In this document: positions 1-64,000 of the stretch, one piece after another | Position numbering within the stretch: position 1 is the first letter of the stretch | How the letters are laid out: every line of letters starts with the position of its first letter | Source: Anaeramoeba flamelloides | Lineage: Eukaryota > Metamonada > Anaeramoebidae | Direction of reading: 5' to 3' | NCBI GenBank assembly: GCA_027625915.1 | Contig: JANTQA010000033.1 | Coordinates: 8,928,001-8,992,000, forward strand | DNA: 64,000 nt | Notes under the pieces: model-generated | Told to the model about the DNA's origin: nothing | Database searches by the model: none | The model's input: only the letters and a program-made list of their open reading frames with translations | Position numbers and translations under genes: made by a program

Positions 1-45
1 AAAGGACATCTAGAGTGTAATTTACATTTCTTCAATCAATAAAAA
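1..45 (+). mobile_element. 3' end of an APE-type LINE (family A), cut by the window edge
   Basis: The segment carries the family-A 3' terminal signature: a short self-complementary element (AGTGTAA ... TTACA) followed by CTTCAAT and an A-rich tail. The same signature closes LINE copies near 5.0, 10.1, 13.3, 18.8, 36.2, 54.98 and 55.2 kb. Only the tail is visible, so the element body would lie left of the window. Confidence 0.6.
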
Positions 46-119
46 TAAAAAAATCAAATATTTTCTTCAAAATTGAAAAAATCTAAATTCGTAAAGTAAC
101 CTTTAAAAAAAAACAAAAA

Positions 120-470
120 GGTTCATTTTGATCTACATTGAAGATGTAATGAAAATTCTAATAGAAATCAATACGATTTCTCGACAATCATTTTTCCTTT
201 ATCAATAGGCTTTAAAATAATATGTTTTGACTTGGTGTTTATAGATCTTTTTCTAAAAAAAAAATTGCAAAATAATTAGGTTTCAAAATGAAATTTAAAA
301 AAAAAAAAAAGTAAAAATGTGAAAAAATGATTTCATTTTTGAATTTTCCAAATTATATTTTTCTTCTAATATTCATCAACCTATTTAAACGTATGTAATT
401 GCTTGATTACAATTGGGCACCTTTTACTGGAAAATAGTTTATATCTAAATATTGCTTAGGAAACCAAATT
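120..470 (-). repeat. Diverged member of an unclassified AT-rich repeat family
   Basis: The stretch around 120-200 (GTTCATTTTGATC followed by short ATAGAAAT-type words) resembles 34560-34660 and, in reverse complement, 56640-56740 and 43440-43500. No coding potential is visible. Boundaries are approximate and the match is diverged. Confidence 0.35.
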
Positions 471-479
471 AACCTAATC

Positions 480-940
480 TTATTTGAAATAAAATTTGTA
501 ATTTGGAATGTTATTAAAAGATTCTTAAGATATATAATTTATCAATAATTATCTTCGAAAAAAAATTTTTAATTAAAAATTGTATAGGTAACTATGTAGA
601 AAAAAAATAGCTTGAAAAAAATTTTCAACCTTTGAGAAATTATTCTTGGTTATTTTTTTATTATTTTTTACAAATTATAGGAATTTTGACAAAAAAAAAA
701 AAACATTTTTTTTGAATAATTTGTCAAAACTTCAAAAACTTTCTATTTTGAAAGATTAAAACACAAAATTTTTTACTGGGAAAAAATACATGGTTCCTTT
801 CGACCACTAATATTAACTAATGTATTTAATAAATAATTCATTCCTTAGATAAGGTATTTAATTTCACAGAGAAAATTTGTTTTTCTATTGATTACCATTC
901 AATAGTTATTATATATTTTGGATTAAAAAATGATCTTTAA
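480..940 (+). repeat. Unclassified dispersed repeat (R2), copy 1
   Basis: Reads from ATTGTATAGGTAACTA through ACACAAAATTTTTTACTGGG to a CCATTCAATAG end. It matches 9570-9990 in the same orientation and 6545-7010 in reverse complement. There is no open frame of note. The family could be a non-autonomous element, but no terminal repeat was recognised. Confidence 0.6.
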
Positions 941-1432
941 ATATATATGTCCCTACGACCCAAAAAAACACTAAAAATGGAAAATTGATCAAATACCTTC
1001 CATTAAAAAAATTAAAAAAACAAAATGAAAAAATAAAAATAAATAAAGTTTCAATTAATTTTTTCTTGAAAACATTTTTTGCCAAAATCATTGAATCCAA
1101 TGTTGAAATTATGTATATTTTTATATACACTATCTTGTTTTAACTCATTTACAAAAACAAATTCTAAATTATGGAAATTTTATTTTAACAAAAGGGACTA
1201 ATTTGGTCTTCAAATATTTTTTTTTATTTTGAAATGGTAAAATTAAAAAAAAGTTAAACTAAAAAGATAAACTCTCTGGAAAAATATTCTAATTTAATAT
1301 ATGAACTTATTTCTTTAATTTCAAAATTTTCTCAACCCTAATTTTTCAAAAAAATATAAAAAAGTGCACAGTAATTTCAAAAAATATTTTTGATATTCAA
1401 AAGTTGAGAGTGTTTTTATTAAAAAAAAGAAA

Positions 1433-3885
1433 TTTTTTTTTTTTTTTTTTTTTTTATTTTTGAAGAGAGAAAATTGCTTTTCTCCTGTGTGCCCTAATTT
1501 CTAAACTTTTTTTTAGAAATTTTGTTAAAGAATCACAAATTTTATTATCACTTACTAATGATAATATATATGATGAATTCTTTTTATTAATAATATCTCT
1601 GATATTATTAATTTTTTTTTTTTTTCAGAAAATTCAGATATCCAGATTTTTTCGATTTATTTTATAGGCCGGACAGTCCCATAAAAAATGATCGAAATCT
1701 TCAATGATATCAATATTTAACTTTTCTTTACATAAATCACAATTTTTATTTTTATTTTTACTTGTTACATAAGAGTACCTATTTAAACAATTAGTAAAAT
1801 TTCGAAATTTTAGAATTGTTTTTTGAAGCTTTCCAGTTTAAATATTTTTGTTGTTTGAAATTGCAATTTTGTTGTTTTATAATTTTTAGATATTGTTGAA
1901 CTTTCCAACTAGGTGAATTTTCCAATTCGGTTAATCGAAAAACTTTTAATTCTAAATCTAATAATTTTAATCCCTTAGTGTGCCAATTAATATTTTCATT
2001 TTCCAATTTTCGAAAATTTAGTATTGTTTTTTAATTTTTTTTAAATTTAAGAAATCTAATTTTTCTATCAATTTATATTTTCTTCGGTATACTTTTAATC
2101 TAGCGAGATAAATTTTTGCTTCAGTTTTATAAATTAATCGAGGTGAATGGATATTAATTTGTAAGAAATTTGTGACTGATTTATTGTTAAATCTATCAAT
2201 TCTTTCAAAATCATTTTGTTTCAAGTCAAATATTTCAAGACCATAATAAAGTTGACTTAAAATGAGAGCTTTGAAAGAAGTTATTTTGACTCCATTGTTG
2301 AGTTTATTTTGTTGAAACAATCGATTAAGTGTTTCCAAGGACTTTTCTACTTTTTTGAAATTATATTCAAGATGTGTTTTTTTTCTAACCAAATCCCAAG
2401 ATAAAAAATATCTTTTAATTCTTTTTTTATATTTGGTTTTTTTATTATGTGGGTTCATCCCGAATCTTTTTATTATTTCAAAAATCCTTTCTAAATTAAT
2501 TTTTAGAGAGATTAATGGCCCTTTCATAATAAGAATCACATCATCTGCATACATTTGAACATGAACAGCTAAAGTTTTTAACTTTTCTAGTAGGAAATGA
2601 GATATAAATGCGAAGAGAATTGGTGATAAGGGATCTCCTTGATAAACTCCAATTCCTTCTTTTTTTGTAATATCTCAAGAGCCAATTTTTAATTGTTTCA
2701 TTTTTGATAAATTTTTTAATAGATTGATATATTAACGAGTGTTGTATAGAGTCAAAACATTTTTGTATGTCTATAGTAACTACAAAGTATTCTGTATTTT
2801 TATTTTTATTTTTTATTTTTTTAAATTTTCTTAATAAATTTAAAACAGCAATTCTTGTTCCAAAATATTTTTTAAATCCAAATTGTTTTTTTTGAAATCA
2901 ATTCCCATGAGTCTTGAATTCCAATGTATATTAATTTTAAAAAAAATCTTGGAAGAGATTGATTTATAGAGATAGGTCGATAATTTAATGGTTCGCCTTC
3001 ATCCCCCGATTTATAAATAATAAATTTCTTTTTTTAATAAAATTTATACTTTTTTCAGTTTCGTCTGTTATCCAATTTAAAAAAATATTTTGAACTGTTT
3101 TAATAAAATAATTATAATTTAATAAATATTGAATTGGTTGGTTTTTTATAAACTTATAATGATTTATTTTGTCAAATTCTTTAACTGATTTATTTTTTTG
3201 AAATTTGATTATTTCTTTAATTTTATCTTGATCAAAAATTTCCTTTATGTCAATTGGATTTAATGAATTTTTATTAATTTTAAATTTTTTAATATAATTA
3301 ATTATATTTGTATTAGGTTTTTTGACTAATTGATTTTATAAAATCGTTATACACTGTGAATATGGTTTCATTATTTAAAAACATTTTTGTAGAAGTTTCT
3401 CTTATTTTATTTAATGTTTTCCAAAAGTTTTTATTTTTATTATATTCTTCATTTATTTGATTAAGTAATTTTAAGTAATTTAATTCATTAATTTTTTTGA
3501 TTTTATGTAAAGTTTCATTTTTATCAAACAATTTATAAAGTAAATTATTAATTTTTAATTTATTTTGTTTGATATCAAATACTATTCTTTCTTTCTGTTT
3601 ATATTTTTTTTTTAAATAAAATAAAATTTTCTTCATTTAAATTAAAATTCTGTCGAGAAAAGAATTGGAGAAAGTCTTCTTGAAAGGTTGGAATATCTTT
3701 AATTTTATAGATATCATTGATTTCCCAATTTGAGTTTATTTCAAATTTATTCATAATTGTATTATGATCACTAATAAAATTTTTGATAAAAAAAAGAAAT
3801 TTTATCACAGTGTTTAATTGAATTAAGTTATAAGCTAGATTTCGAAAAATATTAATCAGAAAAAAATAGTGTTTAATTTTATTAA
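1433..3885 (-). mobile_element. 5'-truncated APE-type LINE (non-LTR retrotransposon)
   Basis: Read on the minus strand, it shows in order the end of an APE endonuclease (FISDHNTIM near 3760), reverse transcriptase blocks (NYRPISI near 2970, YQGDPLSPILF near 2630, MYADDVILI near 2550), a thumb/connection region, and a C-terminal zinc knuckle C-X2-C-X13-H-X4-C (CDLC ... HFLWDC, near 1670-1750). The element then runs into a 3' UTR with a GAGAAAAG...CTTTTCTC-type hairpin and a poly(A) tail near 1433-1455. The reading frame is broken in several places and the 5' part is missing, so this is a dead copy. Unlike other copies here it has no hairpin array between the SPSWK and YLKII residues, so it shows the empty site. 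Clade is uncertain. Confidence 0.88.
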
Positions 3886-4010
3886 GGACATATATATATA
3901 TAATTCGAAATAAAAAAATAATATTTTTTATCAATAATAAAGTTTGACATTTATTTAAAAAAATAATTTTTTTTAATTTTAAATTATTTGGCCAACAGTC
4001 CGAGTCAGAT
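3886..4010 (-). repeat. Inverted copy of the 5.4-kb repeat (R7), flanking the LINE
   Basis: Contains GGCCAACAGTCCGAGTCAG and AATAAAGTTTGACATTTATT. Its reverse complement occurs at about 5370-5520 and, more diverged, at 6390-6480. The repeat abuts the truncated 5' end of the minus-strand LINE and forms a large inverted pair around the plus-strand LINE piece at 4.1-5.0 kb. Confidence 0.65.
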
Positions 4011-4129
4011 TAATAATATGATTTTTCGAAGTATATAATTATAAAATTGCAATCTTAAATTATTTATATTCCTGAATTAACACACGTATTACCGAAATAT
4101 GCAATATAAATCAAAATATTCCAATTCTT

Positions 4130-5015
4130 ATTTAGAAAACAGAATTTAAATTCGAAAATTTGGTAATTTGAATTAATAAAAAGAAATTTAAATTCAAAAA
4201 TAAATTAAGAAATTTATCTCTACCTTATCTTAGAAAAATTAATAGAATTTAACCAAAGAATTAACAATAAAATTAATTGGAATTCAAAGAATTTAAAACT
4301 TCTTAAAAACGAAATTGATAATTATAATAATAATGAGTTGTTGAATTCTACCATTTTGAAGTGTCGTTATGTTTTTTTTTTAATTCAAGAAATAAAAAGA
4401 AAATTTGAGAAATTTTCTTTTTATTTCTTGAATTAAAAAAAAAACGCCGTTAGTTTTTCAGTATTGAAAAAAATTGAGTTAAATCTTGGATTTTATTCTA
4501 TTCTTTTGAATTTTGGAAAACCGCCGTTATCTTTTTTTTTAATTTGAGAAATTAAAAGAAAGCTAGGCACTATACGGTACTTGACGGACACTCCACGAGA
4601 ATATTTAAAAATAATTAAAAACCAAAAATATTTATTTATTAATCAAAAATATTTAAGTTATTCATCAAGCTCAACAATATTCTAAAATTCAGAACATTTA
4701 CTAACTGCTTAAATAGATATTACTATGTAATAAATAAAAACTCAAATAAATTTTTTCCTTTATGTTTAAAATATGAACATAAATAGATAATAGAAAATAT
4801 TGATCATTTTTTATGGGTATGTCCTTTCTTATGAAAAAAATAGATAGATATTTTTAAATAAATTAAAAGAATTAAATTTTAATGAAATAAATTTGTAAAA
4901 TATGACAGTTTGAAATTATTTTCATTAATTAATAATAGTGAAATCTATGATTTTACGCTTAATTCCTGAAAGGTAATTTAAGTCTAAGGGCACCGAGAGT
5001 GTAATTTACACTTCC
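4130..5015 (+). mobile_element. LINE family-A 3' fragment (plus strand) with hairpin array
   Basis: Plus-strand LINE C-terminal coding remnant: a region equivalent to the end of the reverse-transcriptase ORF up to 4365, then a hairpin array, then remnants of the zinc-knuckle part (IDHFLWVCP near 4790-4830). The 3' signature GAGTGTAATTTACACTTCC lies near 4990-5010. Stops interrupt all frames. Confidence 0.75.
4366..4605. repeat. Modular hairpin array 1 (inside LINE)
   Basis: At least two long hairpins occur in series. The first is a T/A-flanked AATTCAAGAAATAAAAAG stem and loop at about 4371-4443. The second is a TTTTTCAG...GAATTTTGGAAAA arm pair at about 4450-4530, bordered by CGCCGTTA on both sides. 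The array ends with AGGCACTATACGGTACTTGA, a degenerate decamer cap. It sits at the same LINE position as arrays at 13.8 and 62.2 kb. Confidence 0.75.
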
Positions 5016-5214
5016 TCAATGTAAAAAAAAAATAAAAAGATTTTTTTTTAAATATTTTAAAAATTCATATTTCCAACTTTTTAATATTTATATTTAAATT
5101 ATTTGAAAACTGCTCAAACCCAGATTAATATTTGATTAAGTTTTTATTTTTTTTTTTTCAATTTCTTATTTATGATTTTATAAAATATAGACATAAAAAA
5201 AAATCTTATTTAAT

Positions 5215-5525
5215 CAGAGACCATATATCAAAAATTCTTTTTCAATCGAAATTAATTCAGATCTTGGAAAATAATTTGTGATATATGGGCTCATATTCTA
5301 TGATATTGTTAATTTTATGTCTAGATTTTATAAAGTCAAAAATTAAAAAATAGTTAAAATTAAAAACATTCAATTATTAATCTGACTCAGACTGTTTGTC
5401 AAATAATTTAAAATTAAAAAAAAATTATTTGTTTCAATAAATGTCAAACTTTATTAGAGATTAAAAAATATTATTTTTTTTATTTCAAATTATATATCTA
5501 TATATATATATATATATATATCCCT
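5215..5525 (+). repeat. Unclassified repeat R7, copy 2
   Basis: GACCATATATCAAAA, then TTTTATGTCTAGATTTT, then TTAATCTGACTCAGACTG, ending in a TA dinucleotide tract. The same word order recurs at 6240-6480 as a direct copy and at 3886-4010 inverted. Confidence 0.65.
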
Positions 5526-6239
5526 TAGCACCCCGGATTTGCCTAAATTTCATCAAGTTTTTTAAATTAGATTTAAAATGATATTGATCTACTAATATAT
5601 TAATTTTCTTATTTGTCTTTAATACAGATTTTAATTATAATAAAAAGTCAAAATAGTTCAAAGATAAAGTAGTTAAGTTATTGATTTTTTTTTTGGAAAT
5701 TGAAAAAAAAAATAATAATTATTCATTTTTACATTTTTTTATAGATTTTTATTTTTATTTTATTTTTTTAAATCAGAAATTTTATTACATTAATAGTAAT
5801 TCAAAACTCAACACATTAATTTATTAATAATAACCACCAAACAATTTTGCTAATTTTATGATATAAAAAATAAATAAAAAAATAAATTACTTTGAAATTT
5901 ACTTTTTTTTTTAGAAAAAATTTCAATAAATATCCAATTAAGAGAAAAATGAAATTTATTTCTTTAGACCAAAATTAAAAGTTTAATACGAATAAATATC
6001 TAAAACTTTTATTTAAGCAATAGATAATAATTGAAAATCAAAAAAAAAAAAAAAATTGTAAAATAATTTCAATTTATTAAATTGGTATAAAACAAATATA
6101 AATTATTTTTTAATCGATAAAATATTTAAACCTAAATTTAAAATAAAATAAAAAATAACTCTTAAATATTATTCCAATATAATAAAATAATCTCCAAAAC
6201 CAAATTTTTTTTATTGCATTTTATTATTGGTAAAAATTT
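5526..6239. other. AT-rich spacer, nothing recognised
   Basis: Almost pure A/T sequence with homopolymer runs. No open frame, splice pattern, repeat match or RNA gene could be supported. Confidence 0.5.
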
Positions 6240-6480
6240 GAATAATATATTTGCGATATTTGGATTTTTCCTTTAAAAATTAATCCAGATCTTGTTAAAT
6301 AAGTTCTGATATATGGTCTCTAATTCAACAATATTGTTTATTTTATGTCTAGATTTTAAAAAGTCAAAAATTAAAAAATTGTAAAAAATAAAAAAAAAAA
6401 AATCAATTATTAATCAGACTCGAACTATTGGCCAAATCATTTAAAATTGAAAAAAAGTCTTGTTGAAAAAATTGTAAAAT
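6240..6480 (+). repeat. Unclassified repeat R7, copy 3
   Basis: Same ordered words as 5215-5470: CAGATCTTGTTAAATAAG, TTTTATGTCTAGATTTT and TTAATCAGACTCGAACTATT. Direct orientation relative to copy 2, about 1 kb apart. Confidence 0.6.
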
Positions 6481-6544
6481 TTTGCAATGAAAAAAAATTT
6501 TATTTTTTTTTCTAATTTAATTTATATTTTTTTTTATTTTTAAA

Positions 6545-7010
6545 TTATTTAGAATCTAATATAGATATTGATATTGAATAGTAATCAGTAGATAAACAAA
6601 TTTTCTATGTGATGTTATAATAACTTTTATAATGAATAAATTATTTAATCAAGCATTTAAGGCAATTTTGGTGGTCGAAAGGAATCATGTATTTTTTCCC
6701 AGTAAAGAATGTTGTGTTTTAATCATTAAAACTAAGAGTTTTTGAAGTTTTGACAAATTATTCAAAAAAAAATTTATATTTTTTTTGACAAAATTTAGAA
6801 AAATAATTTGTAAAAAATAATAAAAAAATAACAAAGAAAAATTCCCAATGTTGAAAATTTTTTCAAAGTTATTTTGTTATTTGTAGTTACCTATACAATT
6901 TTTAATTATAAATTTTTTTTTCTAAGATGGTTTTTATTAAATTATATATCTTAAGAAACTTGGAATAACAATTCAAATTAAAATTTTTATTTCAAAGACA
7001 ATTGAGTTAA
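6545..7010 (-). repeat. Unclassified dispersed repeat R2, copy 2
   Basis: Reverse complement of the family seen at 480-940 and 9570-9990: GAAAGGAATCATGTATTTTT, CCCAGTAAAGAATG and GTAGTTACCTATACAATT in the expected inverse order. No coding content. Confidence 0.6.
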
Positions 7011-7319
7011 TTTGGGCTCTAAGGGATATACCGATATACTGTGAGTGTGTATGCGTACATGTCAATTTATTTATTTATTTTTTTTTTAGATTTCTAGATT
7101 ATTACTTGTTTTTAAGAAGGGAGTCGTAAAGTCTTTAATTTATGAAAGAAAAATGTTGGATTTTTTTTATTATGAAACTTTTTTCTTTTTCTTTTTTGTC
7201 TTTGACATATTGAAATTTTGCTACATTTCAATACATTAATCATTTTTTGCTAATGCCCATCCTCTAAAAAAAAAATTGATTAATTTGGATTAAAGAATTA
7301 ATGCAAATAAACAAAAATA

Positions 7320-7456
7320 AATAAAATCTAAAGAATAATATCTTTGATATTATTCAAAATAAAGAATAAGTATTTATCATGTCATTAGTTGATGATAAAA
7401 GAAAATTATAATTTTTTATTAAAATTTTCAAAACAAAAAATTTAGAAATTAGCGAA
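7320..7456 (+). mobile_element. LINE 3' UTR fragment interrupted by a hairpin array
   Basis: AATATCTTTGATATTATT and the downstream AAAATTTAGAAATT resemble the 3' UTR of the LINE copies ending at 1433 and 62950. The match stops where the decamer-capped hairpin array starts at 7457. Confidence 0.45.
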
Positions 7457-8030
7457 GGTTCCGTCGAGTGCCGTAGAGTGCCTAGGTTTTCCAGAATTCA
7501 AAAGAATAGAGAAAAATCAAAGATTTTGCTAGATTCTTTTAAATTATGGAAAACCTAACGCACTTTTTTTTTAATATTGAATTAATTTAATTCGAGAAAA
7601 TCTATTGATTTTTAAAATAAACAAAAAACTCAAGAAAAATTTAGGATAGGTTTTTTTTAAATTTCAGAAATTAAAATAAAATTTGTGAAATTTTCATCTT
7701 ATTTCTTAAATTAAAAAAAAAACTAACGGAAGTTTCCCAGTATTCAAAAGAATAGAGAAAAATCATAGATTTAACTCAATTCTTTTAAATTCTGTAAAAT
7801 ATAACGGTGTTTTTCTTGAGGTTTTCATTTTGATTATGATATAATCTATTGATTTTCGTTAGGTTTTTTTTAATTTTTGAAATAAATAGAAAATCAATAG
7901 ATTTTCTGTTTATTTCAAAAAGTAGAAAAAAAATAGAACACTTACCAAATAAACGGAAAATTCAAGAAAACCTAATGGTAATAAAAGAAAATCAATTTTC
8001 TTCCGTTTAAAATAAAAATAAATGTATAAA
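7457..8030. repeat. Modular hairpin array 2 (longest)
   Basis: Starts with a decamer cap, CCGTCGAGTGCCGTAGAGTG, followed by a series of hairpins. These are a GGTTTTCCAGAATTC...AAATTATGGAAAACC type, a TTTAAATTTCAGAAATTAAA type with its A-rich reverse arm, a second TTCCAGTATTC type, and two types built on GAAATAAATAGAAAATC. Units are separated by AACGG or TAACGC words. An apparent open frame between splice-like signals at 7954-8066 is inside this array and is not treated as an exon. Confidence 0.65.
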
Positions 8031-8187
8031 TCTTTTAAAAAATGAAAAGGCTGAAAAATAATTATATATATATATATACTCTTTTTTAACATTACTTGGT
8101 ATAAAAAAATAAAAAAAATATGCATACCTCCTATTATTTTAAATAAATAATATCATTATTATATAAATATAATTATATCAAAAATTA

Positions 8188-8226
<39 letters not shown>

Positions 8227-8324
8227 AATTAGAGTGTATAAGAATTAATAGAAAGGGGAAAATATCGAAAATATAAATTTTTTTCTCATTTCCCATAAAG
8301 TTTTAAGTTTCAAAAAATTCTTAC

Positions 8325-8911
8325 AGTGTCTGTTAGTGTTATATCGCAATTATGTTCAGATATCCATTGTATTGCATCGATATTTTGGCTATACTTTATA
8401 ATTAGATGTAATGGTGTATCTCCTCTGTTTGTATTGAAACACTATATTTTAGTTCAATTAATATATTTTTTTTTTAAAAAAAAAGTACATATATAACAAT
8501 ATTAATAAATTGATTTTCATATATGGTTATTAATTAATTTTTGAAGGTATCTTGTGTATAAAAATAAAATTGAATCTTACAGTTCTCTGTTCTAAATTTG
8601 CATTATAATTATAAAATATTTCAAGATGATCTATTTGGATTTCTCTTTTCATACAAAAATAATGGAAAGGGGAATATCCTTGTTTCTAAATATTAAAGAA
8701 TATACATGAAAAAAAATTAATAATTAAATATTTTATAATTTTGTTTGATCCGTGCTTTTTTTTATATGAATAAAAAAAAAAAATAAAATAAAAAAAATGA
8801 TCTTACATCAGTTAGATTTGGATTGCATCCTTTTTTTAGCATTGTTACTAATTGTTTAAAGTTACTTTTGTGATTTTTCATCAAATTATGTAATATTGTA
8901 CGCTTTTGTTT
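8325..8911 (-). CDS. Ankyrin-repeat gene: three exons, one repeat each
   Basis: Three minus-strand exons with GT-AG borders: 8911-8807 (35 codons, KRTILHNLMKNHKS ... KKGCNPNLTD), 8685-8581 (35 codons, KQGYSPFHYFCMK ... NYNANLEQRT) and 8441-8325 (39 codons, NRGDTPLHLIIKYS ... EHNCDITLTDT). Each matches the ankyrin pattern (G-[DY]-[TS]-P-[LF]-H, then a second helix and a G/N-x-[ND]-x-N-type loop). All introns are phase 0, so exon equals repeat. Ankyrin repeats mediate protein binding; the target is unknown. Probably continues from the exons at 12.7-13.1 kb and perhaps 18.5 kb. No terminal exon was recognised downstream. Confidence 0.75.
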
Positions 8912-8974
8912 CTTTTATTAAATATAGATAAATATAAATAAAGACAGTTTTGGTTAAATTTATAAAAGAGGGTA

Positions 8975-9520
8975 TATACATAAACTCCAATTCAAAATTC
9001 TTAACATACCAAAATTCAACTTTTGAGATACATAATCTTATTTAATCAATTCTCGAAGAAATACCAAATTAAAACTATTTACTGGTTGAAATGTTAACAA
9101 TTATTTATAAATTACAATAATCCACAAAACAAAAAATAAACAATTATCATTAGTAATAAATTATTGGTGTGTTGAAAATTTTGGTTAGGGCAAAACAAAA
9201 AAAAAATTATTGGTAAATTTGTGTAAATTCTATTTAGGGATTATTGAACGATCAAAAGTTTAGATACCATCAACTAATTTTATTTGAGTTCTTCTATTTT
9301 GAACAACTCAACTTTAACCTAATATCAACGGGTAGAAAAATATTGATCGAACGAAACAGGTTTGGAAATTCTAAAAATTCACTGAAAAAAAAAAACTAAA
9401 AGACGAAAAAATGATTAAAATTTTTAAGAAAAATTAAAATTATTTCCAATTTGATCGAAATTGTATTATTGTGATTCTTTGAACTGTTTTAATTGTGTGG
9501 AAAATTTTAGAATTTTAGTA
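8975..9520 (+). repeat. Unclassified dispersed repeat R1, copy 1
   Basis: Begins near AAACTCCAATTCAAAATTCT, contains CAATTCTCGAAGAAATACC, and ends near GTGTGGAAAATTTTAG. Matches 26985-27515 in direct orientation and 25455-25950 and 36970-37505 in inverse orientation. About 0.5 kb long, without coding frames. The ends are not TG...CA, so a solo LTR is not supported. Confidence 0.7.
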
Positions 9521-9569
9521 TATATATATATATATAGATTTCTATGAATCAAAAATAATCTTATTGTCT

Positions 9570-9990
9570 TTGGAACAAAATTTTGAAATTGAATGGTTAT
9601 CAAAAGATTTTAAGATATAAAATTAATAAATAATTATCTTAGAAAGAAAAATTTATAATTAAAAATTGTATAGGTTACTAAAAAAAAAAAATGATCTTGA
9701 AAAAATTTTTTAATTTTTTGTTATTTCATTATTTTTCAAATTATCCAAATTTTTTCCAAAAAAATTAATTTGTTTTTTTGAAAAGTTTGTCTAAACATCA
9801 AAAACCTCAAGTTTTAATGATTAAAACACATCATTCTTTACTGGAAATTTTTTGGAGGTTCTTAGCACACCCGACATGACCCAAAATACTTTAATAATTA
9901 AAATATTTTTTAGAAAAGATATTTTGATATCACATAGAAAATTTGTTTTATCTGTTGAATACCATTCAATAGGGATATATATTTTGGATT
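9570..9990 (+). repeat. Unclassified dispersed repeat R2, copy 3
   Basis: AAATTGTATAGGTTACTA, then AAAACACATCATTCTTTACTG, then ACCATTCAATAGGG: the same order as at 480-940. Directly follows an R1 copy and a TA microsatellite. Confidence 0.6.
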
Positions 9991-10059
9991 TTAATTGATG
10001 TTAAAATAAGAAATTAAAATATATAATTTGAAAAAAATAAACATTTTTATTATTATTAT

Positions 10060-10496
10060 TATTGATGAAGAAGTGTAAATTACACTTTAAATACCCTTAG
10101 ACTTAATTTGCCTTTCAGAAATTAAGAGTAAAATCATAGTTTTCACGATTATTAATTAATGAAAATAATTTCAAACTATCACAGTTTAAAATCAATTCAT
10201 TAAGATTTATTTCTATTAATTTGTTTTGAAATATTAATCTATCTTTTTCATAGGAAGGAAATACCCATAATAAGTGATTAATATTTTCTATAATGTATCT
10301 TTTGATCATATTTTGAACATAAAGGGCAAAATTTATTTTATTTTTTTTTATTACGTAGTAATATCTATTTAAGCAGTTAGTGAATGTTCTGAATTTTAAA
10401 AATATTGATTTTAATTGATAACTTAAATATTTTTGTATTTTAAATAAATAATTTTGATTTTTTAATTATTGTAGAATATTGTTGTCAGGTATCTCT
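10060..10496 (-). mobile_element. LINE family-A 3' fragment (minus strand)
   Basis: Minus-strand reading gives INHLLWVFPSYEKDRLIFQN and a downstream stretch ending DFTLNF, equivalent to the post-zinc-knuckle region of other copies. This is followed by AGTGTAATTTACACTTCTTC and a TAA-repeat tail at about 10040-10062. At its 5' side (10497) it joins a hairpin array at the same LINE position as in the 13.8- and 62.2-kb copies. Confidence 0.75.
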
Positions 10497-10735
10497 AGTA
10501 CCGTAGAGTACCGTCAAGTGCCGTAGAGTGTCGTATAGTACCGTCAAGTACCGATGTTTTCTTCAGGTTTTCTGTTTGTCTGTTAAGTGTTCTATGTTTT
10601 TTTTACTTTTTGAAATAAACAGAAAATTTTAATAATTTTTCGGTTTATTTCGAAAAGTAAAAAAAAACAAACGAAAATCTATTGGTTTTATAAATAAACA
10701 GAAAACTCAAGAAAAGCTAACAGTAAAGAAGAGGA
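10497..10735. repeat. Modular hairpin array 3
   Basis: Begins with about six degenerate decamers (TACCGTAGAGTACCGTCAAG and variants). Hairpins follow, built on GAAATAAACAGAAAATTTT and its inverse, and on CAGGTTTTCTG/CAGAAAACTCAAG arms. Left flank is a minus-strand LINE-A body; right flank is a plus-strand LINE-B tail. Confidence 0.65.
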
Positions 10736-10772
10736 ATTAAAAACCCCATCCGGTAAATGATAAAAAAAAAAA
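10736..10772 (+). mobile_element. LINE family-B 3' tail
   Basis: AGAGGAATTAAAAACCCC corresponds to the family-B terminal hairpin seen at 62915-62935 and 45371-45395. Its attachment to a LINE-A-anchored array makes this a chimeric junction. Confidence 0.5.
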
Positions 10773-10924
10773 CAAAATAAAAAAATGTATATGCTTTTTT
10801 TTTTATTTAAGAAAGTAGGTACATTTTACTACTTTTGAAATTTTTAATTGAGAACAACTTTTACTGAAAAAAGATTTTTTGAGTATCTGTTGTTATTTAT
10901 TCGAAAGTGAGGAAATATGCATAT

Positions 10925-11085
10925 TATTTTCACGAGTAGATCCAAAATTGGAGATATTTTTTCTTTTTGTATTGAGAGAAAGAGGAATCTTTATGAAAGA
11001 TTTAGCTCGGGTATAAAAATTAAGATTTCTTGAGAGAAAGAAAAAATATCTCGAATTTTGGATCTTAATTGGTGATAAAATAATG
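10925..11085. repeat. Imperfect palindrome, possible MITE remnant
   Basis: GATCCAAAATTGGAGATATT near 10938 is mirrored by AATATCTCGAATTTTGGATC near 11050, with the inverse similarity extending outward into ATTATTTTCACGAG and TGATAAAATAATG. No target duplication was recognised. Confidence 0.5.
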
Positions 11086-11239
11086 TGCGGGTTGGAGGAG
11101 TAAGAGAGTGGTGAATAAAATAAGATATTTTATTGAATTCAGCCAAAAAATGTGAAAACACGAGAAGTAACCAAGAAACCAATTCTTTTCACACAAAACA
11201 AGGAAAATAATTTTCATTTTTTTTCTATCTTACACTTTT

Positions 11240-12400
11240 GAGTGAAAAAAAGGGTAAAGGGGGTAGTTTATTTTAAAAATAAAATGAAATCTTATCAAGA
11301 TCCTTAAAAAATTTTTTTTTGTAATTTGTGTTTTGGCTTATAAAATGGATGAGTCAGCATCATTTAAACAATTTATTAATTGTGAGTATCTTTTTTGAAA
11401 TCCAAAATTTTCGTGTTTCCAATCTAAAACCAAAAAAAAAAACGTAACCTATTATTTTAATTAACAATTTAATTAATTCTTCAAAATTGTAAAATATATT
11501 TTTCTTTTTATGTTGGAAATTCTTGATTTAGAAAGAAAATCTTTTTATTTCGTTTTATTTTTTAATAATTAATATTTCAATTCAAATATAAGCAAATAAA
11601 GCTAATTGGGGTATAGGTGATTGGATAAATGAAGATTTGATAGAAGCTTAACAAAATTTTATCAATTAAATTTTGATCTATTAAGCAAAAATTTTTTATT
11701 CTTCTTCAAAGTTTGAAAAAATAGTTTTTTGGTTTTCAAAAAAAATTAAAAAAAAATCCTTCAAAAAATGAAAAAAAAATTGAAAAATAATTTTCAAAAT
11801 TAATTGTTTGGTCTTATTCACAAGAATCATTTTAACAATTTATATAATTTTGATAAAAAAAATTGATTTTGAATTTTGAGGATAAAATTGCTTAATTCCC
11901 AAATATCTTTTATAAAATTTTATTTTGAAAAATCTAAATTTCATCTTGTAACAAAAACAAAATTTCTGGGTAAAATTTTTAAACAACTTTAAAACTTTGC
12001 TATTAGAAATACCTTTCTTAAAATAATGTAATTATTTTTCAATTTGTTGGATAAATCAATTTTTTGATTAACCAAAAGAATTATCTCAAAAAAGAAAAAA
12101 TATCCTTACATTAATATTCCTGGCAACCACAGCTTTTTATTTAGTGTATAGTAATGATGGAAATGGGCAATAAACAGGGTAAAAACTTTTTATAATGTAA
12201 GAAATAAAATGAGTTTAATTGTTTTCTTTTTCAGAAAAAATGGAAACAAAAAAATTGATCTCACTGAAAGAATTTCTTGTTTGGGTTTTTAAGTCGATCA
12301 GAATTTTTTGGAATTGACAAAATTTGTAAATACAGAATAACACCAATAACATATTTTAAAATTTATCCCTGTTGCAGTGAAAGACTGATCAATTAAAGTC
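11240..12400 (+). pseudogene. Gene-like segment, paralogue of 44.2-45.9 kb
   Basis: A candidate first exon starts at ATG 11344 (MDESASFKQFIN) and reaches a GTGAGT 5' splice site. A second coding-like piece near 11600-11650 reads NWGIGDWINEDLIEA and stops. Further on, 12150-12200 and 12238-12310 read ETKKLISLKEFLVWVF ... SIRIFW and stop. All parts have inverted counterparts at 45.9-44.2 kb, where the last piece is a long open frame. Neither copy is intact throughout, so a degraded gene or element copy is more likely than an active gene. Function unknown. Confidence 0.45.
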
Positions 12401-12718
12401 AAAATAATTTTTAAACTGATTTAATTATGTTATGAAAATTAGTGGGAATTCTAAATCATAAGTTCAGTTTCCTGTTTCTGGTTGTTCAATTGAAAAATTA
12501 CACATATTTATCTTTTAGAATATAGGGTAAACAATTTATGGTTAAGGTGATTCTAACTCCAAACCTTGACAACCAATATTCGCCAAGACGCCACTACACA
12601 TTATCTCAATTATTAAAATGAATTGTTTATGTTGTGTTTTAAAAAGAGAAATTTCAAGGTGTTTTTTAATTAAAAAAAAAAAAAAATTAAATTAAATAAG
12701 GAAACGTCTTTTACATAC

Positions 12719-13082
12719 AGATTTGTAATCAAGAGATGTTGTTCTATTTAATAATTTTTTAAACGTGCGATTTTTAAATTGTGTTGACAAGCAAAGCATA
12801 TGAAGAGGAAGTTGTCCAAATTTCTATTTTTAAGATAATGCCAATTATTAGTTCATTATAATTAAAGATATTTTTAAGAAATAATTGAGAATTAAAAACA
12901 ATATTTTTATAGTAGTTTGGGATTTAAAATACAAAAACAGAAAATTAAATGAAAAAAAAATTTATTTAAAAAAATATTACATTTGGATAGTTTGGATTTG
13001 CCCCGTGTTTTAATAAAATTTCAAACAAATCAAAATTAATGGTTTTTGATTTAAGTGCTGTGTGTAATAAATACTCATGTTT
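12719..13082 (-). CDS. Ankyrin-repeat gene: two exons
   Basis: Exon 13082-12981 (34 codons) reads KHEYLLHTALKSK ... LLKHGANPNYPN. Exon 12823-12719 (35 codons) reads KFGQLPLHMLCLSTQ ... NRTTSLDYKS. Both are framed by AG and GTAATA or GTATGT and are phase 0, one ankyrin repeat per exon, like the exons at 8.3-8.9 kb. About 3.8 kb of repeats separates them from the next recognised exon. A coding-like tail at 12500-12600 on the same strand (WRLGEYWLSRFG) could be a terminal exon, but the splice site is not decisive. Confidence 0.72.
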
Positions 13083-13324
13083 CTATTGTTATTTAATAGG
13101 GTAAATTTAAAGAAAGGGGTTAAATTTAAAGATTGATGGAGGGGGGGGAGAAACAAGGAACATAGTTTTATAAATTTAAAAGATATTTTATAATAAAATT
13201 AATAGTTCAAATAAGATAATTTCTGTTAATTATATTCACAGTTGTGAATAATTCTTTTTTTGGTTTTTTTCTTCGGGATTGTTACTTGTTTAAAATTTTA
13301 TAATAATTAATTTTTCAAAATATT

Positions 13325-14130
13325 TTTTTTTTTTTTTATTAATGAGGAAGTGTAAATTACACTCTAAGTGCCCTTTTACTTAAATTCCCTTTCAGAAATT
13401 TAAGCGTAAAATCATAGATTTTACAAGTATTAATTAATGAAAATAATTTTAAACGGTTATAATTTAAAATTAATTCATTAAAATTTAAATCTTTTAACTT
13501 ATTCAGAAAAATTAATCTCTCATTTTCATAGGAAGGAACATACCCATAAAAAGTGATCAATATTTTCTATTATTTCATTATGTTCATATTTTAAACATAA
13601 AGGACAAAATTTGCTTGAGGCTTTTTCGATTACATACTAATATCTATTTAAGCAGTTAGTAAATGTTCTGAATTTTAGAATAATTGAGCTTGATGGATAA
13701 TTTAAATATCTTTGATTAATAAATAAATAATTTTTTTTTGGTTTTTAATTATTTTAAAATATTCTTGTGTAGTGCCGTAGAGTGCCGTCAAGTGCCTAGG
13801 TTTTCCAGAATTCAAAAGAATTGAGTAACATCAAAGATTTAACTCAATTCTTTTAAATTTTGGAAAACCTAACAGCGGTTTTTTTTAATTTGAGAAATAA
13901 AAAGAAATTTTTTGAAATTTTCTTTTTATTTCTCAAATTAAAAAAAAAGCTAATTGCAGTATTCCAGAATTAAAAAGAATAGAACAAAATCAAAAGATAC
14001 AATTATATTATTTTAAATTCTGGAAAACCTAACAAAGCTTCCAATTGATAGAATTCAACAACTTATTAGAATTATAATTATATATTTCTTTTTTAAGAAG
14101 CCTTAAATTCTCAGAATTTGGTTTAATTTT
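13325..14130 (-). mobile_element. LINE family-A 3' fragment with internal hairpin array
   Basis: Minus-strand 3' signature AAGTGTAAATTACACTCT near 13345 and the C-terminal remnant GYVPSYENERLIFLNK at 13380-13560. A hairpin array occupies 13774-14040. More LINE ORF follows beyond it (TTGTTGAATTCTATCAATTG, equivalent to 4335-4360). Inserted between ankyrin exons in antisense-free (same-strand) orientation. Confidence 0.75.
13774..14040. repeat. Modular hairpin array 4
   Basis: Cap GTGCCGTAGAGTGCCGTCAA, then three hairpins: a GGTTTTCCAGAATTC.../...TTTTGGAAAACC stem, an AATTTGAGAAATAAAAAG stem with loop TTTTTTGAAA, and a second CCAGAATT.../...AATTCTGGAAAACC stem. Hairpin order differs from the array at 62.2 kb although both sit at the same LINE site. 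Confidence 0.8.
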
Positions 14131-14404
14131 TCGAAATATTGTTTGATAAACATTTTTCAAAACACAAGAATATTTTTTTTTTTTTAGTATTATTTACAAT
14201 TGACGTTATGATGAGGATACTTTCAATGGAAAATTCTTCACATTACACTCAAAATTCCCATTTAACTTGAATTGAACAATAATTATGGCTTTTAGTATAA
14301 AAAAAATTAACTAAAATTAAAAAACAGATTTGAAAAAGAATTTAGCAAGAAAAAGGAAAAACTTAATTTTTTTAATACCTTTTAAATTTTATTCTTTCAG
14401 TGAT

Positions 14405-16321
14405 ACGTTAAGTGTTAACTTTAAAAGTTTTATAGAATAGTTTGGGGTTGGAAGTAGAAAAAAAAAATTAATTCAGGCAGAGAGGGCTTGATCATCAAAG
14501 AAATTGAGAAGATGAGTTTTTTTATTGTTTTTTTTTTTTTGAGATCTCAAAGATTTTTTTTTTCATTTTTTTCATTTATCTGTTGAGTTATTTTTACAGA
14601 AAGAATATTACAACATCCGTACTTTGTCAAAAATAGATGGTTACAAAACAACTGCAAATTAAACCCTTTTTCAGTCAAAGTACCCAGTTTTATTGAAGAA
14701 ATAGAACACATTCTATGGGTTTAATTCATTATTCTTCTCAAACTAAAGATTTCAATTTTTTGATCAAAATCATTTTTTCTCAGTTTGTAAATTTTTTTTT
14801 TTTTTGCTTTTTGCTTTTTTTTTTCTTTTCTTTTTTTTTTTTTTTTTAAAATTAAATTTGAAAAAAAAAATGTTTGAAACTCAAAATTAACATTAAGAAA
14901 AGTTAGGCTTTGTATGTTCTTTTAAAATTCATAGATTTACAAGTGAAAAATCTTATTGTCAACAATTTTAATTTCCAAAAGAAATCGATAAATTTTGCAC
15001 CAGACATTCCAATGAAAGGGGTACCAAAACTTTTATAACATTTTTTTTTTTTGAAATTTATGGCTTGTTCAGGCTTTTCTTTTATAATTATCGACTCTAA
15101 TACGAAGTTTATTATTTCTCGTATTTCTAAACAATCTAAGTTTGGCTGATTCTGAAAAAAAAAAAAAAGTGACTTTTTCATTTTTGGCTAGGCTACTTTG
15201 AGTGAAATGGAGTTTAGATTATATTGAATTAAATTGATTGTGTACTTAGTTAAAATAATTTGTTTTTATTTGGGGAAATTTAGTCCTTTGGAAATTTAAA
15301 ATAAGAATCGAGTAATTTTTTTTTCCTAATTTGGATTATTTGTAATTGAGACATTTTTGTTTATTTGATTTTTTGCTGTTTGAGAAACTTGAAATTTTTT
15401 CTTTTTGTTTTTTTGAATCCAAAAATCCAAACAAAAAAGGGGTAGAGTATTGAAAAAAAATACCTGTCCTGAAAATAAATATCTCACAAGATTTTTAATT
15501 GTTAGCTGTTGTGTAATTTCTTTTATTTAAATTCAAATCCTTTTTTTAAGAATCAAACTATGAAAAGTATAAATAACCAAATATTTTGTGATGATTAATT
15601 AAATTACACTTGTTCAAAACTCCATTCAATCAATCAAAAAACAAGAATAAAAATTTTCAGTTTCTCCAAATTCTAGCAAACCTCTACAAAACTCTATTTT
15701 TTCCAAAAAAGTAGATCTACTTAGGTTATCAAACAATTAAATGGGTATTCTATAGAAACCTCATACTTTAATGTTCTTTAGGTGGGTTTATTACTGAGTT
15801 TATAAAAAATTTGGTTCGTTATAAAAAGGATTAGATTTTAAATCTTTGAAATTACACAACAGTTTTCCTAATGTTAACAATTAAAAATCTTATCAGGGAT
15901 TTATTTTCATATAGCAGTATTTTTTTCAATATATTAATTTTTTTTTAAATTTGATTTTCTAAAATTGAGAATTCTTTGAAAATTTTTTATTTTAATTGTT
16001 GATTAAGAAATCCACGCAAAAAGGATTCGATCTTTTCACTGAAAATTTAATTGGAGATAAATGATTTTCTTTTAAAAATGTGAAATCATTTCTCTAAAGT
16101 TGAAAATTTTAGTGGGGTATCGGGTTTAATGTACACTTCACTAGTCTGAAAAAAAAAAATTGAAAATTTCAAGTTAGACAAACTTATTACTACAATTATC
16201 ATTTCATCCTTGTTAATCGGGTTTATTCACAATATAATCAACATTCCAGTTCTTAACAATCTTGAAAGTGTTGTATTTATTGTTGTCATTAGTAGTACTA
16301 AGATTTTTAAAAGTCTCGAGT
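14405..16321 (-). CDS. Coding-like exon cluster, product unknown
   Basis: Several minus-strand segments look coding and are preceded by pyrimidine-AG. 16321-16225 reads LETFKNLSTTNDNNKYNTF in one frame. 16149-16090 follows TTTTTTTTTTCAG and reads TSEVYIKPDTPLKFSTLE. 15153-14903 follows a T-rich AG and reads NQPNLDCLEIREIINFVLES, ending KSMNFKRTYKA and stop. 14721-14554 has ATG and reads MCSISSIKLGTLTEKGFNLQ. 14516-14405 reads LIFSISLMIKPSLPELI. Which of these are spliced together, and whether they belong to the ankyrin gene, is unclear. No family recognised. Confidence 0.4.
15448..15933. mobile_element. MITE-like element with ~80-bp inverted repeats
   Basis: Left arm TTGAAAAAAAATACCTG ... 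ATTTTTAATTGTTAG ... TTGTGTAATTTC is mirrored by GAAATTACACAACAG ... CTAACAATTAAAAATCTT-like sequence ... CAGTATTTTTTTCAA on the right. TA flanks both ends. Non-coding centre of about 0.3 kb. Compatible with a non-autonomous Tc1/mariner-type element. Confidence 0.55.
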
Positions 16322-16516
16322 CTAGAAAAGAAGGTCTATTTTGGGGTAAAAATATTTAAATGGAGGTGACAATGAATTTTCATTAAATTCAACTTTAGGA
16401 TATTTTTTTGAAGAGATAATAACTAATAGTTTTGAAAACACTCTATTCATCTAAATAAACTCAAATACGGAAAAAAAATAACTGATGATAAATAAAATTT
16501 TATAAATATTCCATGT

Positions 16517-16690
16517 TATAGGTTTTCCAGAATTTAAAAGAAGAGAACAATATCATATTGATTTTACTCTATTCTTTTGAATCCTGGAAAACGTAACAGC
16601 GGTTTTTTTTACTTTTTGTCATAAACAGAAAATTTAAAGAACTTTTCGGTTTATTACAAAAATTAAAAAAAACCGAACTCCAAAAAAAAA
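16517..16690. repeat. Modular hairpin array 5 (outside a recognised LINE)
   Basis: AGGTTTTCCAGAATTTAAAA is mirrored by TTCTTTTGAATCCTGGAAAA. AACAGCGG and a second hairpin based on ATAAACAGAAAATTTA / CGGTTTATTACAAAA follow. No decamer cap or LINE sequence was recognised at its borders. Confidence 0.6.
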
Positions 16691-16842
16691 AGTGATTTTT
16701 TACAGGATTCAAAAGAACAAGTAATTCTTTAATAGTCAAAATAATTGGTTATCCGTTTGACGGATATTGATTAAATTTCAAATTCTTTTAAAATATATGA
16801 TTATAACATCTTAAGTCGAAGAAAAAAATTATTCGAATTATT

Positions 16843-17104
16843 CCCTAATAAAAAAAGTTTTTTATAACATGTTATAAACGCGTTGTAAAGGTATTATAAA
16901 CGTTTAAAATGTTATAAAATTTTTATCATAACAACTTTTATAACATAAAAATTTGTTATAAAATGTGTTATAAAATTTGTAACATGTTATAAACCTGTTA
17001 TAAGAATATTTTTTAAACAAAATATTGAAAAAATCATTATATAAAAGGAAATTTTGTTCTAAAAATGTTATATAGATGTTATAAAAAAAGTTTTTTTATT
17101 AGGG
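16843..17104. mobile_element. MITE-like element with TTATAAC-rich interior
   Basis: Ends are CCCTAATAAAAAAAGTTTTT and its inverse, with roughly 26-bp terminal inverted repeats running into TTATAAC. The interior is a dense series of GTTATAA/TTATAAC words, several forming perfect small palindromes such as TTATAACATGTTATAA. No clear target duplication. Non-coding. Confidence 0.6.
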
Positions 17105-17344
17105 TTTACGATAAAATATGAAAAAAATCTTAATATATTATTGGATAATTGGATTTTTATACCTAAATTGTTAAATATATTTGTAAAAAATTTTTTAATC
17201 AAAAGATCTTTTATTAACCAATTGTGTTTATTATAATTGGTGTTATTAAAAAGTGTAAAATTATCAAATATTTAATTTTTGAAAAAATTCTTTCATGATC
17301 GTGTTCTGAAGCTTAGTACACCCTTATCTTTCGGAAAAAAATAA

Positions 17345-17803
17345 CTGTTGAGAGAAAAATGTTGGACACAGAAAAATGGTTGGACACCATTTTTAATTGA
17401 GAACATTAGTAAAATTGAAAATCAAATCCTATTGATAACTAGGTGAATTTTATATAAATCCAGGTTTAAATGTGTTACAAGTTCATTAATCTGGGGTTTG
17501 TGTAGAATACTCATTTGAATGGTTGATAACTAAAAGTAGATCATGCTATTTTAACAAAAATCCAAGTTGTAGTAAAGTTTACTATTAATTCTGAAAATGG
17601 TAATTTTTAAACTTGCTTTAGATTATAAGAGATAAGGTTTTGAAAAAGTAGAATTACACTAATCGTTATTCTAACAAGTAGATTATTGTTATTTTCTTTA
17701 GTTATTTCACAAACGATAGAAATTAAAAATCATTTTCAGTAATGTTCCCAATTAAAAATGGTGTCCAACCATTTTTCTGTGTCCAACATTTTTCTCTCAA
17801 CAG
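17345..17803. mobile_element. MITE with TAA target duplication (PIF/Harbinger-like)
   Basis: Terminal inverted repeats of about 57 bp start CTGTTGAGAGAAAAATG and continue TTGGACACAGAAAAATGG; similarity extends to about 75 bp. TAA at 17342-17344 and 17804-17806 matches the 3-bp TWA duplication of PIF/Harbinger elements. The 0.3-kb core is non-coding. The arms are almost identical, implying a fairly recent insertion. Confidence 0.75.
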
Positions 17804-17963
17804 TAAATAAGATTTACAAGTGTACAAAGAAAGCAATAACATTATTTCAAAATGTTGGTTATTATAAAGACTGTATCACCACAAATTCGGTGATCAATTG
17901 CCTTTTCAATTTTACTACTTTTCCAATTATTCAATCAGATTTTTTTAGTGGGTGTATTGTAAA

Positions 17964-17964
17964 C

Positions 17965-17993
<29 letters not shown>
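17964..17993 (+). repeat. Poly(A) run, 29-30 nt
   Basis: Uninterrupted A tract in what would be an intron of the ankyrin gene on the minus strand, where it reads as a T tract. Confidence 0.8.
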
Positions 17994-17997
<4 letters not shown>

Positions 17998-18056
17998 CAT
18001 AATATTTGGAGTTGAAAAGACTTAGAACCAACCAAAAAGTCAAAGAAAATAATTAC

Positions 18057-18547
18057 ACAATATTTGTTCACATCTGATCCATTCTTGATCATCATTTCAA
18101 GAACATTACCGTTTGTTGGATGTTTAAAAAATAAGAATAGTGGTGTAGTATTGTTCCAGAATAGATTTGGATCTGCACCTGCATCAAAAAGAACTTGAAG
18201 AACTTCCAAATCTGTGTTTCCTAAACAAAATTCGTGCAACGATGGTTTGACTCTTTGCTATTTCAAAACAATTATTAGGTTCAAAGCAAGATACTTTAAG
18301 AATCAAATTTAAAAGTTTGTTGAGAAAAATTAAGAAAGGAATTAATAAGTACATGTGATTTATTCACTTGTGAGCCATTTTCAATCATCAGCTTTACTTT
18401 TTCACATGATAATTTGTATTTGATTGCAAAGTTTAAAGCTTGATCTTTTTGTTTTTGATTAAACTTATGGAACAATTGTTTGGTGTCTGAGGTGGTAATT
18501 AAATTTAAAAATTCTTGTTTTTGTTTTTGGATGCTTTGGGTTTTCAT
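18057..18547 (-). CDS. Ankyrin-repeat gene: first two exons
   Basis: Exon 18547-18353 starts with ATG (MKTQSIQKQKQEFLN) and ends KLMIENGSQVNKSH. A 95-nt intron (GTACTT ... ATAG, 18352-18258) follows. Exon 18257-18057 reads QRVKPSLHEFCLGN ... LFDAGADPN ... MMIKNGSDVNKYC, about two ankyrin repeats, then GTAATT. Both borders are phase 0. Repeat loops GSQVN, GADPN and GSDVN are diagnostic. This looks like the 5' end of a scaffold protein; the ankyrin exons at 13.1-8.3 kb are same-strand, same-phase candidates for its continuation, with TE-filled introns. Confidence 0.75.
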
Positions 18548-18789
18548 TCAGAATTTTGGAAATTCAGGAAAACAACACAATCCTGTCTAATAATAAGAAA
18601 TAAGAAAAATGATTTTTTTTCAAATTTGTTTGTGGGAAAAACCTGACAAACACACAGCACTTCCACAACTAATTTTTCTGAGAGGATTTTAAATTGGAGC
18701 TTAAGGGTTGTGGATAGTATAAACTAATTTTCAATCCTTTTACTTGGGCAAGTATGAACCCAAAATTCAATATTTCCAATCTTTTTTTT

Positions 18790-18948
18790 TTTTATTATTG
18801 GAGAGGTGTAAATTATACTCTAGTTACCCTTAGACTTAAATTACCTTTCATAAATTTAAGCACAAAATCATAGATTTCAGGATTATTAATTAAGGAAAAT
18901 AATTTCAAACTATCACAGTTTACAATTATTTCATTAAGGGTTTAGTGA
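18790..18948 (-). mobile_element. LINE family-A 3' end, short truncated copy
   Basis: AGGTGTAAATTATACTCTAG and CTTAGACTTAAATTACC, then the minus-strand C-terminal remnant up to about 18945. Ends abruptly at TAAGGGTTTAGTGACTTAAC, a severely 5'-truncated insertion. Confidence 0.65.
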
Positions 18949-19364
18949 CTTAACGTGAATATGCACCATACTCAAGGGGTGACCTGAGACCAAAAAGTTT
19001 ATGTGAAATAGCCCTTGTTTTGGTTGACAAAATTCAAAAAAAAAACAAAAAATTCCATTGTTTCATCTTTGACAAAAAATTAAACGAAGAAAAATAAGTT
19101 TTATAGAGTTCTCAATTTCAAAAATCAAAATTTAAAAAAAAAATTCATCTTTTCTGATTTTCTATTTCCAAATGGTTAAATTTCTTTAATTTAAAACAAA
19201 TTGCTTTCTTGAATTTCGCAAACAATTTAATTCGATTTAGTCTGATTTGTGGTTATTTTGTAACACTCTAAATTTGAACAAGTAAGGATTTTGTAAAATT
19301 CAATTGATAAAAATATTTCATTTGAAAAATGAAAAAAAAAAAAAAAAATCACCGAGATCTCAAA

Positions 19365-19472
19365 AAGCGCCAAAGATACACACTTCAAAACTGTCATAGT
19401 TGTTTTCAAAATTGTATATTCTAACCATTATAATTGGAAATTGGGTGTCTTTCTTCGGCTCTTTTTTCTATA
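19365..19472 (-). CDS. Isolated coding-like exon, product unknown
   Basis: Minus strand, after CATTTATAG: reads KKEPKKDTQFPIIMVRIYNF then ENNYDSFE, with a possible 5' splice site GTGTGT. Codon content (GCC, CCG, GAC) is unlike the surrounding spacer. Neighbouring frames also look partly coding, so the exact exon is uncertain. Confidence 0.35.
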
Positions 19473-19547
19473 AATGTCCTCGTTTTTGGTTGTTGATTTT
19501 TCAAGATTGATCGTTTATCGTAGGTTGGTTGTTTTTGATAGGTGTTA

Positions 19548-19915
19548 CAGCCAATTTATTCAACTTGTGAATTTTTTCTTTCCTTTTGTAATATAACCTG
19601 AAACAAAAAAATTGTTTAAAACTTTTTTTTCTTTCATCATGTTGTGACAAAAATTGTTTAAAGCAATTTTTTTCTTTCAAGTTAAACTTCATAATGAAAG
19701 AAAAATTCTCAAGTTGAATAGATTGGCTCTAATGGTGGTTTAGGTGAGTTTAAAAGCAAGAATTTTTGTAATGTTTCAGAACGAAACATTACAAGTTGAA
19801 ACGAAATAATTTTTGTCACAACATGATGAAAGAAAAAAATGTTTTAAACAATTTTTTTGTTTCACGTTATATTACGAAAGGAAAGAAAAAATTCAAAAGT
19901 TGAATAAATTGGCTG
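19548..19915. mobile_element. TA-flanked long-arm MITE (Tc1/mariner-like)
   Basis: Terminal arms of about 110 bp start CAGCCAATTTATTCAACTT and are mirrored on the right, ending GGCTG. TA lies at both borders (19546-19547 and 19916-19917). Inside is a perfect small palindrome, GTAATGTTTC ... GAAACATTAC (19768-19792), and a partial third arm (AAGTTGAATAGATTGGCT near 19718), suggesting internal rearrangement. Confidence 0.7.
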
Positions 19916-19929
19916 TAGGTACTCATAAA

Positions 19930-20900
19930 AATTACTAAAAAGTTTTTTTCCATTTCAGAATACAAAATTTCAACCTAATGACTCAACCCTTAAAAATGAA
20001 GGATCAAAAAAAAAAAAAATATCTCAAAAAATAGAGTTAATTATTCAGAAAATTTTCATAATTAATAAATCAAAAAAACAAAAAATCTGATGAATATTAG
20101 GAAAAAATTTAATAAATTTCATACCCAATTTAAAATTTTACTCAAAATATAAAGGAGTTTACTTACATAATATTGAATATTAATCTAGATGATTGTATTG
20201 AAACAAGAGAGCTAAAAAAAAAAAAGAACGGGTTGATATTTTAAAAAAAGGGTTTGATGATCTGTGCCATATATTTTTGACTATGTAACCAAATATTTAA
20301 AATTGAATTGAGTACTATTTTTAGATTTATTTTTTACTTGTTGCCCCAAATTTAATTCAAAAAAGACGTAAAAAAAGTCTAAAATTTAAAAAAGAATATG
20401 AAAATAAAGATTTTACTTTTTCTTTTATACTCTGTAAATTTACAATTGTAAAGTTAAAAAAAATTCTTATAACAGACTATTATTGATTACACAATCTTAA
20501 ACCTGGGCAATCTCTTTTCGAATTGAAGAAATCTAAAAATCACTTTTTGAAGAAATAGTGGGATTAAAACTAAAAAAATAAAATTAAAATAACGATCTGA
20601 AATTTTAAAATGTTTAGAGAATTTATTCAATTTTTTTAATGTAAATAAAAAAAAAAAAATAATTTCATTGTATTAAAAAAATTATAATTCTTCAAACACA
20701 AATCTTGGTTTTGCAGAAACTTGGTTTGAAGAAGAAATGAGTAAAATAAAAACAAAAAAAAATAAATTCTCAGAAAAATGCAAAAAAAAACAAAAATAAA
20801 ACAAATTTATTTATATAAAAAAGAGGAAAATGAAAATTGCCTCTTTTCTATTTTGTCATACTCCGATAACAACTCTAAAATACGTAGGACTGGTATATTT
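19930..20900. other. AT-rich intergenic stretch, nothing recognised
   Basis: Low-complexity A/T sequence containing no supported exon, repeat or RNA gene. It is the presumed 3' flank of the coiled-coil gene that ends at 20905. Confidence 0.5.
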
Positions 20901-20904
20901 TTCA

Positions 20905-21957
20905 TTAATTATTAGATTTGGGGGTTTCTACTTTGGTTGCCATCTGATTTTTCTTTCTCTTTAGGCGATTTGACCAAAATTTGTTCTTTTTTTTATATTT
21001 TTTGATCTTGAAAGATTTATGGTATTGTTTGGTTTTGTTTTGAATTTTTTTCTTTGATCGTGACTCTGATTTTAATTTTTTTTTGGGGTGCTTTTTCTTT
21101 TTTTTACGAACTTCGGCTTCGTGTTCAGAGTATGCGTTTTTCTTTTTTCTATTTTTCTTGAGTCTGTATTTAATGTTTTTCTTCTTGGTTTTGTGATTTT
21201 GAAGAGAATTTTTTGGAAATAATTTGGAGTAGTAGTCTGGTCCGTCAAAGGTTCTTGGTGATAAGATGCTTAAGTGTGTATTAGTCACATAGTCAGAGTC
21301 TTCTGTCAGTTCTGTAAAATCTGTTCTTTCATTTAAATCAGTCATGGACAAAAAGGCTCGATCAAATTTTGGAGTTGATTTGGAACCTACGATGCTTTTG
21401 TAAAAATTTTCCGAGTTCATCTGAATGGAAGTGTCGTCACAAAACATGATTTCTTGGATTTTTTCTTGGATCACTTGGTTTTGTTGCTGAAGTAACTTCT
21501 TTTTCTTTTTCAAATACTCCAATTTATAATTCAAACAATTTTTTTCAATTTTTAATTTTTGTGATTTTTTTACCAATTTACTTCTTTTTTCATTTGAATC
21601 TTCTACATTGCTTATTTTTTGAAGTAGCTTTTCTATGGTGATTTTTGAATGAGGGTCAAAAATAACAGATTTTTTATGATTAATATTCAAAAGATTAAAC
21701 AAAAAATAATTAAGACCAAGTTTATATTTATAAAAAGGAGACGGAAGAAATAGATAAATACTTTTTAAGGTTTGAATTCCTTCTTCAAATGACTTTCGGT
21801 CTTCCTTTGCCTTTTCTTTCAATTTTTCTATTCTTTCTTTGAGATCTTGTCGTAAGATTTCCTTTTCATTAGTTTCGACTTGCACTTTTCCAGTTTGTCT
21901 TCTAAATGTCTCCATTTGGATCTTTTGTTTTAAAATTGGTTGGTTGATTTCTAACAT
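20905..21957 (-). CDS. Lysine-rich coiled-coil protein, 350 aa
   Basis: Single open frame from a true ATG at 21957. Residues about 30-65 (KEILRQDLKERIEKLKEKAK) and 105-175 (charged heptads, KKKKKLLQQQNQVIQEKIQE) are predicted coiled coils by inspection. The middle is acidic and Ser/Thr-rich (SMTDLNERTDFTELTEDSD). The C-terminal 90 residues are extremely basic (KKKKKHPKKKLKSESRSKKK), suggesting nuclear localisation or nucleic-acid binding. A hydrophobic insert near residues 68-95 could be an unspliced intron, but no clean 3' site was seen. No family recognised. Confidence 0.65.
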   Translation of the reverse strand: MLEINQPILKQKIQMETFRRQTGKVQVETNEKEILRQDLKERIEKLKEKAKEDRKSFEEGIQTLKSIYLFLPSPFYKYKLGLNYFLFNLLNINHKKSVIFDPHSKITIEKLLQKISNVEDSNEKRSKLVKKSQKLKIEKNCLNYKLEYLKKKKKLLQQQNQVIQEKIQEIMFCDDTSIQMNSENFYKSIVGSKSTPKFDRAFLSMTDLNERTDFTELTEDSDYVTNTHLSILSPRTFDGPDYYSKLFPKNSLQNHKTKKKNIKYRLKKNRKKKNAYSEHEAEVRKKKKKHPKKKLKSESRSKKKIQNKTKQYHKSFKIKKYKKKNKFWSNRLKRKKNQMATKVETPKSNN

Positions 21958-22314
21958 GCAATTAGAATTTTGTTCTGTCTTGAGTTTTATTCAAAATTTT
22001 TTGGTTGATCAGAAAACAGTAAAAAAGTGAAATAACAAAAGTTTAAAAATGATTCAGAAATTTGAAAGAAGAAATTGAAAAAACAGAAAACTACAAAGAC
22101 AAATTTAAAGACATTAAATCTCTGTCATTTTTGAAAATTAATTCCAGAACATTATAGATCTAAAAAAGCAAGGGTCAAATTTAGGGATTTGTTTTATTCA
22201 AAATTGGTGGAATAATAACTAATTAGATCAATAATTTATCTAAAAAAATTAAGAACAATTTTTTAATCAAAAGAAATTACTGTCTTTGGTATTTAATTAC
22301 TAGTTTTACAAAAA

Positions 22315-22545
22315 TTATTCTTTTAATGGTTGAGAAAAAACCAGTGTTGAAGCTATATTTCTCAAATGAGTTCTGGTTTCAATTTGTGTTTTTATTTCAG
22401 TTTTGGAATAAAAGGAGAAAGAAAAATATTCTTTGAAAATTTTTCTAAAATGATCTTGTTTTTTGTTTAAGTTGTCAAAAATAAACTGGAAGGAAAAATT
22501 ATGGCAAAAAAATAAACAGTGATCTGGATCACACAAAGAGTTTGA
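22315..22545 (-). CDS. Coding-like terminal exon, product unknown
   Basis: After an AG near 22546, the minus strand reads ENEQSNSLCDPDHCLFFCHN and continues to QIETRTHLRNIASTLVFSQP before a stop. Codons are more varied than in the spacer. No family recognised; an alternative frame begins at an ATG (MNNQTLCVIQ) but is short. Confidence 0.4.
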   Translation of the reverse strand, partial: SNSLCDPDHCLFFCHNFSFQFIFDNLNKKQDHFRKIFKEYFSFSFYSKTEIKTQIETRTHLRNIASTLVFSQPLKE

Positions 22546-22731
22546 TTGTTCATTCTCCTTTTACTGATAAAAAAAAATTAATTGTAATTTCTTTTTTTTA
22601 CGTTAGTTTATATATATTTTTATGTTTAAAAATTTGAAAAACAAATATGGGATGGTAGGATATTTTTTCATTCTTATTGGAGTCACAGTTGATAGTTTTT
22701 TAGGCTGTCAAGGTTTTTTTTTCAAACTCTT

Positions 22732-22938
22732 TTAGGATAACTGTTCTACAGTGATCAAAAATAGTAAATTCAATAGTCCAAAACCCTTTTTGAAAAGTCA
22801 ACTTGTTAGTTTTTTTTCATCTTTTTCCAATAAAAAAACTAATTCACTCACCAACATTACACCTAAATTCAAAATATATCTTAAGGTAAACTCCTTGTTT
22901 TTTTGAGAAAATTTTAAAAGTTGGAGAATAAACTTTTG
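22732..22938 (-). CDS. C-terminal exons of an unknown, partly hydrophobic protein
   Basis: Exon about 22938-22852 ends EFTLRYILNLGVML before GTGAGT. A 66-nt intron leads to exon 22785-22732, GFGLLNLLFLITVEQLS and stop. Phases agree (0/0) and the joined product makes a continuous hydrophobic segment, GVMLGFGLLNLLFLITV, which could be a membrane helix. Upstream exons are uncertain. A competing frame in the second exon (FWTIEFTIFDHC) does not fit the phase. Confidence 0.45.
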
Positions 22939-22988
22939 ATTTTATACCTTAATTTGAAAATTATTTTGCACTTTTCTCAATTTTTGCC

Positions 22989-23156
22989 TCAATTTTTTAG
23001 ATGTAAATTTTTTCTCATATATGAGATTAATTTTTCTGATTTGATCCTGTATTTTTCCAATTTGTTTTTATTAAAGTCTAACTTTGAGAAAACAATATCA
23101 TATTTACTTATTATCTTTATTGTAAGTTTCATAATCTCATTTAGTGTGAAATCTTT
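22989..23156 (-). CDS. Terminal exon of an unknown protein
   Basis: Follows a strong 3' site (CTTCTTTTTTCCAG). Reads KDFTLNEIMKLTIKIISKYD then FSKLDFNKNKLEKYRIKSEK and stops at 22989, 55 codons. The upstream intron contains a MITE (23173-23341) only 17 bp from the splice site. No family recognised. Confidence 0.5.
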   Translation of the reverse strand, partial: KDFTLNEIMKLTIKIISKYDIVFSKLDFNKNKLEKYRIKSEKLISYMRKNLHLKN

Positions 23157-23172
23157 CTGGAAAAAAGAAGTA

Positions 23173-23341
23173 TTGGTATTTGAATACTAAATCGTATAAA
23201 AATTTCACTTCCTTTACCAGATAATCCTTTTTGAAAAAATATAGTTCTCAAAGAAATTGTTTGTAATTTAAAAACTATATTTATAAAAAAGGAAATTGAA
23301 AAGGAAGTGAAAATTATTTGTATTTAGAATTCAAATGCCAG
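23173..23341. mobile_element. TA-flanked MITE, CTGGTATTTGAATT family, short copy
   Basis: Left TTGGTATTTGAATAC ... TTTCACTTCC is mirrored by GGAAGTGAAAATTATT ... TTCAAATGCCAG. TA occurs on both sides. Same family as 48239-48897 and the truncated copy near 43.8 kb. Confidence 0.65.
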
Positions 23342-23485
23342 TATAGTTTTTTATTCGAAACATGGGTTTAAACCAAAAGGTACGGGTTTTTTGAGTAACA
23401 AGAGTTAAATTAGAAAGAATAAATTTTTTCACAAAGCGGAATAATGAAAAGAAACCAAGTTTGAAAAAAAAATTATGAAATGATA

Positions 23486-23659
23486 CAGTCAGTTTCACTT
23501 TTAATGCACAAACTTTCAACGAAAATTAAGGCACAAAAAAATCTCAAATTAAGGGACAAAATTTTAGATTCTAGTAAAAATAAATTGTAAAAATTAAAAA
23601 TTCCAAATTTTGTGCCTTAATTTGAAATTTTTTTGTGCCTTAAATTTGAAACTGACAGT
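23486..23659. mobile_element. TA-flanked MITE, CAGTCAGTT family, copy 1
   Basis: Inverted repeats CAGTCAGTTTCACTTTTAA ... and ... TTTGAAACTGACAG flanked by TA. The interior repeats AAATTAAGGCACAAAA and its inverse, so nearly the whole 174 bp folds back. TA duplication and CAGT ends fit Tc1/mariner-derived MITEs. Other copies lie at 35901, 42686 and 63585. Confidence 0.8.
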
Positions 23660-23699
23660 ATTATTATGGTTGATTGGTTTTCTCCTTTATTAATTCAAG

Positions 23700-24795
23700 G
23701 AAAATAGAATTGGGTTCTTGAAATAAAAATTTCAGTTGAGTAATTTGATAATGAAAGTATTGTAAAAGTTGATTATTTAATTAGGGTGAGAAGTATTTTT
23801 TTAAAAAAAATAGAATGTTAAATAGAAATCTGAGTACTTACAGTCGCTATTGATTGGAGATACATTTTTTAAGAAAGAAATGTTGATAATTAAAGAGATA
23901 GATAATTTCTCTTGAAGATTAAAAAATAAAAATTTCTGTAAAATTGGAATAAGTTTTATCAAATAATTAGAGATAAACTCCATACTACCCAGTCAAGGAA
24001 AACCAAAAATCACAAATTCTTTATTTTTTTTTATTTTTTGGAAAATACAAATAAAAGATTGGTTATAAATCATAGAAAAGATTAAGTTTTTGATAAGAAA
24101 ATGGATTAAATGGATTTAGAAATAATTTCCATGAAATACAAAAAAACAAATGGTAATTAATCAAAATTTCTAGTAAAAAATTAGAAAAACATGAAAACAC
24201 ACAATATTGAGATAATCTAACACTAATATAAATTAAAATGAAAATTATTGATTCTGAAATTAACAATTAATTTATTTATATTTATTAATTGACTTTAAAA
24301 GCAAAATTCAATATATAATATAACAATCAAACAAATAAATCTCCAATTCAAAAAAATATTCAATTAATAATAAAGGTATTTTTAAAAAATAAAATTGTTT
24401 AATACTGTTTAAAATACATTTTCTAAAACAAGAAAGAAGAATTTTCTTCATTATTAGCAAAAGAATATAAAAAAACAAATTGGACTCAAATTGGGTGTTT
24501 GGTGTAATTTATAGATAAGAGAAGTGGATGAAAAGAAAAGAAAGAAATAAAACCACAGATGATCTTTTACATTAGTGATAAATATTTAAGACTATTGAGA
24601 GGGATTTTCAAAAAATATCTAACTTATTTAAACCTAAATAGAACAAAGAAATGATATAATTGAAGGTTTTTTATTAAAAAAATGTATAAAAATAAAGTAT
24701 TTTTTATAATATTTTTATTCAGAATAAAGTATAATATTGAGAATGATGGATAAATTCGATTGATCATAATTATTAAAATTATTGGGTAAAGGGTG
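23700..24795. other. AT-rich stretch, nothing recognised
   Basis: Contains several short open frames made of Asn/Ile/Phe codons typical of random AT sequence. No splice-supported exon or repeat match was found. Confidence 0.5.
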
Positions 24796-24797
24796 GA

Positions 24798-25345
24798 AAT
24801 ATTGGGTATATTATTAAATTTCAAATTTGGTCAAATTTCAAAATTGGTCAAATTGAATTTTTTCATATTTTTGAAGAGTTTCTTGATTATTATTATTGGT
24901 ATGATGGTTTTTAATGGTTTTTTATTATTGTCATGGGTGGAAAAATCGAAAAGATTATTTTGTGATTGGTAGTATTTTATAACTTAAATTGTAGAATATT
25001 CAAAATATTGCAATCATCAATACTAAATATTTTCATAAATTTGTTTGAACATCAATTTTAACACAAAAAGTTAAGTGGAAAATTTTTTCCCCTTAAAACA
25101 AGTTTTCAAAGTCTAATTAGTCTCTTAATTATTTTTTTTTCTCAAAACCCAAACATCCAAACCACTCAGGTATAATCTAGCATACTCTACCCTACCCTAA
25201 CGTACCTTAACCTACCAGTAAAGGATGTTTAAAATGTCTACAGTCAATGTATTTCAATGGAATTGAATATTTTGAAAAAAATGAGAATTTGACCAAAATT
25301 GAAATTTGACCAAATTTGAAATTTAATAATTTTCCCAATATATTG
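24798..25345. mobile_element. MITE-like element with ~65-bp inverted repeats
   Basis: ATTATTAAATTTCAAATTTG then GTCAAATTTCAAAATTGGTC on the left is mirrored at 25278-25340. The core includes CTCTACCCTACCCTAACG near 25180. Non-coding; target duplication not clear. Confidence 0.6.
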
Positions 25346-25454
25346 TTAGTTTAAATTGAAAAAATGATTTTTTGCTATTTTCGGAATATTTATAAGTTGT
25401 TTTATTTTTTTTTTTTGGGAATTGATAGATAATATAAACTCAATATTTTCTACA

Positions 25455-25950
25455 CAGTTAAAACTGCCCAAACAAACAAAATAATACAATTTCATTCAAA
25501 TTGGAAATAATTTTGGATTTTTGAAAAATATGAAAATCATTTTATCATCTTTTAGTTTTTTTGTTTTCATTTCATTTTTTGAATTACTTAACTTTTTTTG
25601 TTTGATCCATAATTTTTTTTCAACAACTGATATTAATTTATTGTTTAGTTGTTCAAAATAGAAGAACTCAAATAAAATTAGTTGATAGTATCTAACATTT
25701 GATCGATCGATATTCCTAATAGAATTTCATCTAATTTACCAATTTATTATAATGTTAGCCAATTTCCAAAAATTTGATCTGCTCTTGAGTGTTTTGTATT
25801 TATAATTATTTATTTTTTGTTTTTTAATCATTTTAATTTATAAAGAGATGTTAATATTTTAATTATTTTATGATTATAATTTGGTATTTCTTCGAGATTT
25901 TATTAAATAAGATTTTTTTTTTTCAAAAATTGAATTTTGGTATGTTAAAA
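25455..25950 (-). repeat. Unclassified dispersed repeat R1, copy 2
   Basis: Inverse of the 26985-27515 copy: TTCTACACAGTTAAAACTG, TTTATCATCTTTTAG, GATCGATCGATATTCC and TTTTGGTATGTTAAAAATT in order. Confidence 0.7.
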
Positions 25951-26078
25951 ATTTTGAATTGCTGTTTATATCCTCTGATTGTTTCTGAAAATTGTTTTAA
26001 CATTTTTTATTTTTTCATACTTAATAACCAATCAAAAAATCATTTGTTCTAACCAATTTCAAAAAATGAAAATACCAT

Positions 26079-27734
26079 AAAAATTGGTGCATTTTTACAT
26101 GGTTCGGTAATTTTGAAGATGATGGTATTCGTATCGTAATGAGTTCAATAGATAGCTTTTCTTATGAAATATAATTAGGATAAATCTGAAAATATAAATT
26201 ATAAAAGAAGTATCACTGAAATCCAATAAGTGGTTTTATATAACTTTAATTTTCAGATATTATTTTTTCAGTGTAGTGCAACAAATCTAAATATATAATT
26301 CTAATATATGTATATTTAATTTGAGGGGTTAAAGTTACCTAGATTAACCCTAATTAAATATTATTGCAATTGAGTGTAAATAATATTAGTGTTACATGAC
26401 TTGGATGGTTTCTGACACTATAGAAAATTTATGATAAATAATTATATCATAATAAATTATTACCTTTTTTGAAATTAAAGGAATTCATAAAAATAGTTAC
26501 TTTTGAACATTCCAAAAATAAATCAGTAACTACCAGGAATTCTATTAATATTGTTTCTAATTTTGAGATAATCGAAAAGGTATTGTAAAAAAATTACAAA
26601 ATATACTTTTTTAATTATTATAGTTATTAAAGATTAAATCAATATTTACCAATATAAAATAATAAAGAAAGTTTAATTTTATTTCCATTTTATAAAGCTA
26701 ATTGAACCACCAATATATTTACGATATTAAAATTATTTGTAAAAATAATCTTTTAGTTGATTATTCATTAATTATCTAGATTTTTAAGCTACAACCGTAA
26801 TTTTGTGACAAATTTAAGTAAGATATTTCACAACTTTGGAGGTCTGAATATTGATGACTTGGCCTTAAAAATTATTGAGAAATGTAGTTTTTTCTAAAAT
26901 TGTTGTGTTTTTTACTAATATAAATGATCATTTTTAATTGATGAGGACCAACAAATAATAAATTTTACTAAACAATTTTTAAGACAAACTCCAATTCAAA
27001 ATTTTGAACAAACCAAAATATGATTTGTGAAGAAAAAAAACTTATTTAATCAATTCTCGAAGAAATACCAAATTAAAACCATTCAATAATTAAAATAGTA
27101 ACAATTCTTTATATTACCATACTCACAAAACAAAAAAATAATAATTATCAATACAAATAAATCATGGGTGTGCTTAATATTTTGGAGAGAGCAAAACAGA
27201 AAAAAAATATTGCTAAATTTGTTGGAATTCTTTTAGGAATATTGATCCATCAAATGGTTAGAGACTACCAACTAATTTTATTTGAGTTATTCTCTTTCGA
27301 AAAACTTGACTTTAACATAATATCAATTGTTGAAATAAATTTTGATTGAACGAAACAAGTTACGTTATTCAAACAATGAAATGAAAGCAAAAACTAAAAG
27401 ATGAAAAAATGATTTTCATATTTCATAAAAATCAAAATTTAGTTCCAGTTTGAATGAAATTGTATTCGTGTGATTGTTTGGACAGTTTTAGCTGTGTGGA
27501 AAATTTTGGATTTTTGTTTACATTTGAATCATGTCTCACTAATAGGATTAAGGCCCAATATAGGATGATTTAATCTTAGGTATCCCTTTTCTAGACGCTC
27601 ATGCCTTTAATTTTACTATTAGAATTATAACTCATCACTTATTCAAAAGGATATTAAATCTATCAAGCAACAAGAAAAAAATTCTCAAAGAAAAAAAACA
27701 GAAATTTAGAAAAAACAATTCAAAATTATATTAA
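26079..27734 (+). CDS. Cluster of plus-strand coding-like exons, product unknown
   Basis: Three segments stand out by codon diversity. 26079-26174 reads NWCIFTWFGNFEDDGIRIVM then SSIDSFSYEI and stop. 26780-26897 follows TATCTAG and reads NLSKIFHNFGGLNIDDLALK and stop. 27580-27734 follows TTTAATCTTAG and reads GIPFLDAHAFNFTIRIITHH then a Lys-rich tail and stop. How they splice is not resolved, and a repeat (R1) lies between the second and third. No family recognised. Confidence 0.35.
26985..27515 (+). repeat. Unclassified dispersed repeat R1, copy 3
   Basis: AAACTCCAATTCAAAATTTT start, CAATTCTCGAAGAAATACC, and GCTGTGTGGAAAATTTTGG end, as in the 8975-9520 copy. Confidence 0.7.
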
Positions 27735-28082
27735 TAAAGTTTTAATAAAGCTTGCTGGTCGAGTGTGTAGATACAGTTTTTGTTGGTGTGTCTAATTTTG
27801 ACAATTATTTCTTATCAAGGTTTTGCAAAAATAAAAAAAATTTGAAAAAACATATTTAAATTGGGTAGCAAATAGTTTCATAAAAACTTGCAATCATTTA
27901 AATGATAACTTTGGAAATTTATTGAAAAATTATTTTTAAAATCCAAACCTCTTTCTTTCTCTTGGGTGTAATTTGGAATGAACAATCTTATAAAAGGAAT
28001 TTGAAAAGAGAAATATTAATTAAAAAAAATTAATTTTTTGCAATTTTTGAAAAGATTTTGGTTTTTTTCACTTATTTTTAAT

Positions 28083-28168
28083 AGTGAATCGATCAGTGAG
28101 GAATTTAAATGTTAATAGATCTTTAGTAAATGGAAAAGCTAAGTTTCTGGATTTTAATGATATTTTTG
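28083..28168 (+). CDS. Internal exon of an unknown gene
   Basis: Bounded by TTTTTTTCACTTATTTTTAATAG-type 3' site and a GTAAGTG 5' site. The frame reads NRSVRNLNVNRSLVNGKAKF then LDFNDIF. Borders and codon use are good, but no partner exon with matching phase was settled. Confidence 0.45.
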
Positions 28169-28257
28169 TAAGTGATTTCTTCAGATAAGATAAAAGTTTT
28201 TAATCATTTTTTTTTGCAAACATTTTCAAAATAATAGAACATATATTGTTTTCTCAC

Positions 28258-28873
28258 CAATTTGTTGTTCCTTTCCCCTGTTGTCTATGTGTTTTCTTCT
28301 TTTTTTTTCTGAAAAATCGTAACGAAAGGAAGAATGGAGTAAAATAAAATTGTTTGGAAACAAAATAAACCAGATTCAAAATTTGAAACACTTTATTGAT
28401 TTTTTCAATTAGAAAGTTTGTGGCAAGGATTAAATTCTGTCTTTGTTTTATAAAAATTACTTTTAAGAGGAAAATTTTGGGAAAAATGATTGTTCCTCAT
28501 AAACTGTTTTCACAAAATGGAATGGAAAATGCTTTCTCTTTGATATAAAGAATATCAAAATTTTTCACTTTCTTTTTATTGAATTTTAAAAAAATAATAA
28601 ATCGTTGGTGACTAAAATCCTGAAGAAATTTCCAAACCTATTAATTACTTGACTTTTTTCTAGCTTTGTTACTATTAAAACTTTACTAAAAAAATAATTT
28701 CAATCTTTAAGGGCAATACTTTTCCAAATTTAAAAAAAATAATTTTGATTTCTTTTGGAGGTCACAAAAACTGTTACAAAAATATTTTTCAAATGATTTT
28801 TTGAATTTTTTGTTAACTGTTCAAAATAAGTACCAAATTGTGCATCACCGCAACTATAATTATCATTTTTATT
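28258..28873 (-). CDS. Minus-strand coding-like exons, product unknown
   Basis: 28873-28730 reads KYFYTNKNDNYSCGDAQFGT then YFEQLTKNSKNHLKNIF, with a possible GTAACA 5' site or a stop at 28730. 28312-28258 after TTTTTCAG reads KKTHRQQGKGTTN before GTGAGA. Same strand and order, so they may be consecutive exons; the linking phase is unproven. Confidence 0.35.
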
Positions 28874-29091
28874 GGTGTAAAAGTATTTCCTAGTTTTTGT
28901 CAACAAAATACTATAAAAAGTTTTCAAATAACTTCGAACTTTGTTAAAAAATTAACAATCAAGAACTGAGCGTTCAAACAATATTTTTGTCAAGTGCCTA
29001 GTAAAATCATAAAGAAAATTTATTTTTCACTTTTTTCCTTTCTCAAATCTCCTCAAATTGTTTGATCTTTTTGTCAAATATTTGTGTAAAT

Positions 29092-29940
29092 ATGTCGATC
29101 TCAACAGTCCTTTCCGAAGATTTACAGAATCGTACAGATCTCGAGGAAATCAAAACCTTTTTTCGAAAAACAAAATCCTTTATTGACAGATTCCACCAGC
29201 TACGAAAACTGCGATCGCACTGCTTTGTTGGGCTCATGGAAAACCATCTGACAAGGGAATGGATCCAAGAAAACAAGAACCGGGAAGCAAGCGACGCGCC
29301 AAACAAGATCATGATCAGAAAGGACTGCATTTCTGATCTTTCATATTTGACGCAGAGTTCGCGGAGGACCATCGAAAGGGGAGTGAGCGCTTTTTTCAAA
29401 AAGAATTACAAATTGACGAACTGTTCCTTTTATTCCAGGAATTGGCTTGTGTTCAAAATCCCATCTCCAAAGGACGAAAAAAAATTCCACACAAGACACA
29501 AAAGATACCTTCGAAGGAAGCTGCTTTCCCAAAATAAGATTGAAAAATTGGAAAATGAAAATACCACCCAAAGCCAAAACGGACAAAAAAAGAAAAAGGA
29601 AAAGAAAATGATAAAGAAAAAGAAAAACAAAATGAAAAAGAAAAACAAGAAGGAATTTATGTGCAAAAGTGGCAATGAAATTAAAGTTCCTCAAAAAAAG
29701 ATGCTTGAATTGGAGATGGACGGCAATTTGGTCAACAGGAAAAGAAAGCAACCGACCCATGAGGTAATCCAAAGACCGCCAATTGACTTTAGTGAGAACA
29801 CAATCTCCCAAAAGCAGCAATTAAAAAGAAAAAATCATTGGAATTATGGCATTTTGAAAATCGATTTGTTCCCTTCAATTAATACAGGGCAAAGTAATTG
29901 GCTTCAACACATAGAAAACGAATTTGGACTCAAATGTTGA
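29092..29940 (+). CDS. Single-exon basic protein, 282 aa, unknown function
   Basis: Open frame from ATG 29092 (MSISTVLSEDLQNRTDLEEI). An upstream in-frame TTG is ignored. Base composition is clearly less AT-rich than the flanks, a good coding sign. Residues 60-105 (FVGLMENHLTREWIQENK ... DLSYLTQSSRRTIERGVSAF) look helical and could form a DNA- or RNA-binding helical domain. A Lys-rich low-complexity stretch follows at about 160-200. The C-terminus, WNYGILKIDLFPSINTGQSN, is folded-looking. No family recognised. Convergent with the minus-strand exon at 30.05 kb. Confidence 0.75.
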   Translation: MSISTVLSEDLQNRTDLEEIKTFFRKTKSFIDRFHQLRKLRSHCFVGLMENHLTREWIQENKNREASDAPNKIMIRKDCISDLSYLTQSSRRTIERGVSAFFKKNYKLTNCSFYSRNWLVFKIPSPKDEKKFHTRHKRYLRRKLLSQNKIEKLENENTTQSQNGQKKKKEKKMIKKKKNKMKKKNKKEFMCKSGNEIKVPQKKMLELEMDGNLVNRKRKQPTHEVIQRPPIDFSENTISQKQQLKRKNHWNYGILKIDLFPSINTGQSNWLQHIENEFGLKC

Positions 29941-30053
29941 TATCGATATTCATTTTCATTTTCAGTTTTATTTCTCAATTCCTTCCTATTATCTTTTTCT
30001 TTTTCAATATTTTTTTTCATTTTTTGAGTGTACAAATTATTTGTTTGTCTTTA

Positions 30054-30290
30054 ACTTTTCCTTTTTTGAATAACTTTTAACTTTTTTTTAATTCCATTGT
30101 GAGAATATAAACAAGAAAGGAATTTTATTAGTGTTTCTGGTTTTACTTTTTGAAAAATAACTTTGCTACTGAGAAACAAATTTGTGGAGAGAACACTTTC
30201 AATATATTTTTTGATTTTTTGTCTCACTTTCGAATTTTGTCTTTTTGGAAAGGAATAAGATCCTTTTTTGAAGACAAAAACAATAATAAT
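30054..30290 (-). CDS. Terminal exon of an unknown gene
   Basis: Minus strand reads KGSYSFPKRQNSKVRQKIKK then YIESVLSTNLFLSSKVIFQK and a basic end KLKVIQKRKS with stop. Starts after an AAT microsatellite and a TTCAAAAAAG acceptor-like site. May be the 3' end of the gene whose exons lie at 30.6-30.8 and 31.8-32.2 kb. Confidence 0.45.
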
Positions 30291-30596
30291 AATAATAATA
30301 ATACTACCACACACGGTTTCACATAAATTGGTGTTTTTAAAACCGAAAAGAGAAATTTTTATAAAACAAGCTATTTGTCTCTTGAAAAGATAAATGGAAA
30401 ATTAAAGTGGGTTGAACTTGAATATAAACCACACTATTATTTACACTTGTTCAAATGTATTTAAAAATTTGTAAAGTGGTAATAACAGTTGAAATTATCA
30501 ATTTAAAAATAATTTTGTTTGAGGAGTAATAAAATTACATTTCAAGACAAATTTTATTGTTCAAGTCAGAAATCTAAAGATTTTAAAAATTGGTAA

Positions 30597-30781
30597 TTAT
30601 CTTTCTCCAAGAAGTAAGCCAATTTTCGCATTTTGGAAAAATTTTAATTGTGACAACATTTTGGAAAAAAGATTTTTAAAAGTGTCATAAAGATATGGAA
30701 AATTCGAAACCACAAAACCATTAACCACTTTAATTGTGGAAAGAAATACAAACCAAAATAAATTAGAAATGAAAATCTTAA
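30597..30781 (-). CDS. Coding-like exon, product unknown
   Basis: After TTGTTATTTAAG the minus strand is open in two frames: STIKVVNGFVVSNFPYLYDT ... KIGLLLGER stop, and FLIYFGLYFFPQLKWLMVLW ... stop. The first reaches further and keeps varied codons. Which frame is real depends on the unknown upstream phase. Confidence 0.35.
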
Positions 30782-31314
30782 ATAACAATTATTTATCTAT
30801 TTTTTAGATCATTTTTTTTTTCCAAAATTATGTTTTGGATCTAGAATTGTGTAAATGAAGAATAAGTCGAAATTAATCTAAGAATAAATCTTAAAAAAAC
30901 AGATCTGAGAAGAACTTCATTCCAAACAAATCTTTTCTTTTTGAAACACAAACAAGAAAGATTGATTTTCCAAAATAAATTTTATAAAAATCGATAATAT
31001 TAAAAAAGAATATATTTGAAAAATTTTATTTTGTAGAGATAATTGTTAACTTTTTTCAAATGGACTGAAAACAAACTAGAGACAAAATTCTGACATCACT
31101 ATTAATTATTATTTATAAAAAACAGTTTTTTACAAATTTGATTTCAAAAATCTTTTTCCAAATCTTTTTGTCAAACAAATCCAAAACAAAGAAGACAATT
31201 TCAAAGACTAAAATCAAGTAATTAGATTCTTGAATTCAAAAACTTCTTTTTTCAGAAATAGTATGTAAAGAAAAGTTTAATCTTTGTTTCAAAATCAAAA
31301 GTTTGTTTTTTTTT

Positions 31315-31760
31315 GTTATCAAAGGGTCTATACATTAACCGATCAAGAAAGTGACAATAAACCCTTAACAAATATGCTATTGTTTTCCTAAAGTTCTATT
31401 ATTTAAAAGAAATTCGAAAAATTATAGATGAAATTTGAAAATTTTTCTCAAAAAATAGAAAAATATTTTTTCAGTAAATTTCTCTCACCAAAAAAAAACA
31501 AAATTCTTCAAAAATTTTAAAAATTAAGAAAAATTTTCAACAAAATTCCTTTCCTAATTTAAAATTATACTGAAAAAATTCAACAGTTTACCTTTAAAAT
31601 TGATTTGAAACTAGGTAATACTGTTTGGTAGTCGATTGGATTGTGACTTAGTTGATGTTCCTATTCATCAAATCGAAAACATCGCAAGGATTTTATTTTG
31701 AAACACAGAAAGTAGAGTCTATGTTAACAGATTATTCGGATCACTGTACAGTTTGTTAAA
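31315..31760 (+). repeat. Unclassified dispersed repeat R6, copy 1
   Basis: CTATACATTAACCGATCAAG, TTCTATTATTTAAAAGAAATT and TTTGGTAGTCGATTGGAT, ending near GATCACTGTA. The same series recurs at 63160-63575 in direct orientation. Non-coding. Confidence 0.65.
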
Positions 31761-31827
31761 AAACCGTATTGACTTTTATATTTAATTTTTTTTAAAACTT
31801 TTTCTGTGGTTTTTTCATAAAGTTTTT

Positions 31828-32170
31828 TTAGGTGTTTTTTTCCAACTTTTTTGATATTGTTTTCAATTTTAATCTGTTGTTGAAATGATAAGTTTTCAAG
31901 AATATATTTATTTTTAAAAAGGGGGTATGTCTTGTATTAATACCTTCCTTCTCGAAGAAATGAAAGAAATTTTTTTTCAAAGTTTTCACAAAACTATTTT
32001 TTCTTCTAATTTGATTGAGAAATTGAAAGATCTTGATATATATGGATAAAAATTGATCTTTTGAGAGACCTAATATGTAATCATTTGGAAAATTGTTGAA
32101 AAACAATTGATTTTTAAATAATTTAGTCAATGACCATGCTATTGTCAAATTTTTATCAGATAAAATAATG
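31828..32170 (-). CDS. Coding-like exon, product unknown
   Basis: Open for about 110 codons with no ATG at its start: IILSDKNLTIAWSLTKLFKN then NDYILGLSKDQFLSIYIKIF and FVKTLKKNFFHFFEKEGINT. Probably an internal or terminal exon, largely helical by composition. No family recognised. Confidence 0.4.
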
Positions 32171-32766
32171 GCAAATTAACTTTTGATTCAATATGAAAAT
32201 ATTCTTTCACTGAGGATTCTTATCTCATCCAATGGTGACAAAAAAAATAACCAAATAAAAAAAAACCATTCAATAACAAGATAGGGTTTGTAGACCATTG
32301 ACTTAAAGGAAAAAAGGAAAATCAAAAATGAAATTTTTTGCTCATTAATTTCAAAAAACTCTGAAAAATTAATATTTCATTTGTTTATGTGGTAAAACAA
32401 CGTAAAGTAGTTTTTTAGAAACTCTTTTTATCCTTTTCATTGTTTTTTTTAGTTTTACTGATAAATTCTAATAAATTTCAAAAAATTTTTTGTTCAATTT
32501 CCATTTTTATAAATCTTTGAACTTTTTCTTATCAAACAGTCCCTGACAAAGAGTATTTTGAAAAACAACTAATTTTACAGAGTTTCTGAAAACTTGACTT
32601 CATAAAATGCTTTGTTCGAAGTTGAGCATAAAAATTTCAAAAAGGAAAATCAACAAAAAATTTCTATCATTTATTAGAATTTATCAGTATATCAAATTGA
32701 AAGATTTGGTTGTTGTGGATTTTGGTGTAGTTTTATTTAAATTTGAATGAATTAGATCTCTTTTAG

Positions 32767-33197
32767 GAGGAGATTGATCTTGAAGGTTGTATAAAAACGC
32801 CTGATAATATGATCTATTGTAAATATTGTTTGATATGAAAATAGAATTACCATACTAGAAAAAAAGTGAAACAGGTAAAAAAAGTGCAACACAGTTTTTC
32901 ATTAGTAAAATTAATATAACCTGAAAACAAAAAGTAAAATCAATTAAAAGAAGAAACAAATTAACTTCAAACAATAATCAATTCTATTATTTTCAGTCAA
33001 ATCAACAAAGACAATTTAAATCTAATTTCAGGTCCAAATTGTTTGGATGGTTTTGGAGATTCTCAAAAATAGTCAATTTTTTGAACAAATTTTTAATAAT
33101 TGATAAACCAAAGAAAAACCCAGACCAAAAGATAGTATTAAAAAAACTGTTCTTTTGGCTGAGTCATTCATTTTGTCTTTATTTATTCCTATATTAA
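32767..33197 (+). CDS. Two plus-strand coding-like exons, product unknown
   Basis: 32767-32817, after GATCTCTTTTAG, reads EEIDLEGCIKTPDNMIY before GTAAAT. 33031-33197, after TTTCAG, reads SKLFGWFWRFSKIVNFLNKF then LIIDKPKKNPDQKIVLKKLF and a hydrophobic end before stop. The second resembles, weakly, the amphipathic region of peroxisomal PEX11 proteins; this is a guess only. Connection between the two is inferred from proximity. Confidence 0.35.
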
Positions 33198-33601
33198 ATG
33201 ATCTTACATTGAATTTTCACTTTCTATTAAGTCTTCCTAATTAAAAACCGTGTTTAACTTTTTTTTCCTGTTTAAATTTTTTTCCAGAACCGTTATACTG
33301 AACTGTATTTTTCAGAAAACACAAAATAAAAACCAAAATCTTCAGTTAAAGAAAAAAAGAATATGTTTTTAAAAAAATCAACCAACAGATATATTAATAA
33401 ACAATACATATTATTTTCAAAAACAAAAAAAAAAAAGTGAACACAGATTATTTAACTATTTGTAGATATTATTTTTCAACCAATAAATAAATTATATTCC
33501 TTTTTTAAATAGTCTGGAAAAAATGTGGGGCTTTGTTTTGATATCTGTCAGAATAAAAAATTATCAGTCCTTGGAAACATTTATTTTTTTCAAAACCTTA
33601 A

Positions 33602-34352
33602 GGGATTAACGTCTACCTCAGAGAAGCCTATGATAAAAGTATGTTACTACATGGTTGAAATGGTACTAGTGCCATCATTCAAATGACTCTAAAAAAAAAG
33701 ACTTGTAAACTAGTAATATTTGTTGATCTAATCTATTAAAAATATTCTTTGTATTAATAAAAAACCCAACAATTTCAGAAATAAATCTACATTTCTATAC
33801 AAATTTAAAGGCTGAATTGACAATATTCAAACTACAAAGTTAAAAATTATTTTTCTTAAATTTGTGGCAAATTGTAGATATATGGTTAAAAAATTCAATT
33901 TTTTTAAACAATTAAAATAATTAACCAATAGATTTTTTTGTAAAAATATTTCTGAAATATTGGAAATATTACGATGTTAAAAAGATCTTTAGCAAAAGGA
34001 AATCAAACAGAATCATTCTTTGAGTTTTTATGTTCAAATTTATTGAGGCAATCTTTGAAATTAAATAATTTAATTACTTTTAAAAGTTCTAAATATGAAT
34101 TATTAAATACCGGAATACTATTATTTTGAATTTCTATTTTTAGATCTAGAAAAGGGATTAAAAAAAAAATTCCATAAAATGAAAATTTTTAATAATGATC
34201 CTTAGTAAAAACCAATATTTTATTGTACAATAAGATTTATTATAGCTTTTTTAGAGTCACAGAAACTATTTGTGCCAATGGGACACTAATATCATTTGCG
34301 CCCAATCACAAACCTGCGTTAATTATCGAGAAATTATGATGACACTAATCCC
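33602..34352. mobile_element. TTAA-flanked MITE-like element (piggyBac-like)
   Basis: TTAA at 33598-33601 and 34353-34356 borders inverted ends GGGATTAACGTC and GACACTAATCCC. Subterminal similarity (ACTAGTGCCA and TGACTCTAAAAAA in both arms) continues for about 110 bp. The 0.5-kb interior is AT-rich and non-coding. TTAA duplication is the hallmark of piggyBac-type transposons. Short coding-like frames inside the arms are incidental. Confidence 0.65.
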
Positions 34353-34379
34353 TTAAAAAAATTGTTTCAGTCCAAAGTG

Positions 34380-35640
34380 GCCCAACATTTTTCTCAAATA
34401 TCAATTTTTTTTTATAATTTACCTTTAAAGGGCAAATATGAAATAAGCCAAATAATACATATCAAAAGACAGCTGAAGTTAATATGAAATAAAACTAATT
34501 TATCAATATATTTTCTTAAAAATAGAAAAACTCAAATTCTTAGTTCCCCATTAAAATAAAATGTTCATTTTGATCTCCGATAGAATATCGAAAGAAAATT
34601 CCAAAATAAATAAATATGATCTCTCAACAATCATCTTCAATATTTAAATAACATTAGAATAACACATTTTACTGTAAGTGACCTTCGATCTTGAAATAAA
34701 TAAAAAATTTGCTTACTAAATTACTAGTTAAAAAAAATCAAAAAAAAAAAAAGACTAAAAATGGGAAAAAAAGATATAAAATGATTTTTTTCAAATAATT
34801 TTTATTTATTTTAATATCAATTTAAACCTTTTAAATATATATAATTTTACTCATTATAACTTACTCCTTTCACTGGAAAATAGTTTAGATGAGATATGAA
34901 CTTTTTTAAGATTTATAAGAATAGAAAAATAGTATAAAAAAATTAGTCAAGTTTTCTAAAATAACTTTAAATAATATTTTTAAAGTGAAATTTATTAGAG
35001 AAATAATTTTTCATTTATTACATATAGAATTTGAAATAAGTTGATTTACTAAAATTTATAAATATAATTTAAGAAACCAAAATTTTTACCAAAATATTTC
35101 CACTTCAACTACAGAACTATCTCAAATGTTTTAAAGTTCTAATCCCTTTCACATAAGTATTGATCTCAGATTATATGTTTAAAATTTCACAAATAAAAAG
35201 TTTTGGATTTAAAAAATAAATAAAGCAACTATACCAAATAAACCCAGGATTAAAATTAATCTTCAAAAATATAAAATGGATTTTTTGCTAATCTCTAATC
35301 TGTACCCTTTTCAACTTCAAAATTCTGTTTAAAACTATTTTCACAGCCATTAAATAGAAACCAAGCTTTAAAAGTAGTTTAACATTTCACTATCTTTAAC
35401 AGACCATTCAAATTTTTTACAATTTTAATTATGCTAGTTAATAAAGATATTTCTAACTAAAAGGAATCAATCAAACCAAAATTATGAATATTGATTACGA
35501 AGAAAATAATCAATTCAACTAACAATTCAATTTGATGAATAATATACACTAGTTCTAAAATTTCGAAAATAAATGAAAAAATTAATCACTCCCGGAAACC
35601 ACCTTTCAATAATTCGTCCATTATTTATTCACTTTAATCC
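34380..35640. other. AT-rich stretch with diverged repeat remnants
   Basis: 34380-34660 is similar in inverse orientation to 56640-56940 (TGTTTCAGTCCAAAG, GTTCATTTTGATC). The remainder is low-complexity A/T with no supported gene. Confidence 0.4.
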
Positions 35641-35649
35641 CTGATTTTT

Positions 35650-35895
35650 ACAAAAAATTTATCATAAAGATAAGCTTAATTTCAAAAATAGGGATAGATA
35701 TTCCAATCAGAATAAAAATTTGTTTAATTTTTTTTTTTTTTTGAATAATAAGGTGTTTTACTAAAGTGTTTAGAACTAATAACCAATAAAGATTATTAAA
35801 TAAAAGTATTGTGTAACCATTGTATTTTTTGATGGACAAATTAAAAAAGAAAAAAATAATAGTAAAAAAATTTGCCCCTAATTTTAAAATTTGGC
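35650..35895 (+). repeat. Unclassified repeat R5, copy 1
   Basis: GAATAATAAGGTGTTTTACT, ATAACCAATAAAGATTA and TTTTAAAATTTGGCTTAT recur in the same order at 43530-43755. In this copy a TA-MITE is inserted directly after GGCTTATA. Confidence 0.6.
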
Positions 35896-35900
35896 TTATA

Positions 35901-36092
35901 CAGTCAGTTCAACTTTTAAGACACAAACTTTCACGAAATTTAAGGCACAAAAAATTCTCAAATTATGGTACAAAATTTTGAATTTTTATTTTTACAAATT
36001 ATTTTAAAAAAACTGAAATTTGTACCTTAATTTGAGATATTTTTGTGTATTAAATTTCGTTAAAGTTTATGCCTTAAAAGTGGAACTGACGT
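35901..36092. mobile_element. TA-flanked MITE, CAGTCAGTT family, copy 2
   Basis: CAGTCAGTTCAACTTTTAAG on the left; CTTAAAAGTGGAACTGAC on the right; TA on both sides. Inner AAATTTAAGGCACAAAAA and inverse. About 192 bp, folding back almost completely. Confidence 0.8.
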
Positions 36093-36234
36093 TATATATA
36101 TAACCTGATATTATAATAATTAAATTAAAATAAAATCAAAAATCAAAAATCAAAAAAAAAAGTTTTTCAAAATTTTTGAAAAAGAGTTTATTTAGTCAAA
36201 AAAATTATATATAAATATTATTTATTAATTATAA

Positions 36235-36350
36235 AAGGAGTGTTAATCACACTCTAGTTACCCTCAGACTTAAACCACATTTCAGAGATTCATATTAAAT
36301 TTATATTTTTTACAATTATTAATTAATGAAATTAAATTCAAACCATCAAA
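36235..36350 (-). mobile_element. LINE family-A 3' end, short truncated copy
   Basis: GGAGTGTTAATCACACTCTA, a mutated version of the terminal hairpin, followed by CAGACTTAAACCACATTTCA and a brief minus-strand tail remnant. Confidence 0.55.
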
Positions 36351-36965
36351 TTTCATAAATATTATTGTTAAAAAACCAGGAGATAGGAAAAAGTTTGAAC
36401 ATTATTTTTTATTGTTAATATTTGGAAAATCAAAATAAAATCCTTTTTCGAACGAAATAAATTTTATTATTGGCCTAATAAATAAACACTAATAAGGTTG
36501 TTTAAAGCTCGGTACCTATATAATATATATTTATTTGGTTACTAAACCTAAATAGATCAACTTATTTTTGATAAAAAAAATCGTGCTTTATAGAGAGGTT
36601 TGCTACAAATTTGTAAAAGGATAATTTTATTACTTTTTTTTTTTTTGATTGGTTGAATATTATTTTGAATAAATACAATGCCATTGATCATCATTCTCAA
36701 AAGTATATAGTGATAATTTTCAAAGTTTGAGTCTTAAATAAAAGAAATTATTAATCCATGACAAAACAATTTGCCTAACTTTTAACAATTAATAATGATG
36801 AACAAACTTATAACATTTAAAGTATTTTTTTCAATACTTTCCAAATATTTTTTTATTAGTTCTTTGTTGATGTATTCTATTGGTTGAAAAAGAAATTGAA
36901 CAGAATTTGAATTCCTTTTTACTACCACAATTAGTTTTAATAATAAATCTATCAAATAAAGAAAT
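36351..36965. other. AT-rich stretch, nothing recognised
   Basis: Lies between a LINE end and an R1 repeat. No open frame with credible codon use, no splice-bounded exon and no repeat match was found. Confidence 0.45.
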
Positions 36966-36969
36966 TAAA

Positions 36970-37505
36970 ATCCCAAAATTTTCCACACAGTCAAAAGTGT
37001 TTAAAAAATCACAATAATACCATTTCCTTGAAAATTCGAAATAATTTTGATTTTTGATAAAATATGAAAAATATTTTTTTATCTTTTAGTTGTTTTTGTT
37101 TTCTATTCATTTTTTATATTACTTAACTTGTTTCTTTCAATCAAAATTATTTTCCAAGATTGATATTATGTGTAAGCAGAGTTGTTAAAATAGATGAACT
37201 CAAAAAAATTAGTTGATAGATATCTAACCATTTGATCGATCAATAATCCTAATATAATTCAAACAAATTTACCAATGTATTTTTTTGTTAGCCAATCTTC
37301 AAAATTTTTAACAAACTTCTTGATTTATTTGTATTAATAATTATTTATAGTTTTATTTTGTGAGTATTGTAATTTATAAACAAATGTTAACATTCCAATT
37401 AGTGAATAGTTTTAATTTAGTATTTCTTCGTGAATTGATTAAATAAGTTTTTTTTTCACTAACCGAATTTTGGTATTTTAAAAATTTTGAATTGGAGTTT
37501 TGATC
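36970..37505 (-). repeat. Unclassified dispersed repeat R1, copy 4
   Basis: TTTTCCACACAGTCAAAAGTG, TTTATCTTTTAGTTG, TTTGATCGATCAATAATCC and TTTTGAATTGGAGTTT in the inverse order to the 8975-9520 copy. Confidence 0.7.
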
Positions 37506-37555
37506 AATTCCCAATATTTTTTTTCTCTTATAGAATTATAATTAATTAATTTCCC

Positions 37556-37970
37556 TTTTTTTTTTTTTTTTTTTTTTTTGATTCAAAAATTATTAATTCA
37601 TCCACTTTGGTTCTTTCCTTCTTTCTTCGATTTGTTTTATGTTTTGTAAAATCTTACTTTACAATCACACTACATATAAAGTGAGAGAAGGTGATAATAT
37701 TTTATGCATTATAAAAATTGAATATCCAAATTTTCATTTAAAAGAAAAAAAAAATAAATGATGTTTGTTTTTTTGATTTTTTTTTGATTTGTCTCATATT
37801 TAAATATGAGATTTATTTTATATTCTTAATGATAAAATAAAACGAATTTGAATTTTAAACAAAATTAATTAAAAAAAAACAATAACAAAAAAAAAAAAAC
37901 AAAAACAATATAAAAAGGAAAAATAATAAGAATAAGAATAAGAATATGAATAAGAATAAGAGAATGAAAT
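37556..37970. repeat. Simple repeats downstream of EMC1
   Basis: A T run at 37556-37579 and an (AAGAAT)n hexamer array at about 37920-37965 lie just beyond the EMC1 stop codon. They presumably include its 3' UTR and end-formation signals, but no specific poly(A) signal can be singled out in such AT-rich sequence. Confidence 0.6.
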
Positions 37971-38005
37971 AAAAAAAAAATAAATTTAATCGCGATCAGA
38001 TTTTC

Positions 38006-41000
38006 TTACCAATTAGCTTGAATACGCTTTTTGGCACTGATTCTGTGAAAACAACACAATAACAATAAAAGCAATGTTATTGTGAAGATTAAGAAATGGA
38101 AATTAAAATCGGAATTTAATTTATCAAAGCTTTGAGAAATTGTGATCACATCAAAGAAAATATCGATTCCGTGTATCAAAACAAAGGAAGCCGATTCTAA
38201 GGGGGTATTTTCAGAAACTATTTGGTGAATGGAATTTACCCTCTGCCCCTTAGTTTTTGAGTCTTGATATTGCAAAGATAAAAAAGTTGTGTAGGGTGGC
38301 AAGTTTTCAATCATATTGATTATTTTTAATTTATTCTTCTTCTTGTTGTTAACGTTTTTGTTATCATCTGCCCTTGCCATAACAATTCTTCTTGGATCAA
38401 AATAAGAATCCATGATTACAAAAACCTCGTCTAAGGAATTTGAGAAAATAATTGCATGGGAATTTATATTATTTTTTGTTTTGGTAATTTGCAGATTTTT
38501 AATTAAAGTAGGCACAATATAAGATTGTTTATAAAATTTAATTTTTTCAGGATAATGGAAAAACAAATTTTTAGTCTTATTTTTATAATCTGCGGTTGGG
38601 ATCCTTTCCGAGTATAAATAAATTGAAGTGACGACTGTGGATTTCAATTTTGTATTCCAATAATGATAAATAATTTGATTTTTCATTAATTGGATCTGTA
38701 ATGGCGCCCTTGCATATTCGGATTTAAATTGCCCGATTATGGATCCATCCAAACCGTTGCAAATCACAATAGTGATATACTTTTCAAGGGTATTCTGGAT
38801 TCCCAAGGCTAACAAATTAGGATTATAATAAATATTGGACTCAAGAATTGTAGGGTATTGGTTCTCCTTGGCATATTTAATGGAGACAACCCTTTCGTTG
38901 ACATCAAATTGTTTTGACCAAGTCCATACAATTTGAAATTTTGGCTTTGTGGATGAATATAAAGAGTTTTTGGAGATTTTAACAAAGCTATAACCATTTA
39001 ATGTATTTGTTTCATTATTCATAATAAAAAAATTTATTTTTAAAGCAATTTTGTCAAATAATAGTTTTTTCCTTTCTAAAAATTCTGGAAATAAATGATA
39101 ATTTAATTCCTTATTGATGATTATTAATAATTTCTCATTACATTCATCTTCGCCATCATAATCGTCCCCAGATAAATTATCATCATTGATCTCATTAAAA
39201 TAATTAATATTTATATCGTCATCGTCATCGTCATCATCGGGACCGCCACCGCGAGTAGCACCACTACCACAACTATTCTTGGTAATTAATATAGATTGTA
39301 GTATTTCCCAATCATTAAAAATTTTCGTTTGGTATATTTTACCAGTTAGCGGATCAATCTCAATAATAACAGTAAAATTTTGATCGTCAATTATTTTTTT
39401 CCCGACTATTATTAAATATTTTTTAGATACCTTAAAAGATTGATTAAAAATAATTTCAGGGAATGACCTTTTCCAAATTATTTCATTTTCGAAAGTGTCA
39501 TATCCATAAACGTTCCCAATGGATGTAAGAAAGATGATTATTTTATTTAAATTAAATATTTTATTTTTTTCAAATTTCTCGTGCCATTTGGAAATTTGAG
39601 TATTTAATTCCTCTTCCGCTAATATTGCCTTTTTATCTTCAAAAAATTTGACATTAATTAAATAATCGTTAATCATTAATAATAAAAATTTCAAGTAATC
39701 AATTAAATATTTTTTTAAAAAATGATAATTAAAAAAATGCTTATTCTGCTTAATTTTGAATTTTATATAATTGATTTTTTTCATAATTATTGCAAGCATC
39801 CCACCGCCATCACCGCTCTCACTCTCACTCTCACTCTCACACAAATTACCCTCACCACTACAATCAACCCCAAGCCTTCGATCATTCCCGTTATTAATTA
39901 TCTTCTCGTTATAATTCAATTTTAAATTTGGGTTTGATTGGTAAATTTGTAAATCGATAATTTCACTTAAAGATTCTTCACGCGACCAAATGATTTTATT
40001 GTTATATATCATATGGACTGATTGGTCTTCAAAAACGATTACCATCATTATTGAAGAGTTTGACGAAGATTTCAATTCATTGGAACGATCAAAATCAATT
40101 CCAAATCTTTCTTCGTTGGAATTGTTATTGTAAAAGGTTAAGCCAATATTTGAGATCAAGCCAACCGTTTTTTTTTCAAAGGGGAACTCCAACTTAAATG
40201 TCTTATAAGGGGTGATATTCTCAATAGAAATCACTAATGGCGTTTGCCTAATGTAAGTGATCATCCCATATTTCTGATCAAAGCAGCTTATTATTTCATT
40301 TTTGGGATTCAAACGCCGATGGATTTTTTTAATCATTTGGAATTGGTATTTTTTTTTACAATTTCGATCGTTGATTTTACATCCGGCCTGGCTTTGCAAA
40401 TTGATGATATAAGACGTCTCTTGATCAACCGTTAAAATGAAATTTCCTAAATTGGAGTTGGACTCGAGCCTCCATTTTTTGGAATTGGAGTTTAAAAAAT
40501 CAGATTCCTTCAGAAATCGATCCAATAATAGAATTTTTGGCTCAAACTTTTCGTTGCCAACCTCGTATAAATGAGTGGGACTCACTAAAAATTGTTGTTC
40601 ATTGAAATTTAAGATCCCAATAGAACGGGTGTCCTTTAATAAAAATAGGACAATGCTCCCAGAATAAACCGTGATTATCTTTGTATTTTTTTTAATATAA
40701 AACGCTTTATTAAAATTTAAATGATGCGCACTTCCTTTGTTGTTGTTGTTATTTTTGTTGTTGTTGTCAGATATCAGTTTTGTGTTTATTTTTGAATTTT
40801 CTTCGTTCAAATAATTATTTATCTGCTGGGTGGTTGTTAAATAAAACATTTCTAACATTTGGTTCTGATTTTGCTTTTTCCTTTTCTTATGTTTTTGTTT
40901 TTGATTTTGGTCATTAAAACCAATTAAATTCACTGTTCCTTGTTGTTCGTTTAAATAAATATGACTCAAGTGGAATTGATCCAAATCCAGTTGGAAAGTT

Positions 41001-41533
41001 AAATATTTGTTTCCTGTTTTGAAATCCCAATATTGGACAAAGCCATTTAAATGTGTAACAAAACCATTTTCTCCTAAAACTAATTTGGCTTGGTTCACTT
41101 TTGTATTTCCATTTTCGTTTTCGTTTTCTTTTACTTTTTTATTGTTTCTTTCAGATTTCTCCGTTAATGGTGGTGGACGATCAACACGAATTTGTTCCCA
41201 TAAGATTAAACCAGAGTCAGCATTAATAGCCCTTACTTTGAGGTTGCTTAACAACACCAAGGTTCTTTCGTGGCATTTGACAAGTTCAAGAACCTCTCCA
41301 AAAGGAAAGACTTGCCTCCAGATAATTTTTCCATTGATTTTGTCAAGCAGAGAGATTACATTTAATTTGCTCCGGATTAACAATTGATCAGATCTTCCAC
41401 AATTGAATTCAATTTGGAGTGGCTTTCCTATTCCCTTTTGCACTAATTCTTTATTTGGTCCAGTGAGAATCGTTGCCCTTGTTTGGAAAAGAAGAAAGAG
41501 TAGAAAAAGCAAAGATAAAAAACCCAATGACAT
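38006..41533 (-). CDS. EMC1: ER membrane protein complex subunit 1 (EMC1), 1175 aa
   Basis: EMC1 is the large lumenal, single-pass subunit of the ER membrane complex, which inserts weakly hydrophobic and tail-anchored helices into the ER membrane. From ATG 41533: signal peptide (SLGFLSLLFLLFLLF), then PQQ-like beta-propeller blades (VISLLDKINGKIIWRQVF; INADSGLILWEQI). A second propeller half includes VYGYDTFENEIIWKRSFPE. The C-terminal EMC1-specific domain (DUF1620) carries IHQIVSENTPLESASFVLIH, followed by GIDIFF and a helix at about 1145-1162, ending RIQANW. It is longer than the roughly 1000 residues usual in animals because of low-complexity inserts (Lys/Asn-rich near 230-265, an SESESES run, a poly-Asp run). 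One uninterrupted exon. An acceptor-like TTTTTTCCCCAG 18 nt upstream of the ATG could mark a 5' UTR intron. Confidence 0.93.
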   Translation of the reverse strand: MSLGFLSLLFLLFLLFQTRATILTGPNKELVQKGIGKPLQIEFNCGRSDQLLIRSKLNVISLLDKINGKIIWRQVFPFGEVLELVKCHERTLVLLSNLKVRAINADSGLILWEQIRVDRPPPLTEKSERNNKKVKENENENGNTKVNQAKLVLGENGFVTHLNGFVQYWDFKTGNKYLTFQLDLDQFHLSHIYLNEQQGTVNLIGFNDQNQKQKHKKRKKQNQNQMLEMFYLTTTQQINNYLNEENSKINTKLISDNNNKNNNNNKGSAHHLNFNKAFYIKKNTKIITVYSGSIVLFLLKDTRSIGILNFNEQQFLVSPTHLYEVGNEKFEPKILLLDRFLKESDFLNSNSKKWRLESNSNLGNFILTVDQETSYIINLQSQAGCKINDRNCKKKYQFQMIKKIHRRLNPKNEIISCFDQKYGMITYIRQTPLVISIENITPYKTFKLEFPFEKKTVGLISNIGLTFYNNNSNEERFGIDFDRSNELKSSSNSSIMMVIVFEDQSVHMIYNNKIIWSREESLSEIIDLQIYQSNPNLKLNYNEKIINNGNDRRLGVDCSGEGNLCESESESESGDGGGMLAIIMKKINYIKFKIKQNKHFFNYHFLKKYLIDYLKFLLLMINDYLINVKFFEDKKAILAEEELNTQISKWHEKFEKNKIFNLNKIIIFLTSIGNVYGYDTFENEIIWKRSFPEIIFNQSFKVSKKYLIIVGKKIIDDQNFTVIIEIDPLTGKIYQTKIFNDWEILQSILITKNSCGSGATRGGGPDDDDDDDDININYFNEINDDNLSGDDYDGEDECNEKLLIIINKELNYHLFPEFLERKKLLFDKIALKINFFIMNNETNTLNGYSFVKISKNSLYSSTKPKFQIVWTWSKQFDVNERVVSIKYAKENQYPTILESNIYYNPNLLALGIQNTLEKYITIVICNGLDGSIIGQFKSEYARAPLQIQLMKNQIIYHYWNTKLKSTVVTSIYLYSERIPTADYKNKTKNLFFHYPEKIKFYKQSYIVPTLIKNLQITKTKNNINSHAIIFSNSLDEVFVIMDSYFDPRRIVMARADDNKNVNNKKKNKLKIINMIENLPPYTTFLSLQYQDSKTKGQRVNSIHQIVSENTPLESASFVLIHGIDIFFDVITISQSFDKLNSDFNFHFLIFTITLLLLLLCCFHRISAKKRIQANW

Positions 41534-41554
41534 CAAAAAAGTTGAGATGATCTG

Positions 41555-42290
41555 GGGAAAAAAATTAAAAAAATAAACCGAAATTGACAGAGAAAATCTC
41601 TTAATTATTTCCTTGTTTGAATACTATTTCCAAAATATACCATAGTCTTGGTTTTAAATAATATTCTAGTTTTTTGTTTTGTCTTAAAGGGTTAATAATG
41701 CCAAAATAAATGAAATGTTCCTCAATAAAACACTTTTATTATATTTTTTAAATATTCAAATTTTATGTTCTTTTGCGAATACTTTTATATCTACTCTTTG
41801 AGATGTTGGTTTTAAATAGTGGTTCTTTTAAATTTGTTGATAAAAGTTTAATGTTTTTTTCATGTATTATTAAACCTAATTCCAAAAATTAGATTTTAAG
41901 GAGGGTGGTTCAAAATAAATTCTTTAGAGAAACACAAATCCTATAACTCCAACTGGTTCAGGTGATTAAGATGCTTTATCAAAGATTAAAATTAAATTTT
42001 TGAGAAAAAAAAGTATTTCATATTTATTTTTTTCAATTCGGTTTTAAAACGCTCAGAATACATTCCTTAAAAATACACCTAAATAGATTATAAATTGTTG
42101 AGTTTTTCTTTTAGATCAGTTTTGAGTATAAAAGCACAGACCATTTTTGAAAATTGATTAATTTCCAATATATCAATATTGTTTTTCATTGTCACTCTAC
42201 GTGTTTAGTGGATATTGAGAGTAGAACTAAAAAATAAAAACCAAATAAACTCTGTTTGCCAAAAAAAAAAAAATTAATTTTAATCTTGGA
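41555..42290. promoter_or_regulatory. Divergent intergenic region EMC1 / 42.29-kb gene
   Basis: About 0.75 kb between the EMC1 start (minus) and the ATG at 42294 (plus). If the latter is a true first exon, this region must hold both promoters. No specific element can be identified in the AT-rich sequence. Confidence 0.35.
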
Positions 42291-42293
42291 TAA

Positions 42294-42444
42294 ATGATAG
42301 TAATAGCCTTAACCAGTGGGAATTATAGTATTTCTGGTTTCTCTGAAGAATTAATTTTGAAAATACCTCCCTCAAAGGTTCAAAACCCAAAATCCAAGCC
42401 AAAACAGTATACCCACTTTATATTCGCATCTTATTTAGTTAAAG
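42294..42444 (+). CDS. First exon of an unknown gene (50 codons)
   Basis: ATG 42294 opens MIVIALTSGNYSISGFSEEL then ILKIPPSKVQNPKSKPKQYT and HFIFASYLVK, ending at AAAG/GTAAGA, an excellent donor, phase 1. Codon use is rich in CCC, AGC and ACC. No family recognised, and no convincing second exon was found before the repeats at 42.7-43.9 kb. Confidence 0.55.
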
Positions 42445-42685
42445 GTAAGATTACAAAATATATATAAAATTCAGCACGAGATAAACAAAATCGATTAAAA
42501 TTTGTCTTGAACGGTCGAAAATATCAAAAAGTTTTATTTCATTAAAAGCTTTCACTAAAATCAAAAAATATATTAAAAAAATTATTCTATAATATATTTT
42601 GATTTTCTATAACATTAATATATTAATTTTTTTTTGGATTGGAATATTATATCACTCACTTTGGACTGTATAAATAATATTATAT

Positions 42686-42876
42686 CCAGTTCCACTTTTA
42701 AGGAAGAATATTTCAACGAAATTTACTATACAAAAACAATCTCAAATTAAGGCACAAAATTTTTAATTCTTTTTTACAATTTATATTACCGGAATCTGAA
42801 TTTTATACCTTAATTTGAGATTTTTATTATACCTTAAATTTCGTTGCAGTTTGTGTCTTAAAAGTGGAACTAACTT
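42686..42876. mobile_element. TA-flanked MITE, CAGTCAGTT family, copy 3
   Basis: CCAGTTCCACTTTTAAGG on the left and CTTAAAAGTGGAACTAAC on the right, with inner CAAATTAAGGCACAAAA and inverse. Ends are more diverged than in copies 1 and 2. Confidence 0.75.
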
Positions 42877-43092
42877 TAGTCTTTAAACTTACTTAAGAAT
42901 TCAAAGGTAACTTTTATTTTGTTATTAAAATTTCAAATGAAATATTTTTTAAATTGAAGTTTCCACTTTTAAGAAAACTTAACAAAGTATTTATTTTGAG
43001 AGATAAGATTTGAGTTTACTTTTTTTCATTATTTGATTGATTTTTTAATTTAAACATGATAAATAGAATATTTAAGCTTTTCTAAACTGAAT

Positions 43093-43335
43093 TTATAAAT
43101 GAGATAAATTATCATCACAAAGCTCACAAGAAGTTTCTGACAATATTCTTGTATGACAATTCAAATTAAGATTTAAGGATTTTTTATTTATTTTTATGTC
43201 TGTAATTAGCCATTTTCGGGTCAAAAGGGCACAGTTGTAATTAGTGTAATAACATATTAAAAAGAGTTTGCATGAACATTCAAAGAAAATTTTATCATTT
43301 TGGGAATTTTTGAAATTGAAATCATTTTTTCTCAT
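43093..43335 (-). CDS. Cysteine-rich small ORF, 80 aa
   Basis: From ATG 43335: MRKNDFNFKNSQNDKIFFEC then SCKLFLICYYTNYNCALLTR, and later LNCHTRILSETSCELCDDNL. Spaced Cys/His residues suggest a metal-binding fold, loosely like FLYWCH-type fingers of transposases, but not convincingly. Its 5' end overlaps a repeat shared with 56.5 kb, so it may be part of a mobile element. Confidence 0.4.
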   Translation of the reverse strand: MRKNDFNFKNSQNDKIFFECSCKLFLICYYTNYNCALLTRKWLITDIKINKKSLNLNLNCHTRILSETSCELCDDNLSHL

Positions 43336-43520
43336 TTTTTTCAATTTTTTATTTTTTTTTCATTGGCCTAATTCAGTTGCTAAATTTTTTTTATTTAAAG
43401 ATCAATAGTCAATTGCTCAAAATGTGTTATTTTAATGTTATTTAAACTGTGGAAATGATTTTTGAGACATCAAATTTATTTCTATTGGAATTTTATTCAA
43501 TCTTTGATTCTGATATTTTA
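43290..43520 (+). repeat. Unclassified repeat R4, copy
   Basis: GAAATTGAAATCATTTTTTC through TTTATTTCTATTGGAATTTT matches 56490-56720 in direct orientation. Confidence 0.55.
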
Positions 43521-43529
43521 ATAATATTA

Positions 43530-43755
43530 GCAAAATTTCAAAAATAGGGGTAGATTTTTCAACAGAAAAAAAAAATTGGATTATTTTTTTTTTTTCCTTT
43601 TGAATAATAAGGTATTTTACTAACTTTTTTAGAGATAATAACCAATATGGATTAATAAATAAATATATTGTGTAATCTTTTTATTTTTTGAAAGACAAAT
43701 GAAAAAAGAAAAAAATAATAATAAAAAAGTTTGACACAAATTTTAAAATATGGCT
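43530..43755 (+). repeat. Unclassified repeat R5, copy 2
   Basis: GAATAATAAGGTATTTTACT through TTTTAAAATATGGCTTATG, matching 35650-35895. Here the site is followed by a truncated CTGGTATTTGAATT-family MITE rather than the CAGTCAGTT MITE. Confidence 0.6.
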
Positions 43756-43765
43756 TATGTCAAAA

Positions 43766-43901
43766 ATTTTCACTTCATTTTCATTTTCTTTGTCAAATAG
43801 AGACCCTAAATACCAACCTACTTCGTTTGAGGACTTTATTTCTCAAAAAAAATATGGTAAACAAGGTGAAATTTGTTTCCTATTTATTATTCGAATACCA
43901 G
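43766..43901. mobile_element. Truncated MITE, CTGGTATTTGAATT family
   Basis: AGGTGAAATTTGTTTCCTAT ... TTCGAATACCAG matches the right arm of the family. The left end has only the TTTTCACTTCATTTTC part, so the outer left terminus is missing. Confidence 0.5.
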
Positions 43902-44989
43902 TTGGAGATCAAAATTTAAATTCTTTTTTTTCTCAATAGGGTGTAAAGTTGTAAAATTACTATTTTTAACCTCTATTATAATTAGTAGCAATCACAAAAT
44001 GGTCTAATAACGGGAATAAGAAATCACCACACCCAATACAAGAAAATATATTTTTTCAAATTACAGGGATTGTAAATATGAATTTGATTTGTTTCATACT
44101 GTGGAATCAAATAATTATGATTAAAAAAATATCTACAAGTTCAATAAGGGTGCTTAATTTAATTTCTTGAAATAACATTTTTTATTTTTTTTTTTTGGAG
44201 ATTATTTACTTTTATCAAAAAATAAACACGTTTTTACAACAATCAATTATTAAAATATTTGGGGATATGACATAAAATTTTTCCTCTTTTAATAGGAAAA
44301 TAACAGTTAATGGATCAGTCATCTCCTCAAATAAGGTAAAATTTTGAAATATATTAATTTTTTTATTCTCTAACAGATTTTGTATATCCCCAAATCTGTC
44401 AAAAATTCTGATCGAAAAAGAAACAAGAAAAGAATATTTTTTTTGTGAGATCAATTTTTTTTTTTCATTTTTCCCGAAAAGAGAAAATTTTAAATTCATT
44501 AAATTTCAGACATTATCAAATTTTTTACCCTGTTTATTGCCATTTCCAACATTATTATTCGATAACAATTCTTTGTTGCAAGGGATATCAATATAAAGTT
44601 TTTTTTTTCTTTTTTGAGATAATTCTATTTCGTTAATCAAAAAAAAAAAATAATTTATGCAATCAATTGAAAGATAATTATATTTATTTAAGAAGGAAAG
44701 TTCTAATAATTAAATTTTTAAAGTCATTTAAATATTATTCTCAGAAATTTTGTTTTTATTCTAAGATAAAAGTCGTTCTTTCAAAATAAAATATTCTTGA
44801 AGATATTTGGGATAAAGTTAATTTTATCTCCAAAATTCAAACTCAATTTTTTCTTGACAAAAATGATTTAAATTGATATAAGGTTTCTTCTGAATACGAA
44901 TAAACAATTTATCAAAATAATTATTCAAAATTGAAAAATTTTTTTTTTATTTTTTTTAAATAAAACGATTTTTAATTTTCGATGGAACT

Positions 44990-45405
44990 ATCCAACCTAT
45001 GAAAATAATCGCAAAATCTGGATATCTGAATTAAAAAAAATAAATATATATTGAATATATTAAATAATAATAATATTTCTAATATTATTATATAAAGGGA
45101 TTCAACCTGTTTATTAGCCTTAGTGGATAATAAACTTATTTTTGAGTCTTTAATAAAATTCATAAATTACAATTTAGGAATTCGGGAAGTGCCATAGAGT
45201 TATTAGCTTTTCCAGAATTCAAAATAATAGAGAAAAATCAGATATTTTACTCAATTCTTTTAAATTCTGGAAAAGTAAACGGTGGTTTTTTTTTTTAATT
45301 TGAAAAATAAACCAAAATTTACATAAATTTTCTTTTTATTTCTCAAATTAAAAAAAACCTAACAGCAAAGAAGAGGAGTTAAAAACCCCCCTTAAATAAT
45401 AAAAA
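44990..45405 (+). mobile_element. LINE family-B 3' end with hairpin array
   Basis: CTATGAAAATAATCGCAAAA and ATATTAAATAATAATAATAT match 62710-62800. The body reaches ATTTAGGAATTC, then a hairpin array (45187-45370), then the family-B terminal AGAGGAGTTAAAAACCCC and an A-rich tail. Confidence 0.7.
45187..45370. repeat. Modular hairpin array 6 (in LINE 3' UTR)
   Basis: AGTGCCATAGAGTTATTAG cap remnant; hairpin GCTTTTCCAGAATTC.../...AATTCTGGAAAAG; linker AAACGGTGG; hairpin AATTTGAAAAATAAAC.../...TTTATTTCTCAAATT; then CCTAACAGC. Interrupts the LINE-B 3' UTR between GGAATTC and GCAAA, a different LINE position from the other arrays. Confidence 0.75.
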
Positions 45406-45904
45406 AAAAATAAAATAAAAAATTTTTCAATAAGAAAACAACTTTTTTAAAGCCTTAAAGAATAAAAAAAAATTTACATAAAGATCTCGATTTAATTAAC
45501 AAATTTTTATTAGACTTCTATCATATATTCATTTATTAAATCACCTCTACTTCAAGAAGTTTTATGGGATGAAATGTGAATTGAAATAAAAATTATTAAA
45601 AATAATAACAAAATTAAATTTGCTTTATCAATTAATTGTTACCAATATAAAACTAAATTATCTGTGTTGTCATTTTCAAGAATTAATTTAATTTGCTAAT
45701 AAAAATAATAGGTTACTTTTTTTTTAGTTTTATATTGGAAAAACACTAATTTTTTGATTTCAAAAAATAGAATCAGATTTTTATATTGTTTAAATGTAGT
45801 TAACTCTTTCTATTTCATAAGTTGAAACACAAATTACTAAAAAAAAAATCTTTTCAAAGATCTTGACAAGATTTCATTTTATTTTTAAAAAATACTACTC
45901 CCTT

Positions 45905-46520
45905 AAGATCAAAAATAACTTTTGTAGTATTTTGAGACATCCTCAAAGATTAAGTTTCTATTGAGTAATTTTATCCAATACTCAATTAATATTTTTAGTT
46001 AATGAGAAATTCCTAAAAAAATAATACAAGAAGGATCTTATTTTCAAAAGTTGGGCTTAATTGATTTGTTAACCAAAAAACAATTTTAATTTATAATTTT
46101 TCATAATAAACAGAAAAAGAGGAAATTTTCCATTATTTTTAATTTTATTTTCTGCAAATTATTAAACTATTTTTGTATTTTAAACTAAATTAATTCAAAA
46201 AAAGTATCAAAATTTATCGATGATGAAAATAAGAAAAGACAAAGCTCCATAACCCAAAAATTTCCTATTTTTTCTTTCTTTGTAACAGTAACTTATTTAA
46301 AACTTTAATTTTATTTCTTCAACTTTTATAAAAAAAAAGTAGAGCATCATGGATTGATACATTTTTACCAAAAGACTTTAATTTTTCAGAATTGAAAAAT
46401 TAGAAACGAGGTTTTGGATGCTGCTAATTAGAATTTAGGTTGACAACTCTCTTTCTGATTTTAAATGAGAGAGAAAAATAAAATATTGGCTTTTCTTATT
46501 GGGGAAAAAATCGGAAAAAA
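45905..46520. other. AT-rich stretch with one doubtful exon
   Basis: Mostly low-complexity. Near 46385 a TTTTTCAG site is followed by a short plus frame (EKLETRFWMLLIRI) that stops after 15 codons, too little to call. Confidence 0.35.
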
Positions 46521-46523
46521 TTT

Positions 46524-46832
46524 TCACTTCCTTTTTCCACATTTTTCTGCAACAAACCTAGAATTCAAAGAAAAAGAATGTAATATATGATCTCGATGTA
46601 TTGTTTGGACTTTTTTTATACTCTGTGTTATTTTGTGTATAGGTAGAACTTATAATCTTAAATGAAAGTCAGATTTTTGAATTTAAAAAAGAGAATCAGT
46701 GAAAAAGGATCAACTCAAAATTACAAATACCTGTACAAACAAAAAAATTGAAAATAATTATCTTCAACTTCTAATTCAGTTACAGTTATCATTACTCCTT
46801 TAACATAAACTTTTACTGGTTTGACAATGTTT
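46524..46832 (-). CDS. C-terminal exons of an unknown protein
   Basis: Exon 46832-46731 follows CTTTTTCTACAG and reads NIVKPVKVYVKGVMITVTEL then EVEDNYFQFFCLY, ending at ACAG/GTATTT. A 173-nt intron ending TTCTAG leads to exon 46557-46524, FVAEKCGKRK and stop. Both splice phases agree (phase 2). Beta-rich sequence, faintly like chorein-type N-terminal strands, but the stop soon after argues against that. Upstream exons would overlap the plus-strand gene at 47.05 kb and were not identified. Confidence 0.5.
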
Positions 46833-47050
46833 CTGTAGAAAAAGGATCTGACAAAAATAAAATGATTATTATTTGACAATCAGTAATCTTGAGAGAAAAT
46901 ATTTTTTTTGGAATTAGACAACAATTAAGAATAAAGACCAATGTCTCATCTTCACTATTTCTTTTTTAGAATCTGAACAAAAGTTAATTTATTCGATTCA
47001 AATCATTTTTTTTAATTTGGAAATTGAAGTATTTGAGAACAATTCCTTAG

Positions 47051-47773
47051 ATGACAAAATCTGCAAAACAGTTAGCAATAGAGTCTTTAAAATTAAGGTT
47101 ACATGGCGAATATCAAACAGAACAAAAAGTTGTAAAAAGAACTCAAATCAAAATAGAGCAATCCAACAAAATTCAAAATTTAATTTTAGCTTTTCAAAAA
47201 GATCAAAAAGATGAAAAAAAATTCACTTCAAGAAAGAAGTAAGACACTTCCTTGAACATACCCTCTCTTTTTCTTTTTCTTTTTCTTTCTCTTTCTCCTT
47301 TTCTTCTTGGGCCTACTCTTTTGACTTTTTATGTTTCTTGGTTTCGTAAAAAGCTAATTTTCTTTTTATCCTTCTTTTGTTCTTTCCCCTTTCTTTCATA
47401 AAAAAAATATCTCTCCTTGTCTTATTTACAGAACCACAAACAAATTTAATTGGGAGCTAAACAAGCCTCAGTCGGCCCGTGAAAACAAAACAATGAAATT
47501 CCCAGATTTTGAACCAAAGTATAAAAAAACAATAAAAAAGGAAAATGAAAAGAAAAATGAAATTGAAAAAGAAAAAAAAAAAAAAGAAAAGGAAAAACCA
47601 AAAGAAAAAAAACAAAACCAAAACAAATCAGAAACAATTAAACATTTAGAAAAGACCAGGTCTTCACCCTCTAGACAAAAAGTATCATCCAAATTGACGT
47701 AAGTAGTTTTTTTATTTTGAATTTTCCTTTGTACTTTTTTGACAGAAAAAAAAAAAAACAAATTGCAAAATAA
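47051..47773 (+). CDS. Complete three-exon Lys/Glu-rich protein, 160 aa
   Basis: Exon 1 47051-47238 (MTKSAKQLAIESLKLRLHGE ...), intron 47239-47431 (GTAAGA ... TTTACAG), exon 2 47432-47698, intron 47699-47745 (47 nt, GTAAGT ... TTTTTTGACAG), exon 3 47746-47773 ending KKKKQIAK and stop. Phases 2 and 2 join cleanly into 161 codons. Residues 1-60 are amphipathic helical, 65-90 contain NKFNWELNKPQSAREN, and 90-125 are a Lys/Glu low-complexity helix. It resembles small basic nucleolar or cytoskeletal proteins only in composition. No family recognised. Confidence 0.7.
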
Positions 47774-47802
47774 AAAAATTAATTTTTACTTTCGAAAATT
47801 AA

Positions 47803-48069
47803 ATGTATGTTGGTCGATACTCGACCACAACAAATACACGAGAATCTGATTCTTTAATTCCACCCACCTCTCTCCTGGATTTGGAATCTAAATTGTCAAA
47901 AATTTTTCATCCACATCATTTTCCACATCGTTTACTAACTTTGGCTCTCAAGTAAACAGATCCAAATTTGATCTTTTGTGTAAACCAAAAAGCCGTGCAT
48001 TCAAAAAGTTCACAAAGGTCTTTTCTTTTGGGCTTTTTAATGAAAATTCTCTTGACAAACAGATTTGAC
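47803..48069 (+). CDS. Coding-like ORFs in two overlapping frames, product unknown
   Basis: ATG 47803 reads MYVGRYSTTTNTRESDSLIP then PTSLLDLESKLSKIFHPHHF and stops at 47955. An overlapping frame from about 47890 reads GSQVNRSKFDLLCKPKSRAF then KKFTKVFSFGLFNENSLDKQ and stops at 48069. Composition is clearly non-random. Either a gene with a missed intron or a frame-shifted remnant. Confidence 0.4.
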
Positions 48070-48238
48070 GAAAAGGAAAATGTGTGAAAATTATTCCTTT
48101 TCTTATTGAAAGAACAACAAAATATTTTGATTGGGAAACCCATTTTAAAAAAGTGTGACAAAAAAGTTTTCTATTAATGGTATCTTTAAAATATTCGACA
48201 AACTTCGGTTGAACTATTTTTTTTTTCGGGTTCTATTA

Positions 48239-48897
48239 CTGGTATTTGAATTATAAATGGGAAATAATTTTCACTTCGTTTTCGAGATTCCTTTTTCAGA
48301 TATCTTTTAAAATGATAAGAAGGCACAAATTACTACCTACTTGTTTGAGTACTGTATTTATAAAAAAGGAATCTACAGTGGTGTAAATAACCCGTGTTGA
48401 CAACCTTTAACCCATTACTAAAATTTAACTCATGTTTTTTTTTCATACTTGGGTATTGGGAGACCAAAAACCACTTATAGATTCTTGGTTCAGATCTAAA
48501 TTGACTTTAGAGGTTAGATCTTCCATTAACCTAAATGGCTCAATTATATTAAATGCTTTTGTTTCAAAAATTTCATCATATTTTCAAAATTTGTGGGATT
48601 AAATGATTTTTTTATAAAAATTCAAAAAATGAAATTTTGCTCATTTTTTTGTCAAAAAATTACATTTTAATCTTTCATTATCTACATAATTCTTTTTTAA
48701 AATTTATTTAAAGAACCAAATTTCTTGTTTATATACTGTTTCCAACCCATTGATTTGTTTCTTTTATTTCTACAGCCAGCCAATATTTTTTGCATGAGTT
48801 AAATTTTAGTAATGGGTTAAAATAAAAAACACGGGTTAGTTACACCACTGTAGAAAACGAAGTGAAAATTATTTCCCATTTATAATTCAAATACCAG
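48239..48897. mobile_element. TA-flanked MITE, CTGGTATTTGAATT family, with nested insertion
   Basis: Arms CTGGTATTTGAATTATAAAT then GGGAAATAATTTTCACTTCG, nearly perfectly mirrored at 48852-48897, TA on both sides. Its interior is largely replaced by a second TA-flanked element (48376-48850). Without that insert the host MITE would be about 184 bp, like the copy at 23173. Confidence 0.8.
48376..48850. mobile_element. TA-flanked MITE, CAGTGGTGTAA family, nested in another MITE
   Basis: CAGTGGTGTAAATAACCCGT with inner ACCCATTACTAAAATTTAAC and ATG on the left; GTTAAATTTTAGTAATGGGT and ACACGGGTTAGTTACACCAC then TG on the right. TA duplication at 48374-48375 and 48851-48852. About 58-bp arms, 475 bp total. 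Typical Tc1/mariner-type ends. Confidence 0.8.
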
Positions 48898-48959
48898 TAA
48901 AAAAAATTTTTAGGAACACTTTTTTCAGCTACTTATCACAGGTTTCAAAGTTATTCCTT

Positions 48960-49510
48960 TATCAAGCCTGATTAACGAAAGGATTAGAAGTAAATAAAAA
49001 AAAAAAAATTTCTTTTGGTGAAAATTTTGAAAATTTGAAGTTTTCTATAATCGTTTTCAAAAAGTAATAAATTTGTAAATCAATATTTTTTTTTTTTTTG
49101 TGTTCAAAAAGTCTAGTCTCAAAATTTCAATTGGCACTTTGTATACACTTTTCTAATTTAAAGTGACTTTTCCTAAATCGATCTGTTATTTGAATTTTAA
49201 GTCAAAAAATTATCATTTCCGTTTCTAATTTTTTTTTTTTTTTTTTTTTGATGATAAATTTCTAAAAAATCTAATGAAATTAGTAAATTCATTTTCTTTC
49301 AGAATGAACTTTTTGATCCTTAACCTAACGATATTTTGTTTTTGTTCAAAATTCTAAATGAAAGAAATACTTTCGAAATACAAAAAGAAAACCCGATTAA
49401 AATTTTACCCCTTTTTAATTTTTTAAGATCGACAAAAGCTTGAAATTTAGAAAGCAAATTCAACGAAGGTATAGTGGAATGTTGTTCTACTTCTTAATTT
49501 AAATCCAATT
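48960..49510. other. AT-rich stretch, nothing recognised
   Basis: Poly(T) runs and short frames only; no supported exon. Confidence 0.45.
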
Positions 49511-49513
49511 AAT

Positions 49514-50131
49514 ACTGTTGTAAAAAAGTGTAATAAAACAGTTTTCAATTAATTGTGTCTTTAAAACAGTCAACAAACTTAAGTGGAGTTCTAAATGAAT
49601 TCTTCAGATCCACCGCAAATTCTCTCCTTTCATTTTGGTAAAGGTGAACAAAATTCTACAATCCAAAGATAAAAATAAATTATTTTTGTAAAAAATAGAG
49701 TTTTTTTTGATGATGTTTTTATTTTTGGTTCTATTGTAAATACCCACTTATCACATAAAAGTCTTAATGAAGATTAGTATTGTTTTATGGGGAAATTATT
49801 AAATTTCTGAGTTATTAGTACAAAAAAATTAAAAATTCTGACTCAAAAGAAAAACTAATTGAATAAATATCTTCTTAGGTTGCCTTTTTAAGTGATTTGA
49901 TAAGTGAGGTTGTTGAGTAGAACCAAAAATAAAAACATCATCAAAAAAAACTCTTTTTTTTGCAAAAATAATTTATTTTTATCTTTGGATTGTAGAATTT
50001 TGTTCACCTTTACCAAAATGAAAGGAGAGCATTTGCGGTGGATCTGAAGAATCCGTTTAGAATGTAAATCCTGAAATATAACTATTTTCAGGCTTTTTTA
50101 TAAACATTTTGGTCACACTTTTTTAAAATGA
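49514..50131. mobile_element. Long-armed foldback element
   Basis: Arms 49599-49735 and 49918-50053 (about 137 bp) are near-identical inverse copies with only a handful of differences (for example CTTCAGATCCACCGCAAA and TGGTAAAGGTGAACAAAATT). Weaker inverse similarity extends outward to AAAAAAGTGT on both sides. The 180-bp spacer is non-coding. A sequence like its outer left arm also occurs at 48143-48215. Confidence 0.75.
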
Positions 50132-50384
50132 CTTATCAACCCATTTGAAATTATGGTATCAAAAGAAATTCAAAAAATGAAAACCAAAAGAAACTATATT
50201 TTTTTTTACAAAAAATTAATTTCACCTTTTTGTGATTTTGTCAATTATCACGATTTGGTACCATTGTCATGATTTTAAGGACATCTATGATCTTGTTCGA
50301 GTCTTTAATATTTCAAATGAAAACCCGGATTTCTTGATAATATTACGATTTTTAATAATATCATTAATATTCTGTTATATTTTG

Positions 50385-51060
50385 AGGAAAATCAACCTTA
50401 TTTCAAAAATTGTAACTCAAGTGAAATAATCAATTGACAAAAAAATATATATTCTTTTGTATTAAAGGAAAACTAATTATCAAGTCTTCTTAATAATTTT
50501 CTTTTTAATTATTATAAACATATAAAAGCTTAGTATTTTAAAAGTATAAATAATCAAATCAAAACCTAAAAAAAGTAAGAATCATAATTTTTGAAATGTG
50601 TATTACTGATTTTTTATTACAATACTTCCAATGAAAAAAAAGGTTGACAAGAATATTTTGATCAATAAATCTGAATTTTAAAATACATTACAAAATTTCA
50701 ATTTTTTTCGTGTGCTTTGGTATTTTCTATGATCTCTTTTTATTTATTTCAACTTGGATTACTTAAAAGAAAAAAAAAAAAAGAAAATAAAAACAAAAGA
50801 AAAAATTAATTTAAAAAAAAAAAACAAAAGAAAAACAAAAATTTGAAAAAGCAAAACTCAAATTTGCTAGATTAGTTAAAATGATTTTGATAAAAATATT
50901 GAAAAATTTATTTTCATAAGAACATAATATAACTCCTAACAATGCCACTTCCAATAACATTATAAATTGGGTCAGCATGTTTGAAAAATAGTTTAGATTT
51001 TTTTTTTTAAAATGGATTCATATCCACCAATTTTTTTCCCCATTAAAATATTATTGGTTG
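50385..51060 (+). repeat. Unclassified repeat R3, copy 1
   Basis: TCAAAAATTGTAACTCAAGT, TTTTTTATTACAATACTTCC, an A-rich purine tract, then TTGAAAAATAGTTTAGATTT and CATATCCACCAAT. The same series appears at 55715-56430. Confidence 0.65.
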
Positions 51061-51449
51061 AAGCAATTGTCAAAATACTAAATTTGGAATAATAAGAATC
51101 AATTCAATTCAAATTTTTGAATTATTTATTTATTTCTTTATTGAAAGAAGGGGGTAAATTATAAAAACAAAATATTAAAATACTAAAAAAAGGGGAAAAA
51201 AAAAAATGGAGAAAGAATATTAAATTAAAAGAAAAATGGTATTATTTGTAGAAAAGTTGGAATTTTCTTTTGAGATATTAATACCATTTAAAATACATTA
51301 TTTTATTTTTCTTTTTAGAATTTAAAGGATATTTTTGCAATTATTAAAATAATTTTCAATAATTTGTTCTTCATAAAATCATTAATTTCATTTCATCTGA
51401 TTTAATATTTTATAATATTATTTCAAATAACGTTCTATCCCTTTAACAA

Positions 51450-54400
51450 ATGAATAATAGTAAACAAGAAATTTTAGAAAAAAGAAAAACACTAGGGGGG
51501 TTTTCAAGAAAGAACCGTAATAATAAATCAGTCGATTTAAGTAAAAAATTCAAACTGAGTCCATTGCAACAAAGATTCAAAAATAATATTATCACAAAAA
51601 ATAAAAGAACAGCCAGTGTAGATTTAACAGCCATGAACAGACGAAAATATAAATCATTGAAACTTGATATGAACACAACGAATAATAAAATAAAAAAAAA
51701 ACTTTCAAAGGAAGAAAGAAAAAAACAAAGAGAAAAAAGAAAAGAAGAAAAAAAAAAAAAGAAATTAGAAGAAAAAGAAATGAAAAAAAATAAAAAAGAG
51801 GAAAAGAAAAGAAGACAATTAGAAAAAAAAATTTTAAAACAAAAAAATAAAAGTAAAAAGAAAAAGAAAATTAAATCCAAAGATGTCACTAAAATTGATT
51901 TAACCAATCAAGAGCTTATCCAAATGATCATGTCACCAGATTATTCTCTGATAAAATATATTATATCAATTTTAAAAAAATTAAAAGAATACGACAGAAT
52001 CATCGTGTTGTTATTAAATATTTTTAATATACAACAAAAAACAATGGAATTTCTTGAATTTTCTATAGCACATGAAATAGAATTAACAAGTAAGTACAAT
52101 TATATTCCTAGTAATTGAATAGATTATTAATTCTTTTTGTGATTATAAAATCATTTGAAAATAATTTTATTTTATTTCTTTTTTTCTTTTCTTGTTTTTT
52201 CAATTCCTTTTCTTCTAATTTCCTTTTCCTTTTTCTTTCTGGTTATCTTCCAAAAATAGAAAAATCTGAAAATCTCTTTCGAAGCAATACTTTTACTACA
52301 AAATTGTTAACTGTTTTTACTCTGTTGTATGCAAAAAAATATATTGTTGATACACTTCATTTTCCAATTAATAACATAATGTTAGACAATCGAAATTTAG
52401 AAATCGATCCAAACAAAATCCAAGAAAATGAAGATCATAAAAATAATTGTGAAAAAATGAAAAATAAAACAAAACTATTTTTAGACACAATTCTTCAATC
52501 CAAAACTGACGAATATATGTAATTTTTTTTTTTTTTTCTTTTATTTCAATCTCTTCCTATTATTATTTATTGAATTAATGAAGTTGAATGTATTTATCAA
52601 AAATTTTGATAAAATTTAATAATATTATAACTGTATACCATAGAAATCCATTTTTTTAATATAAATCAATTTTAAATATAAAAAATTACTAAAAATTTAC
52701 AACAACAATGATTACAAATTAGAAATAAAAAAAGTAAAACATTTTTTTTCAAAAAGTCGGAAACGCTGTTCTGTTTTTTTTAATTTTTATTTTGATTCTA
52801 AAATCGTTAGATTTTCCAAACAAAAACAATAATTAAAAAAAACACCTTTAACCTTTCTGGTATTTAAAAGGATAGAGTAGAATCATTGATTTTATTCTAT
52901 TTTTTGGAAACCTGGAAAATCAAACGGCACCCCATTACACTCTACTTCATTCTATTGTAATGAAGTTAGGTTTTTCAGAATTTTCTTTTAGTTTAAAAAA
53001 TCCGGAAAAACGTTTGTTAGACTTTTTTTAATTTGTCTTTTGATTCTAAAATTGATAGATTTTCTAAACAAAATCAATCTGGCTTTTACGTAATTTGTTT
53101 ATATAAAATGAATTACAGAACAGAAATCCCAAAATACATTTTTTTGTTAAATTTTCAAGATCATTAACCTTTTTAGGTAATATGTGCATCTAAAACGAAT
53201 TACCAAATATAACTTCCATAAAATGAATAAAAGAAAAGAAATTCCAAAAGAGATGTTTTTTTTTAAATTTAAAAAGATTAAAAAATCAAAAAAAGTTTTT
53301 AAATTTCAAATAACAAAAACAAAACAAAAAAAAATATTTTTGTTTTTCATTATTTCTTTTTCTGAATTTCCTAATTAACATCATAATTTTTTAACACACG
53401 GCTTTTTTTTTCAGATTTTATAATAGTTAGTAAGACTCGCTCGTATGGGATCTGATAAATTATATAATTTGTTTTTCAATTTCGTGTGTACTATTATTCA
53501 ATAAATTTCTTATCTCTTGAAACTCTTTTTTTTTATAATCTTTAACTTTCAATTGGGTTATTAGTTTCTGAGGATTTTGAATGGGATAATTAATTCTAAA
53601 TTATTTTTGTTTATCCTTTTTACTTGAAATTTTAATTTTGAAATATATATATATATATATCTCAAAAAATTGTTTTTTGTAACAAAAATTACATAATATC
53701 TATTTTGTAAAATAAATTCTGTAAATTATGTATTTCAAATTCTGTTAAATAAATTATCTTAAGCAATTTTTAGAAAAAAAAAATCCGATATAAAATAATG
53801 GAGGAATATCTTTTTTTTATCTAAAAGAATTTTATGTTCCAAATAAAAATAAGGGATTTTTTTTTTCAAAATATTTTTTTTATTTCATTAATTTCTATTA
53901 TGAGAAATTCCTAAGAAAAAAAAAAAACTTGGATACTCTATGACACTCTACGACATCCCCAAAAAAATATTCCACAATAATAAAATATCAAAATTCATTC
54001 ATTATTTACCACTTAAAAGTATCAAAGTTATCCATAAAGTTTAACAATTTTAAAATTTAGCACATTTACTAATTGCCTAAATAGATATTCCTCTGTTATA
54101 AAAAAATAATTCAAATAAATTTTGTACTTTATGTTTAAAGTATAAACAGAAGGAAATTTTAGAAAATATTGATCATTTTTATTTTTTATACTTTTTACCT
54201 TTTCCAAATTTCCCTTTTTAAGTTGTTTGGGTTCCTCCTCTTTTTGTTTTTTTAGGTGCTTGGAGAGGTTCAAGGAATAAAAAATCATTATAAGAATTGG
54301 TGGACTTGGTCATGACTAACCTAACCAAACTTGTTAATGATCAGATCTAAAATGAATTGAGCTGGACTTATGCAACTGTGGAGAACTGAATCCAACGAAT

Positions 54401-54534
54401 GCGATCTGAAGCCAACCAAAGTGAACCGAATTGGACTTTCCATACAATCTGTCGAGTCGTTACCTGGACTGGGTTTTTGCTGTCGAGTCGGTATCTTGTA
54501 CTGGGATTTTGCGAAAACAAGATTTGGGAAACTT

Positions 54535-54590
<56 letters not shown>

Positions 54591-55755
54591 CAACTCAATT
54601 TTGTAAAACCAAATCTTATTCTTAAAACCTTAGCACTTTATAGAATCAAACCATCTATAAAGTTTCTAAAAAACTTAATAAAGTAACCTATTTCATTTGA
54701 TCTATAGTTGTTCAAATATTTAGATCTCTTTATTAAAACAAGAAATTATTGAAAATATTGATCATTTTTTTATGGGTCTATCCTTCCTATGAAAAAGATA
54801 GATTAATATTTCATAACAAATTAAAAAAAAAAAAAAATCTTAATGAATTAATTTAAAACAAACAGTTTGAAACTATTTTCATTAAATAATAATCGTGAAA
54901 TCTATGATTTTACGCTTAAATTTCTGAAAGGGAATTTAAGTAAAAGGGTATCCAGAGTGTAATTTACACTTCTTCAACAATAAAAAAAAAAAAAAATATT
55001 GATCATTTTTTAAGAGTATGCTCTTTCTATGAAAAATGATAGATTAATATTTCTAAATATTAAATTGAAAGAAATAAATCTCAATGAATAACTTTTAAAT
55101 CAAACATATTCTAAAATTATTTTTATTAATTAATAATCATGGAATCTAGTGTTTTACGCTTAAATTTCTTAAAGGAAATTTAATTATAAGGGTATTCAGA
55201 GTGTAATTTACACTTTGTTAATCAATACAATACTACTACTACTACTACTACTAATAATAATAATAATTAAAATAAAATAATAATAAAAATAAAATATTTT
55301 TTTACTTTACAAAGATTGGAAATTGTCAACTAAAAAATTGGAGTTTTTTTTTTCAGTTACTGTAAATAAAAACTCAGCCTTTTTTACACATTTTTTCAAT
55401 GTAAATTGCAATTTTCTTGAGCTTGGTAAAAACTATTCTATTAATATAAGAAATATTTACAAAATACACATTTTTCAAAATTACTGTTTGAAAAACTTTC
55501 TATTTTAATTTTATTTCCAAATCTCAAGATTGAAACCAAAATAATAGTATTCGGGTATTTAAAAATTAATATTTAGAACCTCCAAAAGTAACTATTTTTT
55601 CAATTTATTTTAATTTCATGATTAATTCAATAACTATTCACATGGAAAACCTCAAAAAGATAATTTTTGTTTCCTTTCTAAAAATTATAAATTTTACGAC
55701 AAAAATAAACTAAGCACCATTTCAAAAATTGTGACTCACCTGAAATAATAAATTG

Positions 55756-55794
<39 letters not shown>

Positions 55795-58255
55795 TTTAGT
55801 ATTCAAGAACAAAAAATAATTAAATCTGATTAATAATTCACGTTTAAATAATTCTAAATATATAAAAACCTGATATTTTAAATAATTAAATAAAATAAAA
55901 CCAAAAACTAAAAAAAAGTGAGTTTCAATTTTTGAAAAGAGCTTTACAGATTTTTATTAACTGAACTTTCACAAAAAAAAAAAGTTGAACAACAAGATTT
56001 TTTATGAATAATTAAATTCATTTTCAAAGACATTACATAGTCTCAATTTTCATATTGATTATTTGTATTTTCGAAGATCTCTTTTTTTTCTATATGATCT
56101 TATGCAAAAAAAAAAAAAGAAAAAGAAAAATTTTTCAAAAAAAAAGAAAAGAAAGCAAAACAAAAAGAAAAAGAAAAAGAAAAAGAAAAAGAAAAAAAAG
56201 AAATCGAAAAAAAAGGAAAAAAAAAAAACAAAAGAAAAACAAAAATTTTGAAAAAGAAAAAATAAAATTTGCAAAATTATTAAAAAATGATTCTGATCCA
56301 AAAATTTGAAAATATTTTTTTGATAAGAATAATGGATAAGCCCTCAAAACAACTTCTATTAACATTATAAAGTGAGTCAAAATTTTTGAAAAATAGTTTA
56401 TTTTCCAGTCAAAATCCACCAGTTTTAATGGACGAATTACATGTATTTAAAGTCTTTAAATTGATATTAGAAGAAAATTATTTATTTTGAGGAATTTCAA
56501 AATTGAAATAATTTTTTCTCATTTTTGCTTTTTTTTTTTTTTATTTTGAATTTTTTTTTGCAACGTAATTCATTTTAAAATTTTTTTTTTTATTAAAAGA
56601 TCAAGAGTCACAAATTCAAAAATCTTGTTATTACAATGTTATTGAAAGTGTAAAATGATTGTAGAAAAATTATATTTATTTCTATTGGAATTTCCTTAGG
56701 ATCTTCAATTGAAGATCAAAATGAGCATTATTGTTTTTTTCAATGGATTCCGGAAGAATTTTAATTTTTCAATTTTTAAGAACATTTATTGATTAATTAG
56801 ATTTACTTCAGACAAATATCAACTATTCTCTGATGTGTGTTATTCAACTTATTACTTTTTTCTTGTTCAAATGTTAATTATAAAAAAAAATTGATATTTG
56901 AAAAATTCTATCGGGGACTTTTGACTGAAACAAAGTTTACTTATTTCTTATTTTTATGACACATTATTAAACACCTTTGTTTTTTTTGAGTTTATGATCA
57001 AACTCAATTCTTTATTTTTAAGTCTTTACACCACCTTTAATTAATTATTTCTTTATTTTTTGAAATATAGCCATTTTAAAAAAGTCCTTAACTTTTTTAA
57101 AACTTTTTTCGAGTTTTCTATTTCAAAAAAGTGAAAAATTTTTCAGAATTAAATCTTTTTGAAGGTTTTCTATTTTAATAAAATAAAGACTTTTTGAGAA
57201 TTGAAACTTTTAAATGTTTTTTATTTTAATAAAGTGAAGGATCAACCTTTAAAATGTTATTTCGAGTTTTCGAGTCGGAAGAAAAGTATCTTTGTTTAAA
57301 AAAATTCTCCACTTTATTTAAACAAAAAAAAGTTTTAATTCCTATAAAACCATAAAAAAAAAAGTTTTCACTTTTTTAAAACAGAAAACTTTTTAAAAGT
57401 TTTAATTCTCAAAAATTTTTTACTATTTTAAAACAGAAAACTTTAAAAAGTTTCAAGTATGACCCCCTTAAAAAAAAAAAAAAAAAGAGTACTTACCTTT
57501 TTAAAATAGCTGCAACTAATTATTTATTTGACTAATTGATTATTTTTTCCATTAATTGGTTATTTTTTTAATTAATTGATTATTTATTTGATTTTTTTTT
57601 TTTTTAATTTATTTAATTGATTATTTTGTTGATTTGTGTTTCCTGTTAATCATTTTAATTCTTTAATTTTTTCTAAAAAAAACTCAATAATTAAAAAAAA
57701 AATTAAAAAAATAGAGAATTCAAACATATTTGTTATTTACTCAGAAGTGTCGTGAAAAAAAGCTTCCCCGAAATGGAATTAATGGCAGTAGGATCATTTA
57801 TTTTTTTAAGGATCTTTTGTGTATTTATCTCATCACCTACAGATATTGGACTGGCGACCAAAATCCCAGAAATGAAAACCAGAAAGGTTTTGATCCAAAT
57901 AACAAAGTTAATACAAGCTTTGGCTAATGACACACTATTTGGCGAAGCTAGCTATATGAATGTTTTTAATGATTTTTTAACCAACAATAAAGAATCAATG
58001 AAAACATTTTTAGAAGAAATTTCTTCGACAGATTATTCGTCAGAAATCGCGAAAAGTGATCCCATTTTCAAAAAAAAAACATTATTTTCTTTTGCGAAAG
58101 AATTAAAACAAATATTTGGTTTAAATTATGACATCATGAATGAAGAATTAATGAAAACCAAATCTCGAATGTCTCAACAACAGGAAAAACAAAAGTCGCA
58201 AATCCCCAAGGAAAATGAAAAAAACGAAAAAAGCAATCAAAACTTAGAAATCTAG
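51450..58255 (+). CDS. RasGAP-domain protein, three exons, 469 aa
   Basis: RasGAPs stimulate GTP hydrolysis by Ras-type GTPases. Exons: 51450-52089, 52260-52518 and 57745-58255; introns GTAAGT ... AATAG (170 nt) and GTAATT ... TTACTCAG (5226 nt). Phases 1 and 2 match, giving exactly 470 codons. Residues 1-80 are basic, 85-145 a Lys-rich coil. The RasGAP domain runs from about 165 (SLIKYIISILKKLKEYDRII): LFRSNTFTTKLL contains the presumed arginine finger R221; NLEIDPNKIQENED; AVGSFIFLRIFC carries the FLR signature (R322, stabilising arginine); LIQALANDTLFGEASYMNVF closes the domain. The usual PA after FLRxxx is replaced by VF. Between TILQSKTDEY and SVVKKSFPE the family normally has about a dozen more residues (P-x-x-LR-x-I), so a mini-exon may hide in the long intron. 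The last 55 residues are Gln/Lys/Glu-rich. Confidence 0.88.
52750..53060. repeat. Modular hairpin array 7 (in RasGAP intron 2)
   Basis: TTTTTATTTTGATTCTAAAA / TAGATTTTCCAAACAAAAAC units and CTTTCTGGTATTTAAAAGGA mirrored by TTTTTTGGAAACCTGGAAAA. Linkers AAACGGCACC, ACTCTACTTC and GTTAGACTT recall the decamer cap. Diverged; the order of units differs from other arrays. Confidence 0.55.
53935..54180 (+). mobile_element. LINE family-A fragment in RasGAP intron 2
   Basis: Decamer-cap remnant ACTCTATGACACTCTACGAC, then AATTGCCTAAATAGATATTC and GAAAATATTGATCATTTTT, matching the zinc-knuckle region of the 4.1-5.0-kb copy. Stops abruptly at 54180. Confidence 0.6.
54185..54589 (+). mobile_element. GC-richer insert with 53-nt poly(A) tail (candidate retrocopy or SINE)
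   Basis: From about 54290 to 54536 base composition jumps to near 45-50% G+C, unlike anything around, and it ends in an uninterrupted run of 53 A. Near the 3' end a unit of about 31 bp is duplicated in tandem (TGTCGAGTCGTTACCTGGAC and TGTCGAGTCGGTATCTTGTA). All three plus frames are open, so it is not evidence for a protein. No tRNA-like A/B box pair was convincing. It separates two LINE pieces. Confidence 0.5.
54690..54988 (+). mobile_element. LINE family-A 3' end in RasGAP intron 2
   Basis: GAAAATATTGATCATTTTTT, ATGGGTCTATCCTTCC and CGCTTAAATTTCTGAAAGG, then the terminal hairpin GAGTGTAATTTACACTTC and A-rich tail. Confidence 0.7.
54998..55228 (+). mobile_element. Second LINE family-A 3' end in tandem
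   Basis: Immediately follows the previous tail: AATATTGATCATTTTTTAAG through CGCTTAAATTTCTTAAAGG and GAGTGTAATTTACACTTTG. Two truncated 3' ends in the same orientation, head to tail. Confidence 0.7.
55229..55290 (+). repeat. (ACT)n/(AAT)n microsatellite after LINE end
   Basis: Seven or so ACT units pass into AAT units directly downstream of the LINE terminal signature; other copies carry TAA-type tails, so this is probably the expanded tail. Confidence 0.75.
55715..56430 (+). repeat. Unclassified repeat R3, copy 2
   Basis: TTCAAAAATTGTGACTCACC, an AT dinucleotide tract (55757-55791), TTCGAAGATCTC, a long AAAAAG purine tract (56108-56250), then TTGAAAAATAGTTTATTTTC and AATCCACCAG. Ordered match to 50385-51060. 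Lys-only frames across the purine tract are not genes. Confidence 0.65.
56490..56950 (+). repeat. Unclassified repeat R4, copy
   Basis: AAATTGAAATAATTTTTTC through TTTATTTCTATTGGAATTTC, then GATCTTCAATTGAAGATC, a perfect palindrome, and TTTTGACTGAAACAAAG. Matches 43290-43520 directly and 34380-34660 inverted. Confidence 0.55.
57060..57440. repeat. Short direct and inverted repeats built on AAAACTTTT
   Basis: Units like AAGTTTTCTATTTTAATAAA recur about five times, first in one and then in the opposite orientation (AAAACAGAAAACTTTTTAAA), so the block can fold on itself. Lies in RasGAP intron 2 just before the acceptor. Non-coding. Confidence 0.5.
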
Positions 58256-58261
58256 ACCATA

Positions 58262-58930
58262 AATAATATTGAAAACTAGTTCATTGAAAAATATAAAATG
58301 CAATATTACTTATTCGTTCTTTTTTTTTTTTTTACATTTTCTTTGATAAAATTACTCTTTTCTTTACAAGAATTTTTAATTTATATTTTTAATATTATTA
58401 TTGTTTAATAGTAATCCAGATATAAAAAAAAATAATAAAGATTTATAATATTTATCCATCTAATATGGATAAATAAATAAGAACTTTATAAACTATCTTT
58501 AATTAATTTTTAATTAATCTCAAATAATACAAAAAATGATTTTATTTTGAAATATAATTTATTATCTTTAATTTTACAATGATTTTTTAAAAGCATTAAA
58601 AATAAAATCAATTGGATTTGAAACAATCATTTCTAATTATTTTTTGATTCATTTTTGAATTTTGTGTTTGCTTTGTTTAGTTGTTTTTTTTTGTTTTTTA
58701 TTCTTACTTCTTTCTTCTTTTTTCTTTCTTATTTCTTCTTTCTTCTTTTTTCTTTCTTCTTTCTTCTTTCTTCTTTCTTCTTTTAAAGGGATGAGTTATT
58801 ATTTCCAAAGGTTTCATTTAAAAACCTTTTTATGCCGATTTAGGATAGATTTCATTCTTTTACAAGTAGAATAAGTTATATTTACCTGCTTTGTCACGAT
58901 TATTCGATTTTTTAATTACATACTTTCCAA
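58262..58930. other. 3' flank of RasGAP with a CTTCTTTC microsatellite
   Basis: Low-complexity sequence after the RasGAP stop. 58700-58785 is a pyrimidine microsatellite of CTTT/CTTC units. No gene recognised. Confidence 0.55.
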
Positions 58931-58936
58931 AGCTAC

Positions 58937-60240
58937 AGCTGTTCCAAAGCTACCTTGAAATTTTTTAAATATCAAACTTTGATGCAGATATAGATTTTTA
59001 AAAAGTTGAATATAAGAATAATAAAACTCATATTGAAAAAATTTTTCCATTAATGAGTTGATATGAAAAATAAACTTCTGATGTGATCAAAATTTAAATT
59101 TATTTTTTAGAGGATATTTTATACTGTTTCTCAATGAATTTTTGATATTTAGAGTTATTTTGGATTCTGAAAATCTATTTTTTATGAATCAGAAAAAATT
59201 CTTGAATATTTGCATGTTTAGATACCGCTGTTCCAAGGTTGCCGTGAAAATTTATCAATATCAAATTTTTATGTTGATATAAATTTTTAAAAAGTTCAAT
59301 ATAAGAATAAGAAAGCTTATATTGAAAATATTTTTCCATTCATGAGTAGATATAAAAAATATTTTTCAAATGTGATCGAAAAATAAATTCATTTTTGAGA
59401 GGATATTTTATGTCGTTTCTTAATGAATTTTTGATATTTAGAATCTTTTTGGGTTCTGAAAATTTATTTTTTGAAAATCAGATAAAATTCTTGAATATTG
59501 GTTCATTTAGGAATTTTTTTTTTCAATATAAGCTTTAGTATTCTTATATTGAACTTTTTAAAAATTTATATCAACATCAAAATTTGATATTGAAAAATTT
59601 TAACGGTAGCTTTGGATCGACTGAAAAATGAAATTTTTTCAAAACTGTTAATTGTAAAATAAAAAGATCAAAATTTTCATTCAGCTTTCCAAAATAATCA
59701 CCTCGTATGATCATTATTAAATCACCACAACCCCCAATTCGAAAAGGGAGAAATTAATAATTTATTCTAATTTTACGAATAAAAAATTGAAAATTTACAT
59801 GATACAAAACCCTTTTTGGAAAGCTGAATGAAATTATTGTTCCATTTATTGTTAAACAAATCGTATCAAATTTGGATGTTGATCTAGATTTTTAACTCTA
59901 AGAATATGAGTATAAGAAAGTTCATTATGATAATTTTTTTTTATAAATTATTTCAATATTAAAGGATTTTTTTCTGATATGAAAAAAAAATAAAAATAAT
60001 TTCATAAGAGTATATTTTATCTGGTTTCTCGGTGAATTTTCGATGTTTAGAGTCATATTATGTTGTGAAAATGTCTTTTTTGAATATCAGATAAAATCCT
60101 TGAATCTTCGTTAGTTTGGGCAATTTTTTTTTTTAATTTAAATTTTATTAGACTGATATTCAACTTTTTAATAATCCGTTTTTAGATTAAAATATTATAT
60201 CAATTTTAAGTTGATGGTTACGTTATAGATATATGATTTC
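58937..60240 (+). repeat. Tandem repeat of ~290-bp units with an inverted partial copy
   Basis: Units start at 58937 and 59227 (GCTGTTCCAA...GTTGCC type), with shared words TTTTTAAAAAGTT, TTTCTTAATGAATTTTTGAT and CAGATAAAATTCTTGAATAT. A partial inverted unit occupies 59520-59640 and a more diverged third unit about 59860-60120. Unit order and divergence suggest old local duplication. Non-coding. Confidence 0.75.
59678..59829. mobile_element. Small MITE inserted in the tandem-repeat block
   Basis: CATTCAGCTTTCCAAAA on the left and TTTTTGGAAAGCTGAATG on the right; about 150 bp; splits the inverted partial unit from the third tandem unit. Confidence 0.6.
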
Positions 60241-60535
60241 TTGATTTAAGAAATATCTGATTTGATATTTAATTTTATTTTGTTTTGTTAAAATTATACA
60301 AAGAGTGATTACAAATGTTTTTTGTTGTTTGTGATTGAGGAATGTTTTTAAAGATTGTTGGTAATATATTTATATTTAGGTTTTGATACAGTTGGTTATC
60401 AAAGTGTTCATTTGATTGTAAGGGTGTCTTTCGATTATTTATAGGTAGTTTCAAAGAAGTATTTTTTTTGATTAATTTTAGATTACCAATTTTTACAACC
60501 TAATAATTTCCAAAATATGTTTTAAAATGTACATT

Positions 60536-60608
60536 GCCTTGCTAGCTCAGTCGGCAGAGCGTCAGACTCTTAATCTGAATGTCGCGGGTTCGAACCCCGC
60601 GTAGGGCT
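60536..60608 (+). tRNA. tRNA-Lys (anticodon CTT)
   Basis: Complete cloverleaf without intron: acceptor GCCTTGC/GTAGGGC (with G-U pairs at 4-69 and 6-67), D arm GCTC-AGTCGGCA-GAGC, anticodon arm TCAGA-CTCTTAA-TCTGA with CTT at 60569-60571, variable ATGTC, T arm GCGGG-TTCGAAC-CCCGC. Internal promoter boxes TAGCTCAGTCGG and GGTTCGAACCCC are intact, and a T-rich pol III terminator follows at 60612. It closely resembles nuclear eukaryotic tRNA-Lys(CTT). The discriminator base is T; eukaryotic tRNA-Lys usually has G there. Confidence 0.97.
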
Positions 60609-60619
60609 TTATTTTTTCT

Positions 60620-61435
60620 TTTTTTTTGACTCTTTTTTAACTTTTTTGATAGATGGGGTGTCGTTCTTTTAAAAAACTGTAAAAAACTTTTTTAAAATCT
60701 ATTCTGTTGAGATCTACAAAAACCTAAAAAAAAAAATTCTTTACTAAATTTTTAAACAAATTTTGTTAAAATTTTTCACTTTTTTTAAACTTTTCTAAAT
60801 TTTTCAACAAAAAAACATGTTCTCTAATTAGTATCTTCTTTATTGTATGAACTTTTTTCAAGATATTACCTTTTTGTTAATTGAAATAAACTTTTAAATA
60901 TTTTACTTCTCTTCAAAAAAAAAAAAAAAAAGTAGATTTATTAAAATTAAAACAAAGTAACACATAGACCAAGTCGAAAAATTGATTTGGTAACAACCGA
61001 TTAGAGCAATAGGTAAATTTTTTGAAAGTCTTTTCAACCTTTTCTAACTTTATTCCGATTTGATAAATTATTCTATTTCTAATAAATAAATGATAATTTT
61101 TATTTCAAGTTTCACAAATATTCTTTCTGGAAAATAGTTGTAAAAATCCCTGATCTTCTTAAGATCGTTTGGAGATAAAACTCTTGAGATTAAATTTATG
61201 TTTACTGATTGAACTTTGAGATAAAATTTATTTTTCTTAATTTGAATAAAACAGTATTATTTTCTTTTGAAAGTCGAATAAAAATTTGATATATTTTGTT
61301 TCAGTACATAGTCAAGATCTTTATGTAGAGTATTGAAAATAACAACCTATCATGAAAATAATACCAAAAAAGATTTTCAATTGTGAAAATTAGGGACAAT
61401 TTTTTGCAATTTCTTTTATTTTCAATAAAATCCTT
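60620..61435. other. AT-rich stretch, nothing recognised
   Basis: Short frames of Lys/Phe/Asn codons only; no repeat family or exon recognised between the tRNA and the LINE. Confidence 0.45.
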
Positions 61436-61439
61436 TTTA

Positions 61440-62950
61440 TAAATAATCAAATTTTTAAGGAGATCCATTATCTCTTTTATTATTTGGATTTATTACTCAT
61501 TTTCTCACTAGAAAAAAATCAAATCACTAGCGTTACATGTTCAAATGTTTGCAGATGATCTTAAATTTTTACTGATGAAAGGATCAATAATAGAAATAAA
61601 TTTTCAATTACAAAAAATCTTTAAAATAATAAAAGATTTCGGAATGAATCCGAATGATGATAAAACTAAAAAAACTTAAATTCCAAAAGAAATTTTATAT
61701 CTTGGTATTTGGCTAGATAAAAAAACTCAATCTATGTTTCAACCTTGATAAAGTTAAGGCCAATTTTAAAAAGTTAATCAATATACTAGAACAAAAAATT
61801 TTTCTAATGGGTTAAAAATTCAATTTTTTAAAGCTGTATTACATAGCCAATTATTCTCTGGATTAGAAATATTTGATTTGACAAAAACAGATTTTAAAGA
61901 TATTGATACTTGGATTAATAAAAAAATTACAAAATTTTTATTAATCAACCCACACTCTCCTCAGACTTATTTATAAAACTGAAGCTAAAAATTGATCCTG
62001 TTAGAATAAGGATATATAAAAGAAGATTGAAGTTAATTCAAAAATTAAAAATCCTCCATTTTGATGAATTAATTAATTATCTCCCTTTTAGAAAAAAAGA
62101 ATCAGAAAATATAAATTGGAACTCCCAAAATTTAAAACAACTGGAAAATGAACTAGAAAATTTTAGAATTAAAAACTTAGAAAATAGTCCAAGTTGGAAA
62201 TGTCGTTAGGTTTTTTTTAATTTAAAAAATAAACTGAAAATTTCTTAAATTTTAAGTTTATTTCTTAAAATAAAAAGAAAACCGCCGTTAGATTTTCCAG
62301 AATTCAAAAGAGTAGAGTAAAATCTAAGATTTTAGTCAATTCTTTTAATTTTTTGAAAAGCTTCGTTAGGTTTTCTCGAGTTTTCTGTTTATTTGGAAAA
62401 TCGATAGATTTTCGAAATAAATCAGAAAACCTCAAGAAAACCTAGGCACTCTACGGCACTCTACAGCACTCCACAAGAATATCTAAAAATTATACAAATC
62501 ATAATACTATAAATAAGCAGCAAAGATATTTAAAATGGAAGGGTTCTACCTCAACTTGAATTTTAAAACTCAGAAATTTTACAAATTATCTTAAACAGGT
62601 ATTCTTATGTTATGAATAAGAATAAATCAAAATTGTGTGAGTTATGTAAAAAAAAATGAACAATTTAGATATTATTGAAGATTTAGACCATTTTCTATGG
62701 AACTGCTCAGCCTATGAAAATAATCGTAAAATCTGGATTTCTTAATTAAAAAAAATTAATATATCGAATATATTAAATAATAATAATATTTCTAATATTA
62801 TTTTAAAAAAGGATTCAAACTTCTTATTAGCCTTAGTGGGTAATAAACTTATTTTTGATTCTTTAATTAAATTCCTAAATAAAAATTTAGGAATTCTGGC
62901 AAATAAGAGGGGTCAATAACCCCTCCCTTAAATAATAATAAAAAAATAAT
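61440..62950 (+). mobile_element. 5'-truncated LINE family B with hairpin array
   Basis: Starts within reverse transcriptase: GDPLSLLLFGFITHFL (61463), VQMFADDLKFLLMKGS (61546), LYLGIWLDKK (61700), then the connection region NINWNSQNLKQLENELENFR and NSPSWK (62190). The hairpin array interrupts the coding part at SPSWK. Zinc-knuckle remnant CELCKK ... DHFLWNCSAYENNR lies at 62640-62730. The 3' UTR ends in the hairpin GAGGGGTCAATAACCCCTC and a TAA-rich tail. Several frame breaks make it a dead copy. Confidence 0.85.
62205..62480. repeat. Modular hairpin array 8 (inside LINE)
   Basis: Three hairpins in order: AATTTAAAAAATAAACTGAA type (62214-62285), TTTTCCAGAATTCAAAAGAG type (62295-62370), and GAGTTTTCTGTTTATTTGGA / TCAGAAAACCTCAAG type (62375-62440). 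Linkers are CGCCGTTAG and CTTCGTTAGG. The cap GGCACTCTACGGCACTCTAC then AGCACTCCAC is three decamers. LINE coding resumes at AATATCTAAAAATTAT. Confidence 0.8.
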
Positions 62951-63159
62951 AATAATCAAATTTTTTATAAACCGAGTAATAAACCAACCTAAAGTTCCTT
63001 AAAGTGTGTTATTTCTCTAGAATACCCATTGAATTGTTTGATTGCCTCAGTAGATCTACTTATTGAAAAAACAATGAGGTTTAATAGAAATTTAATTTAC
63101 TGTAGTCATAATAAAGCGTGCAAAAAAATATAGTGAGTGTTTCAAAATAACAAACGTGT

Positions 63160-63575
63160 TATTTGTTATAGAAGACCTATACATTAACCAATCAAAGAAA
63201 CTGATAATAAAGCCTAAAAAAATATGATATTGGTTTCTTAAAGTTCTATTATTTGTAAAGAAATTCTAAAAATAAAGGATCAAATGGTAAAATTTATCTC
63301 TAAAAATAGAGTAAATTTTTTAGAAAAGTTTTTATTAATCGAAAAAAAACAAATAAAATCAAAATAATTGAGAAAAATTTTCAACTATTTGCTTGAATAA
63401 TTGAAATTTTATTTAAAATAACCAGACCTTTACTTTCAAAATTGATTTGAACAGGGTATACTATTTGGTAGTAGATTGGATGTTGCCTTTATACAAGAAG
63501 AAAAAAAAGCACGGATTATATTTTGAAACACGGATTATACTTTTTGGGCACGCATTATTTTGATCACTGTTATAA
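63160..63575 (+). repeat. Unclassified dispersed repeat R6, copy 2
   Basis: CCTATACATTAACCAATCAA, AAAGTTCTATTATTTGTAAA, TTTGGTAGTAGATTGGATG and GATCACTGTT match the order seen at 31315-31760. Ends within 10 bp of a TA-MITE. Confidence 0.65.
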
Positions 63576-63584
63576 TTCTTTATA

Positions 63585-63784
63585 TAGTCAATTCCACTTT
63601 TAATATACAAACTTTCAATATAAATTTAAGACACAAATAAAAATCTCAAATTAAGGCACAAAATTCGAATTCTAGTAAAATAATTTATGAATTTAAAAAA
63701 TTTCAAAAAATGTACCTTAATTTGAGATTTTTATTGTGCCTTAAATTTCCTTGAAAGTTTGTGTTTTGAAAGTGGACTTGATTG
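63585..63784. mobile_element. TA-flanked MITE, CAGTCAGTT family, copy 4
   Basis: TAGTCAATTCCACTTTTAA on the left; GAAAGTGGACTTGATTG on the right; inner TCAAATTAAGGCACAAAA and inverse; TA at both borders. Diverged at the extreme ends. Confidence 0.75.
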
Positions 63785-64000
63785 TATTGCAATTATTGAT
63801 TATTTTGTTTTTTGTTTTTCTTGGATAAGTTTTGAGGTTTTGAATTTGATTTTGTAATTGTATGATAATTATTTATACTATTATTAAATTAAATTCGAAT
63901 AATTATGATTAAAATGTGTTTATTTTCAGAAATTGTTTATGTATATAATTCAGTTTCAGTCATAGTAAGTTCCTAAAAAATGTTCAAAAGTTATAAAAAT

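Follow-up and report, generated by a model that had tools for sequence, protein, structure and literature searches.

Hairpin arrays at recurrent positions inside LINE reading frames of Anaeramoeba flamelloides: a possible foldback-like hitchhiker

The hairpin arrays described here, from a 64-kb stretch of the Anaeramoeba flamelloides genome (the window; contig JANTQA010000033.1, 8,928,001 to 8,992,000), resemble several known systems in part. Foldback and MITE-like non-autonomous DNA elements, such as Tetris of Drosophila virilis, share with the arrays an inverted-repeat architecture, many copies and no coding capacity seen, and copies of this class recombine with each other. However, no target-site duplication is seen in the arrays, which consist of several different palindromes behind tandem decamers and keep to fixed positions, for the most part in LINE ORFs. 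Helentron/HINE elements (DINE-1) carry short inverted repeats and internal tandem repeats and insert without target-site duplication; the arrays are alike in all three respects but show no Helentron-type end motif by eye, and their sites recur exactly. Bacterial REP/BIME hairpin mosaics also alternate hairpins in composite structures, but these are extragenic and come with tyrosine transposases, whereas the arrays are eukaryotic and lie inside LINE ORFs. Two intron systems are also close. The introner elements of Amoebophrya are introns that lie in genes, and many have direct repeats of 3-5 nt at their borders; they share with the arrays paired inverted repeats that draw the junctions together, repeated families in coding sequence and noncanonical borders, and the arrays, read from genomic DNA, differ in occupying LINE ORFs, in lacking direct repeats and in their recurrent identical sites (PMC7789003). 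The nonconventional introns of euglenids and noncanonical introns of diplonemids likewise pair their ends and have noncanonical borders, and a MITE-like origin has been proposed for them; they are removed from RNA, with pairing between +4 to +6 and -8 to -6 conserved in euglenids, whereas the arrays are read from genomic DNA and their common empty form at one site, S0, is no simple join (PMC4770533, PMC12621601). A literature search found no described element with the architecture of the arrays.

The arrays are real and far beyond chance. The genome is AT-rich, and its arrays, chains of short palindromic hairpins, recur at the same few LINE coding positions. A mechanical scan of the window gave 13 strong hairpins (score >=16), of which 12 fall inside arrays listed by a first-pass annotation and the remaining one at 35935-36058; nine of ten first-order Markov controls held none and the tenth held one. 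The pattern CCAGAATTC-N10-40-GAATTCTGG was found 32 times across the 254-Mb genome and never in the reversed control. One exact array pattern had no match in viral_contigs, and four single 21-nt matches in bacterial genomes were taken as chance. A gathering-score Rfam scan of the window returned a tRNA as its sole match and no known RNA family for the arrays. The decamers, linkers and stem types of the first-pass annotation were found at or near the coordinates it claimed; the arrays and their parts stand, while hairpin types, unit order, one diverged array and the position in LINEs needed correction.

An array consists of tandem GTGCCGTAGA/GTGCCGTCAA decamers followed by one to several palindromes joined by CTAACGGC-type linkers. 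The three main hairpin types first proposed are present, but there is a fourth, so that the palindromes are T1, T2, T3 and T2b, the last often nested in T3. The ends TGTCGT and ACGACA pair; they are seen closing the predicted fold of one array (L085) and recur at sites S0, S1 and S4. A full module of decamers-T3[T2b]-T2-T1, ~350 bp long, is common to unrelated sites. The orders T1-T2-T1, T1-T3-T2-T1, T3-T1-T2 and a single T1 also occur, in a sampling biased to T1-first and T1-T2-T1 arrays, and because of them the modular description holds: variable hairpin order and number and decamer caps are supported. One fixed consensus with internal deletions does not describe the copies, since several orders exist beside the full module, as do arrays that join the flanks of two different sites (L117; L108, left by BLAST and right by eye; and one in the window). 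Neighbouring hairpins cross-fold, which defeats automatic unit counting. A rule that decamer number equals hairpin number, hinted at by decamer-linker pairing in the fold, was dropped on many exceptions seen by eye.

The window holds both empty and occupied LINE copies. An array-less copy of family F1a (1400..2700, minus strand) comprises a reverse transcriptase part, with Pfam RVT_1 at 6e-10 in 2021-2674, and a C-terminal part without a Pfam match, in which a CxxC...H...C motif is by our reading a zinc-knuckle; S0-S3 are all empty. Three arrays lie at S0 of a LINE. The array at 4366..4605 (minus strand) reads T2-T1-half T2 within a plus-strand LINE that resumes at 4600-4844, with decamers on the LINE-downstream side. 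That at 13772..14034 (plus strand), in a minus-strand LINE, has two decamers and the order T1-T2-T1, where 2-1-2 had been claimed. The third (62204..62480, minus strand) follows a plus-strand reverse transcriptase/C-terminal coding part at 61457..62200 and reads T2-T1-T3 by our typing rather than 1-2-3, again with decamers on the LINE-downstream side; the LINE part 3' of it (62474..62966, plus strand) has S1, S2 and S3 empty. At S3, the end of the LINE ORF, an array at 7457..7980 (plus strand) carries T1, T3, T2, T1 and then T3 with nested T2b behind a LINE C-terminus at 7313-7452, and another at 45187..45370 (plus strand), in a plus-strand LINE, carries T1-T2. The array at 10485..10725 (plus strand; 5-6 decamers, T3 with nested T2b) is flanked on the left by S0-type sequence and on the right, as judged by eye, by S3-type sequence, and is probably a product of recombination between two arrays. 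A T1-T2b array at 16517..16690 (plus strand) occupies S6, a recurrent site in another repeat that is presumably a LINE. The diverged array claimed at 52750-53060 is weakly recognisable: a plus-strand stretch at 52768..52928 holds one T1-like unit (52854-52928), and 52768-52919 matches the array at 16.5 kb with 71% identity. Finally, a remnant at 53937..53956 (minus strand) consists of two decamers adjoining an S0-type LINE flank, its hairpins missing.

Where host sequence is readable, the arrays break the LINE reading frame past the reverse transcriptase, at a small number of exact sites that recur (S0-S3); the sites S3b, S4 and S6 lie in other repeats. The interrupted ORF has an RT domain by Pfam, with RVT_1 at 1.7e-20 and 6.5e-20 in two F1 copies besides the window copy; no Pfam match was obtained for a LINE C-terminal piece (L060). 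BLAST placed 33 of 40 pattern-sampled loci at known recurrent flanks, a further 4 were placed there by eye and 3 stayed unassigned, with matches to S4 library entries discounted at ten loci where these resembled array sequence. The proposal that the arrays mostly ride in LINEs is supported; a free-standing element is not. Interruption of LINE coding sequence at fixed points is an observation absent from the first-pass annotation. Exact junction strings among 641 genome-wide GTGTCGTCAAGTGCC number 89 for S2, 40 for S1 and 59 for S0, with none in reversed controls. The sites recur in diverged LINEs, and young LINE families without arrays have clean empty sites. L032, with arrays at S1, S2 and S3, is 93-98% identical outside them to the array-less window LINE over four aligned pieces. 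In another comparison of LINE copies, L061 was mis-oriented (750 differences) and was left out. In the copies read, array orientation is constant per site, and S0 arrays run opposite to those at S1-S3.

Whether arrays come or go can be asked at S0, where a joined-flank probe of the occupied copy L095 gave 40 scored hits, all spanning an empty site at 83-97% identity, in a ranking that favours continuous matches. Ten empty copies read all have a valine codon after TGG-AAR (GTC in 7, GTA in 2, GTT in 1), family F1 shares the valine (GTT), and this codon is apparently ancestral. L095 has TGT in its place, and the junction AAR-TGTCG is found in 11 of the 21 S0 copies read, across two LINE groups. 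Gain of the S0 array in the L095 family is thus favoured over loss by splicing, though not proven, because the occupied copy lacks the ancestral valine despite flanks up to 97% identical; the array has the same site and orientation as in other families. At S1, all seven occupied F1/F3 copies have one A-run base too many after the array relative to the family's empty form (a single empty copy in the case of F3), and gain is again favoured. At S2, occupied and empty forms both fit exact insertion, and gain and loss are not told apart.

These junctions bear directly on an intron-like reading, which we consider rather unlikely: arrays would be excised from the LINE transcript in the manner of end-paired nonconventional introns or of introners, the LINE would stay functional, and array-less families would stem from reverse-transcribed spliced RNA. 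Its appeal lies in young families without any arrays, in patchy occupancy between copies and in the predicted fold of L085 (-143.8 kcal/mol, z -16.4), in which the ends pair and bring the junctions together while decamers pair with linkers. With cuts chosen per site and judged by eye, removal would also preserve the frame at 8 of 9 right junctions of S1 and in 4 of 6 S2 copies. Yet GTC, the codon at S0 in 7 of 10 empty copies of the L095 family, cannot be obtained by joining L095, the common S0 junction is three substitutions away from it, and the extra S1 base is in the way of the corresponding join. No consistent GT-AG pair was found at the junctions read, each site would need borders of its own, and S0 arrays face the opposite way to those at S1-S3. 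Among 93 permissive cmscan matches at eight array loci, none was to a group I or group II intron; the great majority were miRNA-type hairpin families, and all fell below gathering scores. One S0 copy tempers this: L009 has the junction AAA-GGT-CGTTAG, which on joining would yield GGT, a form seen in an empty family, and it therefore lowers confidence in gain and raises that in splicing and, slightly, in the self-homing reading given last below. L075, L104 and L118 lie 1-2 bases off the common junction, towards GTT. L009 apart, the genomic junctions at S0 and S1 speak against an origin of most empty sites by simple joining. Loss of ancient introns through splicing was favoured at first, on precise-looking empty F1 sites compared with L032, and was later judged less likely because the prevailing junctions at S0 and S1 cannot be joined into the empty forms. 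Frame continuity across S0 in the joined L095 is an artefact of the chosen cut and an extra base downstream; the join contains a stop and is not evidence.

Compensatory substitutions in the stems, which the first-pass annotation offered as a test, are weakly or not supported, and the stems appear mostly to decay uncompensated. Results are mixed in 18 full modules (114 pairs), where four pairs changed on both sides, a count reached by 172 of 500 shuffles. Cells changed on both sides (11 versus 5.1; 1/500 shuffles), the covariation score (0.033 versus 0.027; 1/500) and paired cells (96.0% versus 95.7%; 0/500) exceed the shuffles, but relatedness alone can cause this. The signal is essentially absent in 126 distinct ungapped T1 hairpins, hits with length changes having been dropped: broken cells number 581 versus 580 shuffled, and both-side cells 54 versus 44 (sd 4.8).

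How arrays could reach the same site repeatedly is a separate matter. A site-specific transposon or homing element, in which a dedicated enzyme would place arrays at favoured points of LINEs (roughly RR^C) and leave no target-site duplication, is possible though on the unlikely side. It would account for the terminal inverted repeats and for the same site, orientation and nearly the same junction across LINE families in the copies read, and no duplication was found in occupied/empty comparisons at S0, S1, S2 or S3. By eye, the L095 flanks look like array-less copies up to a point ~10 nt from the array; because of this a conversion tract there would have to be very short, and an insertion enzyme may fit these flanks as well as conversion does. 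Against it, at least five sites have, by eye, nothing in common as a target except a weak RR^C, and confinement to LINEs is left unexplained.

Plain inheritance, in which a few old insertions in LINE ancestors would be carried along and scrambled by decay, with same-site occupancy due to common descent, is improbable as a general reading. It does apply locally. Three S4 copies cluster in a tree of modules (support 94/90), their three pairs diverge about as much in array as in flank, and their descent is by sequence plain inheritance; the pairs L032/L085 and L086/L087 also share arrays by descent, L085 being 96% identical to L032 over 556 bp spanning the S1 array, with S2 and S3 empty and a different 3' flank. 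Constant orientation per site agrees with descent as well. However, copies with and without an array in a single family reach 97% identity, far above that between families; another family has the same valine as the empty form; and modules at unrelated sites share 0.87-0.92 identity (leaving out L090, placed on the wrong array at 0.74-0.80). In F1 the rooting is weak, and the array-less family may have had an ancestor with arrays.

Our preferred explanation, held at a little under an even chance, is that the arrays are copies of a non-autonomous foldback-like element carried as a hitchhiker by LINEs. It would be copied again into homologous LINE sites and would move from one site to another only rarely. 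The element would be a chain of palindromes between short terminal inverted repeats (TGTCGT...ACGACA); it has no evident coding capacity and resides mostly within LINE reading frames. It could spread in three ways. First, it would travel as a passenger when an array-bearing LINE copy is copied, which is supported because separate LINE copies share arrays, as L032 and L085 and the clustered S4 copies do. Second, other LINE families would re-acquire it at the same position and orientation, most likely with an array-bearing LINE as template for short-tract recombination or for the repair of a break, the repair step being our inference; within S0, 24 of 28 pairs have arrays that resemble each other more than their left flanks do. 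Third, a whole module may rarely jump to a new position, as suggested by the same module at unrelated sites; the modules of S0, S1, S3 and S4 form a single star-like tree. Recombination between palindromes would then shuffle, nest, flip and delete hairpins, products that are seen. The interrupted LINE is probably dead in cis and, if mobile, would be moved in trans by array-less LINEs. Alternatively, and quite improbably, the arrays may be a self-homing structured element on LINEs, inserting precisely at in-frame positions of many LINE families by means of paired ends and palindromes and removed from RNA often enough to keep the host LINE alive, an intron-like hyperparasite.

The hitchhiking element appears to parasitise a parasite and to find its insertion spot in an unusual manner. 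Copies of the same LINE with and without an array, up to 97% identical, make gain versus loss directly testable, and the arrays offer a test bed both for how introner-like elements might originate and for how a sequence locates a homologous site when no target motif is obvious.

The window (C34:8928001-8992000) belongs to a host assembly of 254 Mb in 76 contigs. Its G+C content is 18-30% in 2-kb blocks, and it codes for a homologue of EMC1 and for a RasGAP domain, which mark it as eukaryotic. The hairpin arrays described in the first-pass annotation are borne out by a hairpin scan: 12 of the 13 strong hairpins in the 64 kb lie within the arrays it listed, and ten Markov controls gave none in nine cases and one in the other. 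The window also holds other long imperfect palindromes, which have no relation to the arrays (49589-50062, 19546-19917 and 35897-36096, seen as opposite-strand self-matches). A tandem repeat of ~289 bp lies at 58931-60175, with two copies at 84% and more partial and inverted matches, and a tRNA-Lys gene (60536-60608) follows just downstream.

An array starts with tandem decamers, GTGCCGTAGA and GTGCCGTCAA, of which the outermost is often GTGTCGTCAA, and passes through GTGCC-TAGG into palindromes of ~70-80 nt joined by linkers of the CTAACGGC type, ending in CCTAACGAC or CTAACGGC. The hairpins were sorted into four classes: T1 (CCAGAATTC stem), T2 (AATTTGAGAAATAAAAAG), T2b (ACTTTTTGAAATAAACAG) and T3 (CTTGAGTTTTCTGTTTATTT). 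The T3 loop often houses T2b, as at the genomic loci L032 and L085; the T3 of L088 has none. T1 and T2 are found in both orientations at equivalent places (e.g., L005, L007 and L016), a flip/flop that looks as if palindromes invert in place. The complete module, decamers-T3[T2b]-T2-T1, spans ~350 bp, and 18 aligned copies have a mean column identity of 88%. As RNA, the L085 copy is predicted to fold at -143.8 kcal/mol (z -16.4; 0 of 100 shuffles that low), with the left-end UGUCGU pairing with the right-end ACGACA. L091 departs from full modules such as L089 in that its T3 carries, as right arm, a duplicate of its own left arm (CCTAGAACACTTAACAAATG), forming a single long near-perfect palindrome; this looks like arm-to-arm template switching.

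For compensatory changes in the stems, a check proposed along with the arrays, the 18 modules gave a mixed result. Both-side change occurred in 4 of 114 pairs, a level reached by 172 of 500 shuffles. Both-side cells (11 vs 5.1), the covariation score (0.033 vs 0.027) and the share paired (96.0 vs 95.7%) were above nearly all shuffles; several of the cells trace to a single clade or alignment column, and relatedness alone can yield such an excess. Among 126 distinct, ungapped T1 hairpins there were 581 broken cells vs 580 in shuffles; both-side cells numbered 54 vs 44 (sd 4.8), much of this from one pair. On these statistics, the stems of genomic copies for the most part decay and give no clear sign of selection.

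L032 is a LINE copy whose four aligned pieces are 93-98% identical to the array-less window copy at 1400-2700 (-), and it has three arrays at exact points; these points, plus further ones, recur in diverged LINEs. S0 follows SWK, and in those copies that were read its array is oriented antisense to the host LINE; S1 is a second recurrent point, S2 falls between HFLWD and CPAY, and S3 lies near the ORF end. S3b, S4 and S6 are in other repeats, putative LINEs. RVT_1 was found in copies of family F1, and the C-terminal piece of the LINE, which has no Pfam match, carries a cysteine pattern that we read as a zinc-knuckle. Occupancy is patchy from copy to copy: L034 has arrays at S0-S3, L032 at S1-S3, L085 at S1 with S2 and S3 empty, and the window copy at 62 kb at S0 only. 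The exact string GTGTCGTCAAGTGCC occurs 641 times genome-wide, with the S2 junction in 89, S1 in 40 and S0 in 59; reversed-string controls of the junction counts gave no match genome-wide. When 40 loci were read among 91 matches of the decamer-T1 pattern, 33 matched site-library flanks by BLAST (discounting, in ten loci, matches to the S4 entries, which looked array-like), four more fitted by eye (L065, L066, L068 and L076), and three had a site flank by neither route (L109, L115 and L119).

The 40 top-ranked candidates for the window's LINE, among them the window copy, have 98-100% identity and, one split match excepted, are unbroken across the array sites, in a ranking that favours continuous matches and so gives no share of occupied copies. 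Near-complete matches in this young family, F1a, number at least 36 with the one in the window counted, and the other 35 are at 98-99% identity. With the mis-oriented L061 dropped, 29 of the 30 F1a copies read differ from the majority at 9-20 positions per ~1,200; L032 differs at 38 over 1,078, of which 31 are absent from the other rows. The F1a majority string shifts frame once, by -1, at an A-run between the RT and C-terminal parts, where run length varies among copies; past this shift the frame of the C-terminal protein stays open through all of S0-S3. A second LINE family (L129-L138 and at least 40 places) has many copies with S0 empty, 83-97% identical to the joined flanks of L095.

With its array removed, L095 served as a joined-flank probe for S0, and 40 of 40 scored matches span the join at 83-97% identity, continuous matches being ranked first. 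The codon after TGG-AAR is valine in all ten empty S0 copies read (GTC 7, GTA 2, GTT 1), GTT in F1 and, by eye, glycine (GGT or GGC) in a third LINE family (L071, L110 and L111), so that the TGT of L095 looks derived from a G-rich Val/Gly codon. GTC is not obtainable by joining L095 itself. The junction AAR-TGTCGTTA is present in 11 of the 21 S0 copies captured by the junction scan, both LINE groups being represented; other copies differ, and L075, L104 and L118 come nearer to GTT. One copy runs counter to the case for gain: L009, alone among the S0 copies, has AAA-GGT-CGTTAG (locus position ~826), and joining it would yield a GGT codon of the empty type. A recent gain in the L095 family, with site and orientation as elsewhere, is thus favoured rather than established.

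At S1, every occupied F1/F3 copy whose right junction could be read (7 of 7: L003, L009, L034; L032, L085, L086, L088) has one A-run base more than its family's empty form, the empty F3 form coming from one copy. At S2, taking the array out of L009 gives exactly the sequence of the empty 62-kb copy, a match that is neutral between gain and loss. In the F1 exon tree, whose rooting and support are weak, L032 and L085 adjoin the array-less clade and L086-L088 lie further out. The cuts at S1 and S2 that keep frame, the L009 S0 junction and the paired array ends all lend continuing support to reading the arrays as candidate intron-like elements of LINEs, but their borders are not uniform. Paired ends are likewise described for Amoebophrya introners (PMC7789003) and for euglenid (PMC4770533) and diplonemid (PMC12621601) nonconventional introns. 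The introners and both kinds of intron differ from the arrays in location and in their removal from RNA, a step that is conjectural for the arrays.

L085 and L032 are 96% identical over 556 bp, S1 array included. The module tree groups these two (97/89), L086 with L087 (99/99) and three S4 copies (94/90), and is otherwise star-like, with strong support on 3 of 25 inner branches and less than 80 on 13. Between sites, modules are 0.87-0.92 identical (misplaced L090 left out) and flanks unrelated. Within S0, array identity exceeds that of the left flank in 24 of 28 pairs (1 tie, 3 reversals); for L095/L099 it is 0.95, vs 0.86 and 0.74 in the flanks. Three S4 pairs lack this excess (array 0.91-0.94, left 0.83-0.91, right 0.94-0.95). 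Some arrays sit between flanks of two sites: S2-left and S6-right at L117 (1-551), S1-left and S3-right at L108 (1-551), and S0-left and S3-right at window 10485-10725, the S3 flanks being assigned by eye. Judging by such flanks, the arrays look like agents of deletion and exchange among copies of LINEs.

Mosaic hairpins are common to the arrays and BIMEs. No described element with this architecture was found in the literature searched, whose coverage mostly leaves out subscription journals and bioRxiv, and that absence is no proof of novelty. In the main rival account, an insertion enzyme would put the array into LINE sites. We prefer short-tract repair or conversion templated on an array-bearing LINE, because it would need no target motif to explain the site, the orientation and the junctions that copies have in common; its main difficulty is the recipient-like flanks to within ~10 nt of the array (by eye). 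The best-supported interpretation is that the arrays are a non-autonomous foldback-like element, which would ride inside LINEs, be re-acquired at homologous positions and be rearranged by recombination between palindromes.
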